Part shown: piece by piece, positions 1 to 64,000 of the stretch
Layout: each line of letters begins with the position of its first letter
Position numbering within the stretch: the stretch's first letter is position 1
From: Rubrivivax sp.
Lineage (GTDB): Bacteria > Pseudomonadota > Gammaproteobacteria > Burkholderiales > Burkholderiaceae
NCBI GenBank assembly: GCA_016790225.1
Contig: JAEUOZ010000069.1
Span: 1 to 64,000 of the forward strand
DNA: 64,000 nucleotides
Direction of reading: 5' to 3'
Program-made: the position numbers and the translations under genes
Notes under the pieces: model-generated
Databases searched by the model: none
Seen by the model: the letters and a program-made list of their open reading frames with translations, nothing else
Told to the model about the DNA's origin: nothing

Positions 1-13
1 CAAAAAATATTGA

Positions 14-1069
14 ATGAAGGTGCACTCACTAAACCTCGACGGCTCCACCGGCGAAGGCGGCGGCCAGATCCTGCGCACGGGCCTCGCCCTGTCCATGGTC
101 ACCGGCCGCCCGCTGCACATCACCCGCATCCGTGCCGGGCGGCCCAAGCCGGGGCTGATGCGCCAGCACCTGGCCTGCGTGCAGGCGGCCGTGGCCGTGT
201 GCGGTGGGCGGGCTGAGGGGGCGGAGCTGAATTCGCAAACACTGCTGTTCACGCCCGGCGAAGTGCGATCGGGCGACTACCGTTTTCAGATTGCCACTGC
301 AGGCAGTTGCCTGCTGGTGCTGCAAACCGTGTTGCCCGCGCTGATGCTGGCCGAAGCCCCCAGCAAGGTCGAATTGATGGGCGGCACGCACAACCCGATG
401 GCGCCGCCGTTTGATTTTCTGGAGCGCGCCTTTGCCCCGCTGGTGCGGCGGCTGGGCGTGGGGCTGGAGCTGGATCTCAAACGCCGTGGCTTCTTTCCTG
501 CGGGCGGTGGCGAGCTGGTGGCGCACATCGCGCCCGACCCGCAGGCGCTGGCTCCGGTGGATGTGCAGGAGCGCGGACCGCTGCTCAACGCCTGGGGCGA
601 AGCGCTGGCGCCCGGCCTGGCACGCAGTATCGCGCCGCGTGAACTGGAGACGCTGGGCCAGCGCATGGGCTGGACGTTTGAGGCAGGCCAGCTGCGCCAG
701 CCCCCCACGCGCCAGAACGAAGGTCCAGGCAACGCGCTGCTGGCAACGCTGGAGCATGCCCATGTCACCGAAGTCTTTTGCCAGCTGGGCGAACGCAGCC
801 TGTCGGCCGAGCAAGTGGCCAAGCGCCTGGCGAATGAAATCCGTACCTACCAACGCAGCCACGGCGCGTTGGGCCCGCACCTGGCCGACCAATGGATGCT
901 GCCCCTTGCGCTGGCCGTGTGGCGCAGTGGCCGGGCCGCCAGCTACACCTGCACCGAGGTCACGCTGCACACAGCCACCAATGCGCAGACCATTGCACTG
1001 GGTTTGCCCCTGCAGGTGCGGATCATCCCGGTGGAACGGGCGATGCGGGTAGAGATTGCCCCAGCGTAG
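14..1069 (+). CDS. rtcA: RNA 3'-terminal phosphate cyclase
   Basis: RtcA converts an RNA 3'-phosphate to a 2',3'-cyclic phosphate using ATP through an enzyme-AMP intermediate. The 351-residue protein opens with the family motif GEGGGQILRT near residue 13 and ends with the conserved LHTATN segment. By position from the C-terminus, His319 matches the nucleotidyl-accepting histidine of E. coli RtcA. The length fits the family (about 340). The gene begins 13 bases from the window edge, so its upstream region and any rtcB or rtcR neighbour are out of view. The start at 14 precedes the first conserved residues by about a dozen codons and looks right. Confidence 0.93.
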   Translation: MKVHSLNLDGSTGEGGGQILRTGLALSMVTGRPLHITRIRAGRPKPGLMRQHLACVQAAVAVCGGRAEGAELNSQTLLFTPGEVRSGDYRFQIATAGSCLLVLQTVLPALMLAEAPSKVELMGGTHNPMAPPFDFLERAFAPLVRRLGVGLELDLKRRGFFPAGGGELVAHIAPDPQALAPVDVQERGPLLNAWGEALAPGLARSIAPRELETLGQRMGWTFEAGQLRQPPTRQNEGPGNALLATLEHAHVTEVFCQLGERSLSAEQVAKRLANEIRTYQRSHGALGPHLADQWMLPLALAVWRSGRAASYTCTEVTLHTATNAQTIALGLPLQVRIIPVERAMRVEIAPA

Positions 1070-1192
1070 CCTTGCCACACCCTGGTATCGGCCTGCACTC
1101 CTGACGCACAGGCATATCCATATCGCCATGGCGGTAGAACACCTGGTTCAAAATGCGGGCCACACCCCTTGTCGCATTTCACAGGAGACGCC

Positions 1193-2110
1193 ATGAAAGT
1201 TGAAAACGTTCTGCAAACCATTGGCAACACGCCGCACATCCGCATCAACCGCCTGTTTGGCGCGGGGGCCAATGTGTGGGTCAAGTCCGAGCGCGGCAAC
1301 CCCGGTGGCTCGATCAAGGACCGCATCGCGCTGGCCATGATTGAAGACGCCGAGAAATCGGGCGCGCTGCAGCCCGGCGGCACCATCATCGAGCCCACCA
1401 GCGGCAACACTGGCGTGGGCCTGGCCATGGTGGCGGCCGTCAAGGGCTACAAGCTCATCCTCGTGATGCCCGACAGCATGAGCATCGAGCGCCGCCGCCT
1501 GATGCTGGCCTACGGCGCCAGCTTCGACCTCACGCCGCGCGAGAAGGGCATGAAGGGCGCCATCGCCCGTGCCGAGGAACTCAAGGCCCAAACACCCGGC
1601 GCCTGGATTCCGCAGCAGTTCGAGAACCCGGCCAACATCGACGTGCACGTGCGCACCACGGCGCAGGAGATCCTGGCGGACTTTTCCGACGGGCTGGACG
1701 CGCTCATCACCGGCGTGGGCACGGGCGGCCACCTCACGGGTACGGCGCGCGTGCTCAAGGCCCGGTTCCCGCAGCTCAAGGTGTTTGCCGTCGAGCCCAC
1801 GCTCTCGCCCGTGATCTCGGGCGGCCAGCCCGCGCCCCACCCCATTCAGGGCATTGGCGCGGGCTTCATCCCCAAGAACCTGGACACCGGCCTGCTTGAT
1901 GGCGTGATCCAGGTCGATGCCGAAGCGGCACGCGAATTCGCCCGCCGCAGCGCACGCGAGGAAGGCTTGCTGGTGGGCATCTCCAGCGGCGCCACGCTGG
2001 CCGCCATCGCCGCCAAACTGCCCGAGCTGCCGGCAGGTGCCCGGGTGCTGGGTTTCAACTACGACACGGGTGAGCGCTACCTGTCGGTGGAAGGTTTCCT
2101 GCCGACCTGA
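1193..2110 (+). CDS. cysK: Cysteine synthase (O-acetylserine sulfhydrylase)
   Basis: This PLP enzyme makes cysteine from O-acetylserine and sulfide. The 305-residue protein carries the PLP lysine in GGSIKDR (Lys42), the substrate loop TSGNTG and a glycine-rich phosphate-binding segment ([10 protein letters not shown]). I chose the ATG at 1193 over an in-frame ATG at 1169 because AGGAG lies 5-10 bases upstream and the family N-terminus starts at [11 protein letters not shown]. CysK and CysM are hard to separate by eye; length and the absence of a CysM-type extension favour CysK. It stands alone, with a hairpin just downstream. Confidence 0.9.
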
Positions 2111-2118
2111 ACAGGCCC

Positions 2119-2140
2119 GGAGCGCGGGCGTCCGCGCTCC
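2119..2140 (+). terminator. Hairpin downstream of cysK
   Basis: A perfect 9-bp stem with a 4-nt loop lies 8 bases after the cysteine synthase stop codon. No T-run follows on the plus strand, so it is a weak or factor-assisted terminator at best. Confidence 0.4.
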
Positions 2141-2212
2141 CAAAATTCCTCCGGTCGGTAAAATTCGCGTCTCCGCATTGCCCTTGCCCGATCACCACGG
2201 GCCCGCAAGACC

Positions 2213-3946
2213 ATGATCCGTCTCTCTGAAATCCGGCTGCCGCTGGGCGCGCTGCCCACCGACCCCGAAACCCACCCCGAGGCTGCGCTGCGCGCCGCTG
2301 CCGCTCAGGCGCTGGGCATCGCGCCCGCCGGCATCGCCCACGTCCACGTCTTCAAGCGCAGCTTCGATGCGCGCAAGGCCGACCTGCTGGCGGTCTATAT
2401 CGTCGATATCACCCTCGCCGAGCCTGCCCAGGAAGCCGCGCTGCTGGCACGGCACGCGGGCAATCCCCACATCCAGCCCACCCCCGACATGGCCTGGCGC
2501 CCGGTGGGCCAGGCTCCGGCCGGGCTGCGCGAGCGCCCGGTGGTGGTGGGTTTCGGGCCCTGCGGCATCTTCGCGGCGCTGGTGCTGGCGCAGATGGGCC
2601 TGCGGCCCATCGTGCTGGAGCGCGGCAAGACGGTGCGCGAGCGCACCAAGGACACCTGGGGCCTGTGGCGCAGGCGCGAGTTGAACCCCGAGAGCAATGT
2701 GCAGTTCGGCGAAGGCGGCGCGGGCACCTTCTCCGACGGCAAGCTCTACAGCCAGATCAAGGACCCGCGCCACCTGGGCCGCAAGGTGATGGAGGAGTTC
2801 GTGCAGGCCGGCGCACCGCCCGAGATCCTGTACGTGGCGCACCCGCACATCGGCACCTTCAAGCTCGTCAAGGTGGTCGAGACGCTGCGCGAGCAGATCA
2901 TCGCGCTGGGCGGCGAAGTACGCTTCCAGCAGCGCGTGACCGACGTGCTCATCGAGCAGGATACCGCCGGCCAGCGCCAGCTGCGCGGCCTGCGCGTGCT
3001 CGACCAGGCCACGGGCCAGACCCACGAGCTGGAGGCGCGCCATGTGGTGATGGCGCTGGGCCACAGCTCGCGCGACACCTTCGCCATGCTGCATGAGCGC
3101 GGCGTGCACATGCAGGCCAAGCCGTTCTCGGTGGGCTTCCGCATCGAGCACCCGCAGGGCGTGATCGACCGCGCGCGCTGGGGCCGCCACGCCGGCCACC
3201 CGCTGCTGGGCGCGGCCGACTACAAGCTGGTGCACCACGCCAGCAACGGCCGCACGGCCTACAGCTTCTGCATGTGCCCCGGCGGCACCGTGGTGGCCGC
3301 CACCAGCGAACCCGGCCGCGTGGTGACCAACGGCATGAGCCAGTATTCGCGCAACGAGCGCAACGCCAACGCGGGCATGGTGGTGGGCATTGATCCGCAG
3401 GACTACCCCACCGACCCCGCCGCGTTCGAGGCCCAGCTCGGCGCCACGCACGGCGTGGAGGCCTTGAAGGACGGTGAGCACCACCCGCTCGCAGGCATCG
3501 TGCTGCAGCGCCAGCTGGAAGCCAACGCCTACGTACTGGGCGGCGGCGACTACAACGCGCCGGGGCAGCTCGTGGGCGACTTCATCGCGGGTCGCGCCTC
3601 CAAGGCGCTGGGCAGCGTGGAGCCCTCGTACAAGCCCGGCGTGACGCCCTGCGACCTGCGCGCGGCCCTGCCTGATTACGCCACCGAGGCGCTGCGCGAG
3701 GCGCTGCCCGCCTTCGGCCGCAAGATCAAGGGCTTCGACATGCACGACGCCGTGCTCACCGGCGTGGAAACGCGCACCTCGTCACCGCTCAAGATCGGCC
3801 GGGGCGAGGACTTCCAGAGCCTCAACACCGCCGGCCTGTACCCGGCGGGCGAAGGCGCGAGCTATGCGGGGGGCATCCTCTCGGCCGGCGTGGACGGCAT
3901 CAAGGTGGGCGAGGCCGTGGCGCGCAGCATTCTGACAACCCCCTGA
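2213..3946 (+). CDS. NAD(P)/FAD-dependent oxidoreductase (COG2509-like)
   Basis: This 577-residue flavoprotein resembles the uncharacterised FAD-dependent dehydrogenases of COG2509. An alpha/beta N-terminal domain of about 100 residues is followed by the FAD-binding Rossmann motif VVVGFGPCGIFAA (residues 111-123). A second conserved block, QFGEGGAGTFSDGKLYS, lies near residue 165. The C-terminal block LYPAGEGASYAGGI is typical of the FAD-binding closure in this superfamily. The physiological substrate is unknown. The ATG at 2213 has only a weak ribosome site, but no alternative start sits before the conserved N-terminal domain. Confidence 0.85.
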   Translation: MIRLSEIRLPLGALPTDPETHPEAALRAAAAQALGIAPAGIAHVHVFKRSFDARKADLLAVYIVDITLAEPAQEAALLARHAGNPHIQPTPDMAWRPVGQAPAGLRERPVVVGFGPCGIFAALVLAQMGLRPIVLERGKTVRERTKDTWGLWRRRELNPESNVQFGEGGAGTFSDGKLYSQIKDPRHLGRKVMEEFVQAGAPPEILYVAHPHIGTFKLVKVVETLREQIIALGGEVRFQQRVTDVLIEQDTAGQRQLRGLRVLDQATGQTHELEARHVVMALGHSSRDTFAMLHERGVHMQAKPFSVGFRIEHPQGVIDRARWGRHAGHPLLGAADYKLVHHASNGRTAYSFCMCPGGTVVAATSEPGRVVTNGMSQYSRNERNANAGMVVGIDPQDYPTDPAAFEAQLGATHGVEALKDGEHHPLAGIVLQRQLEANAYVLGGGDYNAPGQLVGDFIAGRASKALGSVEPSYKPGVTPCDLRAALPDYATEALREALPAFGRKIKGFDMHDAVLTGVETRTSSPLKIGRGEDFQSLNTAGLYPAGEGASYAGGILSAGVDGIKVGEAVARSILTTP

Positions 3947-4070
3947 GCGGCTGCGCCGGGAAGGGGGACGCCACCAGCGCCTGGGCTCGGAGCACTGGCG
4001 GCCCTTGCGCGGTGGCCGCTGGCCTGGGCCGCGCCAGTAGCATTCGCTGCAGGAGGTGCGAAGCGCCAAG

Positions 4071-4104
4071 CAAAAGCGCCAGGGGCCGAAGCCACCTGGC
4101 GCTT
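4071..4104 (-). terminator. Rho-independent terminator of htpX
   Basis: A 10-bp perfect stem (4074-4083 with 4095-4104) and 11-nt loop is followed on the minus strand by a TTTT tract (4075-4072). It lies about 30 bases beyond the htpX stop codon, in the right orientation to end that transcript. Confidence 0.75.
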
Positions 4105-4133
4105 GTTGGGGTATCGGAGCGGCCGGGCCGCCA

Positions 4134-5015
4134 TCAACCCTGGTTCTGCATGTTCTGCAAGGCCGCAATGCGCTCTTCGATGGGCGGGTGGGTGCTGAAC
4201 AGTTTGCCAATGCCCCCGGCAATACCCATGGCAGCCATGCTATTGGGCAGCTCCTGCGTGTGCACGCCACCCAGGCGGGCCAGGGCATTGATCATGGGTT
4301 GGCGGCGGCCCATGAGCTGGGCGGCACCGGCGTCGGCACGGAATTCGCGCTGGCGCGAGAACCAGGCCACGATGATGGCTGCCAGGAAACCAAGCACGAT
4401 GTCCAGCACGATGGTCGTGACCATGTAGCCGATGCCGGGGCCGGAGCTGTTCTCGTCGTTCTTGCGCAGAAAGCTGTCCACGGCATAGCCAATCACGCGC
4501 GAGAGGAACACCACGAAGGTGTTCATCACACCCTGGATCAGCGTCATGGTGACCATGTCGCCGTTGGCGATGTGCGCTACCTCGTGGCCGATGACGGCCT
4601 CGACTTCCTCGTGCGTCATGTTCTGCAGCAGGCCGGTGGACACCGCCACCAGGGCCGAGTTCTTGAACGCACCGGTGGCAAAGGCGTTGGGGTCGCCCTC
4701 GAAGATGCCGACCTCGGGCATGCCGATGCCTGCCTTGTCGGCAAACTTGCGCACGGTCTCGACGATCCAGGCCTCATCGGCAGAGCGCGTGCCGTCAATG
4801 ATCTGCACCCCGGCGCTCCACTTGGCCATGGGCTTGCTCATGAGCAGCGAGATGATGGCGCCGCCAAAACCCATGATGAAGGCGAAACCCAGCAGCGCGC
4901 CAAGGTTCAGCCCGTTGGCGGTGAGATAGCGGTTCACGCCGAGCAGGCTGGCCACGATGCCAAGCACGGCCACCACGGCGATGTTGGTCAGCAGGAACAG
5001 GATGATGCGTTTCAT
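4134..5015 (-). CDS. htpX: Membrane zinc metalloprotease HtpX
   Basis: HtpX is an inner-membrane M48 protease that degrades misfolded membrane proteins alongside FtsH. The 293-residue protein has two N-terminal membrane helices (about 4-25 and 37-58), the zinc site HEVAH (His144, Glu145, His148) and a third ligand Glu224 in the REFRAD motif. Two more hydrophobic segments lie at 155-180 and 198-220. Start 5015 (MKRIILF) is preferred over an in-frame ATG four codons upstream because it matches the family N-terminus. It is monocistronic and convergent with the FAD oxidoreductase gene. Confidence 0.93.
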
Positions 5016-5176
5016 GGTGCTCCACAAAAAAGTGGTCGGTTGTCGGAACTGGATGGATCACATGGGGGTGGCCCGGCAATCCTTCAAGCCGCGCCGGACA
5101 AAGCCCGGAGCGCGGCTTATTAGAGACCCATCATAAAAGGAAAGGTTCGCCCAGGTAGGCCTGAGGATTTCAGTTT

Positions 5177-5193
5177 GCTATAAATTTTATAGC
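5177..5193. repeat. AT-rich palindrome, probable relic of a Comamonadaceae intergenic repeat
   Basis: A perfect 17-bp palindrome (8-bp arms around a central T) sits in an unusually AT-rich island between htpX and pyrC, followed by TTGCGCTTAT. From memory, sequences of this form (TATAGCTRCTTGCGCTTAT...) are scattered through Comamonadaceae genomes as intergenic repeats. Only part of the usual element remains. It may also lie within the htpX promoter region. Confidence 0.4.
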
Positions 5194-5233
5194 TACTTGC
5201 GCTTATAAAAAGGGCGCCACAGCGTGATTTCGT

Positions 5234-6280
5234 TTAAACCTGAACACATTTCCAGGGCAGCGCCTCTCCGGCACGCAGCGGCTTGAGTTCGGCCTCGCCG
5301 AAGGCGAAATGCTCGGGGGGCATCCAGCTTTCGCGGCGCAGGGTGAGGGTGCCGCTGTTGCGCGGCAGGCCGTAGAAGTCCGGGCCGTGGAAGCTGGCGA
5401 AACCTTCCAGCTTGTCGAGCGCCCCAGCGTTGTCGAAGGCCTCGGCGTACATCTCCATGGCCGCATGGGCCGTGTAGCAACCCGCGCAGCCGCTGGCGTG
5501 CTCCTTGAGGTGCGCAGGGTGCGGCGCGCTGTCGGTGCCCAGGAAGAACTTGGGGCTGCCGCTGGTAGCGGCCTGCACCAGCGCCTGGCGGTGCGTTTCG
5601 CGCTTGAGCACCGGCAGGCAGTAGTAGTGCGGGCGGATGCCGCCGGTGAAGATGGCGTTGCGGTTGTAGAGCAGGTGGTGCGCGGTGAGCGTGGCCGCGG
5701 TGAAGCGGTCTGCCTCCTGCACGTACTGCGCGGCTTCCTTGGTGGTGATGTGCTCGAAAACGATCTTCAGCTCGGGGAAGTCGCGGCGCAGCGGGATGAG
5801 TTGTTGCTCGATGAACGCGGCCTCGCGGTCGAACAGGTCGATGTCGGGGCTGGTCACTTCGCCGTGCACCAGCAACAGCAGGCCGGCCTTCTGCATGGCT
5901 TCGAGCGTCTTGTAGGTCTTGCGCAGGTCGGTCACGCCCGCATCGCTGTTGGTGGTGGCGCCTGCGGGATACAGCTTGGCGGCGACGACGCCCGCGTCCT
6001 TGGCGCGCGCGATTTCTTCGGGCGGCAGGTTGTCGGTAAGGTAGAGCGTCATCAGCGGCTCGAACGCCACGCCCTGCGGCACGGCCGCCAGGATGCGCTG
6101 CTTGTACTCCAGCGCCTGCTGCGCCGTGGTCACGGGCGGGCGCAGGTTGGGCATGATGATGGCGCGGCCGAACTGGGCGGCGGTGTGCGGCACCACGGTG
6201 TGCAGCGGCGCACCGTCGCGCACATGCAGATGCCAGTCGTCGGGGCGGGTGATCGTGAGGGTGTTTGGGGCAGCGGTCAT
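5234..6280 (-). CDS. pyrC: Dihydroorotase
   Basis: PyrC closes N-carbamoyl-aspartate to dihydroorotate in pyrimidine synthesis. The 348-residue protein matches the usual class II length. It has the zinc motif HLH (residues 17-19) in [11 protein letters not shown], the carboxylated lysine in AAKLYPAG, and later conserved histidines in FEHITT and DSAPH. ATG 6280 gives the standard N-terminus; an in-frame ATG at 6289 would add three residues and cannot be excluded. Neither has a strong ribosome site. Confidence 0.93.
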
Positions 6281-6351
6281 GTCTGCCATTGTCCCATCAC
6301 TGCCCCCGCCATGGCATCTGGCGGGGCCGCCATGCGTCGCTCGGGTCGGGC

Positions 6352-6543
6352 CTATTCGGGGTCGAACCCGGCCAGATCCAGGGCTTCGCGCAGCGAATCG
6401 AGCGCGTCGCGCACGAGGAAGGTTTCCGCATCGTCGCGGGAGCATGCCCGGATGGCCTCATGGCTGATGCGCTTGACGAACTGCGCCAGCGCCTGGGCAT
6501 TTTCGGGCGTGAGTTCGGCGGTGATGACCACGGGTTGCGACAT
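6352..6543 (-). CDS. Small conserved hypothetical protein (63 aa)
   Basis: A 63-residue soluble acidic protein begins [11 protein letters not shown] and contains the phrase [12 protein letters not shown]. It resembles short betaproteobacterial proteins of unknown function (DUF7706-type, from memory). It is not a fragment of a larger recognisable protein. It lies between pyrC and the glt operon on the same strand, 71 bases upstream of pyrC, so co-transcription with pyrC is likely. The start follows a weak purine-rich site. No function is proposed. Confidence 0.6.
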
Positions 6544-6610
6544 ATTCAAGTTCTCGTTCTGGCCCGGAGGCCTATGCCGGGAGATTCCGGCCCCGCACAT
6601 CTTACTGGCC

Positions 6611-6639
6611 CAAAACACAGCGGCACCCGAAGGTGCCGC
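6611..6639 (-). terminator. Rho-independent terminator of the glt operon
   Basis: An 8-bp perfect stem GCGGCACC/GGTGCCGC with a stable tetraloop (6620-6639) is followed on the minus strand by TGTGTTTT. It lies about 20 bases after the gltL stop and fits as the end of the gltIJKL transcript. Confidence 0.8.
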
Positions 6640-6659
6640 CGGAGCATGGTGCCAGGTGC

Positions 6660-7397
6660 TCAGTGCTGCAGGATCTTGTTGAGGAAGTCCTTGGTGCGCG
6701 GCTGGCGCGCGTCGGGGTTGCCGAAGAACTCCTCCTTGGAGCAGTCCTCCAGAATCTTCCCGCCCACGTCCATGAAGATCACCCGGTTGCTCACGCGCTT
6801 GGCAAAGCCCATTTCGTGCGTCACGCACATCATGGTCATGCCCTCGTTGGCCAGACCCACCATCACGTCCAGCACTTCGCCCACCATCTCGGGGTCGAGC
6901 GCGGAGGTGGGTTCGTCGAACAGCATGACGATGGGGTCCATGCTCAGTGCACGGGCAATCGCCACGCGCTGCTGCTGACCACCCGAGAGCTGGCCGGGGA
7001 ACTTGTCCTTGTGGGCGATCAGGCCCACGCGCTCCAGCATCTTGAGGCCGCGCTTCTTGGCGTCGTCGGCACTGCGGCCCAGCACCTTGATCTGCGCGAT
7101 GGTGAGGTTGTCCGTCACCGACAGGTGGGGAAACAGCTCGAAGTGCTGGAACACCATGCCCACGCGCGAGCGCAGCTTGGGCAGGTCGGTCTTGGGGTCA
7201 TGGATGGCCGTGCCGTCAACCCAGATCTCGCCCTTCTGGATGGGTTCGAGCGCGTTGATGGTCTTGATGAGCGTGGACTTGCCCGAGCCCGACGGGCCGC
7301 ACACCACCACCACCTCGCCCTTGCTGATGCGGGTGGAACAGTCGTTGAGCACCTGGAAGGAGCCGTACCACTTGGAAACGTTCTTGAGTTCGATCAT
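6660..7397 (-). CDS. gltL: Glutamate/aspartate ABC transporter ATPase
   Basis: This is the cytoplasmic ATPase of a polar amino-acid ABC importer. The 245-residue protein shows the Walker A motif GPSGSGKST, the signature LSGGQQQR, Walker [13 protein letters not shown] and the switch histidine in VTHEM. Overall identity to E. coli GltL-type proteins looks very high. It is the last gene of the operon gltI-gltJ-gltK-gltL on the minus strand, 26 bases after gltK, and is followed by a clear terminator. Confidence 0.93.
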
Positions 7398-7423
7398 TGT
7401 TGAAATTCCTCACGCGGTGGCCA

Positions 7424-8089
7424 TCAGCGGATGATGGCGATCTTTTGGTGCAGTCGCTTGACCGTCCAGGACAGGGCGTAGCAAATGATGAAGTAGAGCA
7501 CCGCCGCCGCCAGATAGGCTTCGATGGGGCGCCCGAAGTTCTTGCCAGCCACCTCGAAGCCCTTGAGCATGTCGTAGGCGCCGATGGCATAGACCAGCGA
7601 GGTGTCCTGGACCAGGATGATGGTCTGCGTCAGCAGCACCGGCAGCATGTTGCGGAAGGCCTGCGGCAGCACGATCAGCTGCGTGGTCTGGCGGTAGGTC
7701 ATGCCCACCGCATAGCCCGCGTAGACCTGACCCTTGGGCACGCTCTGGATGCCCGCGCGCATGATCTCGGAGTAGTAGGCCGCCTCGAACAGCGTGAAGG
7801 TGATCAGGGCCGAGGCCTGCGCGCCGATGGGCTGCCCGATGAGAAACGGGATCAGCAGGAAGAACCACATGATCACCATCACCAGCGGGATGGAACGCAG
7901 CGTGTCCACATAGAGCGCGGCCGGCACTTCCAGCCACTTCTTGCCGGACAGCCGCATCAGCGCCAGCACGGTGCCCAGCGCGATGCCGCCCACCATGGCC
8001 ACGAGCGTGAGCTGGATCGAGAAGATGAAGCCGCTGGCCACATAGGACCGGATGACTTCCCAGGTGAGGAAGGAGAAATCGAGATTCAT
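7424..8089 (-). CDS. gltK: Glutamate/aspartate ABC transporter permease GltK
   Basis: One of two paired permeases of the importer. The 221-residue protein has about five membrane helices and the cytoplasmic EAA-type loop (EAAYYSEIMRAGIQSV) that docks on the ATPase. It follows gltJ with one base between stop and start, so translation is probably coupled. The order and lengths match the E. coli glt operon. Confidence 0.9.
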   Translation of the reverse strand: MNLDFSFLTWEVIRSYVASGFIFSIQLTLVAMVGGIALGTVLALMRLSGKKWLEVPAALYVDTLRSIPLVMVIMWFFLLIPFLIGQPIGAQASALITFTLFEAAYYSEIMRAGIQSVPKGQVYAGYAVGMTYRQTTQLIVLPQAFRNMLPVLLTQTIILVQDTSLVYAIGAYDMLKGFEVAGKNFGRPIEAYLAAAVLYFIICYALSWTVKRLHQKIAIIR

Positions 8090-8090
8090 C

Positions 8091-8834
8091 TCATTTCCCC
8101 CCGATCATGCCGGGCACGCGCACCTTGACCTCGACCCACTTCATCACCCGGTTGATGGCGAAGGCGGACAGAAAGTAGGCCAGCGTGACCGCCAGGAACA
8201 TCACCACCGGCTGGGAGGTCTCTTCACCCGCCTGCCGCGCGAACATGGTGAGCTCCGGGACGCTGACCGCGAAGGCCACCGAGGAGTTCTTGACGATGTT
8301 CATGCTCTCGCTCGTCAGCGGTGGAATGACGATGCGAAAGGCCATCGGCAGCAGCACGTAGCGGTAGGTCTGGGGCAGCGTGAAACCCATCGCCTGGCCG
8401 GCGTAGCGCTGGCCCTTGGGCAGGGCCTGGATGCCGGCGCGGACCTGCTCGGAGATGCGCGAAGAGGTGAACAGCCCCAGGCCGATGAAGGCCAGGATGA
8501 ACGCGGGCAGCCCCTTGAGCGCTGGCACCAGCTCGGGCACCACGAAGTACCAGAGGAAGAGCTGCACGATCAGCGGCACGTTGCGGAAGACTTCCGTCCA
8601 GGCGTCGCCGATCAGCACCAGGGCGCGGTGCGGCGTGGTGCGCAGGATCCCCATCAGCACGCCGAAGAACAGCGCCACGAGCAGCGCGAGCCCGGCGAGC
8701 GCCAGCGCCGTGCCCCAGCCCGTGAAGAGCCAGTGCAGATAGGTCGTATCGCCAGCTGCTGATTTCAGGCAGTTGGCAACCCACTCCTTCTCGATCGTGT
8801 CGCGGCAGAAGGTATCGATGCCGAAGATCGCCAC
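8091..8834 (-). CDS. gltJ: Glutamate/aspartate ABC transporter permease GltJ
   Basis: Partner permease of GltK. I place the start at the GTG at 8834 because AAGGAG lies just upstream and the resulting N-terminus (MAIFGIDTFCRDT) matches GltJ proteins; the longer open frame to 8885 has no ribosome site. The 247-residue product has several membrane helices and the permease loop SSRISEQVRAGIQALP. The periplasmic stretch after the N-terminus is usual for GltJ. It lies 148 bases after gltI. Confidence 0.9.
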   Translation of the reverse strand: MAIFGIDTFCRDTIEKEWVANCLKSAAGDTTYLHWLFTGWGTALALAGLALLVALFFGVLMGILRTTPHRALVLIGDAWTEVFRNVPLIVQLFLWYFVVPELVPALKGLPAFILAFIGLGLFTSSRISEQVRAGIQALPKGQRYAGQAMGFTLPQTYRYVLLPMAFRIVIPPLTSESMNIVKNSSVAFAVSVPELTMFARQAGEETSQPVVMFLAVTLAYFLSAFAINRVMKWVEVKVRVPGMIGGK

Positions 8835-8982
8835 GCTCGCTCCTTGTTGTTGTGCGGCCGGGCCAAGGCCCGGACCGGGAAGCAAGAACGCGCGGCGCAG
8901 TCCCCCTGCCGTCCGCGCGTTCCGTGCAATGTAGCGCCGCCCCTCGGCCTGCAGCCCTGGGGCTTACCGCATGGGCGCCGGT

Positions 8983-9873
8983 TTACTTCTTCGCAAACTC
9001 TTCCAGCGGCTTGTCCGTCGGGTTGGCCCAGGCCGCCTTGGTGGCCTCGCTGGCCGGCAGGCCCACGCGGGTGTTGGTCGGCGGGATCGGCTGCATGAAC
9101 CACTTGTCGTACAGCTTGGCGATGTCCCCGCTCTTCATCATGGCCTTGATGCTGTCGTCGACCGCCTTCTTGAACGTGGGATCGTCCTTGCGCATCATGA
9201 TCGCGATCGGCTCGACGGACAGCACTTCGCCGACGATGCGGAAGTCAGCCGGCGTCTTGGAGCGCGCGATGTTGCCGGCCAGGATCTGGCCGTCCATCAC
9301 GAAGGCATCGGCGCGGCCCGATTCCAGCAGCAGGAAGCTGTCGGCGTGATCCTTGCCGAACACTTCGTCGAAGTTGACGTTGGCGGCCCGCTCGTGGCGG
9401 CGCAGCAGCTGCACCGAGGTGGTGCCGGTGGTGGTGGCCACCTTCTTGCCGGCCAGCTGCGCAATCGAGGTGATGCCGGAATTGGCCTTCACGGCGATGC
9501 GCACTTCTTCCACATAGGTGTTCACCGCAAAGGCCACGTCCTTCTGGCGCGTGGCATTGTTGGTGGTGGAGCCGCATTCGATGTCCACGGTGCCGTTCTG
9601 CACCAGCGGGATGCGGTTCTGCGAGGTGACCGGCAGGAACTTGACGTCCAGCTTGGCCAGGCCCAGCTGCTTCTGCACATCGGCCAGCACGCGCTGGCAG
9701 ACCTCGACGTGGAAGCCGGCGTACTTGCCGTCGCCCAGCGTGTACGACAGGGCGCCGGACGACTCGCGCACACCCATGGTGACGGCGCCGTCCTTCTTGA
9801 TCTTGTCCAGGGTCTGCGCCTGGGCAGACAGGGCGGCGCCCAGGACGGCCACAGCCAAGAGGGTCTTCTTCAT
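8983..9873 (-). CDS. gltI: Glutamate/aspartate periplasmic binding protein
   Basis: This is the periplasmic receptor that delivers glutamate or aspartate to GltJK. The 296-residue precursor begins MKKTLLAVAVLGAALSAQAQ, a clear Sec signal peptide cleaved near residue 20. It carries the SBP family 3 pattern, including the ECGSTTNN segment seen in glutamate-binding members. ATG 9873 is supported by GGAG eight bases upstream; an in-frame upstream ATG would put 35 unrelated residues before the signal. It is first in the operon, as in E. coli. Confidence 0.92.
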   Translation of the reverse strand: MKKTLLAVAVLGAALSAQAQTLDKIKKDGAVTMGVRESSGALSYTLGDGKYAGFHVEVCQRVLADVQKQLGLAKLDVKFLPVTSQNRIPLVQNGTVDIECGSTTNNATRQKDVAFAVNTYVEEVRIAVKANSGITSIAQLAGKKVATTTGTTSVQLLRRHERAANVNFDEVFGKDHADSFLLLESGRADAFVMDGQILAGNIARSKTPADFRIVGEVLSVEPIAIMMRKDDPTFKKAVDDSIKAMMKSGDIAKLYDKWFMQPIPPTNTRVGLPASEATKAAWANPTDKPLEEFAKK

Positions 9874-10175
9874 GAGTTCTCCAGAGTTGTCCCCGAAAGG
9901 GGTTGGGGGACCGGTGGGGGTGGGTGGACGCAAGATACGGGCGATCGCCTGCTGCATGCGCTGAGCCTGCGAAGGCACCGATGCAGCCTTCCGAGCCGGG
10001 CAGAGTGTAGAAACGGACGACGGGTGCCGTCTCTATGACTTCTACGTAGCATCAGCCCATGCGCTGCCAGCATGAAACGCGCCAGAGGCCGGTGCGGAGG
10101 ACGCCTGAGGAGCGCAGGTTTTCCCTGATCTCGGCGGCGGCCGCGCCGCTTCGGCCCGGTGACGGCCGCGCCGTT
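9874..10175. other. Intergenic region upstream of gltI (302 bp)
   Basis: This gap separates gltI from the end of the Nudix gene and must hold the glt operon promoter. I see no convincing -35/-10 pair, no strong palindrome and no hidden reading frame. Open frames on either strand here lack ribosome sites and family-like sequence. Confidence 0.5.
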
Positions 10176-10655
10176 TCAGCGAAACAGGCTCTCGTGCGCG
10201 AAGACGGTATCCAGGGGCAGCTGCCGGCCGCTCAGATGGTCTTCGACGCAGCGCAGCACCAGCGGGCTGCGGTGCCGCAGCAGCTCGCGCCGGATCTCGT
10301 CCGCGCTCAGCCACAAGCGGCGCACGATGCCCTCGTCCAGTGCGCGCCCGGGCAGCGGCTCGCCCACCGTGCCGGCATAGGCCAGGCGCAGGTAGGTGAT
10401 GTCCTCGCCCGTGGCCGGGCGCTGGAAGCGCGCGAGGTAGGCGCCCAGGAAGGCGCGCGGCTCGAAGGCACAGGCCGTCTCTTCGAGGACTTCGCGCTGC
10501 ACGGCCTGCAGCGGTGATTCGCCCGCCTCCAGGTGGCCGGCCGGCTGGTTCAGGCGCAGGCCCTCGGGCGTGTGCTCTTCGATCATCAGGAAGCGGCCGG
10601 CGTGCTCGATGACGGCAGCCACGGTGACGCTGGGGCGGAATCGATCGGCGGGCAT
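10176..10655 (-). CDS. Nudix hydrolase (NudJ-like)
   Basis: A 159-residue phosphatase of the Nudix superfamily. The Nudix box runs from about residue 40 (GHLEAGES) through REVLEET at about 54-60, with the metal-binding glutamates present. Length and the C-terminal half resemble NudJ, which hydrolyses nucleoside and thiamine-pathway pyrophosphates. In E. coli nudJ follows mnmA; here it stands alone, so the specific substrate is uncertain. Confidence 0.85.
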   Translation of the reverse strand: MPADRFRPSVTVAAVIEHAGRFLMIEEHTPEGLRLNQPAGHLEAGESPLQAVQREVLEETACAFEPRAFLGAYLARFQRPATGEDITYLRLAYAGTVGEPLPGRALDEGIVRRLWLSADEIRRELLRHRSPLVLRCVEDHLSGRQLPLDTVFAHESLFR

Positions 10656-10884
10656 CGGCGCATGCTACGGCAGCCCCCCGCGCCAGCCGCCGCGCGCGCC
10701 GCCCTCCTGTTGCAGGCCACTTGATCTTTGCCGATCACCGCGCAGGGCGCGTGAGGGAGCCGTTAGGTGGATGTGATAGCTTAGGAAACGGAGAACCGTG
10801 TGCCGTGTGAGGGCGCACGCGGGTCGGCCGGGCATCCGCGTGATGGCCCGGCCCACCACCAAAACCATCTGAGGAGTTGTTTCC

Positions 10885-12474
10885 ATGGCCTTGCGAATCG
10901 GGGTTCCGAAAGAGACCGCGGCGGGCGAAAAGCGTGTCGCCACCGTGCCCGATGTGGTGGAGAAGCTGATCAAGCTGGGCTTCTCGGTCGCCGTGGAAAG
11001 CGGTGCCGGCGATGCCGCGAACTTCGCCGACGAGACCTACGTCGCTGCCGGCGCGTCCATCGTGCCCGGTGCGGCTGAGTTGTGGGGTTCGTCAGACATC
11101 GTCTTCAAGGTGCGCCCGCCCACGGCGGCCGAAGTCGGCCTGCTGCGTGAAGGCGCCACGCTGATCGGCTTCGTCTGGCCGGCGCAGAACCCCGAGCTGA
11201 TGCAGCAGCTGGCCGCGCGCAAGGCCACCGTGCTGGCCATCGATTCGCTGCCGCGGCAGCTGTCGCGCGCGCAGAAGATGGATGCGCTGACCTCCATGGC
11301 CGGTGTCAGCGGCTACCGCGCGGTGGTCGAGGCGGCCAATGCCTTCGGCCGCTTCTTCAATGGCCAGATCACGGCCGCCGGCAAGATCCCGCCGGCCAAG
11401 GTGTTCATCGCCGGTGCCGGCGTGGCGGGCCTGGCGGCCATCGGCACGGCCGCCAACCTGGGCGCCATCGTGCGCGCCAACGACACGCGCGCCGAAGTGG
11501 CCGATCAGGTCGTCTCCTTGGGTGGAGAGTTCGTCAAGGTCGACTACGAGGAAGAAGGCTCGGGCGGCGGCGGCTATGCCAAGGTGATGAGCGAAGGCTT
11601 CCAGGCCGCGCAGCGCGCGATGTATGCGCAGCAGGCGCGCGAGGTGGACATCATCATCACCACCGCGCTGATCCCCGGCAAGCCCGCGCCGAGGCTGATC
11701 ACTGCCGAGATGGTGCAGAGCATGAAGCCCGGCAGCGTGATCGTCGACATGGCGGCCGAGCAGGGCGGCAACTGCGAGCTCACCGTGCCCGGCGAGGCCG
11801 TCGTGCGCCACGGCGTGACCATCGTCGGCTACACCGATCTGGTCAGCCGCCTGGCCAAGCAATCCTCCACGCTGTACAGCACCAACCTGCTGCGCATGAC
11901 CGAGGAGCTGTGCAAGACCAAGGACGGCGTGATCAACGTCAACATGGAAGACGACGCCATCCGCGGGCTGACCGTCATCAAGGAAGGCACGGTCACCTGG
12001 CCGCCACCGCCGCCCAAGCTGCCGGCGGCGGCGCCCAAGCCCAAGGCCGCCGCCGCACCGGCGGCCAGCAAGGGCCACGGGCATGGCGCGAGCGAGCCGA
12101 TGTCCGCCAGGTCGCTGGCCATGGTCTTCGGCATCGGCGCGGTGCTGTTTGCGCTGGTGGGCCTGTATGCGCCGGCCAGCTTCCTGTCGCACTTCACGGT
12201 CTTCGTGCTGGCCTGCTTCGTCGGCTACATGGTGGTGTGGAACGTCACGCCTTCGCTGCACACGCCGCTGATGAGCGTGACCAACGCGATCAGCTCGATC
12301 ATCGCCATCGGTGCCCTGGTGCAGGTGGCGCCACCGCTGGATGCTGCGGGGGCCGCCAGCCGGCCCAACACGCTGATCCTGGCGCTGGCCGTGGTGGCCC
12401 TGGTGCTGACCGCTGTCAACATGTTCGGCGGCTTCGCGGTGACGCGTCGCATGCTGGCCATGTTCCGCAAGTGA
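10885..12474 (+). CDS. pntA: NAD(P) transhydrogenase subunit alpha
   Basis: PntA is the NAD(H)-binding half of the proton-translocating transhydrogenase that moves hydride between NADH and NADP+ at the inner membrane. The 529-residue protein has the complete single-chain layout: an NAD-binding domain (residues 1-380, with the Rossmann motif GAGVAGLAA near 174), a Pro/Ala-rich linker (375-405) and four C-terminal membrane helices (about 412-520). GAGGAG precedes the ATG. pntB follows after 16 bases. Confidence 0.94.
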
Positions 12475-12490
12475 CCGGGGGGCCCAGCAC

Positions 12491-13906
12491 ATGAGCGCAA
12501 ACCTGGCCACGATGGCGTATATCGGCGCCACCATCCTCTTCATCCTCAGCCTCGGCGGCTTGTCCAACCCCGAGACCGCGCGGCGCGGCAACCTCTTCGG
12601 CATGATCGGCATGACGCTGGCCGTGCTGGCCACGGTGCTCGGGCCGCGGGTCACCGGCGCGGGCATCCCGTGGATCGTCGGCGCCCTGGTGGTAGGCGGG
12701 GCCGTGGGCCTGTACGCCGCCAGGAAGGTGCAGATGACCCAGATGCCCGAGCTCGTGGCCCTGATGCACAGCCTGGTCGGTCTGGCCGCGTGCCTGGTGG
12801 GCTTTGCCAGCTATGTGGACACCTCCGTGCAGTTCAGCGGCGCGGAGAAGGCCATCCACCACATGGAGATCTACATCGGCATCCTGATCGGCGCCGTCAC
12901 CTTCTCGGGCTCCATCGTCGCCTTCGGCAAGCTCTCGGGCAAGATCGGCGGCAAGCCGCTGCTGCTGCCCGCGCGCCACTGGCTCAACCTGCTGGGCCTG
13001 CTGATCGTGATCTGGTTCGGGCGTTCCTTCATGCTGGCCGCAGACATCCCGGCCGGCATGCTGCCCTTGCTGGTGATGACGGTGGTGGCGCTGCTCTTCG
13101 GCATCCACATGGTGATGGCCATCGGCGGCGCGGACATGCCGGTGGTGGTGAGCATGCTGAACAGCTATTCGGGCTGGGCGGCCGCGGCCACCGGCTTCAT
13201 GCTCAGCAACGACCTGCTGATCGTGGTCGGCGCGCTGGTGGGATCCTCGGGCGCGATCCTGTCCTACATCATGTGCCGCGCGATGAACCGCAACTTCATC
13301 AGCGTGATCGCGGGCGGTTTTGGCACCGGGGGCGGTGCGCCAGCGCCGGCGGCCGGTGGCGCTGCGCAGCCGGCCGGCGAAGTGGTGCCGGTCAATGCGG
13401 TGGAGACCGCCGAGCTGCTGCGCGAATCCAAGAGCGTGATCATCGTGCCTGGCTACGGCATGGCGGTGGCGCAGGCCCAGCACACCGTCTACGAGATCAC
13501 GCGGCTGCTGCGCGACAAGGGCGTCAACGTGCGCTTTGCCATCCACCCGGTGGCCGGCCGCATGCCGGGCCACATGAACGTGCTGCTGGCCGAAGCCAAG
13601 GTGCCCTACGACATCGTGATGGAGATGGACGAGATCAACGAAGACTTCCCCGATGCGGACGTCACGATGGTCATCGGCGCTAACGACATCGTCAACCCGG
13701 CCGCGCAGGACGACCCCAGCAGCCCCATCGCCGGCATGCCGGTGCTGGAAGTCTGGAAGGCCAAGACCTCCATCGTGATGAAACGCAGCATGGCCAGCGG
13801 CTATGCCGGCGTGGACAACCCCTTGTTCTACAAGGAGAACAACCGGATGCTCTTCGGCGATGCGAAGAAGATGCTGGATGAGGTGCTGGCGGCGCTGAGG
13901 GGGTGA
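12491..13906 (+). CDS. pntB: NAD(P) transhydrogenase subunit beta
   Basis: PntB supplies the remaining membrane helices and the NADP(H)-binding domain of the transhydrogenase. The 471-residue protein has about eight to nine membrane helices in the first 280 residues, a short Gly/Ala/Pro hinge, then domain III with [24 protein letters not shown] and [11 protein letters not shown], all hallmark PntB segments. It follows pntA closely and ends at a strong terminator. Confidence 0.94.
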
Positions 13907-13923
13907 GGCGCGGAGCGTCCCAC

Positions 13924-13952
13924 AGAAGCCGGCCTGCGTGCCGGCTTCTTTC
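13924..13952 (+). terminator. Rho-independent terminator of pntAB
   Basis: A perfect 9-bp stem GAAGCCGGC/GCCGGCTTC (13925-13933 with 13940-13948), extended by one A-T pair, is followed by TT-T. It lies 18 bases after the pntB stop codon. Confidence 0.85.
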
Positions 13953-14034
13953 ATTGGAGCATGAGTCACCTCTTCCAATGAAAGTAAAGTGTGGCCTTCT
14001 TTAACACTGGCGCCAGACAAGCGCGCCAATGAAA
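13948..14034 (+). promoter_or_regulatory. Three-copy 10-bp motif upstream of fic, candidate operator
   Basis: The 10-mer CCAATGAAAG occurs exactly at 13975-13984 and 14025-14034, and its exact reverse complement at 13948-13957. Copies one and two form an inverted repeat with a 17-nt spacer. Copy three lies 10 bases before the fic ATG and supplies its ribosome site (GAAAGG). The downstream Fic protein has a C-terminal winged-helix domain, so autoregulation through these sites is a reasonable inference. Confidence 0.6.
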
Positions 14035-14044
14035 GGAAACCGCC

Positions 14045-15238
14045 GTGGAGCACCCGTTCCGGGCCGGCCGCTACATCTTGCAAAGCACGGGCTACAAGGC
14101 CTTTGTGCCGACGCCGCTGCCGCCCCAGCCGCCACTGGCTTACGAAGGCAAGGTGCAGACCCTGCTTTCGGCCGCCGACAGGGACATCGGCCGCCTTGAC
14201 GCACTGGCGGCGCTGTTACCCAACCCGGATCTCTTCGTCGCAATGTACGTTCGTCACGAGGCGGTTCTGTCCTCGCAGATCGAAGGCACGCAAAGCACGC
14301 TGGAAGACGTGCTGGCCTTCGAGGCCGAGGCGCTGCGTGACGACACCCCACGCGATGTCGAGGACGTGGTGAACTATGTCCGAGCCATGAACCACGGTCT
14401 GCAGCGCCTGGGCGAACTGCCTCTGTCGCTGCGCCTGCTGCGCGAGATCCACGCTGAACTGATGCGCGGCGTGCGCGGTGGCGACAAGTCGCCCGGCGAG
14501 TTCCGCGTCTCGCAGAACTGGATCGGCGGCAAAGGCAGCACCCTGCGCACGGCTGCCTTCATCCCGCCGCCGCCGCACGAGGTGATGAACGCGCTGGGAC
14601 AGCTCGAACGCTTCCTGCACGAAGCCCGCGGCACCGTGCCGCTGCTGGTGCGCTGCGCCTTGGCGCACGCGCAGTTCGAGACCATCCACCCGTTCCTCGA
14701 CGGCAACGGCCGCGTGGGCCGGCTGCTCATCACGCTGATGCTCTGCGAAGACGGCGCGCTCTCGCGCCCCTTGCTCTACCTCTCGCTCTACCTGAAGGCA
14801 CGCCGAGCCGAGTACTACGACAGGCTCACGGCCGTCCGCGAGCAAGGCCACTGGGAAGCCTGGGTGGCCTTTTTCCTGCGTGGCGTCAGCGGCACCGCCC
14901 GCGCCGCGACGCAGACCGCACACGACATCTTGGCACTGCGCGGCACGCACCAGCAGGCGGTGGCCCGCCACGCCAAGGCGCTGGCGCTGATCGACCACCT
15001 GCTGCGCCAGCCCACGGTGAGCATCAAGCGCGTGGGCGCGCTGCTGGGCTGCACGGCACCCACGGCCAACAAGCTGGTGCGCGAGTTCGAAGAGCGCGGC
15101 TGGCTGCGCGAACTCACCGGCTACGGCCGCAATCGCCTCTGGCGCTACCAGCCCTACGTGGATCTGTTCCACCGCGATGCGCTCGAATCGCGCGTCGTCC
15201 CGCCCGCGCCTGAGACGGTCTCGACGGCTCCGACCTGA
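14045..15238 (+). CDS. Fic family protein with C-terminal winged-helix domain
   Basis: Fic enzymes transfer AMP or other phosphate-containing groups to protein hydroxyls. The 397-residue protein has the canonical motif HPFLDGNGRVGR (His215) and an N-terminal inhibitory motif SxxxEG at residues 76-81, whose Glu80 would point into the active site. This makes it a self-inhibited (class II) Fic protein. Residues about 310-385 form a helix-turn-helix/winged-helix domain. No antitoxin-like small gene lies next to it. It is flanked by a repeated 10-bp motif upstream. Roles in toxicity or regulation are both possible. Confidence 0.88.
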   Translation: MEHPFRAGRYILQSTGYKAFVPTPLPPQPPLAYEGKVQTLLSAADRDIGRLDALAALLPNPDLFVAMYVRHEAVLSSQIEGTQSTLEDVLAFEAEALRDDTPRDVEDVVNYVRAMNHGLQRLGELPLSLRLLREIHAELMRGVRGGDKSPGEFRVSQNWIGGKGSTLRTAAFIPPPPHEVMNALGQLERFLHEARGTVPLLVRCALAHAQFETIHPFLDGNGRVGRLLITLMLCEDGALSRPLLYLSLYLKARRAEYYDRLTAVREQGHWEAWVAFFLRGVSGTARAATQTAHDILALRGTHQQAVARHAKALALIDHLLRQPTVSIKRVGALLGCTAPTANKLVREFEERGWLRELTGYGRNRLWRYQPYVDLFHRDALESRVVPPAPETVSTAPT

Positions 15239-15439
15239 CTCTCCAGGAACACGCCCGGTCTGCCAGCCTGCGCCCCAGGCTGGAGGGCTCGGCCGCGAAG
15301 CGGACTTCCGCATCGCGCGGCGGGTGCCAGCAGGAATGCTGCGCCTGCACGCGGCAGGCCACCACTTCGGCGGCGACAGCAGCAACAACCTGCGGCCGCA
15401 AGGCGACAACCCTGAGCCAATGGTGACCGTCGACAGCGC

Positions 15440-17335
15440 TTACTGCTTCACGCTCAGTGTGTAATCCCCCGCACTCCCCGAGGCGCGCTGGACCCTCACG
15501 CTGACGGTCAGCGGCATCAATGACACATTGGGGATGCTCAGGCTGACCTTGGCGCCCCTCACACCGCTGGAGGAATACCAAGGCAAGAAACTGAAGTAGC
15601 CCGTGAGCCTGAGGCCCAAGCCTGCAGTCGGACCGGCACTCACCTCTAGTGTCTTGCCCGGTGCAATCGTCACCCTGAAGTAATCGTTGTCACGGGCACT
15701 CATCAAGCCAGCCATCACCTCTGCCCATTCGGGAGTTAAGGCCTGCGCGCTTGTCAACGTGTTGTTCGGTTCAATCTCGGCCAACAGCGTAGGCCCCACC
15801 GGCGGGGGCGGCGGATCGAGGACGCCGTCAAGCGCCGCCTGAACAGCAGCATCAGCATTCACCAAACCACTGCCACAACCCGAGCACGCTCCGGGAAACG
15901 GAGTTGCCGAAGCTCTGAGCAGGCGGGCCAGGTTGTCGGGGGTCAGCGCCGGGCGCACGGCCAGCATCAGTGCTGCCACCCCGGAGACCACGGGTGTCGC
16001 CATCGAGGTGCCCATATAGGCCGCATAGGCATCAGCCTCAGGCGCTGAGGCACCGGCATTGAGGGTCGAGACGATGCCCGACTCGCCTTCACCGCCCGGG
16101 GCAGCCAGTGCCACCACGGTGCCTGTATTGCTGTAAGAGGCCTTGCCTCCCGTAGGGCCGGTGGCAGCAACGGCGATGACGCCGCTGCAGTTGGCCGGCG
16201 AAAAGAAGGATGCCGAGATGTTGGAGTTGCCCGCAGCCGCTACCACGGCAGCGCCTTGGCCGCGCGCGCTGTTCACCGCAGACTGCATGGTGGCGCCACA
16301 GCTCAGACCCATGATGCCCAACGACAGGTTCAGTACTTTGGCCGGAAAGGGGTTTACAGGCACGCCGGCAACGTTGCCCCCGGCAGCCCAGACCATGCCA
16401 TCGGCAATGTCCGAGACATAGCCGCCACAACGACCCATCACGCGAACCGGAAGCACGCGCGCCTGTGGCGCCACGCCGCTCACACCCAGCCCGTTGCCAG
16501 CCACCGCCGCAACGATGCCGGCCACATGCGTGCCATGCCAGCTGCTGTTGGCGGCGCGTGAACCGGCGCCGCACTCACCCGCCGTGGTAGCGTCCCCCGG
16601 GTCCTGCGCATCGCTGTCGCGCGCATTGCCGTCGTTGGCCACGGCCAGTGCGGTGATGAAGTCGTAGCCCGGCAGCAGGTTCGGCAGCAGATCAACGTGA
16701 GGGCGCACGCCGGTATCGATCACGGCCACCACGGTGCCGGTACCCATTGAACGGTCCCAGGCAGTCGGTGCGCGGATGCCCGCCACGGGGTTGAAGAGGT
16801 ACCACTGCCTGGCGTATAGCGTGTCGTTGGGGGTGTAGGCGGGCAACATCAAGCGGTCAGCTTCAGCGTATTCGATGCTGCCGTCGCCTGTCAGCAGCGC
16901 CTGGACCAGACCGGCCAGTTGTTCGCCGGTCATGCCGCGGCTGAGTTGGAACAAATGCGCACCGTTGTGCAGCGAGCGCAGGCGTTCGGCTTGCAGACCT
17001 CGCATGTTGAGCAGGTTGCGCAGGCGAGCCTGCGCCAGGATTGCAGCGGCCTGGGCGTTGTTGTCGGCGGATGCGGACGCCCCGCCGGTGTCAGCCTCTG
17101 CGGATGTCGTCCGGTATTTGATGATCAGGCGGTCGGTCCGCTGCGCTGCCGAGAACGCACTGGCAATCGCTGCCGGGTTGGATATGGCCACCGCTGGGGC
17201 AGCCGTCGATGCGGGCGAAGTGGAGGGCAAGGCCGACGGCGGAGCGGCCGTGTCCGATGCCGCCGGAGCGCCCACATAGGCGTGCAGCCGCAGCGTCGTC
17301 AACAGCAGCAGTGAGGCGATGTGCAGTTTCATCAT
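15440..17335 (-). CDS. Secreted subtilisin-like serine protease (S8)
   Basis: This 631-residue subtilase has a signal peptide (residues 1-19), a prodomain (about 65-160) and a complete catalytic domain: Asp207 in VIDTGV, His267 in WHGTHVAG, oxyanion Asn370 in AAAGN and Ser444 in GTSMATP. A proline-rich linker leads to a C-terminal domain (about 518-631) of the pre-peptidase type found in exported proteases. It lies 63 bases downstream of the winged-helix/kinase gene on the same strand and is probably its operon partner. It faces the fic gene. Confidence 0.92.
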   Translation of the reverse strand: MMKLHIASLLLLTTLRLHAYVGAPAASDTAAPPSALPSTSPASTAAPAVAISNPAAIASAFSAAQRTDRLIIKYRTTSAEADTGGASASADNNAQAAAILAQARLRNLLNMRGLQAERLRSLHNGAHLFQLSRGMTGEQLAGLVQALLTGDGSIEYAEADRLMLPAYTPNDTLYARQWYLFNPVAGIRAPTAWDRSMGTGTVVAVIDTGVRPHVDLLPNLLPGYDFITALAVANDGNARDSDAQDPGDATTAGECGAGSRAANSSWHGTHVAGIVAAVAGNGLGVSGVAPQARVLPVRVMGRCGGYVSDIADGMVWAAGGNVAGVPVNPFPAKVLNLSLGIMGLSCGATMQSAVNSARGQGAAVVAAAGNSNISASFFSPANCSGVIAVAATGPTGGKASYSNTGTVVALAAPGGEGESGIVSTLNAGASAPEADAYAAYMGTSMATPVVSGVAALMLAVRPALTPDNLARLLRASATPFPGACSGCGSGLVNADAAVQAALDGVLDPPPPPVGPTLLAEIEPNNTLTSAQALTPEWAEVMAGLMSARDNDYFRVTIAPGKTLEVSAGPTAGLGLRLTGYFSFLPWYSSSGVRGAKVSLSIPNVSLMPLTVSVRVQRASGSAGDYTLSVKQ

Positions 17336-17398
17336 GACTCCCTGACAGATAGAGGTTGGAGGAAGGTCGCTGGAACAAAGGCCTCTCGCGGGCCTGCC

Positions 17399-20209
17399 TT
17401 AACGCCCGTTAGCGGGCTTCAAAAGTTTGCGATAGCTTTCCAGCAACCAGGCTGGGGATTGCTGCTTCTCCATGCCGGCCAGGGCTTTCACGAGCAAGCC
17501 CTGGCCGCGCTCGGTCTGACCCAACAACAGGTGTGAGCGCGCGCGCTCCGCATCGAGCCGAAAGGGCCAGTCGCGATCTGGCGCAGCCTGCTGGAGCTGG
17601 GTTGCCTGCAACGACTCCAGCAGGGCCAAGGCCTTGTCGGGTTTGCCCAGTGCATTCAGAGCGCGAGCGCGCTCGAAGTCGAAGGCCTGCACGGCTGGGG
17701 CAGTAGGTCCGCTGGGAAGGGCAGCAAGCCAATCGCGCTCGGGCTCGATCAAGGCGAGCCCATCGGCGGCGCGCCCCTTGTGCACCAGCACAGCGCCAAG
17801 CATGACGCGTCCCACGCGCGTCTGGGGATCCCCAGCCGGCTTGTGCGCCTGCAGCGCATTCACCAGTTCGCGATACCGTCCTTCTGCGCGGTCGAAGTCG
17901 CCTTGACGCACACTCACGCGAGCCACGGTCTCCAGCGCCATCGCAGCAAAGTTGTCAACGGGGCCTGCGTGCTGCAGCAGCACTTGACGCGCGGCTTCCG
18001 CGGGTGCTTCAACACCGTCAACATGCCCGCGCAGCACGCGTGTACGGGCCCACTGGACGGTGGCGCGGGCTCGTTGAACGGGACCGAGCGCTTCGCTGTC
18101 AAAGGGTGCCTGGCGTAGCGCGCCAAACCGGTTCTCAGCCTGTTCCAGTTGCCCAGAGAAGAACTCCGTTTCCGCCAAACGCATCTGGGCTGCCCAGCGC
18201 TGCGGCAGGTCGTTCGGCGCGCCTTCATCGACCATGCGCACCAGTTGCTGGCCCAGTTCCAGCGCCTGCGGCAACTGACCCCGCAAGCCTGCAATTCGAA
18301 AGCGTGTTTCCAGGAAGCGGCGACCGAGCGCGTCATTGATCTCGTCTGGCGATGAGGCTGCGCCGTGGCCCAATGCCCGCCAGGCAGCCAGCGCCTGGGC
18401 CAGTTGTTCTTCCGCCGGGGGTACCTGACGTTTCCCCAGATGAACATACGCCAGTGTCAGATGCGCTTGTGGCATCAAGGCGCGGGCTTCCGCCTGGCCG
18501 GATGCCGCTTGCAGCAGGCTCAAGGCTTGTTGCGCTTCGCCAAGGGCCGCATCCAGCAGGTAGATGCGGTTGTAGGTCAGTGCCAGCCGCATGCGCAGCT
18601 CGGCCAGGATCAGGGGCTGATTCTGAAAGCGCTGCCCAGCTTGAAGCAGGCTTTGCTCCAGCACGGTCTTCATGGGGACTGTGCCGCCAGGGCCCATCCG
18701 CTCCACGGCGACGCCCGACAGCAGGTCATCCGCCAGAAACTGCATCATCTGCTCGGCGCGGTGGGCTGCAGACTCCGCCTCGTGCTGGGACGTTCGGGCG
18801 CGCTGGCCCAACACCGCCGCGACGCAGAGCCCCAGCACCAAGCTGACGAACAGCGCCATCAGCCAGGGCCGCCGCGCACGGCGCCGACGCTCGACTTCAG
18901 CCGACGCCAGGTCGGCCTCCTGTTGGCGTTCTGATGCCTGGCGTTGCGCCCATCTTGACTCCAGCGTGCTCAGGCGCGCCAGCATCTCGGCCACACTCTG
19001 CAAGCGCCGCTGCGGATCGCCCTGCGTGGCTGCTTCGATGTCCTCGCGCAGCAGTTCGTCGTCAACGTCGACTTGCCATCCTGATGCCAGCGGCCGGCGC
19101 AGATCTCCTGCCAGCAACTGGTAGAGCATCACACCGAGCGAATAGACATCGCTCTGCGCCGTGGCGGCCTTGCCGGCCAAGGCTTCAGGCGCCAGGTACA
19201 AGGGTGTGCCTCGAAGGCTTTCGGCGCTGAGCAGGTGGCTGACGGTCAGGCCCAGTGCCGTCACGCCCAGTTCGCTCACTCGGCTGGGGTCCAGCGCACG
19301 GCCGCTGCCGAAGTCGGCCAGGCACACCTGCCAGCCGGTGGGCGTGCCTTCGGCTGCGCGCAGCAGGACGTTGCCCGGCTTGATGTCCTTGTGCAGCACA
19401 CCGACGCTGTGCGCTGCCGCCACGGCGCGCAGCACATCCATCATCAAGGCCAGCCGCGGGCCGCGGGCCATTGCAGCGAGCCGGGTGCTGCTGCCATGCG
19501 GCTGCTGGGCCCATGCCGCCAAGTCCACGCCCGCGTCGTCCATTTCGATGTAGAACGGGCTCTCAGAAAAGTTGGCGTCCTGCAGGGTCACCATGTCGGG
19601 CCGCGCGCCCAGTTCATGCCTCAGCAGTCGGTGCAACGTGAACTCGCGTTTGAGGCTGCGCAGTCCGTCAGCATCCACCGCAAACTTGAAGACTCGCTGT
19701 TGCCCGGCTCGGGGCTGGCGCGCCAGCCAGACGTTTTGCCGGCCATCGGCCCCCAGCGGCCGCTCCAGCACAAAACTGGGGCGGCCGGGCACGGGCTCGC
19801 CACTCGCCAGGGTGATCGCGCCCGAGTGCGGCACGTTGATGGCCTGGCGCTCTACGCTTCCGCTCAAGCGGTACCCGATGCGCGGCACATTCAGGACCCG
19901 TGCGCCCGCCTCATCACCCAGTGCGCGGCGCAGCTTGGCGATGGCATTGGCCAGCACGTTATCGACGGTCTCGCGGCCGTCCCAGACAGTCTCGATCAGC
20001 TCTTCGCGAGTGACCACTTCGCCGGCATGGCGCAGCAATTCGAGCAGCACCCGCAGCGGCCTTGGCTCTGCCGGAACGGGCTGGCCGTCCACGCTCAGCT
20101 GCATCTTGGCTTCGTCGAACTCCGCCCCAGCAAAGCGGTAGCGGATGAGACCCTGGCCGGCCCTGCGGCCCGCACTGTCATCGGTTAGCCGTGCACCCTC
20201 TCCCGACAT
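17399..20209 (-). CDS. Winged-helix / Ser-Thr kinase / TPR membrane protein
   Basis: A 936-residue multidomain regulator. Residues about 22-115 form an OmpR/CadC-type winged-helix DNA-binding domain. Residues 146-420 form a protein kinase with Lys175, the catalytic loop HKDIKPGN (273-280) and DFG (299-301). A charged coiled stretch (420-447) precedes one membrane helix (448-468). The rest (about 480-930) is TPR-like and should lie in the periplasm. His-Lys-Asp replaces the usual His-Arg-Asp, which is compatible with activity. GGGGGA precedes the ATG. It likely controls the subtilase behind it or the divergent Ig lipoprotein. Confidence 0.88.
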   Translation of the reverse strand: MSGEGARLTDDSAGRRAGQGLIRYRFAGAEFDEAKMQLSVDGQPVPAEPRPLRVLLELLRHAGEVVTREELIETVWDGRETVDNVLANAIAKLRRALGDEAGARVLNVPRIGYRLSGSVERQAINVPHSGAITLASGEPVPGRPSFVLERPLGADGRQNVWLARQPRAGQQRVFKFAVDADGLRSLKREFTLHRLLRHELGARPDMVTLQDANFSESPFYIEMDDAGVDLAAWAQQPHGSSTRLAAMARGPRLALMMDVLRAVAAAHSVGVLHKDIKPGNVLLRAAEGTPTGWQVCLADFGSGRALDPSRVSELGVTALGLTVSHLLSAESLRGTPLYLAPEALAGKAATAQSDVYSLGVMLYQLLAGDLRRPLASGWQVDVDDELLREDIEAATQGDPQRRLQSVAEMLARLSTLESRWAQRQASERQQEADLASAEVERRRRARRPWLMALFVSLVLGLCVAAVLGQRARTSQHEAESAAHRAEQMMQFLADDLLSGVAVERMGPGGTVPMKTVLEQSLLQAGQRFQNQPLILAELRMRLALTYNRIYLLDAALGEAQQALSLLQAASGQAEARALMPQAHLTLAYVHLGKRQVPPAEEQLAQALAAWRALGHGAASSPDEINDALGRRFLETRFRIAGLRGQLPQALELGQQLVRMVDEGAPNDLPQRWAAQMRLAETEFFSGQLEQAENRFGALRQAPFDSEALGPVQRARATVQWARTRVLRGHVDGVEAPAEAARQVLLQHAGPVDNFAAMALETVARVSVRQGDFDRAEGRYRELVNALQAHKPAGDPQTRVGRVMLGAVLVHKGRAADGLALIEPERDWLAALPSGPTAPAVQAFDFERARALNALGKPDKALALLESLQATQLQQAAPDRDWPFRLDAERARSHLLLGQTERGQGLLVKALAGMEKQQSPAWLLESYRKLLKPANGR

Positions 20210-20429
20210 ATTCCCCCCACTCCGGTGTTCACCTGTTTTGACGCATTCTGATGCCGGAATTCGTTTTGCGACAAGGGTTTGGGCGCTCCGTGATCGTTTC
20301 GTGAGCTAACGGTGAAGGTGCGAAGAGCGCGGATTCCTCACACTGAAGGTCTACCTTCTTGCGGCAAGCGCCCTGGATCTATCGATCTGAAAACGGGGCC
20401 CGCAAAGGGCACTTTCATGGAGGAAAACC

Positions 20430-23084
20430 GTGCACGAGAGTCTGTCTTTCCACACACGTGGTGTGCTGCAAGCAGCCGGCCCGCAGCGAAGCCGCATTCA
20501 GTGTCAGCAGTGGTTGAGCGCACTGCTGATGGTCTTGGTAGGCTTGTTCATGGCCGGCTGCGGCGGCGGAGGTAACCCTGTCGCCGACCCACCAACACCC
20601 ATCGTCATCAGCGCGCAGCCGTCGGACCAAGCCATCACGGCAGGCACTTCCGCAACCTTTTCCGTCAGCGCCAGTGGCGGCGCCTTGAGCTACCAATGGC
20701 AAGTCAGCAGCGATGGCAGCACTTGGACCGCCATCAGTGGCGCCACCGGCAGCAGCCTGAACTTGCAGGCCGTCGCCTTGGCGAGCAACGGCACGCGCTA
20801 CCGGGTCGTCGTCGGCAACGGCACATCCAACGTCAACAGCGCCAGCGCGCTGCTGAGCGTTACGCCAATGCTGCTGGCGCCGGCCATCACGGTGCAGCCT
20901 GAGCCTGTACGCACCACCGAAGGTAGCGGCGCCACCTTCACCGTCGCAGCCTCCGGGACCTCTCTGGCCTACCGCTGGGAGCGCAGCGGCGCTTCGGGCA
21001 GCTGGGCCGCCGTGCCTGGCGCAACCAGCAACACCCTCTCGCTGACGGGCCTGACCGTCGCCGATGACGGCAGCCAGGTGCGTGTGGTGGTGAGCAACAG
21101 CGCCGGCTCCGTCAACAGCGTGGAGGTGAGCTTGAATGTCAGCGCGATACCCGAGCTGCCCATCTTCACGACACAACCCAGCTCCATCACGGTGGTTGAG
21201 TCTGCGACGGCCAGCTTCACGGTGAGCGTCCAAGGCAACCCGGCGCCCAGCCTGCAGTGGCAACTGAGCACGAACTCTGGGGGCACCTACTCCGATGTCG
21301 CCGGCGCCACAGGGACCACCTACACCACGCCTGCCGCCACCTTGGCGATGAGTGGCCAACGCTTCCGCGCGGTTGCTACCAACAGTACCGGCAGCACGCC
21401 GAGCGCGGCTGCCGTGCTCACGGTCAGCCCGGTGGTCACCGCGCCGACGATCACCACGGCTCCGGCCAGCGTGACAGTCATTGCCAGCCAGGCCGCAACG
21501 TTCACGGCGGCGGTGAGCGGCTCTCCCACACCTGGCTTGCGCTGGCAGCTCAGCACGGATGGTGGCCTGAATTTCAACAACATCTCCGGGGCCACCGCCC
21601 TGAGCTACACGCTGGGTGCGACGACGCTCACGCAGAACGGCTACCGCTTCCGCATCGTGGCCACCAATTCAGCGGGAAGCGCCACCTCGCCTGAAGCCGT
21701 TCTGACGGTGAACGCCCCAGTCAGCGTGCTGAGCAACCGCGCCTGGAGTGCGGGGCAGTTGCTGGAACAGAACGATCGGGCTGTGGAGAGCCGAGCCCAG
21801 GGTATCGATGACATGGGGCGGGCGACCGTAGCCTTTGTCAAGGATGACGGCACGCGAAATGTGCTCTACGTGACTCGCGGGACTCCGGGTGCTGCACCTG
21901 CGGCCCCTGTGTGGACGGCACCGGTAGCCTTGGACACCGCAGCTTCCGCGATCTCGACCACCTACCCTGTGGGGATCAATGTGGCGCCCAGTGGCAACGT
22001 GGTGGTGCACTGGGTCAGCCGCTCAGCCTGTTCGTCGAGTACCTACAGCACGAGCGGCAACTGCAACTACCTGTACCTGGCTCGCTACCTCATTGCCAAC
22101 GGTGCATGGGAGGCCCCGACTCTGGTGGCGAGCATCCCGAATGGGGACTTTCTCAAGCTGCTGATCAATGACCGCGGCGACCTTGCCGGACGCTTGCGCG
22201 CTTGGGTGCGAACGGGCACGTCTGGGTACACCTCACACTTGGGCGTCATCTGGCGAGCAAGCGGTGCCAGCAGTTTTGGCGCACGGGGGTTCATGGAGGT
22301 CGATCTGACCAGCGGATTCGACTTTCGCATGGACAACAGCGGCAACCTGTTGTTGGCTGCTGAGGCCAAGCAGAACGCCACGACAGACCTGGTGGCCTAT
22401 CGGGGCGATGTGAGCAGCGGCATGGGAGCCCAGCAGATTCTCGACACTCGCGGATCTGATGCGACCTTGCTGGCGGTACAGGTCGGGATCAACGGGCAAC
22501 AGGTGGTGGTATGGGCGCAGAGTAACGGGACGACTCGCTCGTTCTACGCTGCGACCAGCCCGACTCCCGTCGGTTCGTTCTCAGTCCAAGAGTTGGGACC
22601 TGCTTCATTGGACGACCTGTTTGGCGAAGAAGTCCTTACCGTGGCCGACAACGGCGACGCATTGCTCCTGGGCCGCTACAACCGGTGGCAGATGCGCTGG
22701 GTGGGGGGGGCATGGCAACCGCGCAAAGCCCTGCCCTCGGGCGTACCGACTTCAACGTTCCTCAATTGTTCGCACGCTCGCAGCGGCAACTTCATGTGCG
22801 TCGGTGTGGGTTCGTTCGGTGAAGGCAACACGGGCCGCTGGAGAACCTACGACGCGGGACTGGACGCCATGATTCAGCTGGCTGTGTCAACCTCGCCAAG
22901 CCCAGGCTACGTGCTGGGCGTGAACACGATCAATATGGGCACGGGATACTCAGACCCCTTCCTGTCGGTCAGCGGCCACGCCATCATCACGATGCGCAAT
23001 GGCTACGACGTGTTGCCTTCGCCTACCGTGCCGAACGGTGATGCGCGAAGCATCAGCAACCTGTGGGCGACGTTCTTCCGCTGA
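20430..23084 (+). CDS. Large Ig-repeat lipoprotein
   Basis: An 884-residue lipoprotein starting at a GTG with GGAGG upstream. The signal has a long basic n-region, a hydrophobic core at 30-42 and a lipobox ending at Cys44 followed by four glycines. Four tandem Ig-like repeats follow (about 55-145, 150-240, 245-330 and 335-425), each with the YxWQ..s.DGG and rfRvvatNs.Gs patterns. The C-terminal half (430-884) is beta-rich with recurring W and D/N-G motifs and could be a propeller. It is divergent from the kinase gene. Surface adhesion or substrate binding is likely; no enzyme motif is visible. Confidence 0.82.
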   Translation: MHESLSFHTRGVLQAAGPQRSRIQCQQWLSALLMVLVGLFMAGCGGGGNPVADPPTPIVISAQPSDQAITAGTSATFSVSASGGALSYQWQVSSDGSTWTAISGATGSSLNLQAVALASNGTRYRVVVGNGTSNVNSASALLSVTPMLLAPAITVQPEPVRTTEGSGATFTVAASGTSLAYRWERSGASGSWAAVPGATSNTLSLTGLTVADDGSQVRVVVSNSAGSVNSVEVSLNVSAIPELPIFTTQPSSITVVESATASFTVSVQGNPAPSLQWQLSTNSGGTYSDVAGATGTTYTTPAATLAMSGQRFRAVATNSTGSTPSAAAVLTVSPVVTAPTITTAPASVTVIASQAATFTAAVSGSPTPGLRWQLSTDGGLNFNNISGATALSYTLGATTLTQNGYRFRIVATNSAGSATSPEAVLTVNAPVSVLSNRAWSAGQLLEQNDRAVESRAQGIDDMGRATVAFVKDDGTRNVLYVTRGTPGAAPAAPVWTAPVALDTAASAISTTYPVGINVAPSGNVVVHWVSRSACSSSTYSTSGNCNYLYLARYLIANGAWEAPTLVASIPNGDFLKLLINDRGDLAGRLRAWVRTGTSGYTSHLGVIWRASGASSFGARGFMEVDLTSGFDFRMDNSGNLLLAAEAKQNATTDLVAYRGDVSSGMGAQQILDTRGSDATLLAVQVGINGQQVVVWAQSNGTTRSFYAATSPTPVGSFSVQELGPASLDDLFGEEVLTVADNGDALLLGRYNRWQMRWVGGAWQPRKALPSGVPTSTFLNCSHARSGNFMCVGVGSFGEGNTGRWRTYDAGLDAMIQLAVSTSPSPGYVLGVNTINMGTGYSDPFLSVSGHAIITMRNGYDVLPSPTVPNGDARSISNLWATFFR

Positions 23085-23138
23085 CAACGCGCACTTGCTC
23101 GGGGAACCGCGCGCCCATCCCGTAGGGTGCGTCGAGAC

Positions 23139-23169
23139 GGGCCGAAGCCGCCAAGGCTTCGGCCCTTTT
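23139..23169 (+). terminator. Rho-independent terminator after the Ig lipoprotein
   Basis: A perfect 11-bp stem (23139-23149 with 23155-23165) with a 5-nt loop and a TTTT tail, 54 bases past the stop codon. It is one of the strongest terminators in the window. Confidence 0.9.
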
Positions 23170-23755
23170 CGCCTCAGGGCTAACGGTCTTCAACTGCCGC
23201 CTTCGTCGGTCAGTTCGCGGCGCATGCGCTTGCGGCATGTTGATGGACGAGCTTATTGGCGCAGCTCGCCAACGCCGGCGAACGGGACTACCAAGACTGA
23301 AGCTCGTTGGGTGCTGGGCCGCCACGAGCGCCAGGGCTGGTATGGCTTCCAAGGCCTCGCCAATCGGAGCGTCGCGGGCTGCGGGCTCCTGTTGGGCGGG
23401 CGCGTGAGTTCCGACAAGCCAGCGGTCAGCAGCAGACTTCACCAGAGGCCAAGTGTCTGCCCTCTGCGAAGGTTGGCATCCCAACGGAAGTCCTGAGCAG
23501 GCAGTAGCATCCGGATCAATCGATCACGACACTGCGACGCAGACTCAGCTACAACCTGATCGCCGTCCTCGGGCTACGCCCTTGATGCGACAGAGGACGC
23601 CCAGAACTGCTCGAGCGGTACGCTGAGCACGGCCCTCCTCCAACAGTCGTTCCATGCTGGCTGGCCTGCGCAGCCACCAGCTGGGGCGCGGCCAGGGCCA
23701 GTCCGATGTCTATCGGCAGGCCGCGGGTCGGATGGATTCCTGGTGCGGCCCGGCC
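23170..23755. other. Gene-free stretch of about 590 bp
   Basis: No reading frame here looks like a real gene. Short frames end quickly and have lower GC at third positions than their neighbours. A fragment near 23530-23580 reads LRRRLSYNLIAVLGLRP before a stop and may be the tail of a decayed gene, but I cannot name a family. The region lies between a strong terminator and the end of a convergent acyl-CoA ligase gene. Confidence 0.45.
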
Positions 23756-25381
23756 TCAATCCGCAAATCGCTCGCGCAGCTTCAGCTTCCAGAACTTGCC
23801 GGTGCTGGTGCGCGGCACGGCATCGATGAGCTCGTAGCGGTCGGGCAGTTGCCAGCGCGCAAAGCCGCCCTGCGACAGCAGGTGCGCACTCAGCTCGTCC
23901 GGCGTCGCCTGGGCGCCGGGCTTCAGCACGATGCAGGCCAGCGGCCGCTCGCTCCATTTCGGATCGGGGATGGCGATCACCGCGGCTTCGGCGATGGCGG
24001 GATGGGCCATCAGCGCATTTTCCAGGTCGACCGAGCTGATCCACTCGCCGCCGCTCTTGATCAGATCCTTGGTGCGGTCGGTGATGCGCACGAAGCCGAG
24101 TTCGTCGATCGTGGCCACATCGCCGGTGCGCAGCCAGCCGTCCTCGGTGAACTTGTCGGGCGTCGGCGGCAGGCCGTGGTAGGCCCCGGTGATGTACGGG
24201 CCCCGCACCTGGATCTCGCCCATGCTGCGCCCATCGGCAGTGACCTCGCTGCCGTCTTCCGCGCGCAGGCGCAGATCCACCAGCGGCACGGGCACGCCGG
24301 CCATCGCGGCGCGTCGATAACGTTCGTCCTCACCGGCTTCGGCCAGCTCGTGGCGCGGGTAGCTGACCGTCGCCAGCGGGCTGGTCTCGGTCATGCCCCA
24401 GCCCTGCAGCAGCCACACGCCGTGGCGGTCGAAGGCGCGGATCAGCGATTCCGGCACGGCCGCGCCGCCCACCAGCGAACGCAGCCCCTGCGGCAGCCGC
24501 CAGCGGCCCGGCTGTTCGATCAGCGACCGCTCGTAGGCCTGGATCATGCCCAGCCAGATCGTGGGCACGCCCAGGGCCAGCGTGGGCGGCTCCTGCTGCA
24601 TCAGATCCAGCAGATCCTCGGGGTGCAGATGCGGGCCGGGAAAGATCAGCTTCACGCCCATCATCACCGCCGCATACGGCGTGCCCCAGGCGTTGGCGTG
24701 GAACATCGGCGCGACGGGCATCAAGGCATCGCTGTGGCGCATGCCCCAGTAGTCGGCCTGGTTGCCCACCAGCGAGTGCAACACCGTGCTGCGGTGCGAA
24801 TACACCACGCCCTTGGCGCGCCCCGTGGTGCCACTGGTGTAGCACATGGAGACCGGATCGTCCTCGGCGTGCGGCAGGCAGCGAAAGCCGGGCTCGTCGG
24901 CCTGCGCCAGCAGCGCCTCGTAGTCGTCCAGGCCCTCGGGCACCGGCGCGCCGCTGAAGGGAAAGACGATCACGCGCTCGAAGCGGTGCAGGTGCTCCAA
25001 CTGTCGAAACAAGGGCAGCAGCACGTCGTCGACGATCAGAAAGCGGTCTTCGGCATCGGCCGCGATGGCGCCGATCTCGGCGGGTGACAGGCGCAGGTTG
25101 AGCGTGTGCATCACGCCGCCCGCGGCGGGAATGCCGAAGTAGCACTCCAGGTGGGCGTGGTGGTTCCAGCACAGCGTGGCCACACGATCGCCGCGACGCA
25201 GGCCCAGCGCCAGCAAGGCCGCGCCCAGTGCGCGCGTGCGCAGGGCCCATTGCGCGTAGCGGTGCCGCACGAGGCTCTTGTCCGGGCGGCGCGAGACGAT
25301 CTCGCTGCGCCCGAAGAGCCGCTGCGCGCGCTCCAGCCAGGCGTTCAGCGACAAGGGCACCGACATCATCGTGGTCTGCAT
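23756..25381 (-). CDS. Acyl-CoA synthetase (medium/long chain fatty acid-CoA ligase)
   Basis: A 541-residue ANL-superfamily ligase that adenylates a carboxylic acid and transfers it to CoA. The P-loop reads [12 protein letters not shown], the core motif is GWGMTE, the hinge region GWLRTGD, and the catalytic lysine lies in RTSTGKFWK near the C-terminus. ATG 25381 has AGGAGA upstream; the longer frame to 25477 lacks support. Sequence style matches the alkyl/medium-chain group common in Burkholderiales. It is divergent from a second ligase gene 208 bases away. Confidence 0.88.
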
Positions 25382-25589
25382 CCGGGCGTCTCCTGTGCGG
25401 CGGCCGGGGCCGCTGCGGCATCTTGCGCGAGGCCGTGGGCGCTCGCGAGCCGGCGAAACCCTGGCGCGGCCGTCCATGGGCCGCTGTCCGTGCTGCCGGC
25501 CCGGCGGTCGCCCCTTTGGGGTCGCTATCGAAACCCCGGGGCTGCGGCACGTCAGCTCAGCGTCAGAATCTCCGCAAGAGGAGGCGTTG

Positions 25590-27257
25590 ATGGCCCATCC
25601 CTGGCTGGCCCAGTATCCCGCCGGCGTGCCCGCGGGTATCGACCCCGCGGCCTATCCGTCCGTCGTGGCCCTGCTGGCCGAGAGCTTTGACCGCCACGCG
25701 GCCCGTCCGGCGTTCCGCTTCATGGGCCGTGAGCTGAGCTACGAACGCGTCGATCACCTGTCGCGCGCGTTCGCCGCCTGGCTGCAAGGGCAGGGTCTGG
25801 TGCGCGGAGACCGTGTCGCGATCATGCTGCCCAACGTGCCGCAGTTCCCGGTGGCCGTGGCTGCGATCCTGCGTGCCGGGCTGGTGGTGGTCAACGTCAA
25901 CCCGCTGGCGACCCCGCGCGATCTGGAGCACCAGCTCAAGGATTCGGGCGCCAAGGCCATCATCGTGCTGGAGCACTTCGCCGCGACCCTGCAGCAGGTG
26001 CTGGGGTCGACGCCCACGCGGCGCATCGTGATCGCCGCCATGGGCGATCTGCTGGGCCTGCTCAAGGGCGGCGTGGTCAATCAGGTGGCGCGCAAGCTGA
26101 AGAAGATGGTGCCGCCCTTCGAGCTGCCCACGGCGGTGCGCTTCAACGAGGCCATCGCGCAGGGCCGCTCGATGGCCTTTGTGCCGCCGCGGGTCGGTCC
26201 GGAGGACATCGCGCTGCTGCAGTACACCGGCGGTATCACCGGCGTGAGCAAGGGTGCCGTGCTGCTGCACCGCAACCTGGTGGCCAACTTGCTGCAGATG
26301 CAGGCCTGGTATGCGCCGGCCTTCAAGCGCATCGGCGCCGCGGAGCAGCCTGTCAACGTCTGCGCCTGGCCCCTGCACCAGATCTTCGGCTTCAGCGGCA
26401 ACTTGCTGCTGGGCATGATGCAGGGGGGCTGCGGAATCCTGCTGCCCAACCCGCGCGACATCCCGGGCGTGCTGAAGGAACTTGCCGGCCAGCGCATCCA
26501 CAGCTTTCCGGCCGTCAATGCCCTGTTCCACGCGCTGGCCAGCCACACGGACTTTGCCGAGCTGGACTGCAGCGCGCTGGTGCTTTGCATGGGGGGCGGC
26601 ATGGCGGTGCAGCCGGCCACGGCCAGGCTGTGGCTGAAGCTGACCGGTTGCGCCCTCTGCGAAGGCTACGGGCTGTCCGAAGCCAGCCCGCTGGTCAGCT
26701 GCAGCCCGGTGGACTCGACGGCCTTCACCGGCGGCATCGGCGTGCCCCTGCCCGGGACCGTGATGAAGATCATCGACGACGAGGGTCGGAGCCTGCCGCC
26801 CGGTCAGCCCGGCGAGATCGTCGTGCAGGGCCCTCAGGTGATGGCCGGCTACTGGCAGCGGCCGGACGAGACCGCCAGGGTGATGATGGCCGACGGCTTT
26901 CTGCGCACGGGCGACATGGGCGTGATGGACGAGCGCGGCCGCTTCCGCCTGGTCGACCGCAAAAAGGACCTGATCGTTGTCGGCGGCCTCACGATCGTCC
27001 CCAATGAGCTGGAAGAACGCGTGGCGGCCATGCCGGGCGTGCTGGAGGTCGCCGCGGTGGGCGTGCCGGACGCCGGCACGGACGAGGCGGTGAAGCTGGT
27101 GGTGGTGAGGAAGGACCCGGCGCTGACCGAGGCAGACGTGCGCCGCTTCTGCGAGACGCATCTGGCCGGCTACCAGCGGCCGAAGATCGTGGAGTTCCGC
27201 ACCGAGCTGCCGCGCACGTCCGTGGGCAAGCTGCTGCGCCGCGATCTGCGCGCCTAG
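25590..27257 (+). CDS. FadD-like long-chain acyl-CoA synthetase
   Basis: A 555-residue fatty acyl-CoA ligase, similar in layout to FadD. The start at 25590 has GAGGAGG seven bases upstream. The nucleotide loop reads QYTGGITGVSKGA: the second Thr of the usual TGGTTG is Ile. The rest of the core is intact (GYGLSEASP, GFLRTGDMG, catalytic Lys in RTSVGKLLRR). Whether the T-to-I change lowers activity is unclear. It is divergent from the other ligase and followed by an amidase on the same strand. Confidence 0.87.
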   Translation: MAHPWLAQYPAGVPAGIDPAAYPSVVALLAESFDRHAARPAFRFMGRELSYERVDHLSRAFAAWLQGQGLVRGDRVAIMLPNVPQFPVAVAAILRAGLVVVNVNPLATPRDLEHQLKDSGAKAIIVLEHFAATLQQVLGSTPTRRIVIAAMGDLLGLLKGGVVNQVARKLKKMVPPFELPTAVRFNEAIAQGRSMAFVPPRVGPEDIALLQYTGGITGVSKGAVLLHRNLVANLLQMQAWYAPAFKRIGAAEQPVNVCAWPLHQIFGFSGNLLLGMMQGGCGILLPNPRDIPGVLKELAGQRIHSFPAVNALFHALASHTDFAELDCSALVLCMGGGMAVQPATARLWLKLTGCALCEGYGLSEASPLVSCSPVDSTAFTGGIGVPLPGTVMKIIDDEGRSLPPGQPGEIVVQGPQVMAGYWQRPDETARVMMADGFLRTGDMGVMDERGRFRLVDRKKDLIVVGGLTIVPNELEERVAAMPGVLEVAAVGVPDAGTDEAVKLVVVRKDPALTEADVRRFCETHLAGYQRPKIVEFRTELPRTSVGKLLRRDLRA

Positions 27258-27407
27258 GAGGCAGCGCCGGAGAAGCCGCGCTGCCTCCTGGGAGCGTGGG
27301 CGGCTGACCGGCGCCGTGCAGGCGCCAGAATGTCCTTTCTGCGCCGGGCCCTGGTTGACCCGGTATTGGCGGCGCGCATGCCGCCCGGTCGAACCCGAGC
27401 CGACACC

Positions 27408-28781
27408 ATGCTGCCCGACATCGCCACCTTGAACGCACGGCTTGCCCGCGCGGAGACCACGCGCGAAGCGCTGATCGACGACGTGCTGGCCCGCAGCCGC
27501 GACACGCGCGCCGCCCATGTCTTCACCCAGCGCTACGAGGCGTTGGCGCGCGAACAGGCGCGCCACGCCGATGCGCTGCAGCGCCTGGGTGCGCCGCTGT
27601 CGCCGCTGGCCGGATTGCCGCTCAGCGTGAAGGATCTCTACGACGTGGCCGGCCAGGCCACCTGGGCCGGCGCTGCGCTGCGGCGCGACGATGCGCAGCT
27701 GCAACCGGCCACCGAAGACGCCGCTGCGGTGAAACGTTTGCGTGATACCGGCGCCGCGCTGGTCGGCAAGACCAACATGACCGAGTTTGCCTTTTCGGGC
27801 GTGGGCATCAACCCGCACTTCGGCACGCCGGCCAACCCGGCCGATGCGCAGACGGCGCGCATTCCTGGCGGCTCTTCCTCGGGCGCCGCGGTCAGCGTGG
27901 CGCTGGGCCTCAGCGTGGCCGCGCTGGGCTCGGATACGGGCGGCTCGATCCGCGTCCCGGCGGCCTTGTGCGGCATCGTCGGCTTCAAGAGCTCGCAGTC
28001 GCGCGTGCCGCTGGCCGGCGCCTTTCCGCTGTCGCACACGCTGGACACCGCCTGTGCGATGACCCGCTGCGTGGCCGACGCGCTGCTGGTCGATGCGGTG
28101 CTCGGCGGCCGGCCGCTGCCGGTGGCACGGCGCCCCTTGGCGGGCCGGCGGCTGCTGCTGCCGCAGACCTTGATGCTGGACACGCTGGACGACTCGGTCT
28201 CGCGCGCGCTGCAGGCCGCCCTGTCTGCCCTCTCGGCCGCTGGCGCGATGATCGTCGAGGCGCCGTGGCCCGCGCTCGCGGACATCGCGCGGCTCAACAG
28301 CCCGGGGGGCTTCTCGGCCGCCGAGGCCTGGGCCGTGCACCGCCAGGACATGCTTTCGCGCCGCGGCCGCTTCGACCCCCGCGTGGCGGCACGCGTCGCG
28401 CTGGGCGAAGCGGTCAGCGCGGCGGATTACCAGCAGCTGCACCGCAGCCGGCAGGCCTGGATCGCGCAGGCGCGCGAGCAGCTGGAGCCCTTCGATGCGC
28501 TGCTGTGCCCGACGGTGCCGCTGGTGGCGCCGCCGATCGCCGAACTGCAAGCCAGCGACGAGGCCTTCTTCCGGGCCAACGGCCTGCTCCTGCGCAACAC
28601 CTTTGCCATCAACTACCTGGACGGCTGCGCCTTCAGCCTGCCCTGCCATCCGCCCGGCAGCCTGCCCGTGGGGCTGATGCTGGCAGCGGCCGGCGGCCAG
28701 GACGCGACGCTCGCCTCGGTGGCGCTGGCCGCCGAAGGCGCCTTGCGGGCAGCGGGCCTGGGCCTGCCGGCAAACGCCTGA
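27408..28781 (+). CDS. Amidase signature enzyme
   Basis: A 457-residue hydrolase of the amidase-signature family with the Ser-cisSer-Lys catalytic set: Lys75 in LSVKDLYDV, the serine cluster 156-158 in GGSSSGAA, and nucleophile Ser180 in GSDTGGSIRVPA. GatA-like architecture is seen, but no gatB or gatC neighbours, so a stand-alone amidase is more likely. I chose ATG 27408; an in-frame ATG at 27330 would add 26 Arg/Pro-rich residues. The natural substrate is unknown. Confidence 0.85.
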   Translation: MLPDIATLNARLARAETTREALIDDVLARSRDTRAAHVFTQRYEALAREQARHADALQRLGAPLSPLAGLPLSVKDLYDVAGQATWAGAALRRDDAQLQPATEDAAAVKRLRDTGAALVGKTNMTEFAFSGVGINPHFGTPANPADAQTARIPGGSSSGAAVSVALGLSVAALGSDTGGSIRVPAALCGIVGFKSSQSRVPLAGAFPLSHTLDTACAMTRCVADALLVDAVLGGRPLPVARRPLAGRRLLLPQTLMLDTLDDSVSRALQAALSALSAAGAMIVEAPWPALADIARLNSPGGFSAAEAWAVHRQDMLSRRGRFDPRVAARVALGEAVSAADYQQLHRSRQAWIAQAREQLEPFDALLCPTVPLVAPPIAELQASDEAFFRANGLLLRNTFAINYLDGCAFSLPCHPPGSLPVGLMLAAAGGQDATLASVALAAEGALRAAGLGLPANA

Positions 28782-28818
28782 CTTCAGCAGCCCTCCCCGT
28801 GCGCGAGTCCCACGTCCG

Positions 28819-29550
28819 ATGAGTTCGCCTCTGCGGCTTCATGTGCCACAGGCGCTGTCGCAGGGGCAGATCCTGGATCTGCCGCCCGGCGCCGTGCGGC
28901 ACGTGCAGGTGCGTCGGCTGCAGCCCGGTGACCCGCTGGTGGTCTTCGATGGCCAGGGCGGGCAGTGGGGTGCCGAACTGCTTCAGATGGGCCGCCAGAG
29001 CGCGCAGCTGCGCCTGGGCCCGGTGCAGCCCGTCCTGCCGGAGTTGCCCTGCGCCGTGACCCTTGCGCTGGGCGTTCCGGCCAACGAGCGCATGGACACG
29101 CTGGTGGAAAAGGCCACCGAGCTGGGCGTGGCCTGCCTGCAGCCGCTGATCACCGAGCGCTCCGTGCTGCGCCTGGACGGGGATCGGGCAGCGAAGCGCC
29201 GAGCCCACTGGCAGGCCATCGCCGCGGCGGCCAGCGAACAGTGCGGGCGTGCCACGGTGCCCGAGGTCCTGCCGATGATGACGCTGCCTGCCTGGCTGCA
29301 AGGGCTGCCGGCGGCGCTGAGCGAAAGCCGCTGCTTGCTGTGGCCGGCGGATCCATCGCAGCCGCTGCGCGGCATGGATCTGCCCGGCTCTCGGCTGCTG
29401 GCGCTCAGCGGCCCGGAAGGCGGGCTGACGCTGGCCGAGGCGCGGCTGGCGTTGGACGCGGGCTTCCGGGCCGTGTCTCTGGGCCCTCGCGTGCTGCGCG
29501 CGGATACCGCGCCGCTGGCCCTGATGGCCTGGGTGAGCCTGCTGCCGTGA
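28819..29550 (+). CDS. rsmE: 16S rRNA m3U1498 methyltransferase
   Basis: RsmE is a SPOUT methyltransferase that methylates N3 of U1498 in 16S rRNA. The 243-residue protein has an N-terminal PUA-like domain and the knotted C-terminal domain with LSGPEGGLTLAEA and SLGPRVLRADTA, the SAM-binding loops of RsmE. The length is standard. It lies 37 bases after the amidase gene and may be co-transcribed. Confidence 0.92.
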   Translation: MSSPLRLHVPQALSQGQILDLPPGAVRHVQVRRLQPGDPLVVFDGQGGQWGAELLQMGRQSAQLRLGPVQPVLPELPCAVTLALGVPANERMDTLVEKATELGVACLQPLITERSVLRLDGDRAAKRRAHWQAIAAAASEQCGRATVPEVLPMMTLPAWLQGLPAALSESRCLLWPADPSQPLRGMDLPGSRLLALSGPEGGLTLAEARLALDAGFRAVSLGPRVLRADTAPLALMAWVSLLP

Positions 29551-29707
29551 CGGGCTTCACGCCGCAGCCATCGGATCTGCCGAGAATGTCACGCTTGCGG
29601 CGCAGGCCCGAGGGCAATCGCGCTTGACGGCGTCGGGCGGCTGACGCCCACTGTGCGGCTTTCACGGTGCCGTCTCGACGGCAAACCCTTTTCCAGGAGG
29701 ACAAGAC

Positions 29708-30244
29708 ATGGGACTGCTCGATTCGATGCTGGGTGCGGCCTTGGGTGGCGGCGGGCAAGGCGCTGCGGGCGGCGGCAACGCCGCGCTGCTGAACATGGTG
29801 CTGGGCATGCTCGCGGGCGGCGGCCAGGCGGGCAGTGGTGGTGGCGCTGGCGGCGGGCTGGGGGGCCTTGGGGCAGCCCTGGGCAGCGCCTTGGGGGGCA
29901 GCGGGGGCGGCGGTGCGTCCGGCGGCGGGCTGGCCGGCCTCGGCCAGCTGGTGGAGCAGTTCCAGCGTGGCGGTCTGGGCGACGTCGTGGGCTCCTGGGT
30001 CTCCACCGGCCAGAACCTGCCCATCTCGCCCGACCAGCTCGGCCAGGTGCTGGGCAACGAGCGCATCTCGGGCATGGCTTCGCAGCTGGGCATGAACCAG
30101 GGCGATCTGCTCGGCCAGCTCTCGCAGCTCTTGCCCGAAGTGGTGGACAAGCTCACCCCCGGCGGCCAGATCCCGCAGCAGGCCGATCTGGGCAACCTGG
30201 GCCAGCTCGGCAGCCTGCTGGGCGGGCTGATGGGCAAGCGCTGA
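29708..30244 (+). CDS. YidB-like DUF937 protein
   Basis: A 178-residue protein of the YidB/DUF937 family. It starts MGLLDSMLGAALGG with AGGAGG upstream, carries a long glycine-rich linker (residues about 15-80) and ends in a conserved helical domain (LGNERISGMASQLGM). No enzyme motif is present and the family's function is not settled. The stop codon sits inside a perfect 14-bp tandem duplication, so the gene has a second in-register stop. Confidence 0.82.
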   Translation: MGLLDSMLGAALGGGGQGAAGGGNAALLNMVLGMLAGGGQAGSGGGAGGGLGGLGAALGSALGGSGGGGASGGGLAGLGQLVEQFQRGGLGDVVGSWVSTGQNLPISPDQLGQVLGNERISGMASQLGMNQGDLLGQLSQLLPEVVDKLTPGGQIPQQADLGNLGQLGSLLGGLMGKR

Positions 30245-30261
30245 TCGGCAAGCGCTGATCG
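30234..30261. repeat. Perfect 14-bp tandem duplication across the yidB-like stop codon
   Basis: The unit GCAAGCGCTGATCG occurs at 30234-30247 and again at 30248-30261 without a gap. The first copy contains the stop codon of the YidB-like gene. Confidence 0.85.
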
Positions 30262-30272
30262 GCCGCGTCTGA

Positions 30273-30301
30273 GCCGGCTCGGGCTTTCAGCCCGAGCCGG
30301 C
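30273..30301. terminator. Hairpin between convergent genes
   Basis: A perfect 13-bp stem (30273-30285 with 30289-30301) with a 3-nt loop lies between the YidB-like gene and the methyltransferase on the other strand, overlapping the last codons of the latter. It lacks T-runs but could act in both directions. Confidence 0.6.
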
Positions 30302-31549
30302 GCTCTCGGCCCCGCGACGGTTGGAGCCGGCGACCAGATCGAAGCGGAACAGCCGGCACTCCAGCGGCCCGTTCCACATCGGCACGCGGGCGCTTTCCTT
30401 CAGGCGCATGAGGCTGGGCAGCTTCATGTCGGGGCTCAGCAGCCAGGCGCTCCAGCCCGCATAGTGGCGCTTCCAGTGTGCGGCCAGCGCGCCGAAGAAG
30501 TCCGCCGAGCTGCCGCCACCGTCAAAGCCCTCGCGGGCGCCGCGGGGCGCAGGCTCGCTGCCGCTGCCCTTGGGCGCAATGCGCTCGCCGTAGGGCGGGT
30601 TGAGCAGCATCACGCCCTGGGGTGAAGAAGGCATGCGCTGCAGCGCATCGACCGTCTTGAAGCGGATCGCGTGGGCCACGCCGGCGCGCTGCGCGTTGCG
30701 CTGCGCAAAGTCCGTCATGCGAAAGCTAACGTCGCCGGCTTCCACCGGGGCGGCAGGGGCGTGGATCTCGGCGCGCGCCGCTTCGCGCAGGGCCTGCCAT
30801 TCGGCCGCCAGCGGCTGGAACGGCCCTTGACGCTCGAACGCAAAGCGCCGGTTCAGGCCCGGCGCCATGCCGCAGGCCATCTGGGCGGCCTCGATCGCGA
30901 TGGTGCCCGCGCCGCAGCAGGGATCCAGCAGCAAGCCGTCTTCCGCACGGCCCTGCCAGCCGGCCGCAGCCAGCATCGCGGCCGCCAGGGTCTCCTTCAG
31001 CGGTGCCTCGCCCTTGACCGCCTCGCGCCCGCCCCGCGCATCGCGCCAGCCGCGCTTGAACAGCGCCTCGCCGGACGTGTCGGCGTACAGCGTGGCGTGA
31101 TCGGGGCCCAGGTACAGCACCAGCGGCAGATCCGGCCGCTGAGTATCCACATTCGGGCGATCGCCGCATTGCTCGCGCAGCACGTCGCACACGGCATCCT
31201 TGATGCGCAGGGTCGCAAAATTCAGGCTGCGCAGCGGGCTGTGCTGCGCATGCACGTCCACACGCAGGCTCATGTCGGGCGTCAGCCACTCGGCCCAGGG
31301 CACGCGGCGGGCCAGATCGTAGAGATCGTGCTCGTCGCGGTAGGGGCCATCGATCAAGGGCCAGAGCACGCGCTGCGCCAGCCGGCTGTGCAGGTTGATG
31401 CGCATGGCCGTGGCGAGGCTGCCGCGCACCCAGGCGCCGCCACGCGCATGTTCCGCCGCCTCCCCGGTGATGCGCGCCAGCTCCTGCGCCAGCAGCGCTT
31501 CGGCGCCCCCGGCGGCCGGTACGAAGAGATCCACGCCAGCGGGCTGCAC
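30287..31549 (-). CDS. THUMP-domain class I RNA methyltransferase
   Basis: A 420-residue SAM-dependent methyltransferase related to YpsC and the N-terminal half of RlmL, which makes m2G in 23S rRNA. It has an N-terminal ferredoxin-like/THUMP region (1-165), the SAM loop LDPCCGAGTIAIEA near 205 and the catalytic NPPY in LLNPPYGER. I place the start at GTG 31549, which has AGGA upstream and begins 14 bases after the rpoN stop. The longer in-frame opening reads into the rpoN gene region and is a shadow. Confidence 0.85.
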   Translation of the reverse strand: MQPAGVDLFVPAAGGAEALLAQELARITGEAAEHARGGAWVRGSLATAMRINLHSRLAQRVLWPLIDGPYRDEHDLYDLARRVPWAEWLTPDMSLRVDVHAQHSPLRSLNFATLRIKDAVCDVLREQCGDRPNVDTQRPDLPLVLYLGPDHATLYADTSGEALFKRGWRDARGGREAVKGEAPLKETLAAAMLAAAGWQGRAEDGLLLDPCCGAGTIAIEAAQMACGMAPGLNRRFAFERQGPFQPLAAEWQALREAARAEIHAPAAPVEAGDVSFRMTDFAQRNAQRAGVAHAIRFKTVDALQRMPSSPQGVMLLNPPYGERIAPKGSGSEPAPRGAREGFDGGGSSADFFGALAAHWKRHYAGWSAWLLSPDMKLPSLMRLKESARVPMWNGPLECRLFRFDLVAGSNRRGAESAGSG

Positions 31550-31563
31550 GGGCGATCCTGCCC

Positions 31564-33096
31564 TCACAGCGCCTTGCGCAGGTTGGCCGGCGCGATCTTC
31601 AGCGCCTCGCGGTACTTGGCCACGGTGCGCCGGGCCACCTGGATGCCCTGCTCTTCGAGCATGTCGCTGATGGCGCTGTCCGACAGCGGCTTGGCGGGGT
31701 CCTCGGCGCTGACCAGCTGCTTGATGAGCGCACGCACCGCCGTGCTGGAGGCATTGCCGCCGGCCTCGGTATTGAGCGAGCTGCCGAAGAAGTACTTCAG
31801 CTCGAAGGTGCCCTGCGGCGTGGCCATGTACTTGGCCGTGGTCACGCGCGAGATGGTGCTCTCGTGCAGGCCCAGTTCGTCGGCGATCTCGCGCAGCACC
31901 AGCGGCTTCATGGCGATCTCGCCATGCGTGAAGAAGGCCTTCTGGCGTTCCACGATGGCCTTGCTGACGCGCAGGATGGTGTCGAAGCGCTGCTGGATGT
32001 TCTTCATGAACCAGCGTGCTTCCTGCAGGTGCGAGGAGAGGTGGCTGCCGCGCTGCGCCTTCAGCGCCGCGGCGTACAGATCGTTGATGCGCAGGCGCGG
32101 CATCACATCCGGGTTGAGGCTGACCTTCATGCTGCGCCCGGCCCGCTGCACGATCACATCGGGCACGATGATGTTGGCCTCGGCATTCACGAACGGGCGC
32201 CCCGGCTTGGGTTCGCAGGCCACGATCAGCGCCTGCGCCTCGCGCAGCAGCTGCTCGTCGCAACCGAGCGCCGCGCACAGGCGCTTGACGTCGCGCCGCG
32301 CCAGGGCTTCGAGCTGCTCCTGCGCGATGCGCAGCGCCACGCGGCGTGCCTCGCTCGTCGGCCGTTGGCGCAACTGGATCGTCAGGCACTCGGCCAGGTT
32401 GCAGGCGCCCACCCCGGGCGGATCCAGGCGCTGCAGCCAGTGGCGCGCGCAGCGCAGCCTGGACATCAGGTCTTCCTGATCCTCCTCGTCCAGTTCGGCA
32501 GCCCCGGCCGCCAGCGCGATCTCTTCCAGCGGATCGGTCAGATAGCCATCCTCATCGAGCGAATCGATTAGCATCAGCAGCGCGGCGGCGTCTTCGTCGC
32601 ACAGGCGCAGGCCCGACAGCTGCGCGCGCAGGTGATCGGCCAGCGTGCCGCCGGCGGCACGCCGGTCGTGTGCCTCGCCCTCGTCGTCGTCGCCGCCCGA
32701 GCCGCTGCCGGCCGCAGAGGGCAGCTCGCGGATGCCGTCGAAGTCATCGCGCTCGGTGCCGTTCTCCCAGTCGTCGCGCTCCGAGGTGCCAAATTCGCCG
32801 GCGCTGACCTCGGGCAGGGCCTCCGCGCCATCGCCGCCGCCCACCTCGCGCTCGCCTTCGCCCGCGGCATCACGCTCGCGCTCGGTCACCCGGTCTGCTG
32901 AGGTGGCGCGTTCGGCGGGCGGATCCCAGGGCGTGCCGTCGTCGCCTTCGGGCTCCAGGAAGGGGTTCTGCTCGAGCATCTGCTCGACTTCCTGGTGCAG
33001 CTCCAGTGTGGACAGCTGCAGCAGCCGGATCGACTGCTGCAGCTGGGGCGTCAGCGCCAGATGCTGCGAAAGGCGAACCTGCAGCGACTGCTTCAT
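31564..33096 (-). CDS. rpoN: RNA polymerase sigma-54 factor
   Basis: RpoN directs polymerase to -24/-12 promoters and needs enhancer-binding activators. The 510-residue protein has the Gln/Leu-rich region I (residues 1-50, starting MKQSLQVRLSQHLALTPQL), an acidic region II (about 55-150), the core-binding region and the C-terminal RpoN box ARRTVAKYRE. It lies 76 bases downstream of lptB, an arrangement conserved in proteobacteria. Confidence 0.95.
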   Translation of the reverse strand: MKQSLQVRLSQHLALTPQLQQSIRLLQLSTLELHQEVEQMLEQNPFLEPEGDDGTPWDPPAERATSADRVTERERDAAGEGEREVGGGDGAEALPEVSAGEFGTSERDDWENGTERDDFDGIRELPSAAGSGSGGDDDEGEAHDRRAAGGTLADHLRAQLSGLRLCDEDAAALLMLIDSLDEDGYLTDPLEEIALAAGAAELDEEDQEDLMSRLRCARHWLQRLDPPGVGACNLAECLTIQLRQRPTSEARRVALRIAQEQLEALARRDVKRLCAALGCDEQLLREAQALIVACEPKPGRPFVNAEANIIVPDVIVQRAGRSMKVSLNPDVMPRLRINDLYAAALKAQRGSHLSSHLQEARWFMKNIQQRFDTILRVSKAIVERQKAFFTHGEIAMKPLVLREIADELGLHESTISRVTTAKYMATPQGTFELKYFFGSSLNTEAGGNASSTAVRALIKQLVSAEDPAKPLSDSAISDMLEEQGIQVARRTVAKYREALKIAPANLRKAL

Positions 33097-33172
33097 GCGG
33101 CCACCTGCGCACAGGGCCGCCGGGCCGCCGGCGGCGGCGGCGTGATGCGCCTGCCTTCACGGAGGTTCATGG

Positions 33173-33925
33173 TCACATCCGGAAGTGTTCGCCGAGGTAG
33201 ACCTTGCGCACCTGGGCGTTGTCCACGATCTCGGCCGGCACGCCCTGGGCCAGGACCTGGCCGTCGCTGATGATGAAGGCGCGATCGCAGATGCCGAGTG
33301 TCTCTCGCACGTTGTGATCGGTGATCAGCACGCCGATGCCGCGCGAGCGCAGGAAGCCGATGATGCGCTGGATCTCCAGCACGGCGATCGGATCCACGCC
33401 GGCAAAGGGTTCGTCCAGCAGGATGAAGCGGGGCTGCGTGGCCAGGGCGCGGGCGATCTCCACGCGGCGGCGCTCGCCGCCCGACAAGGCGGGTGCGGGT
33501 GTGTCGCGCAGCTTCTCGATGCTCAGGTCCGCCAGCAGGCTTTCGAGCAACTGCTCGATGCGTGCCGGAGCCAGGCGCTGGCCCTGGGCGTCGATCTGCA
33601 GCTCCAGCACCGCGCGGATGTTCTCGGCCACGGTGAGCTTGCGGAAGATCGAGGCCTCTTGCGGCAGGTAGGACAAGCCCAGACGCGAACGCTGGTGGAT
33701 GGGCTTGTGCTGCACCGGCAAGCCGTCGATGTGGATTTCGCCGGCATCGGCCCGCACCAGGCCGACCACCATGTAGAAAGTCGTGGTCTTGCCGGCGCCG
33801 TTCGGCCCGAGCAGGCCCACCACCTCGCCACCGGCGACCGAGAGGTGGACATCCTTGACGACCTTGCGCGCGCCATAACTCTTCTGGAGGCCGCTGGCCT
33901 CCAGTCGGCTGGGCGAGGCCGTCAC
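33173..33925 (-). CDS. lptB: LPS export ABC transporter ATPase
   Basis: LptB powers extraction of LPS from the inner membrane with LptFG. The 250-residue ATPase has Walker [10 protein letters not shown], signature LSGGERRR, Walker [14 protein letters not shown] and the switch His in TDHNVRETL, all LptB-typical. Its start overlaps the lptA stop by 4 bases, so the two are translationally coupled. Confidence 0.94.
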
Positions 33926-34548
33926 TTGCGCTCCCCGAGTGCGCGCGCAGGCTTCAGCGGCGGGGCTTCAGCGGCCGCTGCCGCAGGCCCCGAGGCGGCC
34001 GCTTCGGCGCGCGGCGCGAGCACGGCGCGGATGCGGCCGGCAGGATTGGCCGCCGAAGGCACGCCCCCCGTGACGCTGAACAGATCGGCCTTGTTGTCCC
34101 AGACGATGCTGTTGCCGGTGATCTCGTCGGCCACCTCGGTGCCGCGCAGGCGCCGCACGCTGGCGTTGCCGATGAAGGTCAGCGTGTCTGTGCGGGTGTC
34201 GAACTCGATGCGGTCTGCGCTGCCTTCGACCCACTCGTTGAGCACATCGCGCTTCTGGCGGTAGCTGGCCTGGCGCTCGGGCGATCCGATGGCGTTGGCC
34301 GTGCGGCCTTCCTTCGAATCGCGCACCTCGATGCGTTCGGCGCGCAGGCTCAGCGTGCCCTGCGTGATGGCCACGTTGCCGTTGAAGACCACCACCTGGC
34401 GCTGCAGATCGAGCGTGCCGGGCTTGTCCGCGTCGATGACCATGGGCTTGGCGCGGTCGGCCTTCTCGGCCAGCGCGACAGGCGCCAGCAGCGCACCGCT
34501 CAGCAGCAGGGCGCTCAGGAACTTCGTGAGTAGGGGTGGGCGAAGCAT
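33922..34548 (-). CDS. lptA: LPS transport periplasmic protein LptA
   Basis: LptA bridges the periplasm in the LPS transport chain. The 208-residue precursor has a signal peptide (about 1-27) followed by an OstA-like beta-jellyroll domain ([28 protein letters not shown]). A proline/alanine-rich tail ends the protein. A TAGAAT hexamer on the minus strand (34579-34574), about 25 bases upstream of the ATG, could be its -10. lptC, usually directly upstream, is absent; dsbA is there instead. Confidence 0.9.
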
Positions 34549-34676
34549 CTATGCGGCACGGAAATTGCAGAGCATTCTAGCCCTGCCAAGCCCGGCTGCG
34601 CACAATCTCCGCTGCGGAAAAAGTGGATTGATTCGGCCCGCTTTTCCGGCGCTCCACCTCGCGCGAGCGAGGCGCT

Positions 34677-35318
34677 TCAGCCGCGCTTGACGCGCTGAAT
34701 CAGAAAATCGGCCACCGCCAGCGCCCGGCGGTTGTCACCCGCCAGCGAGCCCGCGGTATAGAAGCGCCCATGCACGCCGATGGCCGGTACGCCGTCGATC
34801 TTGTAGGCCTCGGACAGCTTCTTGGCCTGCAGGCACTTGGTGACGACGTGGAACTCCTTGGCGACCTTGGCCCACTGCGCGCCGTCGACGCCGTTGGCGT
34901 TCAGGAAGGCCACGGTGTCGGCCTCCTTGTCCAGGCGCTGGCGCTGCACGTGCATCGCGGCAAAGATGCGCTTGTGCATCTGATCCAGCTTGCCCATCGC
35001 TTCCAGCCCGTAGAACAGGCGCTGGTGCGCCTCGTGGATGGCGGCAAAACCCACCGGCACGCGGCGGAAGGCCACGTCGGCGGGCAGGCGCTTGATCCAG
35101 TCTTCCAGCGCCGGCTCCAGCTCGTTGCAGTGCGGGCAGCCGTACCAGAAGAATTCGACCACCTCGATCTTGCCGGCCGGCGCGCTCACCGGCGCCGGCT
35201 GCTGCAGGCGCACGAAGTGGGTGCCCTCCACGAAGGCCGCCTGCGCCTGGGCGGCCGGCAGCGCACCGGCCAGGCCGGTACCTGCCACGGCCATCGAAAA
35301 GTCACGCCTGTTGATCAT
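34677..35318 (-). CDS. dsbA: Thiol:disulfide interchange protein DsbA
   Basis: DsbA introduces disulfides into periplasmic proteins. The 213-residue precursor carries the active-site CPHC (Cys61, Cys64) in FFWYGCPHCNELEP and the cis-proline loop GVPAIG. The N-terminus INRRDFSM with a short hydrophobic stretch looks like a twin-arginine signal, though a Sec signal cannot be excluded. It lies between the SPOR-domain gene and lptA on the same strand. Confidence 0.92.
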   Translation of the reverse strand: MINRRDFSMAVAGTGLAGALPAAQAQAAFVEGTHFVRLQQPAPVSAPAGKIEVVEFFWYGCPHCNELEPALEDWIKRLPADVAFRRVPVGFAAIHEAHQRLFYGLEAMGKLDQMHKRIFAAMHVQRQRLDKEADTVAFLNANGVDGAQWAKVAKEFHVVTKCLQAKKLSEAYKIDGVPAIGVHGRFYTAGSLAGDNRRALAVADFLIQRVKRG

Positions 35319-35439
35319 GTGGGGGTTCCTGTGTGGGGGCGGCCGCAGGGTTGGCCGATACGCGTCGGGTGATGGATCCGCCAGCCTGCCGCAAGTTCAG
35401 TGAGGTCAACGCTTGGCAGGCCGCGCAGGCCGACAGGCT

Positions 35440-36159
35440 TCACGGCTGGCGCTCGACACGCACCAGCATCGCTTCGACGCCGGAGGCCAGCAGCTTTTCC
35501 TTCACGCCATCGGCTTCGGCCTGCTTGGGGAAAGGGCCGGCACGCACGCGAAAGACGGTGCGGCCGGACTGTTCACGTTCGACGAGCTTGGTTTCCACGC
35601 CCAGGATGGCGAGCTTGGCGCGCTGCTGCTCGGCCTCGTCGCTGGACTGGAAGGCCCCGGCCTGGACGAAATAGATGAAGGGCTCGGCCCCGATGGCCAC
35701 ACGCGCGGTCTTGCCGGCCGAAGCCGCTGCGGCCGCTGTTGCCGGTGTTGGCGCTGCGGGCGGCAAGGCGCCCGGCGTTGCCGGCCGCGCCGCAGCGCCC
35801 GAAGCGGCCGGGCCGGCCGGCGCGGCGCCTGACAGGATGGCCGCGGGATCGCGTGCGCCCGGGGCCGCGATGACGGCGGGCGGCTTGACGGCCGGCGGCG
35901 GCGCGGGTCCCGGGGCCGAAGCCGCCGGCTCGGCCGCCTTGGCCGGTGCCGACTTGCCCGCGAGCCCGGCATTCGGATCCCAGTTGCGGTTGCGCTCGGC
36001 TTCCGCGGCATCCTGATCGGCCGTGCGCTGCGGCACCTTGTTGATGAAGGGCACCGGGGCCTTGGTCACGTACAGCGCCACCGCCAGCGCCAGCGCCAGG
36101 CCGACCAGCAGGCCGATCACCAGCCCCAGGATCAAGCCCCCGCGTTGCAGGATTCTCAT
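35440..36159 (-). CDS. SPOR-domain inner-membrane protein
   Basis: A 239-residue bitopic protein with a membrane helix at about 9-32, a long Pro/Ala linker (60-155) and a C-terminal SPOR domain (about 160-239, [20 protein letters not shown]...). SPOR domains bind denuded septal peptidoglycan, so the protein probably acts at the division site, like FtsN or DedD. Its start overlaps the argS stop by 4 bases; argS-SPOR-dsbA is a common order in Burkholderiales. Confidence 0.9.
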
Positions 36160-37868
36160 GTCGTGGATTCTCCGGGCTCGCTTCTTGTCATCGACGCGGG
36201 TGCGTCGACCCCCAACACCGCCAGCGCGTTCTGCAGCACCTGTCGCGTGGCGGCCAGCAGCGCCATGCGCGCCCGCGCCAGTGCCGCGTCGTCCACCAGG
36301 AAGCGCTCGGCCGCATACCAGCTGTGCAGCGCCGCCGCGAGATCGCGCAGATAGAAGGCCACATCATGCGGCGCGTGCTCGGCCGCGGCACGCGAGAGCA
36401 TCTGCGGATACTCGGCCAGCTGGCGCATCAGGGCTTCCTCGGTCGGCGCGGTCAAGCGCTCCAGTTCCGCCTGCGCGAGTGCGCCGACATCGCCGCCCCG
36501 CTCCTGCCACTGGGCCAGCACCGAGCAGATCCGCGCATGGGCGTACTGGACGTAGAACACGGGGTTCTCGTCGTTGGCCTTCAAGGCCAGATCGATGTCG
36601 AATACAAACTCGGTGTCCGACTTGCGGCTGACCAGGAAGAAGCGCACGGCATCGCGGCTGGTCCACTCGATCAGGTCGCGCAGCGTCACGTAGCTGCCGG
36701 CGCGCTTGGAGATCTTCACCTCCTGCCCGCCGCGCATCACGGTGATCATCTTGTACAGCGCGTAGTCGGGATAGCCCGCCGGGACGCCCAGGCCCACGGC
36801 CTGAAGGCCGGCCCGCACACGCGCCACGGTACCGTGGTGATCCGTGCCCTGCACGTTGATCACCTTGGTGAAGCCGCGCTCGAACTTGGCCAGGTGGTAG
36901 GCGACATCCGGCACGAAATAGGTGTAGCTGCCGTCGGACTTGCGCATCACGCGGTCCTTGTCGTCGCCGTATTCGGTGGTGCGCAGCCACAGCGCGCCAT
37001 CCAGCTCGTAGGTCTTGCCCGCGGCTACCAGGCGCCGCACCGTGTCCTCGACACGGCCATCGGCATAGAGGCTGCTCTCCAGGTAGTAATGGTCGAAGCG
37101 CACGCCGAAGGCGCGCAGATCCAGATCCTGCTCGCGACGCAGGTAGGCCACGGCGAACTGGCGGATGCCGTCCAGATCGTCGGCGTCGCCGCTGGCGGTG
37201 AAGGCGCGGTCGTCGGCATGCACCGTCTTGCGCGCCAGGAAGTCCGCCGCGATGTCGGCGATGTAGTCGCCGTTGTAGGCCGAATCCGGCCAGGCCGCGT
37301 CGCCGGGCTTCAGCCCCTTCAGCCGCGCCTGCGTGGAGGCCGCCAGGGTCTCGATCTGCACGCCCGCATCGTTGTAGTAGAACTCGCGGTGCAGCTCGTC
37401 GCCCTGCGTGGCCAGCAGGTTGCAGATGCAGTCGCCCAGGGCCGCATTGCGCCCATGGCCCACATGCAGCGGCCCGGTGGGGTTGGCCGACACAAACTCC
37501 ACCATCACCCGACGCCCGCTGGCGGGGCGCCGGCCGTAGCCCGCGCCGGCCGCAAAGATCTCGCCGATGACCGACAGCCGCGCCGCCGGCGACAGCCGCA
37601 GGTTGATGAAGCCCGGGCCGGCAATCTCCAGCGCCGCGACCCAGCGCTGCACGGCCGACTGACGATCCAGCGCAGCCACCAGGGCCTGCGCGATCTCGCG
37701 CGGGTTGCGCTTGAGGCTGCGCGCGAGCGTCATGCCCAGCGTGATGGCCAGATCGCCATGCGAGGCCTGGCGCGGGGTTTCGAAGGCCGGCTCGGGGGCG
37801 GCGCCGGGGGCGACCTCGGCAAGCGCGTGGCGCAGCGCATCAAGCAGCGCCTGTTTGACCTGTTTCAT
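36156..37868 (-). CDS. argS: Arginyl-tRNA synthetase
   Basis: ArgS charges tRNA-Arg. The 570-residue class I synthetase has the HIGH-type motif HVGHGRN, the KMSKS-type loop KISKRAG and a C-terminal anticodon-binding DALR domain ([14 protein letters not shown]). ATG 37868 gives the standard N-terminus [13 protein letters not shown]; much longer in-frame openings upstream are shadows of the kinase gene on the other strand. Confidence 0.95.
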
Positions 37869-38066
37869 GGCGGTCGATTCTACGGAGCCGCCCACGGCGC
37901 GCTGCGCGGGCGCTCTTCGGCAGCTGCCGCCGGGGCCCCATCGGCAGCGCGGGTTTGTGCGGCAAAGCCGGCCCTGTTCGGTGCTTTGGGAGCGCCCGGG
38001 CGGCGGCACGATCGACCGGATCGCACGGAAGGGTCCGACGGACGCTGCCGGTGCGCGCCGCTGCCC

Positions 38067-39488
38067 ATGACCGAAGCCTTCATCCCTGCGGAGCCTCAGA
38101 CCGGCGGCGCCCTTCGAGCGGCGCCCGCGCCAGCCACGCCCCCGATCCCCGCCCTGCGCGACCCCGGCCTGCCGGCGAGCATCGGCAAGTACCGCGTGCG
38201 GGCACGCCTTGGGGAGGGCGCCACCAGCGAGGTCTTCCTCGCTCGCGACGAGTTCCGCAAAGCCGATGTGGCCATCAAGCGTGTGCGCCCCGGGCTGGCG
38301 CCGGACAGCGACGAAGGGCACTTCAGCGAGCACTTCTTTGCCGCCGAGGCGGCCTTGGTGGGCCGCCTGCAGCACCCCAATATCGTGCAGCTGTTCGACG
38401 CCGTGGCCGAGCCGCCCACGCCCTACCTGGTGATGGAGTACGTGCCCGGCGACACGCTGCGGCGCTTCTGCCGGCCCGATACCCTGCTGTCGCTGGAGAC
38501 CATCGTCGAAGTGGCCTTCAAATGCGCGATGGCGCTGGGCTACTGCTGGCGCCAGGGCCTGATCCACCGCGATGTCAAACCCGCCAACATACTGGCTGTG
38601 ATGAAGGGCGGCGAGGTCACCGACATCAAGATCACCGATTTCGGCAGCGTGCTGAACCTCGGCTCGGACCGCACGCAGGTCTTCCGCGTGGGCTCGCTGG
38701 CCTACATGTCGCCCGAGCAGGTGGACGGCAGCGAGCTGGACAGCCGCGCCGACATCTATTCGCTGGCCGCGGTGATGTACCACCTGATCGCCGGCCGCCC
38801 GCCCTTCGAAGCGGCGAGCCAGCCGGCCCTGCTGCACCAGATCTTCCATGGCAGCCTCACGCCGCTGACCGGCCTGCGCGAAGGCGTCAGCGAGGCACTG
38901 GACGATCTGGTGCGCACCGCGCTGTCGCGCGACCGGCAGGCGCGGCCGGCCGGCTGGGAGCCGTTTGCGCACGCGCTGTCGCAGCTGGTGTCCAGCCACG
39001 AGGTCCCGCGCAAGGGGCTGCAGGCCGTGCTGGACTCCGAGCGCTTCAGCCTGCTGAGATCGCTGGATTTCTTCGCCGACTTCGGCGACGTGGAGCTGTG
39101 GGAAGTGGTCCACCGCGCGCACTGGGCACGGCACGGCTACGGCGACGCGCTGTTCCGCAAGGGCGAACAGGGCAACCGCTTCTACATCGTGGCGCAAGGC
39201 AAGGTCGAGGTCTTCCGCCAGGGCCAGCGCGTGGCCAAGATGGGCTCAGGCACCTCGGTGGGCGAGATGGCCTACCTCGCGCCCAACCCCGAACTGCGCA
39301 CCCACAGCGCCGACGTGCTGGTTGCCACCCCGTCGACAACCGTCTCGTTCACGCCCGAGAGCCTGCGCCAGCTGAGCATCGGCACGCGCTCGCTGTTCGA
39401 CGCCGCCTTCATCCGCGTGCTCGTGCGCCGCCTGCACGCCGCGCAGGAAACGCTGATCGAGCAGCGGCTGGGGCAGCGCAGGGGCTGA
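38067..39488 (+). CDS. Ser/Thr protein kinase with C-terminal cyclic-nucleotide-binding-like domain
   Basis: A 473-residue cytoplasmic kinase. The kinase domain (about 40-305) is complete: glycine loop GEGATSEV (49-56), Lys71, HRD (167-169), DFG (191-193) and SPE (215-217). Residues about 330-445 form a cNMP-binding beta-barrel ([30 protein letters not shown]), so a nucleotide ligand may control the kinase. No membrane helix is seen. The ATG at 38067 has no clear ribosome site. It is convergent with the caspase operon at 39.5 kb and may phosphorylate parts of that system. Confidence 0.87.
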
Positions 39489-39530
39489 GTTGCGCCGTCA
39501 GGCAAGACGCGCCGCGTGCGTCCGCAGCGA

Positions 39531-41123
39531 TCAGATCCTGATCTGCTGACCCAGCCCGGTGTAGGCCAGCACCGGGTTCTGCACCTTGCAGCGGTTGTTG
39601 CGGCACATGCTCGTGGAGGCATCGATCACCTCCTTCTGTACCCGCTGGCGAAAGACATCGACCAGGCTTTCCTTGCCCGCGGCGGCCTCGATGGCGCGCA
39701 CCATCCGAGAAGTGAACAGGCCCCCGTGGGGCATGTCTTCCAGGGACTCCTCATCGGACTGCGAGGAGGCCACCACGACATAGGCCTTGCGCGGATCGGT
39801 GATGTCACCAGCCAGCTGCTCGGGGCTGGGAGCCACGTTGCCGGCGCGAACCTCCAGCGAACGGCTCGCCGATACCGTCAGCCGGGGCATGCGGATCGCG
39901 GCGCCACCGGCATGGCAGGTGTCCGCCAGCAGCACCACCTGGCGCGCCGGCAAGTGCCCGATCAAGCCCTGGATCTGCCAGAAATCCAGCGCATTCGCAT
40001 CGCTCTGGCCGCTGAGGCGGAAGTCATCCAGGATGGGCAGGCCATAGCCGGACAGGGAATACGCCGACGGCGCGCCATGCGCGGACATGGCCACGAGCAC
40101 CAGATCGTCGGGCTGCGCCTTGCCGGCCAGGGTCATCAGCTGCGCGCGGACGTTGGCGCTGGTGGCGCGTTCGTTCTCGAGCATCACGATGTCTTCCGCC
40201 GAGAAACCCCGCTTGGTCAGCATGCCGCGCAGGATCTTCATGTCCACGGCGACACCGGCCAGATTGCCCATCGTCACCTTGCCTGCATTCGCGCGGTTGA
40301 CGCGCGAGTAGTCGGACACGCCCACCAGCAGCGCGTACTTGCGCTGAGGCGGTTGAAGGGCCAGCGCCGGCGCGCCCGAAGGCGCCGCCGGGGCAGGAGC
40401 CGGTCCAGGAGCCGGGGCTGTGGCGGATGGGGCCGACACCGTGACTGGCGCCGGCATCGGCGGCCGGGGGGCCGCCACCACGGCACCGCCCTGCACGACG
40501 GTGGGCAGCGGGCGCTGGGCGGCCGTCACCTCCTGCGCGCTGAGCCCTTTCAGGCGCTGCGCGACCTTGCCCACCAGCTCGGTGGCCGCGTCCTGGGCGG
40601 CCTTCTCAAACGCCGCCGCCAGGCCCGCGGCGCCCGGCGCCATGGCGACGCTGGTCCCACGCCCGGAGGCTTCGGCACCAGCGACGAGGACGCTCGGGCC
40701 CAGGTGCACCTTGCCGCGGATGCGCACGTCCACCAGCGACCAATCCGGATTGCGAGGATGGGGGCGCTGGATCTGCGACACCGCAAACATCAGTGTGGCT
40801 CCTGCGTCGCGGTCGAATTCGACGATCAGCTCCGGGCCCTTCTCCAGCAGCTCATAAGCCTTGGCGTCAGGCTGCCGGACGTTGAATCCGGCCCCGGCGA
40901 ACTCCTGCTCCAGTTGCGAGGCAGCCGCCAAGGGCGCGGGATCCGTGCGGGCCGGCAAGCCGTCCTGATCGCGGCGGTAGAGCACGGTGAGCACGTTCAG
41001 CCCATTGGCGGATTGCGCTGCAGCCGGCGCTGCAAACCAGGTGATGGGCAATCCGGCGGCCCCGATTGCACCCAGCAGGCGACGGCGTTCGGGTTGGCAG
41101 ACGTCCGCGGCGTTCTCGCTCAT
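39531..41123 (-). CDS. Exported caspase-like (C14) protease with N-terminal accessory domain
   Basis: A 530-residue protein. The N-terminus has an RRRLLG twin-arginine-like motif and a hydrophobic stretch ending AAPAAAQ (about residue 37). Residues 40-200 form a CsgG/FlgT-like accessory domain, then a Pro/Ala linker (210-258). The C14 domain (about 262-530) has catalytic His349 in MSAHGAP and Cys403 in LADTCHAGG. The start at 41123 has GGGAGA upstream. It is last in an operon with a CsgG-like protein and a lipoprotein driven by the regulon promoter at 44371-44346. Unlike its three paralogues, no EF-hand loop is visible. Confidence 0.85.
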   Translation of the reverse strand: MSENAADVCQPERRRLLGAIGAAGLPITWFAAPAAAQSANGLNVLTVLYRRDQDGLPARTDPAPLAAASQLEQEFAGAGFNVRQPDAKAYELLEKGPELIVEFDRDAGATLMFAVSQIQRPHPRNPDWSLVDVRIRGKVHLGPSVLVAGAEASGRGTSVAMAPGAAGLAAAFEKAAQDAATELVGKVAQRLKGLSAQEVTAAQRPLPTVVQGGAVVAAPRPPMPAPVTVSAPSATAPAPGPAPAPAAPSGAPALALQPPQRKYALLVGVSDYSRVNRANAGKVTMGNLAGVAVDMKILRGMLTKRGFSAEDIVMLENERATSANVRAQLMTLAGKAQPDDLVLVAMSAHGAPSAYSLSGYGLPILDDFRLSGQSDANALDFWQIQGLIGHLPARQVVLLADTCHAGGAAIRMPRLTVSASRSLEVRAGNVAPSPEQLAGDITDPRKAYVVVASSQSDEESLEDMPHGGLFTSRMVRAIEAAAGKESLVDVFRQRVQKEVIDASTSMCRNNRCKVQNPVLAYTGLGQQIRI

Positions 41124-41153
41124 GATTCTCTCCCTTCGGTGGACCTGCACCGC

Positions 41154-42134
41154 TCAGCGCGGCCGCGAGCGAAGCAGCGAGGCGTTGGTGATCACGGCAT
41201 AGTCGGTCAGCGCCGGCTTGGCGCCCGGCACGAGCTGGTTGACGGTGCACTGGCTGGTCTCCGTGCCGACGCCCGTGCACTGGATCTGCGCGACCGGGAT
41301 CGTCGAAGCGAGGACCTGCTTGCTGCCCAGGGTGCGGTAGGTCGGCCGGAAGATCACCAGTTCGTCACCCTGCCGGAAGCCGTGCTTGCGGCCGCCGGCA
41401 ATGCCGACGTTGCAGCCCTCGACACTCAGCACCTTGGCCGAGGGCCGCAGGCGCGACTCCAGCTCGCGCTGCAGTTCGGCAAAGGCTTCGCGTGCGGCGT
41501 CGACATAGTCGTTGCCCAGCGTTTCGCGCCACTCGGGGGCCTGCGGGTTGTCGGTGCTGGTCAGGACGATGCGACGTCCGCTGACGTCACCGGTGATCCC
41601 TTCCACCGTGATCGCCTCGCCCAGGAGGTCTTCGCCGGACTCCACATGGGTCAGGCCCAGGGAGATGGCGACGCGGCTGGACACCACGCGGCGCGTGGGC
41701 TCGATCTGGCGCAAGGCCTGATCGGCATGGGTGAAGTGCAGGTCGACCAGCGCCTTGCTGTACTCGGGCGTGACGGCGAAGCCGGCATCGAAGACCGCAA
41801 AGCGCTGGCTGCTCTTGATGCTGTCGCCGAACATGCGCATCATCTGCGGATAGTTGATGCTGGTGGCCTTGGCCATGGCCGGCGGCAGGCGGCGCTTGTC
41901 GTCCATCTTGTCGATGCCGGCACTCTCCACGATCACCGCGAGGCGCTTGCCCGCATCCAGCAACTTCAGCCGTTCCAGATCCACACCCGGCGGCATGGAC
42001 AGCGGGCCTTCCTTGCCGCACTCGCCCGTCTGCTGGCGTGCGCCGAACAGTTGAGCCTGCGAAGCCAGCGGCGTCAGGGCCAGCAGCATCACCGCGGCTG
42101 CGCAGGCACGCCGCAACGTCATCTCGAATGTCAT
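41154..42134 (-). CDS. CsgG-like secreted protein
   Basis: A 326-residue precursor with a Sec signal (cleavage near ASQAQ, residue about 28). The body contains a CsgG/FlgT-like pattern: a nucleotide-binding-like alpha/beta core (RLAVIVESAGID; RFAVFDAGFA; SLGLTHVESGE) and a C-terminal barrel-like part (RQGDELVIFRP). I could not tie it to a named family member. ATG 42134 has AGGAG upstream. It lies 30 bases before the caspase gene and 38 after the lipoprotein gene. A role in an envelope complex with them is inferred. Confidence 0.7.
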   Translation of the reverse strand: MTFEMTLRRACAAAVMLLALTPLASQAQLFGARQQTGECGKEGPLSMPPGVDLERLKLLDAGKRLAVIVESAGIDKMDDKRRLPPAMAKATSINYPQMMRMFGDSIKSSQRFAVFDAGFAVTPEYSKALVDLHFTHADQALRQIEPTRRVVSSRVAISLGLTHVESGEDLLGEAITVEGITGDVSGRRIVLTSTDNPQAPEWRETLGNDYVDAAREAFAELQRELESRLRPSAKVLSVEGCNVGIAGGRKHGFRQGDELVIFRPTYRTLGSKQVLASTIPVAQIQCTGVGTETSQCTVNQLVPGAKPALTDYAVITNASLLRSRPR

Positions 42135-42172
42135 CTCGTACTCCTGTGAATGGGTTGCGCCTGGCGGCAGGC

Positions 42173-44149
42173 TCAGCGGCTGGGCGTTCCTTGCGGACGC
42201 GGTGACGGAGCGGGCCGCGGTGTGGCTTGAGGACGCGGCGTCGCGGCGGGGGCCGGCGCGGCGCCCTGAGCGGATGCGGTGCGGACGGCGCAGGAACTGA
42301 CGTGCGACTCGTAGACGAAGATCGCTTCCGGTGACGGCACAGGCCGCACGGCAAAGCGGCCGCCGCCCATCTCGAGCATCGCGTGGCTCGGCGACGAGCT
42401 CTCGCGGTTGGCGAAGATCATGCGCAGCAGCTGCTGGTTGTTCCACTCGCCATAACGATCGCTGACGTTGCGCTGCACTTCGGCCAGAAACTCGCCGCCG
42501 ACGCCGGTGTGGCGCTCGCGGTGATCGCGCCCGAGCAGGTCCTCGGCCAGCCGCATTTCGCGCTGCCCCATCGAAGGCGCGGTGAAGCTGTTGACGAAGG
42601 AGTAGTCGGTCCCCTGTTCCTTGCCGGCTTCGCCGAAATACGCCTCGGCAAACTTGGCGCGCTCGGAGCCCGGGATCGCGGCGTCCAGCATACGGCCCGC
42701 TTCGGCTGCATCGCAGGAGCGCACGCCATTCAGCCAGCCGGCCTGGCGCTCGCGGAACAAGGCCTTGGAGAAGCGCTCATCGGCGCCGGCCGTCTTGAGC
42801 TCCGCGAAGACGGCCTTGGCGTCCTTGAGCTCCTTGACCTGGTCTCCGTGCGCCACCACGAAGAGGTGCGGCGTGCCTTGCTGGAACGGGAAGGTGAGGC
42901 CCTTGCCGACCACCTTGGCCACGGTAGGCAGCAGCGGCACGGCAGCGGTGGCGAAATCGACGATCAAGGGCATCGAGCTGATGAGGTTGGGCGCATTGTT
43001 CTTGCGGCCCAGTTCAGAGACGCTCTGCACAAAGGAGGTCGACAAGCCCGCAAACGCGATGACCCCGGACACGGTGCGCATGTAGGCCTGCGTACGCCGG
43101 ACCACATCGTCCTTCTTGGTCGAATACTTCTTGAAGGCTTCCGGATCCTGCAGGCGCAGGTACTGCAGGGCCAGGTTCTGCGCGGCCATGTCCTTCGTGA
43201 ACTGCGCCAGCGTCATGGTCGCCAGCTGTTCATCGATGAACCGCAGATCCGCTTCAGACAGGCCGCGGCGGATATTGGCCTCGGCGGCTCGGCGCCCCGT
43301 GGTGTCGCCGGAACTCTGCGCCGCGCGGCGCTTGTCCACCGTGCTGAACAGCAGCTTGGCCGCCTCTTCGCGTTGATCCAGCAGTTCCTTGTAATCGACC
43401 TCCAGGCTCTTGAAGTCGCTGTCGGCCTCTTCCATGATCTTGGCGGTCAGCTTGGCGGCCACCACCATCGTGGCCATGTTCAGTGCCCGCTTCGAATCCG
43501 CCGGTGTGAAGTGAGTGGAGTCCGGCAGCGTGACCGAGATGTCGGCCAGGGACTTGGACAGTTCATTGCCCAGCAGCGCCGACAGGTGCTCGTCCAGCGC
43601 CTTGAAGCCCACGTTCAGCGCACGGGAGCGCAGTTCGTTCAAGGCGATCTCGACGGCCGCGCCCTTCAGCGTGTCCATCAAGGCGCCCTGGACCTGTCGT
43701 CCGCTCATCGCACTGTTGACCGACAGATCCAGCGCCATGCTGGCCCGCGCCCAGGCCTTGACCGACTTCTGGCGCGTGAGCTCCTGGCGCATCTGCACCA
43801 GGTACTCCATCATGTCCTTGCCGTTCACGCGGCCCTTGGCAAACAGCGGGCGCAATTCGGCCGGCACGCCGGCACCAGGCCGGGCAGCCTGGCCGCCACC
43901 GCCGCCAAAGAGGCCGGCAAAGGGATTCGGGACCGCCGAATCCGGGGCCGGCGTGCCCGGGGAGGGTGGAGCGGGGCGCGAAGGCGGTGCCTTCCCTGGC
44001 TCCGGCGTCGGCTGCCCTTGGGCCGAGGCCAGCAACTGAGCCGTGGTGGCATTGCAACCCGTCAGCGACACGCCAACCACACACAGCATCGCAGCCAGCG
44101 CCAGCGATGCGAGGCGCGGCGTTGCCGGTCGACGCTCAATCTGAGTCAT
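42173..44149 (-). CDS. Large hypothetical lipoprotein, first gene of the caspase operon
   Basis: A 658-residue lipoprotein: signal residues 1-31, lipobox SLTGC (Cys32), Pro-rich spacer (45-80), then a long mostly helical body (about 100-580) and a repetitive Pro/Arg/Gln tail (620-658). I recognise no catalytic motif. ATG 44149 with GGGAG upstream gives a textbook lipoprotein signal. An in-frame ATG at 44287 has a stronger ribosome site (AGGAGG, spacing 5) and lies 59 bases from the promoter; it would add 46 hydrophilic residues. The added segment has lower third-position GC, so I prefer 44149. Confidence 0.72.
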   Translation of the reverse strand: MTQIERRPATPRLASLALAAMLCVVGVSLTGCNATTAQLLASAQGQPTPEPGKAPPSRPAPPSPGTPAPDSAVPNPFAGLFGGGGGQAARPGAGVPAELRPLFAKGRVNGKDMMEYLVQMRQELTRQKSVKAWARASMALDLSVNSAMSGRQVQGALMDTLKGAAVEIALNELRSRALNVGFKALDEHLSALLGNELSKSLADISVTLPDSTHFTPADSKRALNMATMVVAAKLTAKIMEEADSDFKSLEVDYKELLDQREEAAKLLFSTVDKRRAAQSSGDTTGRRAAEANIRRGLSEADLRFIDEQLATMTLAQFTKDMAAQNLALQYLRLQDPEAFKKYSTKKDDVVRRTQAYMRTVSGVIAFAGLSTSFVQSVSELGRKNNAPNLISSMPLIVDFATAAVPLLPTVAKVVGKGLTFPFQQGTPHLFVVAHGDQVKELKDAKAVFAELKTAGADERFSKALFRERQAGWLNGVRSCDAAEAGRMLDAAIPGSERAKFAEAYFGEAGKEQGTDYSFVNSFTAPSMGQREMRLAEDLLGRDHRERHTGVGGEFLAEVQRNVSDRYGEWNNQQLLRMIFANRESSSPSHAMLEMGGGRFAVRPVPSPEAIFVYESHVSSCAVRTASAQGAAPAPAATPRPQATPRPAPSPRPQGTPSR

Positions 44150-44345
44150 GTGCACACTCCCTGAACCTTGCTGAAGGATCGTAGCGACATCGCCACCCGT
44201 CTGACGATTCGGGTTACCCGCAGAGGGAATTGGCCGACCGGCTGCGCTGCCTGGGCGATGCGGCTGGGACGTGACGTTCTCAGACATGGGTTCCTCCTGA
44301 ATGTGATGCGGATGTGCGGTGCGTGGCGATCTGGTCCTCTGTAGG

Positions 44346-44371
44346 GACGATCAAGCCGCAGAATCGTCAGA
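44346..44371 (-). promoter_or_regulatory. Regulon promoter of the lipoprotein/CsgG/caspase operon
   Basis: On the minus strand: TCTGACGA (44371-44364), 15 nt, CGTC ending at 44346. This matches the shared signal of the regulon. The -10 lies 59 bases before the ATG at 44287 and 197 before 44149. Confidence 0.8.
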
Positions 44372-44755
44372 TGCCGGCGCTTGATTTCGTTCGCAGCGCT
44401 TGGGCAGTGACGCGGTGGCCGCTGGGCCTTGCCCCCCGCCCCAACACGGCCCTCCAGCCCGGGCTCGGGCAAGAAGGGCGCTGCCAGAGCAAGCGTCACA
44501 CAGGATCAGCCAGCCGCCGAGTTGAACGTATCGGCCACACGCAGCCTGCGCCCAGCCCAGCCCAGCCCAAGAAACTCTAACGCGAGATCCGACCCAACAC
44601 CGGCCCGCGGCATCCACCCGCCGTTTGTCCGACGGGCGGCTGACATCGGACTTTCAATCCGTCACCACGGGTAAACAGACAACGCAGCCATGAGGCCGGG
44701 CGCCGGCACATCCGAAGGCGGCCAGGGGTATCCGGCCCGACGCCCGCCGACGCGC
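44372..44755. other. Gene-free stretch of about 380 bp
   Basis: This lies between the anti-sigma gene end and the promoter of the lipoprotein operon. It holds a short microsatellite (CCCAG repeated about 3.8 times, 44551-44569). No gene, terminator with a T-run, or strong palindrome is visible. Confidence 0.5.
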
Positions 44756-45451
44756 TCAAGGCGTGAATCGCACGACCAGTTGCCCGCTGGAGGGCAGGGT
44801 CCGCCCGGTCTGTTGAAGCCGTTCATCCACCTCGGCCCGCTTGGAAGCCGGCACCTGCGCCGACAGCCAGACCTCGCGCCCCTCGACGCGCAGCGTGGCC
44901 ATCACGCCATGCGAGGCCAGCAAGGCCTGCAGCGCAGACGCTGCCGCCGCCGGATCGGGAACCCGTTCCGTGACGCCCTGAGTCGAGGGATCGCGCGGAT
45001 CCGCGGCCGATGCCCCGCTGATCGGCGCACTGGCCGCCGGCAGCTCCTTCATGACCAGTTCGTCATCGGGGTCGGGCATCACCCAGCGCACGGCAATCAC
45101 CGCACCCAGGACCGCGGCGCCCACCATGCCGTAGCGTGAGAGCGCCATGCCCGAGCTTCCCGAGCCCGGAAACAGCCAGGCCTGCAGCCGTTGCCAGCTT
45201 CCGGGCCTTTCGGATGCTTGGGTCTGCGCCTTCGGCTGGGCCGTGGGCTGGGCCGGTGCTGCCGCCTGGCGGGCGCGCACGATGGCCAGCAGGCGGGCTT
45301 CGCCTTCCGGATCGTCAGTGGCCTGCTGCTCCATCAGGGGATGCGCGGCGAAGTGGCTGCGCAAGCGCTCGGCCCGCCGCGTCTCGGCGTCATCCGCCTT
45401 GCGCAGGCCGGCCAGGACCTCGAAGAACTTCTCGTCTCGATCGGCGCTCAT
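44756..45451 (-). CDS. Putative anti-sigma factor (single-pass membrane protein)
   Basis: A 231-residue protein with a charged cytoplasmic N-terminal part (1-100), one membrane helix (about 104-124) and a periplasmic domain (about 155-231) with alternating beta/alpha pattern. It lacks the zinc HxxxCxxC motif of common anti-sigma factors. It starts 3 bases after the ECF sigma gene. That coupling and the topology fit an anti-sigma factor that senses an envelope signal; the assignment is by context, not by sequence family. Confidence 0.7.
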   Translation of the reverse strand: MSADRDEKFFEVLAGLRKADDAETRRAERLRSHFAAHPLMEQQATDDPEGEARLLAIVRARQAAAPAQPTAQPKAQTQASERPGSWQRLQAWLFPGSGSSGMALSRYGMVGAAVLGAVIAVRWVMPDPDDELVMKELPAASAPISGASAADPRDPSTQGVTERVPDPAAAASALQALLASHGVMATLRVEGREVWLSAQVPASKRAEVDERLQQTGRTLPSSGQLVVRFTP

Positions 45452-45454
45452 GAT

Positions 45455-46351
45455 TCAGTCCTTGCACGCGTCGAAATACTCGCGCGCCATCTTCAGTGCG
45501 TGACTCTTGCGTTGCCTCGCGTTCTTGCGCTGCTGCTCGGTGATGTTGGACGGGTCCGCCCCGAACTCGACGGCAATGTCGTCGATCTCCAGACCTTCGG
45601 CCACCAGTCGCAAGACACGCGCATAGGCCGGATGATCCTCTTCGAAGGCCGTCATGGCACGTTCGAGACAATCGCCCTGGCCGGGGTTGGGTGCCTTGTC
45701 GGGCGCAAAGATGGGCTGCGCCTGCTCGACTTCCGGGCGGATGTTGTCGTTTTCATCGTGCAGCGGGCCGATCTCGGCGCCACCGCCCCGCTTGGCGGCG
45801 CGCTGTCGGCGATGCCAGTCCAGCGCCTGCGAATCCAGGCACCTGTAGAGCCAGCTCAGGCCACCGGCCTGACCGCCCGGGTTGCTCTCGACAAAACGCA
45901 GCATCGCATCCACGGCGTTTTCTTCAGCGTCTTCGCGCGACATGCCGACCACATTCGTGCCGTTGCCGAACTCCAGGCGCCGGATCATGAAGTTGCGCAG
46001 ATGTCGGTAGAGCAGCTGGGCAGCCCGCTCCGCGAGGCCTTGGCGCACGGCGTCCAGGGCGGCCTGTGCCGCCTCCTTGATCGACATGTTCCCGGAGCCG
46101 TCGTCCTGGTGTCCGATTGCCACAGAATCCCCCTCAAGCTCCATCCCCTGGCTTGAGGTCATTCTAGGCATGGCCCACGCGCCGCCAGCTTCGAGCACAC
46201 CCGGGTACGGCTCGGCGGGCTGGCTGGCAAGCAGCGCCTGAAGCCGGCTGCGGGCCGCTCGGGTGGCGAGGTGGATCCATGGCGGCGTCCGCGTCATGGG
46301 TCGGCAGGGCGCGCGGCCTCGTGGAAGAGTGGCTTGGGTGAGGGTCATCAT
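45455..46351 (-). CDS. ECF-type RNA polymerase sigma factor
   Basis: Region 2 lies at about residues 110-185 (RHLRNFMIRR; EDAEENAVDAMLRFVES; WLYRCLDSQALDWHRR) and region 4 at about 225-290 (LERAMTAFEED; LEIDDIAVEFGADPSNITEQQRKNA), which carries the helix-turn-helix. Start 46351 lies 45 bases from a promoter of the regulon type, so autoregulation is likely. The first 88 residues look unlike a sigma domain; internal starts at 46144 or 46087 are possible. It precedes the putative anti-sigma gene and is the best candidate to read the shared promoter. Confidence 0.8.
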   Translation of the reverse strand: MMTLTQATLPRGRAPCRPMTRTPPWIHLATRAARSRLQALLASQPAEPYPGVLEAGGAWAMPRMTSSQGMELEGDSVAIGHQDDGSGNMSIKEAAQAALDAVRQGLAERAAQLLYRHLRNFMIRRLEFGNGTNVVGMSREDAEENAVDAMLRFVESNPGGQAGGLSWLYRCLDSQALDWHRRQRAAKRGGGAEIGPLHDENDNIRPEVEQAQPIFAPDKAPNPGQGDCLERAMTAFEEDHPAYARVLRLVAEGLEIDDIAVEFGADPSNITEQQRKNARQRKSHALKMAREYFDACKD

Positions 46352-46396
46352 GGTCGGTCGCTCTCTGGACGCATGGCATGGCGTCTTGTCGGCGTG

Positions 46397-46422
46397 GACG
46401 CCAACGCGGGCCCGACGTCAGA
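46397..46422 (-). promoter_or_regulatory. Regulon promoter of the sigma/anti-sigma operon
   Basis: On the minus strand: TCTGACGT (46422-46415), 15 nt, CGTC ending at 46397. The predicted start site falls about 38 bases before the ATG at 46351. It implies positive autoregulation. Confidence 0.8.
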
Positions 46423-46477
46423 GAGCACCGGCCGGCCGCCGCCCGAACAGGGGCATGCGGCGGCAATAAGTCACGCT

Positions 46478-47401
46478 TCAGCGCGAAGGTGCGCGCGCCA
46501 GGGGCAGGCTTGCGTTGTAACGGACGGTCACGGTCTGACGGAAGGCATTCCTGCGCGCTCTCGGCGTCGCGCAGGACGCGAGTTCATCGCCGCTGATGAA
46601 GCCGTCACCGTTGAGGTCGGTCTCAGGGCTGCGCAGACACTGGTGCCAGGCGCGGGTCGCCAGGCTGCCGCGCGAAGTGGACCAGGCCACCTCGTGCTCG
46701 GCAGATGCCGCCAGGTAGAGCAGGCGTGAATCGCTGCCTTGCGCGAGCAGCGTCGGCGGCGCCTTGATGACGGGCCGGTTGCTGGGGACTTCGCAGGCAT
46801 CGGCGGCCGCCTGTGCGGCAGCCGAACCCCAGCGAGGCAGCCCGGTCTCACCGGGATGGCTCTTGGCCTGGATGTCATCGTCGCCCGGCATCAGGAGCTG
46901 CTTGGTGGCGGCACCGCCGCTGAAGCAGGAATCGTTGAACATGATCACCTGCGCGGCCTTGCGGGCCAGCGATTCGAGCTGGGGCTGGAGCAAGGCATCG
47001 AGGTAGAGCTTCTCGTCGGCCGTCACCAGGCCTTCACGGCAGCCCGGCGCCGCGGCCCGCGCCAGACGCTTGCCATGACCGGAGAAGTAGATGAAGACCC
47101 GGTCGCCGGGCCGCACCCGCGCTTGCAGGTCCTGCCAGGCCTTCATCAGCGCGTCAAAGGTCAATCCGGCATCGGACAGCTCCAGCGTCGTCTCCGCTCT
47201 CGCGCCCAGGCTCACGGCCATCTCGCGCGCCAGCCGGGCATCAACATCGACACCGCGCAGCTTCGCGCCGGGTTGGGGATAGTCGCCGACCCACAGGATG
47301 AGCGCATGGGTGTCGGCCCGTGCCGGCTGCGCCGCCAGGCCGCACAGCACAAGTGCCGACGCGAGCCAGGGCAGCATCGACGAGCTCCAGTTGCGAATCA
47401 C
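46478..47401 (-). CDS. Exported caspase-like protease with EF-hand
   Basis: A 307-residue orthocaspase-like protein with a signal peptide (cleavage near AQPARA, residue 29). His109 in YFSGHGK and Cys159 in NDSCFSGG form the catalytic dyad. A canonical 12-residue EF-hand loop, DLNGDGFISGDE (262-273), follows the protease domain. The start is GTG 47401 with AGGAGG seven bases upstream; the longer frame to 47545 begins almost at the promoter and lacks a ribosome site. It has its own regulon promoter and is divergent from the kinase-like gene. Confidence 0.87.
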   Translation of the reverse strand: MIRNWSSSMLPWLASALVLCGLAAQPARADTHALILWVGDYPQPGAKLRGVDVDARLAREMAVSLGARAETTLELSDAGLTFDALMKAWQDLQARVRPGDRVFIYFSGHGKRLARAAAPGCREGLVTADEKLYLDALLQPQLESLARKAAQVIMFNDSCFSGGAATKQLLMPGDDDIQAKSHPGETGLPRWGSAAAQAAADACEVPSNRPVIKAPPTLLAQGSDSRLLYLAASAEHEVAWSTSRGSLATRAWHQCLRSPETDLNGDGFISGDELASCATPRARRNAFRQTVTVRYNASLPLARAPSR

Positions 47402-47557
47402 GACCCTTCCTCCTGGTGCCTGCGCGACACCGATTGCGACTTCTGCGGTCAGCCTGGTTCCGGGCCGCCGGCGCGGCGGCTCCGCCACACGGCCAGCGAC
47501 GATCGGGCGACGCAAATGCCCGCAGTGCTGCTCCGGCCTGGCCATACCAGATGCGGT

Positions 47558-47583
47558 GACGCGGCCCGGCCCGCGGCGTCAGA
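47558..47583 (-). promoter_or_regulatory. Regulon promoter of the 46.5-kb caspase gene
   Basis: On the minus strand: TCTGACGC (47583-47576), 15 nt, CGTC ending at 47558. The leader to the GTG start would be about 150 bases, longer than for other members. Confidence 0.75.
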
Positions 47584-47663
47584 TGCACGCAGCCCGCGAT
47601 TGCGTGCATTCTTCACGCGCCGCGCATTCTGCTGCGCTGCAAGCCCTTGCCGCCCATGGACTT

Positions 47664-47689
47664 TCTGACGGCCCGGGTCAGAGCGCGTC
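47664..47689 (+). promoter_or_regulatory. Regulon promoter of the kinase-like gene
   Basis: TCTGACGG (47664-47671), 15 nt, CGTC ending at 47689, which is 42 bases before the ATG. It is back-to-back with the caspase promoter 80 bases away. Confidence 0.78.
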
Positions 47690-47731
47690 AATGCGGCAGG
47701 CGAGGCCCTCCACGGCGCCCGCCCGCAACAC

Positions 47732-49039
47732 ATGCCCATCGAACCCGCTTCCACCGTGCCGCCGCCCGAACTCATCACCTGGTTCGGCCAGAGCCGCCGC
47801 CTGATCGGCGCGCGTCCCGATTCCTTGTACGGCTGGTGGCCGACGGAGGCCGGCCCTTGCATCGTCAAGGCCCTGGACACCGACCTGGTCGCCTACGCCG
47901 ACAACCTGCTGCAGCACGAACGTCAGGCGCTGCGCCGGCTGGCAGCGCTGGGCGCGCCGGCTGCCCGGCTGATCGAGATCGATCGGCCCGATTGGCTGGT
48001 CACCCGCTTTGCCGGGCTGAGCCTGCAGCATCTGCAGTCGCAGGGCCCCGCTGCGCAGCAGCCCGAGACCGCTTCGGTAGATCGCCTGGAGCTGATCGCC
48101 GCCTGGCATCACCTGATGCGGCGTCTGCAGCCCGTGGCGGAAGCCGGCGTGCTGATCGTCGATCTGCACCCCGGCAACGTCGTGCTGCCGCTGACCCAGG
48201 GTGTCTGCGGCCAGCTGCGGCTGACGGAGGTGACCACCATCGACCATGCGCACACGCTGGAAGCCGGCATGGACATCCGCCGGCCCGTGTGGATCCATGC
48301 CGGGATGCGCTATCTGGCGCCCGAGTTGCGCAGCATCCTGGCTGAAGACCAGGCGGCGTTCGAACAAGCCTGCCAGGCCGCCGGCTTCGCGCTGAGCGAT
48401 CTGTTGCACCACCCACAACGGCTCGAATCGGGCTCGCGCGGGCGTCACTTCTGGGCCAGCTACGACGCGCCGCAGCAGCTGCAGCGCAAGCTCGACGACG
48501 GCCAGCTCGATGCCGGGCGGGCGATGCAGTTTGCGATCGGCACGGCGCTGCTGGAGCTCTCCCGCGGGGCAGCGAGCGAGCCGGGCATGCCCGACATCCG
48601 CGCCGTCGCCGCGCGCATGACCCAGCCCGCGCCGCTGGAAAGGTATGCCACGCTGGACGAAGCGGCGCGCGCGCTGCACGCCGCCTGCGGTGCCCTGCCC
48701 AAGGTCGGCGCGCAGCGCCTGTCCCCGGTGCTGCCGCAGGACCTGGCCGCACGGTCCAGCTCCGTCGGCCCGACCAAGGCAGCGGTGCCGGCGGCCGAAG
48801 GCGGCACCGTCATCCAGGAGTTGGGCAACCCGGGCACCGCGCCAGGGGCCATCGATTCCCGCTTCCTCGGCACGGCGATCTCGGACTCGGCGCCGGCGCC
48901 GCAGACGGTTGGCGCGCCGCTTGGCGCGGCCACCACCGCCATGCCGGAAGGACGCCCAGCGCAGCCCGCGCTGCCCTGGCGCTGGTGGTATGCCTGTGCG
49001 GCGCTGGGCGCCCTGGCCGGCAGTTTCTGGCCGGCTTGA
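47732..49039 (+). CDS. Divergent protein-kinase-like protein with C-terminal membrane anchor
   Basis: A 435-residue protein with kinase-fold landmarks: a candidate ATP lysine (Lys46), a catalytic-loop-like DLHPGN (Asp144, Asn149), a metal-binding-type Asp171 in TIDHAHT and an APE motif (RYLAPELR, about 193-200). The classical HRD and glycine-rich loop are missing, so it may be a lipid- or small-molecule-type kinase or a pseudokinase. A disordered Ala/Pro stretch (330-410) precedes a single hydrophobic segment at the extreme C-terminus (about 415-435), giving a tail-anchored cytoplasmic protein. It has its own regulon promoter. Confidence 0.7.
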   Translation: MPIEPASTVPPPELITWFGQSRRLIGARPDSLYGWWPTEAGPCIVKALDTDLVAYADNLLQHERQALRRLAALGAPAARLIEIDRPDWLVTRFAGLSLQHLQSQGPAAQQPETASVDRLELIAAWHHLMRRLQPVAEAGVLIVDLHPGNVVLPLTQGVCGQLRLTEVTTIDHAHTLEAGMDIRRPVWIHAGMRYLAPELRSILAEDQAAFEQACQAAGFALSDLLHHPQRLESGSRGRHFWASYDAPQQLQRKLDDGQLDAGRAMQFAIGTALLELSRGAASEPGMPDIRAVAARMTQPAPLERYATLDEAARALHAACGALPKVGAQRLSPVLPQDLAARSSSVGPTKAAVPAAEGGTVIQELGNPGTAPGAIDSRFLGTAISDSAPAPQTVGAPLGAATTAMPEGRPAQPALPWRWWYACAALGALAGSFWPA

Positions 49040-49105
49040 GCGCGCCGGTGAGTTTGACGGTTGGCGGTTGACGGCGCGAGCGGCGCGGCCCGGACCCCGA
49101 GCTCG

Positions 49106-49201
49106 GCGTTCCGCGCAAGCCGGGTCTGCCGCGTTCCGCGCAAGCCGGGTCCGCCGCGTTCCGCGCGAGCCGGGTCTGCCGCGTTCCGCGGAAGAGGCGC
49201 C
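49106..49201. repeat. 3.8 copies of a 25-bp tandem repeat
   Basis: Unit GCGTTCCGCGCAAGCCGGGT plus CTGCC: copies at 49106-49130, 49131-49155 and 49156-49180 with one change in copies 2 and 3, then a partial fourth at 49181-49201. Adjacent copies abut with no spacers. The array lies between the kinase-like gene and the promoter of the next gene. Confidence 0.88.
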
Positions 49202-49227
49202 GCCATCGCGCAAGCCGCACACGCCGA

Positions 49228-49253
49228 TCTGACGATCGCCCGCAGGCTGCGTC
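49228..49253 (+). promoter_or_regulatory. Regulon promoter of the 49.3-kb small secreted protein gene
   Basis: TCTGACGA (49228-49235), 15 nt, CGTC ending at 49253, which is 54 bases before the ATG at 49308. Confidence 0.78.
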
Positions 49254-49307
49254 AGTTCCGGCATGCGGGCCAGCCTGGCTCGCACTGCAAGCTAACGGAG
49301 CCCCGCC

Positions 49308-49817
49308 ATGACCTCGACCTTCCTCAAGCACACCGCCATCGGCCTTGCCGTCTTCGTCGTCGCCGCCGCCGCCGCCCACGCGCTGCGCACGCAGGGCCTG
49401 CCCGCGTGGCAGCAAGCCGCTGCGGCGCCGGCCACCGTGGCGGGCAGCAGCTTGATCGGCACCCCCAGCGGCGCAATGGCCGCCGGTCACTCGGACGAAA
49501 CGCGCCTGCAGGTGTTGCTGGAAGGTGTCGATGCGCCGGTGGCGCTGGATCAACCCGTCGCGCTGCCGCACGGCAGCCGCTTTCGCGTGAGGCTGGGCGC
49601 TGCCGAAGCAGCGACCTGGCAACTGGTGGCGATCGGCCCTGGCGCCGATGCTCGCGAAACCCCGCTGTGGAGCGCGACGACCGCCGCGGGCGGCCACACC
49701 ACCAGCCCGCGACTGCGTCTGAGCGGGACGCGTGGCACCGAAACGCTGAAGGTGATCCGGCGCTCGCTGGATGGCCGCATCACGACCGTGCGCGTCTTCC
49801 AGCTGCTGCACGTCTGA
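49308..49817 (+). CDS. Small exported protein, paralogue family A
   Basis: A 169-residue protein with an N-terminal signal or anchor (about 7-25). The rest is a beta-rich domain with the phrase LPHGSRFRVRLGAAEAATW. The RFRV(R/K) block and spacing recur in the products of 51689-52468 and 52501-53112, so the three look like paralogues. The fold resembles the DUF4384-type domains encoded nearby, but I cannot assign it firmly. It is driven by its own regulon promoter. Function unknown. Confidence 0.65.
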   Translation: MTSTFLKHTAIGLAVFVVAAAAAHALRTQGLPAWQQAAAAPATVAGSSLIGTPSGAMAAGHSDETRLQVLLEGVDAPVALDQPVALPHGSRFRVRLGAAEAATWQLVAIGPGADARETPLWSATTAAGGHTTSPRLRLSGTRGTETLKVIRRSLDGRITTVRVFQLLHV

Positions 49818-49845
49818 GCGGCCTTCACCCGACGGCCGCACCGCC

Positions 49846-50505
49846 TCAGTTGCCGCCGGCCGCGCCTTCCTTGGGCGCGCGGCGGACCTCCACGCGGCGG
49901 TGCTGCGGGCTGTCCGGGGCGGCATCCGCCAGCAGGCGCTTGGGGCCGAAACCGTAGGCCCACAGACGCTGCGAGGCCACGCCCTTGCTCACCAGGTAGC
50001 TGCGTGCACTGATGGCCCGCGCGCAGGACAGGCGCAGATTGAGATCCATCGCGCCGCTGGCGTCGGTGTGGCCGGCGATGGCGAAGCGCTCACGCGCCAG
50101 CTGGGGGTGGTTGAGCGCCTGCGCCAGCTTGTCCAGCAGGCGCCGGCTCTCGGGCATCAGCTTGTCCGAGCCCAGCTCGAACTGCAGCGCCATGTCCACC
50201 TGGGCCGGCGTGTTGTCGGCGTACTCGGCCACAAAATTGCGCGAGCTCGCGCCTTCGCTGCGCGCGGCCCCGGGGTTGCCGGCGCACTGGTGATCCGCAC
50301 CCGGCGGGCGCGTCGGTGCGAAGGCGCGCGTGGTCGGCGCGGGCGGCGGATCGGCCACGGAAAGCCGGTTGACGAAGTCATCCACCGAGGCGTCGCTCAC
50401 CGGCGCGGCGGCCACGGCAGCCCCAGCCGCCGCGGCACACAGCACGGCAGTGGCCAGGCGCGCCTTCAGGCCGGCGCCCGCAGCCCGCGGGAACGCGCGC
50501 CTCAT
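49846..50505 (-). CDS. OmpA-family peptidoglycan-binding protein
   Basis: A 219-residue exported protein with an N-terminal signal (about 12-33), a spacer, and an OmpA/MotB domain (about 95-210): GHTDASGAMDLNLRLSCARA with the Asp and Arg that hold diaminopimelate. It should bind peptidoglycan in the periplasm. Its start overlaps the stop of the DUF4384 lipoprotein gene by 4 bases. It is the last gene of a five-gene operon. Confidence 0.85.
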   Translation of the reverse strand: MRRAFPRAAGAGLKARLATAVLCAAAAGAAVAAAPVSDASVDDFVNRLSVADPPPAPTTRAFAPTRPPGADHQCAGNPGAARSEGASSRNFVAEYADNTPAQVDMALQFELGSDKLMPESRRLLDKLAQALNHPQLARERFAIAGHTDASGAMDLNLRLSCARAISARSYLVSKGVASQRLWAYGFGPKRLLADAAPDSPQHRRVEVRRAPKEGAAGGN

Positions 50506-51017
50506 CGGGCCACCTCGCGCAGGGTGGACATGGCGGCGCCATAGCGTTCGGGCGTGGTGATGCGCCCTTGCGCGGCGTTGCGCGCCACGAGCGTGAGATC
50601 CAGCGGCTCGGCCGTCAGCACGGCGACGAAGTAGCCCTGGCCGGCCGGGCCGCGTGCCACGAGGTTCCAGTTCTGGCGCGGCAGATCCACCGCGCCGGCG
50701 GGCAGGTAGTTCGCCCCGTCCACCGCGTTGGGAAAGACCGGCACGACGCGCTGGCCGTCGGTATCGAGCTGGTAGATGTAGACATATCCGGCGCGGCTGG
50801 TGGCCATCGCCAGACGCACGCTGTCGCCGATGGCGACCTGCGCGGGGTTGACGGCCAGGCGGATGCCGAAGCTGGTGTCGCTGCCGCGCAAGGCGGCGTC
50901 GATCTGCGCCAGCCCGACCCCCGGGGGCGAAGAAGGCGGCTCGCTGGCGCAGCCGCCGGCCAGGGCGGCGGCCAGCACCAGCGCCGCTGCAGTGAAACGT
51001 TTGTGCAGGAGGTTCAT
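50502..51017 (-). CDS. DUF4384 lipoprotein
   Basis: A 171-residue lipoprotein (signal 1-22, Cys23 in LAGGC). The body is a DUF4384 domain: GDSVRLAMATSRAGYVYIY, followed by VVPVFPNAVDGANYLPAG and the RGPAG turn. The same domain ends the caspase encoded at 53.6 kb. DUF4384 domains are often found with caspase-like and kinase proteins; their ligand is unknown. Confidence 0.82.
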   Translation of the reverse strand: MNLLHKRFTAAALVLAAALAGGCASEPPSSPPGVGLAQIDAALRGSDTSFGIRLAVNPAQVAIGDSVRLAMATSRAGYVYIYQLDTDGQRVVPVFPNAVDGANYLPAGAVDLPRQNWNLVARGPAGQGYFVAVLTAEPLDLTLVARNAAQGRITTPERYGAAMSTLREVAR

Positions 51018-51050
51018 GGCGGTTTCAGCTGAAGAAGGGTGCAGGGGCGC

Positions 51051-51662
51051 TCATCGCGCCGGCGTGGGCACGAGCCGGCCCGACGGCGGGTTGGCGGGGG
51101 TGCTGGCCGTGGTGCCTGCGCTCGCGGCAGACGCCCCGTTGCCGACCCTCAGGCGCCGGACTTCGACGCGGCGGTTGCTTGCCGATTCCGGATTGGCGCG
51201 ATTGGCCAGCCGGCTGGAGCCGTAGCCGATGGTCTGCAGGCGCCGCGCCGGGATGTCGTGAGCCCGCATCAGGTAGGCCTTCACGGATTCCGCGCGGTCC
51301 ATCGACAGGCGCAGGTTGGCTTCCTGGCTGCCCACGGCATCGGTATGCCCCGCCAGCAGGAAGGCGCTGGCCGCCAGCGCACGATCGCTCAGCGCCATGG
51401 CCAGCTGGTCCAGCTGCTGACGCCCGCGCGGCAGCAGCTCTGCCGATCCGAAGGTGAACTGCACGCGCAGATCGATGTGCGGCTCGGGCGCGGGGGCGGG
51501 TGCCGCGCCCGGGCGCGGCGGCCGATCGACCACGATGTCCTTGCCGCGCAGGGCTTCGAGGATCTTGGCCGCGGGCACCACGGGCCCGTCGTCGGTGGTC
51601 TGTGCCCACACCGGGCCGAGCACGGCTGCGCCCATCAGGCCAGCCATCATTCGTCGATTCAT
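51051..51662 (-). CDS. OmpA-family peptidoglycan-binding protein
   Basis: A 203-residue exported protein with a short signal (about 1-20) and an OmpA domain at about 65-185 (GHTDAVGSQEANLRLSMDRA; GYGSSRLANRANPESASNRR). All peptidoglycan-contacting residues expected for the family appear present. It is a paralogue of the product of 49846-50505 in the same operon. Confidence 0.86.
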   Translation of the reverse strand: MNRRMMAGLMGAAVLGPVWAQTTDDGPVVPAAKILEALRGKDIVVDRPPRPGAAPAPAPEPHIDLRVQFTFGSAELLPRGRQQLDQLAMALSDRALAASAFLLAGHTDAVGSQEANLRLSMDRAESVKAYLMRAHDIPARRLQTIGYGSSRLANRANPESASNRRVEVRRLRVGNGASAASAGTTASTPANPPSGRLVPTPAR

Positions 51663-51688
51663 GATGATGTCTCGATGAGGGTTGGGGC

Positions 51689-52468
51689 TCAGCGCGATGC
51701 GCCGGCGATCAGCTGCTCGAAGGCCGGATAACGGCCTTCGGGAATGAGCTGCAGGTAGCTGCTGCCGCCGCGGCCGTCCTGCCGGTAGGCAGGCTGCTGC
51801 GTGCGCGCACGCTCGGTGGCGCGCGGATGCCGCACGGACAGCAGCAAGCGATCCTCGGGCTCACCCATCACGAAGAATTCGTTGGCGCCCAGCGGCATGT
51901 CCACGGTCTGGCTGGCCTTCAGCTCGACCGAGAAGCCACCCTTGGGGTAGACCTGGCCCAGGCGCTGCGAATCCCAGGGCGAGCCGCGCACGAGATCGAT
52001 CTCGGCCACGGCCGTGAACGTGGGCGTGACGCGGATGCGGAAACGCTCGCCGCGCCGGGGCGGCGACTCCATCGAGCGCACCTGCAGCGTCCGGCCTTCC
52101 CGATCGAGGATCAGCAGGCGCACGTTCATGCCCTGGTAGTTGAAACTTTCGCCCCAGACCGAAGGCGCCGCGGCGCCCCGCACCAGCGGCAGCTCGGGCG
52201 CGCCCATGATCACCGGCCAGGCCTGGAAGCTGGTGGCGGTGGCGGGCTGCGCCACGGCATTGACCACCACGATGCTGGACGGCGTGGGCACGGCGACCGG
52301 TGTGCTGATGACCACCGTTTCGACCCACTGCGTGAAGGCCGGCAAAGCCGGTACGGGCTCGACGCTGACCGCCTTGGCGGGCGCCTGGGCGTGAGCGGCG
52401 GTGGCGGCCAGGGCCGCGAAGGCGACGGCGGCCAGGCGGCCGCGCGTGAAGATGTGGCGAGACAACAT
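51689..52468 (-). CDS. Exported hypothetical protein, paralogue family A
   Basis: A 259-residue precursor with a signal peptide (cleavage near AAHAQA, residue 28). The C-terminal half contains RRGERFRIRVTPTFTAVAE, matching the RFR(V/I)(R/K)V block of its two paralogues, and SSYLQLIPEGRYPAFEQLI near the end. Its operon neighbours encode OmpA and DUF4384 proteins. Function unknown; an envelope role is likely. Confidence 0.68.
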   Translation of the reverse strand: MLSRHIFTRGRLAAVAFAALAATAAHAQAPAKAVSVEPVPALPAFTQWVETVVISTPVAVPTPSSIVVVNAVAQPATATSFQAWPVIMGAPELPLVRGAAAPSVWGESFNYQGMNVRLLILDREGRTLQVRSMESPPRRGERFRIRVTPTFTAVAEIDLVRGSPWDSQRLGQVYPKGGFSVELKASQTVDMPLGANEFFVMGEPEDRLLLSVRHPRATERARTQQPAYRQDGRGGSSYLQLIPEGRYPAFEQLIAGASR

Positions 52469-52500
52469 GATGACCTCTTGAAATCAGCTGCGATGGACGA

Positions 52501-53112
52501 TCAGCGATGCGCGATGCTGATGGTCGTGACGATGCCCTGGCCACCCTGGTTGACAAGGTAGGTGGCGGTTTCCGTGTTCTGCACGTCCAGGCGGATGTCC
52601 TTGCTGGCCGAAGCCACCCGCGTGAGCCAGCTGCCCACCCAGGCCCAGACACCTTGCGGCTCCTGTGCCGGCTCCAGCACCACGTGCAGCTGATCGACGC
52701 CGCGCTGGCCATCCAGGCGCAGACGCGGGCTGATGGTCTCCAGGCCCGGCTGGACTTCGCCCTGCCAGATCGGCTCGCGGCCGAGCACACCCGAGGGATT
52801 GGTGTTGTAGAACGAGATCTTGCCGGCGCGCGAGGCCAGCACCTTGACGCGGAAGCGGTCACCGGTGCGGAAGCTGCGCTCGGTGCTGCGCGGCTGCAGT
52901 GAACCGTCGGGTGACTCCAGCAGCACGCTCACGGCCATCGCGTCGGTGGTGCTGACCACCGCCGTGCCGACCACCGGCGCCGAGACGCGGTCGAGCACGA
53001 TGTCCTTGGTGGTTCCGGCGGCCACGGCAAGGCCTGCCCAGGCCGCACTGGCGCTCAGCAGTGCAGCGGCGCTCAGCTTCAGCAGGCGCGGTCGGTGGAT
53101 GTGTTTCTGCAT
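52501..53112 (-). CDS. Exported hypothetical protein, paralogue family A, first gene of the OmpA operon
   Basis: A 203-residue precursor (signal 1-32). The start at 53112 has AGGAGA seven bases upstream; the longer frame to 53307 runs through the promoter and is rejected. The body has LLESPDGSLQPR and FRTGDRFRVKVLASRAGKIS, similar to DUF4384 and to the two paralogues. It heads a tight operon (gaps of 26-33 bases or overlaps) through 49846, controlled by the promoter at 53199-53174. Confidence 0.7.
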   Translation of the reverse strand: MQKHIHRPRLLKLSAAALLSASAAWAGLAVAAGTTKDIVLDRVSAPVVGTAVVSTTDAMAVSVLLESPDGSLQPRSTERSFRTGDRFRVKVLASRAGKISFYNTNPSGVLGREPIWQGEVQPGLETISPRLRLDGQRGVDQLHVVLEPAQEPQGVWAWVGSWLTRVASASKDIRLDVQNTETATYLVNQGGQGIVTTISIAHR

Positions 53113-53170
53113 GGGGATCTCCTGGTCTGGAGCACGGCGCTTGAGGTGCCGTCGGGTTGAACATGTCCGG

Positions 53171-53199
53171 TCTGACGTGAGCGGGGCGCAAACGTCAGA
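53171..53199. promoter_or_regulatory. Palindromic, potentially bidirectional regulon promoter
   Basis: TCTGACGT (53171-53178), 13 nt, ACGTCAGA (53192-53199). Each strand reads TCTGACGT-N15-GTC exactly, so the -35 of one strand contains the -10 of the other. Outer arms CCGG/GTCC extend the symmetry. The minus-strand copy drives the 52501-53112 operon (62 bases to its ATG). The plus-strand copy points to the caspase gene at 53599, which also has a closer promoter. Confidence 0.78.
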
Positions 53200-53466
53200 T
53201 CCGGACGCAACGAGGCAGCGCCAGGGTGATCCTGTTGGGGTTCTCCATACGCCCTCCCTGTTGCACATGCTAAACGCCAGATTGCACTGCACGCAATGGC
53301 CGGGCAAACTTCACGCATCCGGCGGCATCGTCAAGTGGACGGTCATACATCAACAGCCGGCCAACGGGAGGACTCGTCATGACTGCGGCACGCCCGCCGG
53401 ATCCGCAAGGATCACTGCTTCGATCCACACGCCCGCGCGCTGGCGCGCCTGGCCTGCAGCGTTCGG
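53200..53466. other. Rest of the divergent intergenic region
   Basis: About 270 bases between the palindromic promoter and the plus-strand promoter of the caspase gene. No gene-like frame, T-run terminator or repeat is seen. Confidence 0.5.
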
Positions 53467-53492
53467 TCTGACGTTCCTCTCGAATCTGCGTC
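53467..53492 (+). promoter_or_regulatory. Regulon promoter of the caspase-serpin-protease operon
   Basis: TCTGACGT (53467-53474), 15 nt, CGTC ending at 53492. The leader to the ATG at 53599 is about 100 bases. Confidence 0.8.
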
Positions 53493-53598
53493 CTGGCTTG
53501 CAGATCCACCGCTCGGCGCCCTGGCGCCCCGGCCCTCCCGTCCTTCCCGCCCGTTTTCCGTTGTCCCTGTCCAACAAGCTTCAGAGGAGCTCACTGTC

Positions 53599-55047
53599 AT
53601 GCCTCGTCTTCATCAGCGCCCGCGTTCCTTCGCCCGCCAGACCCTGGCCGCCGTCCTCGGTGCTGCCGCCCTGCTGGGCGCAGCCGGCCCCGCCCAGGCG
53701 GCACAGAGTCACGCCTTGATCATCTGGATCGGCGCCTACGACGGCCCGCCCGCCAACAGCCTGCCGGGCATCGACAAGGATGCGCGCATGGCACGCGAGA
53801 TGGCGCGCTCCATCGGCGTGCCCGAAGCCAACATCACCGAGATCGGCAACGCTGCCGTAACGCTCCAAGGCATGCGCTCTGCGGTCTCGGCTCTCGAAAG
53901 CCGCATGGGTCAGGGCGACCAGGTATTCCTGTACTACTCAGGCCACGGCGTCCAGGCCAAGGGCCAGGGTGGATCGGCCTGCATCGAAGCCCTGGTCACC
54001 CGCGATCTCAAGTTCTTCGTGGATGCCGATCTGCAGGCGGCCCTGACGCGCATCGGCAGCAAGGCCAAGCAGGTCATCATGATGAACGACTCCTGCTTCT
54101 CCGGCGGTGCCGCGACCAAGGAAGTCCGCTCCGATGGTGGCGTGCCCAAGTTTCTGCCTGAAGGGGCTGCGCGGCCCGATGTGGCAGCGGGCGAACGCTA
54201 TGAGTGCGGCGCAGCCGTCAACGCCTTCTCGCGCAACTTCACGCCGGAAGCCATGTCCAACCGGCCCAATGTGGTCTACATCGCGGCCTCCAGCGCCAAG
54301 GAGGTCTCGCTGGCCACGCGCGACGGCAGCGCCGCGACGCTGGCCTGGGCGGCCTGCCTGAAGGGCGGCCGGGCGGATGCCGATCGCAGCGGCAGCGTCA
54401 CGGCCGAAGAGCTGCGCGCCTGCGGCCAGCAGATGCTGAACGCCGGCAACTTCCGCCAGACCATGACGATCGTCGGCAACAAGGATCTGCCGCTGAGCTT
54501 CCAGGGTGGCGGCATCGCGGGCGGCGGTGGTTCCGGCGCTGGCGGGGGCAGCGGTGGCGGTGCGCCGGTGGCAACCGCCGCTGCGCTGACCGACATCGCC
54601 AACCTCGGCGATCCGGCGCGCCGCGTCGAACTGCGGGCCAGCCGCAGCAGCTACAAGATCGGCCAGGATTTCCTGGAGTTCACGGTCAGCACGGACAAGC
54701 CCGGCTATCTGTACCTGCTGCAGGTGGGCAGCGACGGCAAGACCTTCAACGTCATCTACCCGAACGACATCGACAGCAACCACTTCCTGAACGCGGGCAG
54801 CCACTCGTTCCCGCGCGCCAACAGCAACCTGCGCTTCCGCTCCCGCGGGCCGGCCGGCAAGAGCCATCTGCTGGCCCTGGTGACGGACAAGCCCGGCGAG
54901 CTGTCGGCCTTCGGCGCCGTCAGCGGCGGCTTCCGCTCGGCTCCGGCCACGGGCGCCAACCTGCGCAACTTCGTCGCCGAAAGCAGCCAGGCGGGCGGCG
55001 GCACCTTCGGCGCCAGCAAGGTGGTCTCGCTGGACGAAACGCCCTGA
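53599..55047 (+). CDS. Exported caspase-like protease with EF-hand and DUF4384 domain
   Basis: A 482-residue protein: signal (1-35), C14 domain (about 37-300) with His116 in YYSGHGV and Cys166 in NDSCFSGG, an EF-hand loop DADRSGSVTAEE (260-271), a glycine-rich hinge (303-321) and a DUF4384 domain (about 350-435: DFLEFTVSTDKPGYLYLL). GAGGAG lies upstream of the ATG. The catalytic half closely resembles the 46.5-kb paralogue. It heads a plus-strand operon with the serpin, the S1 protease and the caspase-FGE fusion. Confidence 0.88.
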   Translation: MPRLHQRPRSFARQTLAAVLGAAALLGAAGPAQAAQSHALIIWIGAYDGPPANSLPGIDKDARMAREMARSIGVPEANITEIGNAAVTLQGMRSAVSALESRMGQGDQVFLYYSGHGVQAKGQGGSACIEALVTRDLKFFVDADLQAALTRIGSKAKQVIMMNDSCFSGGAATKEVRSDGGVPKFLPEGAARPDVAAGERYECGAAVNAFSRNFTPEAMSNRPNVVYIAASSAKEVSLATRDGSAATLAWAACLKGGRADADRSGSVTAEELRACGQQMLNAGNFRQTMTIVGNKDLPLSFQGGGIAGGGGSGAGGGSGGGAPVATAAALTDIANLGDPARRVELRASRSSYKIGQDFLEFTVSTDKPGYLYLLQVGSDGKTFNVIYPNDIDSNHFLNAGSHSFPRANSNLRFRSRGPAGKSHLLALVTDKPGELSAFGAVSGGFRSAPATGANLRNFVAESSQAGGGTFGASKVVSLDETP

Positions 55048-55174
55048 TGGCGTGGCGCCGGTGGCCTTCGCGGGCCGCCGGCCGATTGCCCACCCTTGCG
55101 GGCGGCCGGCCACTCAAGGCCGCCACGCAGCTTCTCTCACACCTCACTCACCCCGGTTCCCACCAAGGATCGCC

Positions 55175-56632
55175 ATGTCTGCCTTCCACCGCCCTCAGCG
55201 CATCCGCAGCGCGTGCTCCCCGCTGGCCCTCGCGGCCGGCCTGATGCTGGCGACGCTGCCGCTGGCGCAGGCCCAGGCGCCCACGACGCCAGCGCCCGCT
55301 GCTGCCAGCGCAGCAGCCGCCCGGCCCGCCGCAAGCGAAGGCAAGGCCCCGGCCGCCGCTGCAGCCACCCCCGCCAAGGATGTGGTGCTGGACAGCCCGG
55401 CCGCGGCGCCCGCCGCCGTGCAGGGCGGCCGCCTGGTACCCACGCCCGCCGGCGCGGGCTCCAGCCTCTACACCACGCCGCTGCACGATGGCGCCACGGC
55501 GGGCGCGCTGGCCGATCTGGGCCTGGCGCTGCTGCGCCAGCAGAGCCAGGCCAGCGGCCAGGCGCAGCGCAACCAGCTGGTCTCGCCCCTCAGCGTGGCC
55601 TCGGCGCTGGGGCTGGTGCATGCCGGCAGCGCCGGCGCCACCGCCAGTGAGGTGGCGCGTCTGCTCAGCCCGGCCGCCGCCGGCGACAGCTTCTTCCGCG
55701 AGCGCCTGCCCAGCCATGTGCAGCGCCTGGCCGAGCGCGGCTCCGGCGCGCTCTCCATGGCCAGCCGCGTCTGGGTGGACCGCGCGCTGATCGGCGAAGT
55801 GCCGGCCAGCTTTGCCGCGCTGGCCAGCCAGCGCCTGCGCGCCGATGGCGCCGTCACCAGCTTTGCACAACCCGAAGCCGCGCGCGGCGCGATCAACAGC
55901 TGGGCGGCCGCCGGCACAGGCGGGCGCATTCCGGCGCTGCTGCCACCCGGCAGCCTCACGCCCAATACACGCGTCGTGATCACCAACGCCATCCACTTCC
56001 GCAGCCGCTGGGACAAGCCGTTTGACAGCAGCCGCACCACGGCCCTGCCCTTCACGCTGGGCAACGGCACCGTCAAGCCGGTGCCGACCATGGTGGACGA
56101 TCGCCCGGCGCGCCACGGCACGGTGGCCGGCATGCAGGTGCTGGAGCTGCCCTTTGCCGGCAACGAGTTTGCGCTGGTGCTGGCCATGGCGCCGGTCGGC
56201 CACTCGCTGGATGCGGCAGAGAAGGCCGTCTCCGGGCTGGACATGGCGGCCTGGTCCGGCCAGCTGCAGGCCTCGAGCTGCCGGGTGCAGCTGCCGCGCT
56301 TCAGCGTCCAGGGCGGCGCCGAAGCCCTGCGCCCGGCGCTGCAGGATCTGGGCATGCGCACCGCCTTCGGCCCGGGGGCCGATCTCTCGCCGCTGCTGGG
56401 CCAGGCGGCCCGCGGTGTCTCGCTGGCGCAGGTGTTCCATGCCGCCACGATCGAGATCGACGAGACCGGCGGCGTGGCCACCGCGGCCACCGCGGCCACC
56501 GCCGAGTTCAAGAGCCTGGCGCTGCCGTCCTCGGCCTGCAAGGTCGATCGGCCCTTCCTCTTCACCATCGTCCACAAGGCCACGCAGACGCCGCTGTTCG
56601 TGGGCAAGGTGGCCGAGCCGGTGTCGCCATGA
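55175..56632 (+). CDS. Exported serpin
   Basis: Serpins trap proteases by a suicide conformational change. This 485-residue protein has a signal (cleavage near LAQAQA, residue 35), an Ala/Pro-rich spacer (36-100) and a full serpin fold (about 105-485): NQLVSPLSVASALGL, ITNAIHFRSRWDKPF and the C-terminal DRPFLFTIVH. The hinge ETGGVATAATAAT (430-442) has the small residues needed for insertion. Counting P17 at Glu430 puts P1 at Lys446 and P1' at Ser447, predicting inhibition of basic-specific proteases. ATG 55175 has AAGGA upstream. Confidence 0.88.
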   Translation: MSAFHRPQRIRSACSPLALAAGLMLATLPLAQAQAPTTPAPAAASAAAARPAASEGKAPAAAAATPAKDVVLDSPAAAPAAVQGGRLVPTPAGAGSSLYTTPLHDGATAGALADLGLALLRQQSQASGQAQRNQLVSPLSVASALGLVHAGSAGATASEVARLLSPAAAGDSFFRERLPSHVQRLAERGSGALSMASRVWVDRALIGEVPASFAALASQRLRADGAVTSFAQPEAARGAINSWAAAGTGGRIPALLPPGSLTPNTRVVITNAIHFRSRWDKPFDSSRTTALPFTLGNGTVKPVPTMVDDRPARHGTVAGMQVLELPFAGNEFALVLAMAPVGHSLDAAEKAVSGLDMAAWSGQLQASSCRVQLPRFSVQGGAEALRPALQDLGMRTAFGPGADLSPLLGQAARGVSLAQVFHAATIEIDETGGVATAATAATAEFKSLALPSSACKVDRPFLFTIVHKATQTPLFVGKVAEPVSP

Positions 56633-56774
56633 GGCCAACGCCCATGTTCAGCCGCAGCCCCGATCACCTTCGCGGCCCGCGGACTGACACACCCATGGCA
56701 TGCGCGGGCGCCTGTCTCAAGGCCGATCCCGCGCAGCCCCTTCTTTCACATCAACGCTCAGGGAGAGCCGCATC

Positions 56775-57782
56775 ATGGAGAACACCACCGATCCCACGCC
56801 GGGCCAGACTGCGCCAACGCTCGAACGGCTGTGCCGGGTCAGCCTGCTGGCCTGCGCGGCCTGGGCCAGCCTGCCGGCGCAGGCCAGCTGCGTGGAGCAA
56901 CACCCGCTGACCAGCCAGTGCGTGCGCTGGGCGGACGGCACACGCCCGGCAGGGCCGCAGCTGCTGGCGGCCGTGCGCGATCAGCCGGCGCCGGGTGCGG
57001 CTCACAAGGCCCTGGCCCAGCCCAAGATCGTGGGCGGCACGATCGCCCCCGCGTCCGCCAACCCCTGGCAGGTGGCGCTGGTGGCGCGCCAACGGCCTTC
57101 GGCCCAGGAGGGGCAGTTCTGCGGCGGCGCCAACATCGGCGGCGGCTGGGTGCTCACCGCGGCGCACTGCGTGGACGAAGCGCCGGCCAGCGCCTTCGAG
57201 ATCTTCAGCGGCAGCGATTCCCTGCGCCAGGGCGGCCGCCGCACGGGCGTGGCGCGTGTCGTGATCCACCCCGAGTGGAACCGCGAGCGCCTGCAGAACG
57301 ACATCGCGCTGGTGCAGGTGCAGGGCGGTGCTTCGGGGCTGGCGGGCGAACCCGTGCTGGGCCCTGCGGGCCTGCCCGAAGCCATCCTGCGCTTCCTGCC
57401 CGTGCGCAGCACCGGCTGGGGCCGCAACCTGCGCACCGACGCGATGGCGCAGCCCGAACTGCTGACGGTCGATCTGCCCTACGTGACGCTGGACCGCTGC
57501 GGTGCGCCCCAGGCCTACGGCACGCTGGTGAACGAGAAGATGCTCTGCGCCGGCCCTGACGACACCAGCGCCAGCACCTGCAATGGCGACAGCGGCGGCC
57601 CGGCCACCGCCGAATTTGGCGGCGTGCGGCGCCTGGTGGGGCTGGTCAGCTTCGGCAAACCCGGGTGCAACAAGCCTTTTGGCTACAGTGTGTTCACCAA
57701 GGTCTCTGCATTCCTGCCATGGATCACCAGCGTGACAGAGGGCTCCAGCGCCGCAGCGCCCGGAACCCGCGGATGGCGCTGA
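56775..57782 (+). CDS. Exported chymotrypsin-fold serine protease (S1) with propeptide
   Basis: A 335-residue precursor: signal (about 16-38), propeptide (39-84), then the mature N-terminus IVGG after Lys84, a classical zymogen junction. The triad is His131 (LTAAHC), Asp176 (NDIALV) and Ser273 (GDSGGP). The residue six before Ser273 is Ser267, where trypsin has Asp189, and the 226-equivalent is probably Ser, so chymotrypsin-like or mixed specificity is likely. ATG 56775 has GGGAGA upstream. It overlaps the next gene by 10 bases. Confidence 0.88.
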   Translation: MENTTDPTPGQTAPTLERLCRVSLLACAAWASLPAQASCVEQHPLTSQCVRWADGTRPAGPQLLAAVRDQPAPGAAHKALAQPKIVGGTIAPASANPWQVALVARQRPSAQEGQFCGGANIGGGWVLTAAHCVDEAPASAFEIFSGSDSLRQGGRRTGVARVVIHPEWNRERLQNDIALVQVQGGASGLAGEPVLGPAGLPEAILRFLPVRSTGWGRNLRTDAMAQPELLTVDLPYVTLDRCGAPQAYGTLVNEKMLCAGPDDTSASTCNGDSGGPATAEFGGVRRLVGLVSFGKPGCNKPFGYSVFTKVSAFLPWITSVTEGSSAAAPGTRGWR

Positions 57783-59812
57783 CGGCGGCTTCGTTCGCCG
57801 CGCGCGGGTGGCTTGCCCACGTGCGGCCAGCGGGGCCGGGCTTGCCCGCCGGGCGGGGCCTGCGCGCCTGGCTGTGCTTCGGCCTGCTGCTCGCCGCCGG
57901 GCTGGGCTTCAACCCGGCCAGCCTGGCACAGACCCCCGCACGCAATTTCAGCGTCGAGCTGGCCCTGCCCGGCCAGACCCGGCCGCAGGCGCTCTACCGC
58001 GAAAGCCAGGCGCTGGTGATCGGCGCCTCGAAGTATGTGAACGGCTGGTCCCGCCTGCCCGGTGTGCCGGGTGATGTGCAGGCCGTCAACAAGCTGCTGG
58101 CTGCGCAGGGCTTCAACGTGCAGACCGTGACGGATCCGGATTACCAGGCCCTGGATGCCGCGCTGCGCAACTTCATCGTCGAACACGGCAGCAAGCCCGA
58201 AGCGCGGCTGGTGATCTACTTTGCCGGGCACGGCCACACGCTCACCACCAGCGCCGGCAACCGTCTGGGCTACATCGTGCCGGTGGATGCGCCGCGCCCT
58301 TCCGATCCGCGTTTTCGCGCCAAGGCCTACAGCATGGAAGCGGTGGAAGCCCTGGCGCGGCAGATCGAATCGCGGCACGTGCTGTTTCTCTTCGACAGCT
58401 GCTTTTCCGGCACCATCTTTCGCACACGCTCCGGCGTGCCGGACAGCATCAGCGCCAAGACCGCAGAACCGGTGCGCCAGTTCATCACCGCAGGCGATGA
58501 AAACCAGCCCGTACCCGATGAAAGCATCTTCCGCCGCCAGCTGGAAATCGGCCTGGGCAGCGGCGAAGCCGACTTGAACCGCGACGGCTTCATCACCGGC
58601 AGCGAGCTGGGCATGTTTCTGGAAGACACCGTCACCAACTACTCCAGGCGCAGCCAGACCCCCCGCCACGGCAAGATCCGGGACCCGAACCTGGACAAGG
58701 GCGACTTTGTCTTCCGCAACCCCTTTGCGGCGCTGCGCCCGGACGATCAACGCCAGATCGAGGACGAAGCCTGGGCCTTGTGCCGCAGTGCGACAAATGC
58801 GGTGCCGTGCGATGACTATCTGAGTGGTTGGCCGCAGGGGCGGTATCGGGCGTTGGCCCAGACAAGGCTGAGGGCCTTGCAAGTGGCGCAGCAGCCGCCG
58901 GCACCTGCGCCGCAGCCCGCCCCGGCGCCAGCGCCGGTGGGCGTGGGCAGCGTGGTGAAGGACTGCGACGAATGCCCTGCGCTGGTGTTGCTGCCCGCGG
59001 GGAGTTTTCAGATGGGTTCGCCGGAGGGTGAGAAGGACCGCTGGACCGATGGCCGGGAAGGCCCGGTGCACGAGGTGCGCATTGGCTACCGGCTGGCAGT
59101 GGGCCGAACCGAGGTGACGCGCGGTGAGTTTGGCCGTTTTGTGTCGGCCACGGGCTACCGCACGGCGGCAGAAAAGGGTGATGGCTGCTTCGTTTGGAAC
59201 GGTACGGCGTCTGCCAAGGATGCTGCCCGCAACTGGCGCAGCCCTGGGTTTGAACAGACGGAGGAGCACCCGGTGGTGTGCGTGAGCTGGAACGATGCGC
59301 AGGAGTATCTGAAGTGGCTGAACGGCCGGGCAGCCGGCAAGGGTTTCAGGCTGTTGAGCGAGGCGGAGTGGGAATACGCAGCCCGGGCGGGGCAGGGGGC
59401 GAAGCGCTACCCGTGGGGGGATGACTTGGATTACAGCACCATTTGCGCGTATGCCAACGGGGCTGATCGCAAGGCGAAGGCTGAAGTCCCTGGCGCCGCA
59501 AACTGGCCCGTTGCCAACTGTGACGATGGCTATGCGTACACGGCGCCGGCAGGTCGACTGAGGCCGAACGCCTTTGGCTTGTATGACATGCACGGGAATG
59601 CATGGGAGTGGGTGCAGGATGTGTGGAACGCGAACTACCACGGAACTCCCACGGACGGATCTGCATGGACGAGCGGATATCAGGCGCGGCGGTTGCTTCG
59701 CGGCGGTTCGTGGAACTACAACCCGCAGTTCCTCCGCTCGGCCATCCGCTACGGGGACGCGCCGGACTTCCGCGTCAGCGGCACCGGCTTCCGTATCGCC
59801 AGGACTTTTTAG
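57773..59812 (+). CDS. Caspase-like protease fused to an FGE/SUMF1-like domain
   Basis: A 679-residue protein: signal or membrane anchor (about 30-52), C14 domain (about 70-300) with His153 in YFAGHGH and Cys210 in FDSCFSGT, an EF-hand loop DLNRDGFITGSE (267-278), a Pro-rich linker (372-392) and a formylglycine-enzyme-like C-type-lectin-fold domain (about 400-679: LLPAGSFQMGSPEGE; RLLSEAEWEYAARAG; LRGGSWNYNPQ). The last 34 codons look like a retroelement variable region. Start 57773 is uncertain; 57719 is an in-frame alternative. Codon use shifts near 58,780, where the second half has more G/T third positions. Confidence 0.87.
   Translation: MALTAASFAARGWLAHVRPAGPGLPAGRGLRAWLCFGLLLAAGLGFNPASLAQTPARNFSVELALPGQTRPQALYRESQALVIGASKYVNGWSRLPGVPGDVQAVNKLLAAQGFNVQTVTDPDYQALDAALRNFIVEHGSKPEARLVIYFAGHGHTLTTSAGNRLGYIVPVDAPRPSDPRFRAKAYSMEAVEALARQIESRHVLFLFDSCFSGTIFRTRSGVPDSISAKTAEPVRQFITAGDENQPVPDESIFRRQLEIGLGSGEADLNRDGFITGSELGMFLEDTVTNYSRRSQTPRHGKIRDPNLDKGDFVFRNPFAALRPDDQRQIEDEAWALCRSATNAVPCDDYLSGWPQGRYRALAQTRLRALQVAQQPPAPAPQPAPAPAPVGVGSVVKDCDECPALVLLPAGSFQMGSPEGEKDRWTDGREGPVHEVRIGYRLAVGRTEVTRGEFGRFVSATGYRTAAEKGDGCFVWNGTASAKDAARNWRSPGFEQTEEHPVVCVSWNDAQEYLKWLNGRAAGKGFRLLSEAEWEYAARAGQGAKRYPWGDDLDYSTICAYANGADRKAKAEVPGAANWPVANCDDGYAYTAPAGRLRPNAFGLYDMHGNAWEWVQDVWNANYHGTPTDGSAWTSGYQARRLLRGGSWNYNPQFLRSAIRYGDAPDFRVSGTGFRIARTF
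59690..59812 (+). other. Candidate variable region of a diversity-generating retroelement
   Basis: The 3' end of the caspase-FGE gene has the C-type-lectin-fold layout of known DGR target proteins. Between RGGSWN and GFRIART, the residues at positions expected to vary (Tyr649, Phe653, Ile658, Tyr660, Asp662, Phe666, Val668, Ser669, Gly670) are all encoded by NNC codons, as if AAC codons in a template had been mutated at their two adenines. The gene ends at TAG and is followed by CCCTTTTG/CCCTCTTACCC runs. No template repeat or reverse transcriptase was seen in this window. Confidence 0.6.
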
Positions 59813-60016
59813 CCTTTGGCCCTTTTGCCCTCTTACCCTTCGAACAAGGCTTGATGAAGGCTACACCAGGAGATGGGCTGGGTCTTGAGGGGGTGTCGGG
59901 TGCTTCTGGCCCGGTGCCATCCCGTGCTTCGAGCAGCGCTGGCGGGGTGCATCGGTCATCGTCAGTTCACAGATGCCCGCCAGAGAGCGCGGCCGCCTGC
60001 ACGCCGGCGGAGGCAC

Positions 60017-60814
60017 CTAACCGTGGACCTCACGGCGCGCCGCGTATTCGCCGCCCACGCCGCTGCTGCTGACTTGCCGTGCGGCTTGAGTCTGGGTCTG
60101 CGCGCCGCCGTGTCCCAGACTGCCCGGCTCGAAGACGATGGCCAGCAGCTGGTCCTGCGCGCGGTACAGCTTGGCCATCAGCCACCATCCCATGACCGTG
60201 AAGTGCCCGACCAGGAAGGCCGCTGTGGCCAGGAGCAGCCCCGTCGTCGCAGCGACCGCCAGCGCCTCGAAAGAGCCGGCATGACCATACGGCCGGCTGA
60301 TGATGTCCCACAGCTGGGCCACGGCGCCCGCAGCGCCAATGCCCATCAGCATCAGCTTGTAGAGCGCGGGCAGCCGCAGCAGGCCGTGTCGGCGAGCCCA
60401 ATCTCGAGAGCTGTCAGCACTCTGGGTGAGGACGGCCTCGCCGGTGTGCAGATTCAGGGCGCACAGCGTTCGCTGGCTCGGGTTGGCGATGCTGGGGTCC
60501 TGCAGCAGGCGCACCGGTTGGCCGGCATGCACCGGCAGAACGGCGCCCTCCATCTGCACGCAGTGCTGTTGGCCATCGGCCTCTTCCACCCAGAACTGCG
60601 AGCGCTGGACTGACTGGCTGGTCACCGTGGCGGCGCTGACGAAGCCGCCGTACTTGGGGTCTACGTAGCCGCCGCCTCCGTGGCTGGACACCTTCGTGTC
60701 TGACCACAGCTGCACAGCTTTGGCACGCCCTTCCACCACCTTCAGCGGCACGGGCAGCGCGGGCGTGAGGTTCAGCTGAGACAGAAGGCGGGACAGCAGG
60801 CGGGCGATCATCAT
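60017..60814 (-). CDS. Hypothetical two-TM membrane protein of the regulon
   Basis: A 265-residue protein I do not recognise. Residues 30-130 are soluble, with GGGGYVDPKYGGF and a beta-rich pattern. Two membrane helices lie at about 152-172 and 185-212, then a Gln/Ser-rich tail. TGGAG precedes the ATG, which lies 31 bases from a regulon promoter. It is convergent with the caspase-FGE gene. Confidence 0.68.
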   Translation of the reverse strand: MMIARLLSRLLSQLNLTPALPVPLKVVEGRAKAVQLWSDTKVSSHGGGGYVDPKYGGFVSAATVTSQSVQRSQFWVEEADGQQHCVQMEGAVLPVHAGQPVRLLQDPSIANPSQRTLCALNLHTGEAVLTQSADSSRDWARRHGLLRLPALYKLMLMGIGAAGAVAQLWDIISRPYGHAGSFEALAVAATTGLLLATAAFLVGHFTVMGWWLMAKLYRAQDQLLAIVFEPGSLGHGGAQTQTQAARQVSSSGVGGEYAARREVHG

Positions 60815-60845
60815 GGTGTGCTCCAGAAGGGGTATGAAGCCCTTG

Positions 60846-60871
60846 ACGAGACGACGGCAGGAAAGTCAGAT
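60846..60871 (-). promoter_or_regulatory. Regulon promoter of the two-TM protein gene
   Basis: On the minus strand: TCTGACTT (60871-60864), 15 nt, CGTC ending at 60846. This is the only copy with T at the seventh position of the -35 box. Confidence 0.72.
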
Positions 60872-60924
60872 CAGCCGCGTCAATGCACCGGGCTGTTGCC
60901 GACGGCGTCACTCGCCGAGTTCCC

Positions 60925-62340
60925 TCAGCCCGCCACCCGCTCCAGCTCCACATGCAGCGGGTACAGCAGCCCGCCGCCCTGGGGATCGATCAGGGCTTCG
61001 GGACCGTTGATGTGCAGGCGCGTCATCGGGCGCCCTGTGCCCTGCTTGCCGACGATGCCGCGGCCGTCTTCAGCGAAGTACATGGGCTGCGCTGCCGTGC
61101 CGCTGCCGCGTGTGGCGGCTTCCAGCAGCAGGCCGGGGTCTGCCGCGGCCGGGCTCACGAGCAGCGGGCAGCTCTGGCTGAGCACGCGCAGCGCGCGGGC
61201 GTCCTGGGTGGCCAGGCCCGCGCGTTCGAAGCTCGCGCGGTCCAGCCGGGCGGGCAGCGGCAGATCGAAGACGAAGGGCGTCGCATAAGCCTGGGCGGTA
61301 GTGCCCAGCACGGTCACGCGCAAGCGCGGCGCGCGTGGCACGCGCGGTGCCGGCAGGGCCGTGTGGCCTTCGGCGATGGCCGGCAAGGCGGTGAAGTTTG
61401 CACGGGCCGCAGATGGCTCGGCCGGCATGACGGCCGCCGTCACCACGACGGTTTCGGCCGCCCGGTCAACCGTACTCGCTACCGTCGCTTCTGCGGCGGC
61501 CGGCCCGGCGGCGGGCAGCGCCTCGAACAGCAGCTGGGCATCGATGTCGTCCTGCCCGGCGAGCACGGTGCCCTGGTCTTCCCGGATCGGCTCGAAGCGG
61601 TAGCGCATGCCCAGGGTCTCTGCCACGCTCAGCCCGCGCTGCAGCAGTTGACGGCGCAGCCAGGCCGAGGTGCCCGCGGCCGGCCCGCTCATCAAGGCGT
61701 GCAGCGCCTCGTGCAGGCGCGGCTGGCGCACGGTGACCACCACGGCCTGCACGCAGCCGCTGGCGCGCGGCGGCCGATCGCCACGCAGCGTGAGCTCGGC
61801 CTTGGCCGCCTGGTTCAGCGCGCGCAGCAGCAGATCGGCGGCCTGGCGCTGGCTCAGCGCCGGCTGTGCGCGCGGTGCAGCTTCGCTGGCCGCCAGCTGG
61901 GCGGCGGTTGGCCCGGCGTGGGGGCCACCATTCGCCTGCGCCGCACCGGTCGGCTGCTGGCGGGAGGCCTTGCGCAAGGGCAGCGGCAAGCCCAGCCGCG
62001 CCATCCAGCCGCGCCAGCCGCCGGGCGTGGGGCCCTGCGGTTCGCGCGGGGCCGGCGGCTCGGCAAAGTGCAGTCGCAGCTGGTGCTCGCCCAAGGCATC
62101 GTCGATGGCAGATTCCACCGGGCGCACGGAGATCTGCACGCCCGCCTGGCCTTGCTCGCGCAGCAGCGCGCCAATGGCCTGGGTCGTCAGGCTGGGGCTG
62201 AGCGGCTGCTCGGCCTGCGTGGAGTAGCGCAGCTCGATGCGGCGCAGGGGCCGGCCGCGGGACTGCCGGTCGATCACCTTGGTGATGCCGGAGAGGCTGG
62301 ACTGGCGCGGTGAGAGACGGAATTCGGCCGTGGTGGACAT
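60925..62340 (-). CDS. Hypothetical 471-aa protein of the regulon
   Basis: A soluble, Ala/Pro-rich protein without signal or membrane segments. An N-terminal part (1-110, STTAEFRLSPRQSSL) and a C-terminal beta-rich part (about 335-471: RLRVTVLGTT, LHINGPEALIDPQGG) flank a low-complexity linker. The C-terminal region could be FHA-like, but the conserved FHA residues are not clear. The start at 62340 has GAGGAG upstream and lies 58 bases from a regulon promoter; the longer frame to 62511 crosses the promoter and is rejected. Function unknown. Confidence 0.65.
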   Translation of the reverse strand: MSTTAEFRLSPRQSSLSGITKVIDRQSRGRPLRRIELRYSTQAEQPLSPSLTTQAIGALLREQGQAGVQISVRPVESAIDDALGEHQLRLHFAEPPAPREPQGPTPGGWRGWMARLGLPLPLRKASRQQPTGAAQANGGPHAGPTAAQLAASEAAPRAQPALSQRQAADLLLRALNQAAKAELTLRGDRPPRASGCVQAVVVTVRQPRLHEALHALMSGPAAGTSAWLRRQLLQRGLSVAETLGMRYRFEPIREDQGTVLAGQDDIDAQLLFEALPAAGPAAAEATVASTVDRAAETVVVTAAVMPAEPSAARANFTALPAIAEGHTALPAPRVPRAPRLRVTVLGTTAQAYATPFVFDLPLPARLDRASFERAGLATQDARALRVLSQSCPLLVSPAAADPGLLLEAATRGSGTAAQPMYFAEDGRGIVGKQGTGRPMTRLHINGPEALIDPQGGGLLYPLHVELERVAG

Positions 62341-62398
62341 GGTGGCTCCTCGAGGGGGTCGACGGGGGACGCGGCGGCTTGGCACGCTCCTGACATCG

Positions 62399-62424
62399 GA
62401 CGCGAGGCCGAAGCAGACGTCAGA
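62399..62424 (-). promoter_or_regulatory. Regulon promoter of the 471-aa protein gene
   Basis: On the minus strand: TCTGACGT (62424-62417), 15 nt, CGTC ending at 62399. Confidence 0.8.
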
Positions 62425-62564
62425 TCGCAGCCCGGGCAGCGGGCGTCTCGGTGGCTTCTGTGATCCGGCGCGGGTCTGCGTCTTCACAGACCAGGGGCGG
62501 CGGCAGCGCATCGCCAGCCGCCCGTCACCGGCCAGTCACCCGCAAGTCCGACACCAAGCACCCC

Positions 62565-64000
62565 ATGCCCATCACCCTGCCCTGGAACGCTGCGCCGGCC
62601 CGCTGGCCCGCCGCATCGGATGACGCCCCGCAACCGCCGCTGGCGCGCACGCTTCGCCGCGCTGCCGCGCTGCTGGCGGTGGCACTGCTGTTTGCGGCAG
62701 GCTGGGCCTTTCTGGCGCAGGCGCATGCGCTGCTGTGGCAGCGGCTGCCGGCCGGCAGCATCGATCGTTTTGTGGCCGATCGCATCCCGGCGCCGCTGCC
62801 GCGGCCGGCCGGGCTTGCAGCGCTGGGCCAGGCCTGTGCGCAGGCGCCCCAGGGCTGGCAGACCTGGCGCCGCGCCACCTGGCGGCAAGCCCTGGCCCGC
62901 TGCCTGGACGACCCCCGGCTGCAGGCGCAGGCCGAGACGGCGCAGACGGCCGTCAAGGGCTTCGAAGCCCAGATCCAGGGGCAGCTGCAGGCCGCCGAAG
63001 CCTGGCTGGCGGCCTTCGACGCCGAACATCGCCCGCTGGCCGAGGCGCTGTCACAGGAGCTGGCCGATGCGCGGCAGCAGCCGGGCATCTTGACGCCGCT
63101 GGCGCAGGCCGCGCTGGCCCTGCGCGCGCAGCTGGGGCTGCCGGCCGCCACCTCCCCCCGCGAGGCCGTGGGCCGCAGCGAGCCAGTAGATCGCGCCGCG
63201 CGCGCCCTGCGCGCCCGGGTGGACAGCACGCGCACGCAGCTGCAGGCCTGGCTGCCGCTGCCGCTGGCGGAGCGCCTGCCCCGGCTGGCGCTGATGGCCG
63301 CGGGCCTGAGCCTGGAACACGATCACGGCGTCTACCCGCCGGCGCCGCAGCTCACGCCGGATCGCGGCAGCCTGGCCGAGGCACTGGAGTGGCAGCGCAA
63401 GGCGCAGGGCTTCCAGCAGCGCGGCTTCAGCCTGCCGGCGCTGCAGGCCTTGCCGGGCGTGCTGATGCTCAGCGCCGTGCTGGTGCTGGGCGTGTCGCTG
63501 TGGGCGGGGCGGCTGCGCGCAGCGCCGCTGCTGGCCTGGACCGCGGCGAGCCTGCTGCTGGGCGCCGGCGCCCTGATCCTCACCGATCTGGCGCTCACCG
63601 GCGAGCCGGCCCTGCGCTACCTGGCCGAACGTCAGTTCATCCGCTTCGGCCTGGGCGATCAGAGCGTGCCCCTGAGCCTGCCCTTGCCGCCCGCGCTGGC
63701 AGCGAGCCTGGGCGTGCCCGCGCTGTGGTGGCCGCTGCTGGCGCTGGTACCGCTGCTGGCGCTGCTGGGGCGGCTGCGCGACGGCCGCAGCGTCTGGCTG
63801 GCCCCCGTGCACGGCTGGGTGCAGGCCAGCGCGGATCCGCGCTGGGGCTGGCTCACGCTGCTGGCGCTGGTGGCCTTCGGTGCGGGCGCGGTGCTCTTCC
63901 TGGGCATGCCGGCAGCCGTGAGCGAAGGGCTGATCCTGCTGGGCGCGCTGGGGCTGGCCACCTACGTGGCGCGCCAGGCACCCTTGGCCAACACGCTGGA
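62565..64000 (+). CDS. Multi-pass membrane protein, 5' part (runs off the window)
   Basis: An open frame of at least 478 codons without a stop. It has one N-terminal helix (about 32-52), a soluble helical segment rich in Gln/Ala (60-290) that should be periplasmic, then at least five hydrophobic helices (about 297-325, 328-348, 382-405, 420-442, 447-467). The layout would fit a large FtsW/RodA-type cell-cycle protein with an N-terminal extension, as seen near kinase clusters in Burkholderiales, but the diagnostic part lies beyond the window. The ATG at 62565 has only a weak ribosome site. Confidence 0.6.
   Translation, partial: MPITLPWNAAPARWPAASDDAPQPPLARTLRRAAALLAVALLFAAGWAFLAQAHALLWQRLPAGSIDRFVADRIPAPLPRPAGLAALGQACAQAPQGWQTWRRATWRQALARCLDDPRLQAQAETAQTAVKGFEAQIQGQLQAAEAWLAAFDAEHRPLAEALSQELADARQQPGILTPLAQAALALRAQLGLPAATSPREAVGRSEPVDRAARALRARVDSTRTQLQAWLPLPLAERLPRLALMAAGLSLEHDHGVYPPAPQLTPDRGSLAEALEWQRKAQGFQQRGFSLPALQALPGVLMLSAVLVLGVSLWAGRLRAAPLLAWTAASLLLGAGALILTDLALTGEPALRYLAERQFIRFGLGDQSVPLSLPLPPALAASLGVPALWWPLLALVPLLALLGRLRDGRSVWLAPVHGWVQASADPRWGWLTLLALVAFGAGAVLFLGMPAAVSEGLILLGALGLATYVARQAPLANTL

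What the first reader, a model, noticed from the sequence alone, without database searches (positions are those of the whole stretch)
44346..62424. One promoter signal (TCTGAC(G/T)N-N15-GTC) controls nine transcription units around an ECF sigma gene
Seen directly: upstream of nine genes the sequence TCTGAC(G/T)N is followed by exactly 15 nt and then GTC, with C immediately before the GTC in every case. Positions: 46422-46397, 44371-44346, 47583-47558 (minus); 47689, 49253 and 53492 as -10 ends on plus; 53199-53174, 60871-60846 and 62424-62399 (minus). The copies serve the sigma/anti-sigma pair, three of the four caspase genes or operons directly (the fourth is in an operon), the OmpA operon, the kinase-like gene and three unknowns. 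ECF sigma factors typically recognise CGTC-like -10 boxes. The inference is a self-contained, autoregulated caspase regulon.
Basis: partly seen in the sequence, partly recalled or inferred. Interest (0 to 1): 0.92.

Follow-up and report, generated by a model that had tools for sequence, protein, structure and literature searches.

The report
Self-controlled sigma-factor regulon of bacterial caspases
A 23-kb stretch of bacterial DNA carries nine copies of one promoter signal that very probably lets a single regulator switch on itself and a set of exported caspase-like proteases with their likely inhibitor, and the same signal recurs beside the same genes in several related bacteria.

Summary
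TCTGAC-N17-GTC occurs 10 times in the 64-kb window against 0.31 expected: nine gene-directed copies plus one mirror image. All lie at 44.3-62.4 kb, and they head units that cover the 19 genes I called at 39.5-62.5 kb. One coordinate pair is off by one base.

The interpretation largely holds. In Sphaerotilus mobilis the island recurs with 12 sites of a slightly widened pattern in 31.6 kb (0.65 expected), seven of them upstream of six orthologous units, with flanks drifted to background. Of 17 compared caspase-bearing genomes, 6 of 6 with a clear anti-sigma relative have two or more sites at a compared locus; 0 of 11 without it have any. In S. mobilis 7 of 12 strict sites fall in 25 kb; 12 sister genomes average 5.0. 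So this is most likely the promoter of the island's own ECF sigma.

New here: a serpin follows one caspase in 11 of 11 serpin-bearing loci, with Lys at the inferred P1 in 12 of 12 serpins, as expected of an inhibitor of Arg/Lys-cutting metacaspases. Sigma binding, inhibition and biological role are untested.

The parts
44346..44371 (-). promoter element; heads lipo704 - unknown - casp1
   Evidence: exact match; S. mobilis has two sites 48 and 88 nt before its lipo704 start
46397..46422 (-). promoter element; heads sigma - anti-sigma
   Evidence: exact match; site before the S. mobilis sigma
47558..47583 (-). promoter element; heads casp2
   Evidence: exact match; no separate orthologous unit seen in S. 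mobilis
47664..47689 (+). promoter element; heads kinase-like gene
   Evidence: exact match; sites before kin in S. mobilis and L009
49228..49253 (+). promoter element; heads u169
   Evidence: exact match; sites before u169 in S. mobilis and L009
53174..53199 (-). promoter element; heads u268 - u259 - OmpA - DUF4384 - OmpA; near-palindromic
   Evidence: exact match; site upstream of u268 also in L001, L005, L010 and G019
53467..53492 (+). promoter element; heads casp3 - serpin - trypsin - casp4
   Evidence: exact match; sites before casp3 in S. mobilis and L005
60845..60870 (-). promoter element; heads u265 (T at position 7)
   Evidence: exact match; no ortholog of u265 found in the S. mobilis island
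62399..62424 (-). promoter element; heads u528 (start 62340)
   Evidence: exact match; starts
45455..46351 (-). ECF-type sigma factor (the database record P0001, 210 aa, starts at the Met at 46087)
   Evidence: PF07638 30.7 bits, cut-off 21.1; relatives
44756..45451 (-). anti-sigma factor (inferred): helical N-terminus, one probable TM, C-terminal ferredoxin-like (b-a-b-b-a-b) domain
   Evidence: order after sigma kept in L001, L005, L012, L032, L114; model pLDDT 93-97 at residues 161-231
39531..41150 (-). casp1, probably exported caspase-like protease
   Evidence: PF00656
41154..42446 (-). protein of unknown function (labelled csgG? in my scripts; no Pfam match)
   Evidence: relative in S. 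mobilis between lipo704 and casp1
42173..44287 (-). lipo704, predicted lipoprotein
   Evidence: lipobox read by eye; S. mobilis 32% over 575 aa
46478..47545 (-). casp2, probably exported caspase-like protease with EF-hand-like loop
   Evidence: PF00656; likely start 47401
47732..49039 (+). kinase-like protein with C-terminal TM read by eye
   Evidence: K46, E63, D144, N149, D171 invariant in 3 of 3; weak, far-below-cut-off LanKC/LanL match
49308..49817 (+). u169, probably exported, related to u268
   Evidence: 33% identity to u268 over 113 columns
49846..50505 (-). OmpA-family protein
   Evidence: PF00691
50502..51017 (-). DUF4384 lipoprotein
   Evidence: PF14326; lipobox by eye
51051..51662 (-). 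OmpA-family protein
   Evidence: PF00691
51689..52468 (-). u259, probably exported unknown
   Evidence: relatives in S. mobilis, L008, G019
52501..53307 (-). u268, probably exported unknown; used as island marker
   Evidence: A4 alignment, 43-61% identity to six relatives
53599..55047 (+). casp3, caspase + DUF4384 with EF-hand-like loop
   Evidence: PF00656, PF14326; nearest solved sequences are metacaspases
55052..56632 (+). probably exported serpin, inferred P1 Lys
   Evidence: PF00079 257.8 bits; RCL alignment
56700..57782 (+). probably exported trypsin-like protease
   Evidence: PF00089; no relative in loci L001-L079
57665..59812 (+). casp4, caspase + FGE-sulfatase domain with EF-hand-like loop
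   Evidence: PF00656, PF03781
60017..60814 (-). u265, probable membrane protein of unknown function
   Evidence: ORF; no family
60925..62340 (-). u528, unknown; relative in S. mobilis island (27% over 494 columns)

Best explanation
The repeated element is the -35/-10 promoter (TCYGAC-N16-CGTC) of the ECF sigma factor encoded at 45455-46351. Shown: the element, its fixed spacing, its position before each unit, its recurrence before orthologous units, and its co-occurrence with the sigma/anti-sigma pair. Inferred: a single-pass anti-sigma holds the sigma at the inner membrane; an envelope signal sensed by its periplasmic domain frees it; RNA polymerase with this sigma then transcribes the sigma/anti-sigma unit itself (positive feedback) and eight further units. 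These make a largely exported set: four caspase-like proteases, OmpA and DUF4384 proteins, lipoproteins and a serpin. The serpin, with Lys at P1, most likely restrains Arg/Lys-specific caspases.
For: Count and spacing: (10 against 0.31), (window island 10 at spacing 16, other spacings mean 0.31; S. mobilis island 12, others 0.69, simulated mean 0.65). Position before starts. Orthologous units: seven sites stand before sigma, u268, casp3, kin, lipo704 (two) and u169 in S. mobilis, while flanks are 0.10-0.38 identical. Specificity: 6 of 6 compared genomes with a strong anti-sigma match have at least 2 sites, 0 of 11 without it have any (Fisher p 8e-5; L008 left out). Locality: 7 of 12 strict S. 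mobilis sites in 25 kb, sisters' mean 5.0. Autoregulation in two arrangements: a site before sigma (window, L001, L012, L032), and in G019 a site before the u268 operon that runs on into sigma. Flanks are asymmetric, T-rich after TCYGACG and not mirrored before CGTC. Most ECF sigmas autoregulate (PMC3817407, passages read).
Against: No transcription start or binding datum. The widened pattern and the strict G-form were chosen after seeing relatives; the unwidened window pattern has 2, 2 and 3 exact sites in L001, L005 and L010, 1 in L017, and 0 in the other 46 of 50 loci, L009, L012 and L032 among them. L008 has a divergent sigma/anti-sigma pair and 1 site. L009 has 4 sites and the anti-sigma but no adjacent sigma; its genome gives only a weak sigma match, 4.2e-7. 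In G019 only 1 of 21 genome-wide sites is at the island operon, and its joined region is not enriched by count (2; other spacings up to 5). L005's 3 sites do not exceed the best other spacing (3), and one is inside a gene. Genome-wide the reversed-pattern control is commoner than the pattern. Serpin-caspase inhibition is inference from gene order and one residue.
Confidence: 0.82

Rival explanations
1. The element is an inverted-repeat operator (GAC...GTC half-sites) bound by a dimeric regulator or repressor, not a sigma promoter.
For: GAC and GTC are reverse complements, and one site (53174-53199) is almost perfectly palindromic TCTGACG...CGTCAGA.
Against: Across 32 chosen sites the left half is followed by G-TTT and the right half preceded by TG, with no mirrored AGA or AAAC (core columns were fixed by the selection, flanks were not). 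The sites point towards genes. The regulatory pair found with the sites is a sigma and anti-sigma.
Confidence: 0.08
2. The promoters are real but read by another ECF sigma elsewhere in the genome; the local sigma is one of its targets.
For: L009 has sites and the anti-sigma without an adjacent close sigma. PMC3817407 describes possible sigma-sigma cascades (passage read).
Against: Sites track the local pair across the compared genomes and cluster at the island in S. mobilis.
Confidence: 0.09
3. The copies are recently duplicated DNA (a repeat family) with no regulatory role.
For: The spacer is partly alike in some copies (GTTTGCG, GTTT).
Against: Flanks are unlike each other and drifted between orthologous sites, spacers mostly so (0.06-0.75 identical); no site lies in the first 44 kb of the window.
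Confidence: 0.01

Closest known systems
Autoregulated ECF sigma/anti-sigma modules (such as RpoE-RseA, named in PMC10028731 passages)
   Same: Compact sigma, neighbouring membrane anti-sigma, bipartite promoter in front of its own operon
   Different: Nine sites in one island and a target set of caspases, serpin, OmpA and DUF4384 proteins; the window's anti-sigma has no Pfam match
CASP/Craspase of type III-E CRISPR (Csx29-Csx30-CASP-sigma; PMC10028731, passages read)
   Same: A caspase-like protease and an ECF sigma in one locus with sigma motif matches inside the locus; there the protease cuts the sigma's inhibitor
   Different: No Cas or Csx match among the 19 island proteins; caspases here look exported; the anti-sigma is probably membrane-spanning; anti-sigma cleavage here is only a hypothesis
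EACC2/TRADD-N caspase neighbourhoods with ECF sigma (PMC8195603, passages read)
   Same: Caspases, trypsin-like peptidases and ECF sigma genes as neighbours
   Different: casp1 scores 48.3 bits on NCBIfam's EACC1-associated caspase model, cut-off 140; no promoter motif or serpin was seen in the passages read
Plant and algal serpin-metacaspase pairs (AtSerpin1 with AtMC9 and AtMC1, CrSERPIN with CrMCA-I; PMC10609998, passages and table rows read)
   Same: Serpin beside metacaspase-like protease; the Lys P1 fits Arg/Lys-specific metacaspases
   Different: Bacterial, probably exported, physically linked genes; inhibition untested

Membership tests
ECF sigma factor | Match to an ECF sigma model above its cut-off | tested here: met
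   PF07638 30.7 bits against 21.1. Against: TIGR02937 19.9 bits is below its cut-off 42.9. The 7-sequence profile finds ECF structures 6dv9, 7qh5, 2q1z at 3e-5 to 1e-4
ECF sigma factor | Linked anti-sigma with a transmembrane segment | tested here: met
   Order kept in the window and 5 loci and in L010's genome; the TM helix 108-123 is modelled at low confidence
ECF sigma factor | Promoter-like bipartite site upstream of its own operon | tested here: met
ECF sigma factor | Directs transcription from that site | not testable with these tools
   needs RNA-seq or in vitro transcription
Caspase/metacaspase (C14) | C14 domain above cut-off, His-Cys dyad | tested here: met
   4 of 4 above the PF00656 cut-off; dyad read by eye (AHG/DTC in casp1, GHG/DSC in the others)
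Caspase/metacaspase (C14) | Arg/Lys cleavage, calcium dependence | not testable with these tools
   EF-hand-like loops only: Pfam EF-hand_5 below cut-off in casp2, casp3, casp4; D260, S264, G265, E271 invariant in 25 of 25 casp3 homologs aligned
Inhibitory serpin | Serpin match and hinge P17-P9 ExGTEAAAA | tested here: inconclusive
   PF00079 257.8 bits; hinge close, but P14 is Gly or Ala instead of Thr in 12 of 12 (consensus from PMC8233489)
Type III-E CASP system | Cas7-11 and Csx29/Csx30 genes in the locus | tested here: not met
   No Cas or Csx family match for the 19 island proteins in Pfam; the rest of the genome was not seen
EACC1-associated caspase | NF047832 above cut-off | tested here: not met
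   48.3 against 140 bits for casp1; casp2-casp4 were not scanned with NCBIfam

The most novel reading that the evidence does not exclude
A bacterial analogue of animal extracellular protease cascades: exported, calcium-gated caspases, switched on through an ECF sigma with positive feedback (perhaps a caspase cleaving the periplasmic part of the anti-sigma), and restrained by a dedicated serpin whose natural target is a metacaspase, guarding or remodelling the cell envelope.
Probability: 0.2. Interest if true: 0.87.

Novelty: new variant of a known kind. Interest (0 to 1): 0.66.

Why it matters
It puts the gene set of an exported bacterial caspase system under one testable promoter, so expression of one sigma factor could reveal the regulon and its purpose. 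It also proposes a native target for a bacterial serpin; a serpin phylogeny paper calls the functions of prokaryotic serpins 'relatively enigmatic' (PMC8233489, passage read).
Full report
OBSERVATION. The pattern TCTGAC-N17-GTC was counted on both strands of the window: 10 exact matches, against a mean of 0.31 (largest 3) in 100 dinucleotide shuffles. C precedes GTC in 9 of 9, and position 7 is G in 8 of 9 and T in one. One coordinate pair is off by one base (60870-60845). Spacing is strict: the same halves at spacings 12-16 and 18-22 give 0-1 matches each. No site lies in the first 44 kb.

GENES. The sites sit in an island at about 39.5-62.5 kb. To its left are housekeeping genes (arginyl-tRNA synthetase, SPOR protein, DsbA-like, LptA-like, ABC ATPase, sigma-54). 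The nine units headed by sites cover the 19 genes I called there: sigma and anti-sigma; lipoprotein, unknown and casp1; casp2; kinase-like; u169; u268, u259, OmpA, DUF4384, OmpA; casp3, serpin, trypsin, casp4; u265; u528. Membership of an operon is inferred from strand and short gaps. Signal peptides or lipoboxes, read by eye and not tested with a predictor, suggest that most products are exported.

RELATIVES. Only two relatives of the sigma, besides the window's own record, were found among 5.8 billion proteins by a search limited to close relatives, and a genome scan with them found none. A scan with the casp3 family gave 79 loci. tblastn of the 19 window proteins showed the island, in varying parts, in Sphaerotilus mobilis (L001), Rhodocyclaceae MAGs (L005, L009), a Rubrivivax MAG (L008) and beta-proteobacterial MAGs (L010, L012, L032). 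With flanks added, S. mobilis has relatives of kin, u528, u268, u259, both OmpA proteins, DUF4384, sigma, anti-sigma, several caspases, serpin, u169, lipo704 and the casp1 unit in about 31 kb; no trypsin or u265 relative was listed there.

MOTIF IN RELATIVES. With the window pattern unchanged, exact sites at spacing 17 number 2 in L001, 2 in L005, 3 in L010, 1 in L017 and 0 in the other 46 of the 50 loci L001-L050. Relatives often read TCCGAC, so the pattern was widened to YCYGAC-N16-CGTC; this was done after seeing them, so counts in these loci are partly circular. The comparison with other spacings in the same loci guards against this in part. At spacing 16 it gives 10 in the window island (other spacings mean 0.31), 12 in the S. 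mobilis island (0.69), 4 in L009 (0.06), 3 in L012 (0.12), 2 in L010 (0.06), 2 in L032 (0.06), 3 in L005 (0.81, maximum 3, so not clear), 2 in G019 (0.69, maximum 5, not clear) and 1 in L008 (0.31). One of L005's three and one of L012's three fall inside coding sequence and are probably chance.

ORTHOLOGOUS SITES. In S. mobilis, sites stand before sigma, u268, casp3, kin, u169 and lipo704 (two sites, 48 and 88 nt before a start with a ribosome-binding site). That is 7 of 12 island sites at six orthologous units; two more (CCCGAC form) have no gene start assigned, and my simple gene caller missed several genes there. The cores match the window's at 9 or 10 of 10 bases, but most of that is forced because both sites were found with the pattern. 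What is informative is that such sites stand there at all (0.65 expected in 31.6 kb) and that 60 bases upstream and downstream match at only 0.10-0.38, spacers at 0.06-0.75.

CO-OCCURRENCE. Among loci L001-L079, 5 of 7 with a sigma or anti-sigma profile hit have at least two sites, against 1 of 72 without; that one is L010. The two of 7 that fail are L008 (divergent pair, 1 site) and L030 (weak sigma hit, 0 sites). The anti-sigma profile was then run on the 18 genomes behind 19 chosen loci of the 79: 7 match, including L010's genome, where sigma and anti-sigma lie side by side on another contig. Leaving out the L008 genome (2.5e-8), 6 of 6 genomes with it have at least two sites at a compared locus and 0 of 11 without it have any (Fisher p 8e-5). 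L011 (no site) and L012 (three) belong to one genome, counted once. G019 was not in this set.

LOCALITY. In the S. mobilis genome the strict form TCYGACG-N15-CGTC has 12 matches, 7 of them within 25 kb at the island; 12 other genomes of the genus, in which the u268 profile finds nothing, have 11, 6, 8, 3, 8, 4, 2, 4, 2, 1, 5 and 6 (mean 5.0). The looser form gives 28, the same 7 in the island. Genome-wide there is no excess over the tool's reversed-pattern control (28 for the strict form, 97 for the looser one in S. mobilis), so the evidence is the clustering, not the total. The same test could not be made for the window's own genome. In G019 one of 21 matches of the looser pattern lies at the island operon.

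PROMOTER OR OPERATOR. From 32 sites that I chose as standing before genes (sites inside genes and a few unassigned ones were left out) the flanks were read: the base after TCYGAC is G in 27, the next three are T in 18, 20 and 16, the base before CGTC is G in 23, and the base after it is G in 1. The two halves are not mirror images, which favours a directional promoter.

SIGMA AND ANTI-SIGMA. The sigma matches PF07638 above its cut-off but stays below the cut-off of TIGR02937. The anti-sigma family has a conserved N-terminal helical part, one probable membrane helix and a C-terminal domain modelled with confidence as b-a-b-b-a-b; fold comparisons gave nothing above common background. The sigma-then-anti-sigma order is kept in L001, L005, L012, L032 and L114. 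That this protein inhibits the sigma is inferred from position and layout.

SERPIN AND CASPASE. In 11 of 11 loci where a serpin was found it follows casp3 on the same strand. The loci were collected by casp3, so serpins elsewhere were not surveyed. Counted 17 residues from the hinge Glu, the inferred P1 residue is Lys in 12 of 12 serpins, the window's included. The trypsin beside it in the window has no relative in the 79 loci (loci only, not whole genomes), so the steady partner is the caspase. Six of these loci (L003, L006, L014, L015, L016, L019) have no sigma, anti-sigma or sites, so the serpin-caspase pair exists outside the regulon too. Plant metacaspases cut after Arg or Lys (abstract of PMC3881575 in the listing), and plant and algal serpins inhibit metacaspases (PMC10609998). 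The pairing here is inference, not shown inhibition. casp3's nearest solved sequences are metacaspases.

MECHANISM. Most likely: an envelope signal frees the sigma from its membrane anti-sigma, the sigma raises its own and the island's transcription, and exported caspases act in the periplasm or outside under serpin control. A known parallel in which a caspase-like protease relieves an ECF sigma inhibitor is the type III-E CASP system (PMC10028731, passages read). That the caspases here cut the anti-sigma is a hypothesis only.

NOVELTY. An autoregulated ECF module is a known kind. A nine-promoter ECF island devoted to exported caspases with a serpin was not seen in the listings of the searches named in Tried and rejected. 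I rate it a new variant of a known kind.

Noticed in passing
L108:9133-11427 and L114:3411-5381: Caspase domains fused to periplasmic solute-binding domains (Peripla_BP_6 and TctC), next to kin in S. mobilis and next to the anti-sigma in G019; possibly ligand-gated caspases.
   Followed up: partly
window 62451-64000 and L108:12892-17115: A large membrane protein beside the island; the S. mobilis relative (34% identity) has weak, below-cut-off FtsW/RodA and transpeptidase matches and its own promoter site. The window copy has only a one-mismatch site (62396-62421, +) and runs off the end.
   Followed up: partly
casp2, casp3, casp4: EF-hand-like calcium loops inside three of four caspases, below Pfam cut-off; loop positions invariant in 25 aligned casp3 homologs.
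   Followed up: partly
L009:1082-2959: A SLT + LysM lytic transglycosylase gene with its own promoter site, divergent from kin.
   Followed up: no
L003, L006, L014, L015, L016, L019: casp3-serpin pairs without the sigma, anti-sigma or promoter sites in the locus: an independent caspase-serpin module.
   Followed up: partly
window 56700-57782: Trypsin-like protease between serpin and casp4, with no relative among the 79 loci compared.
   Followed up: no
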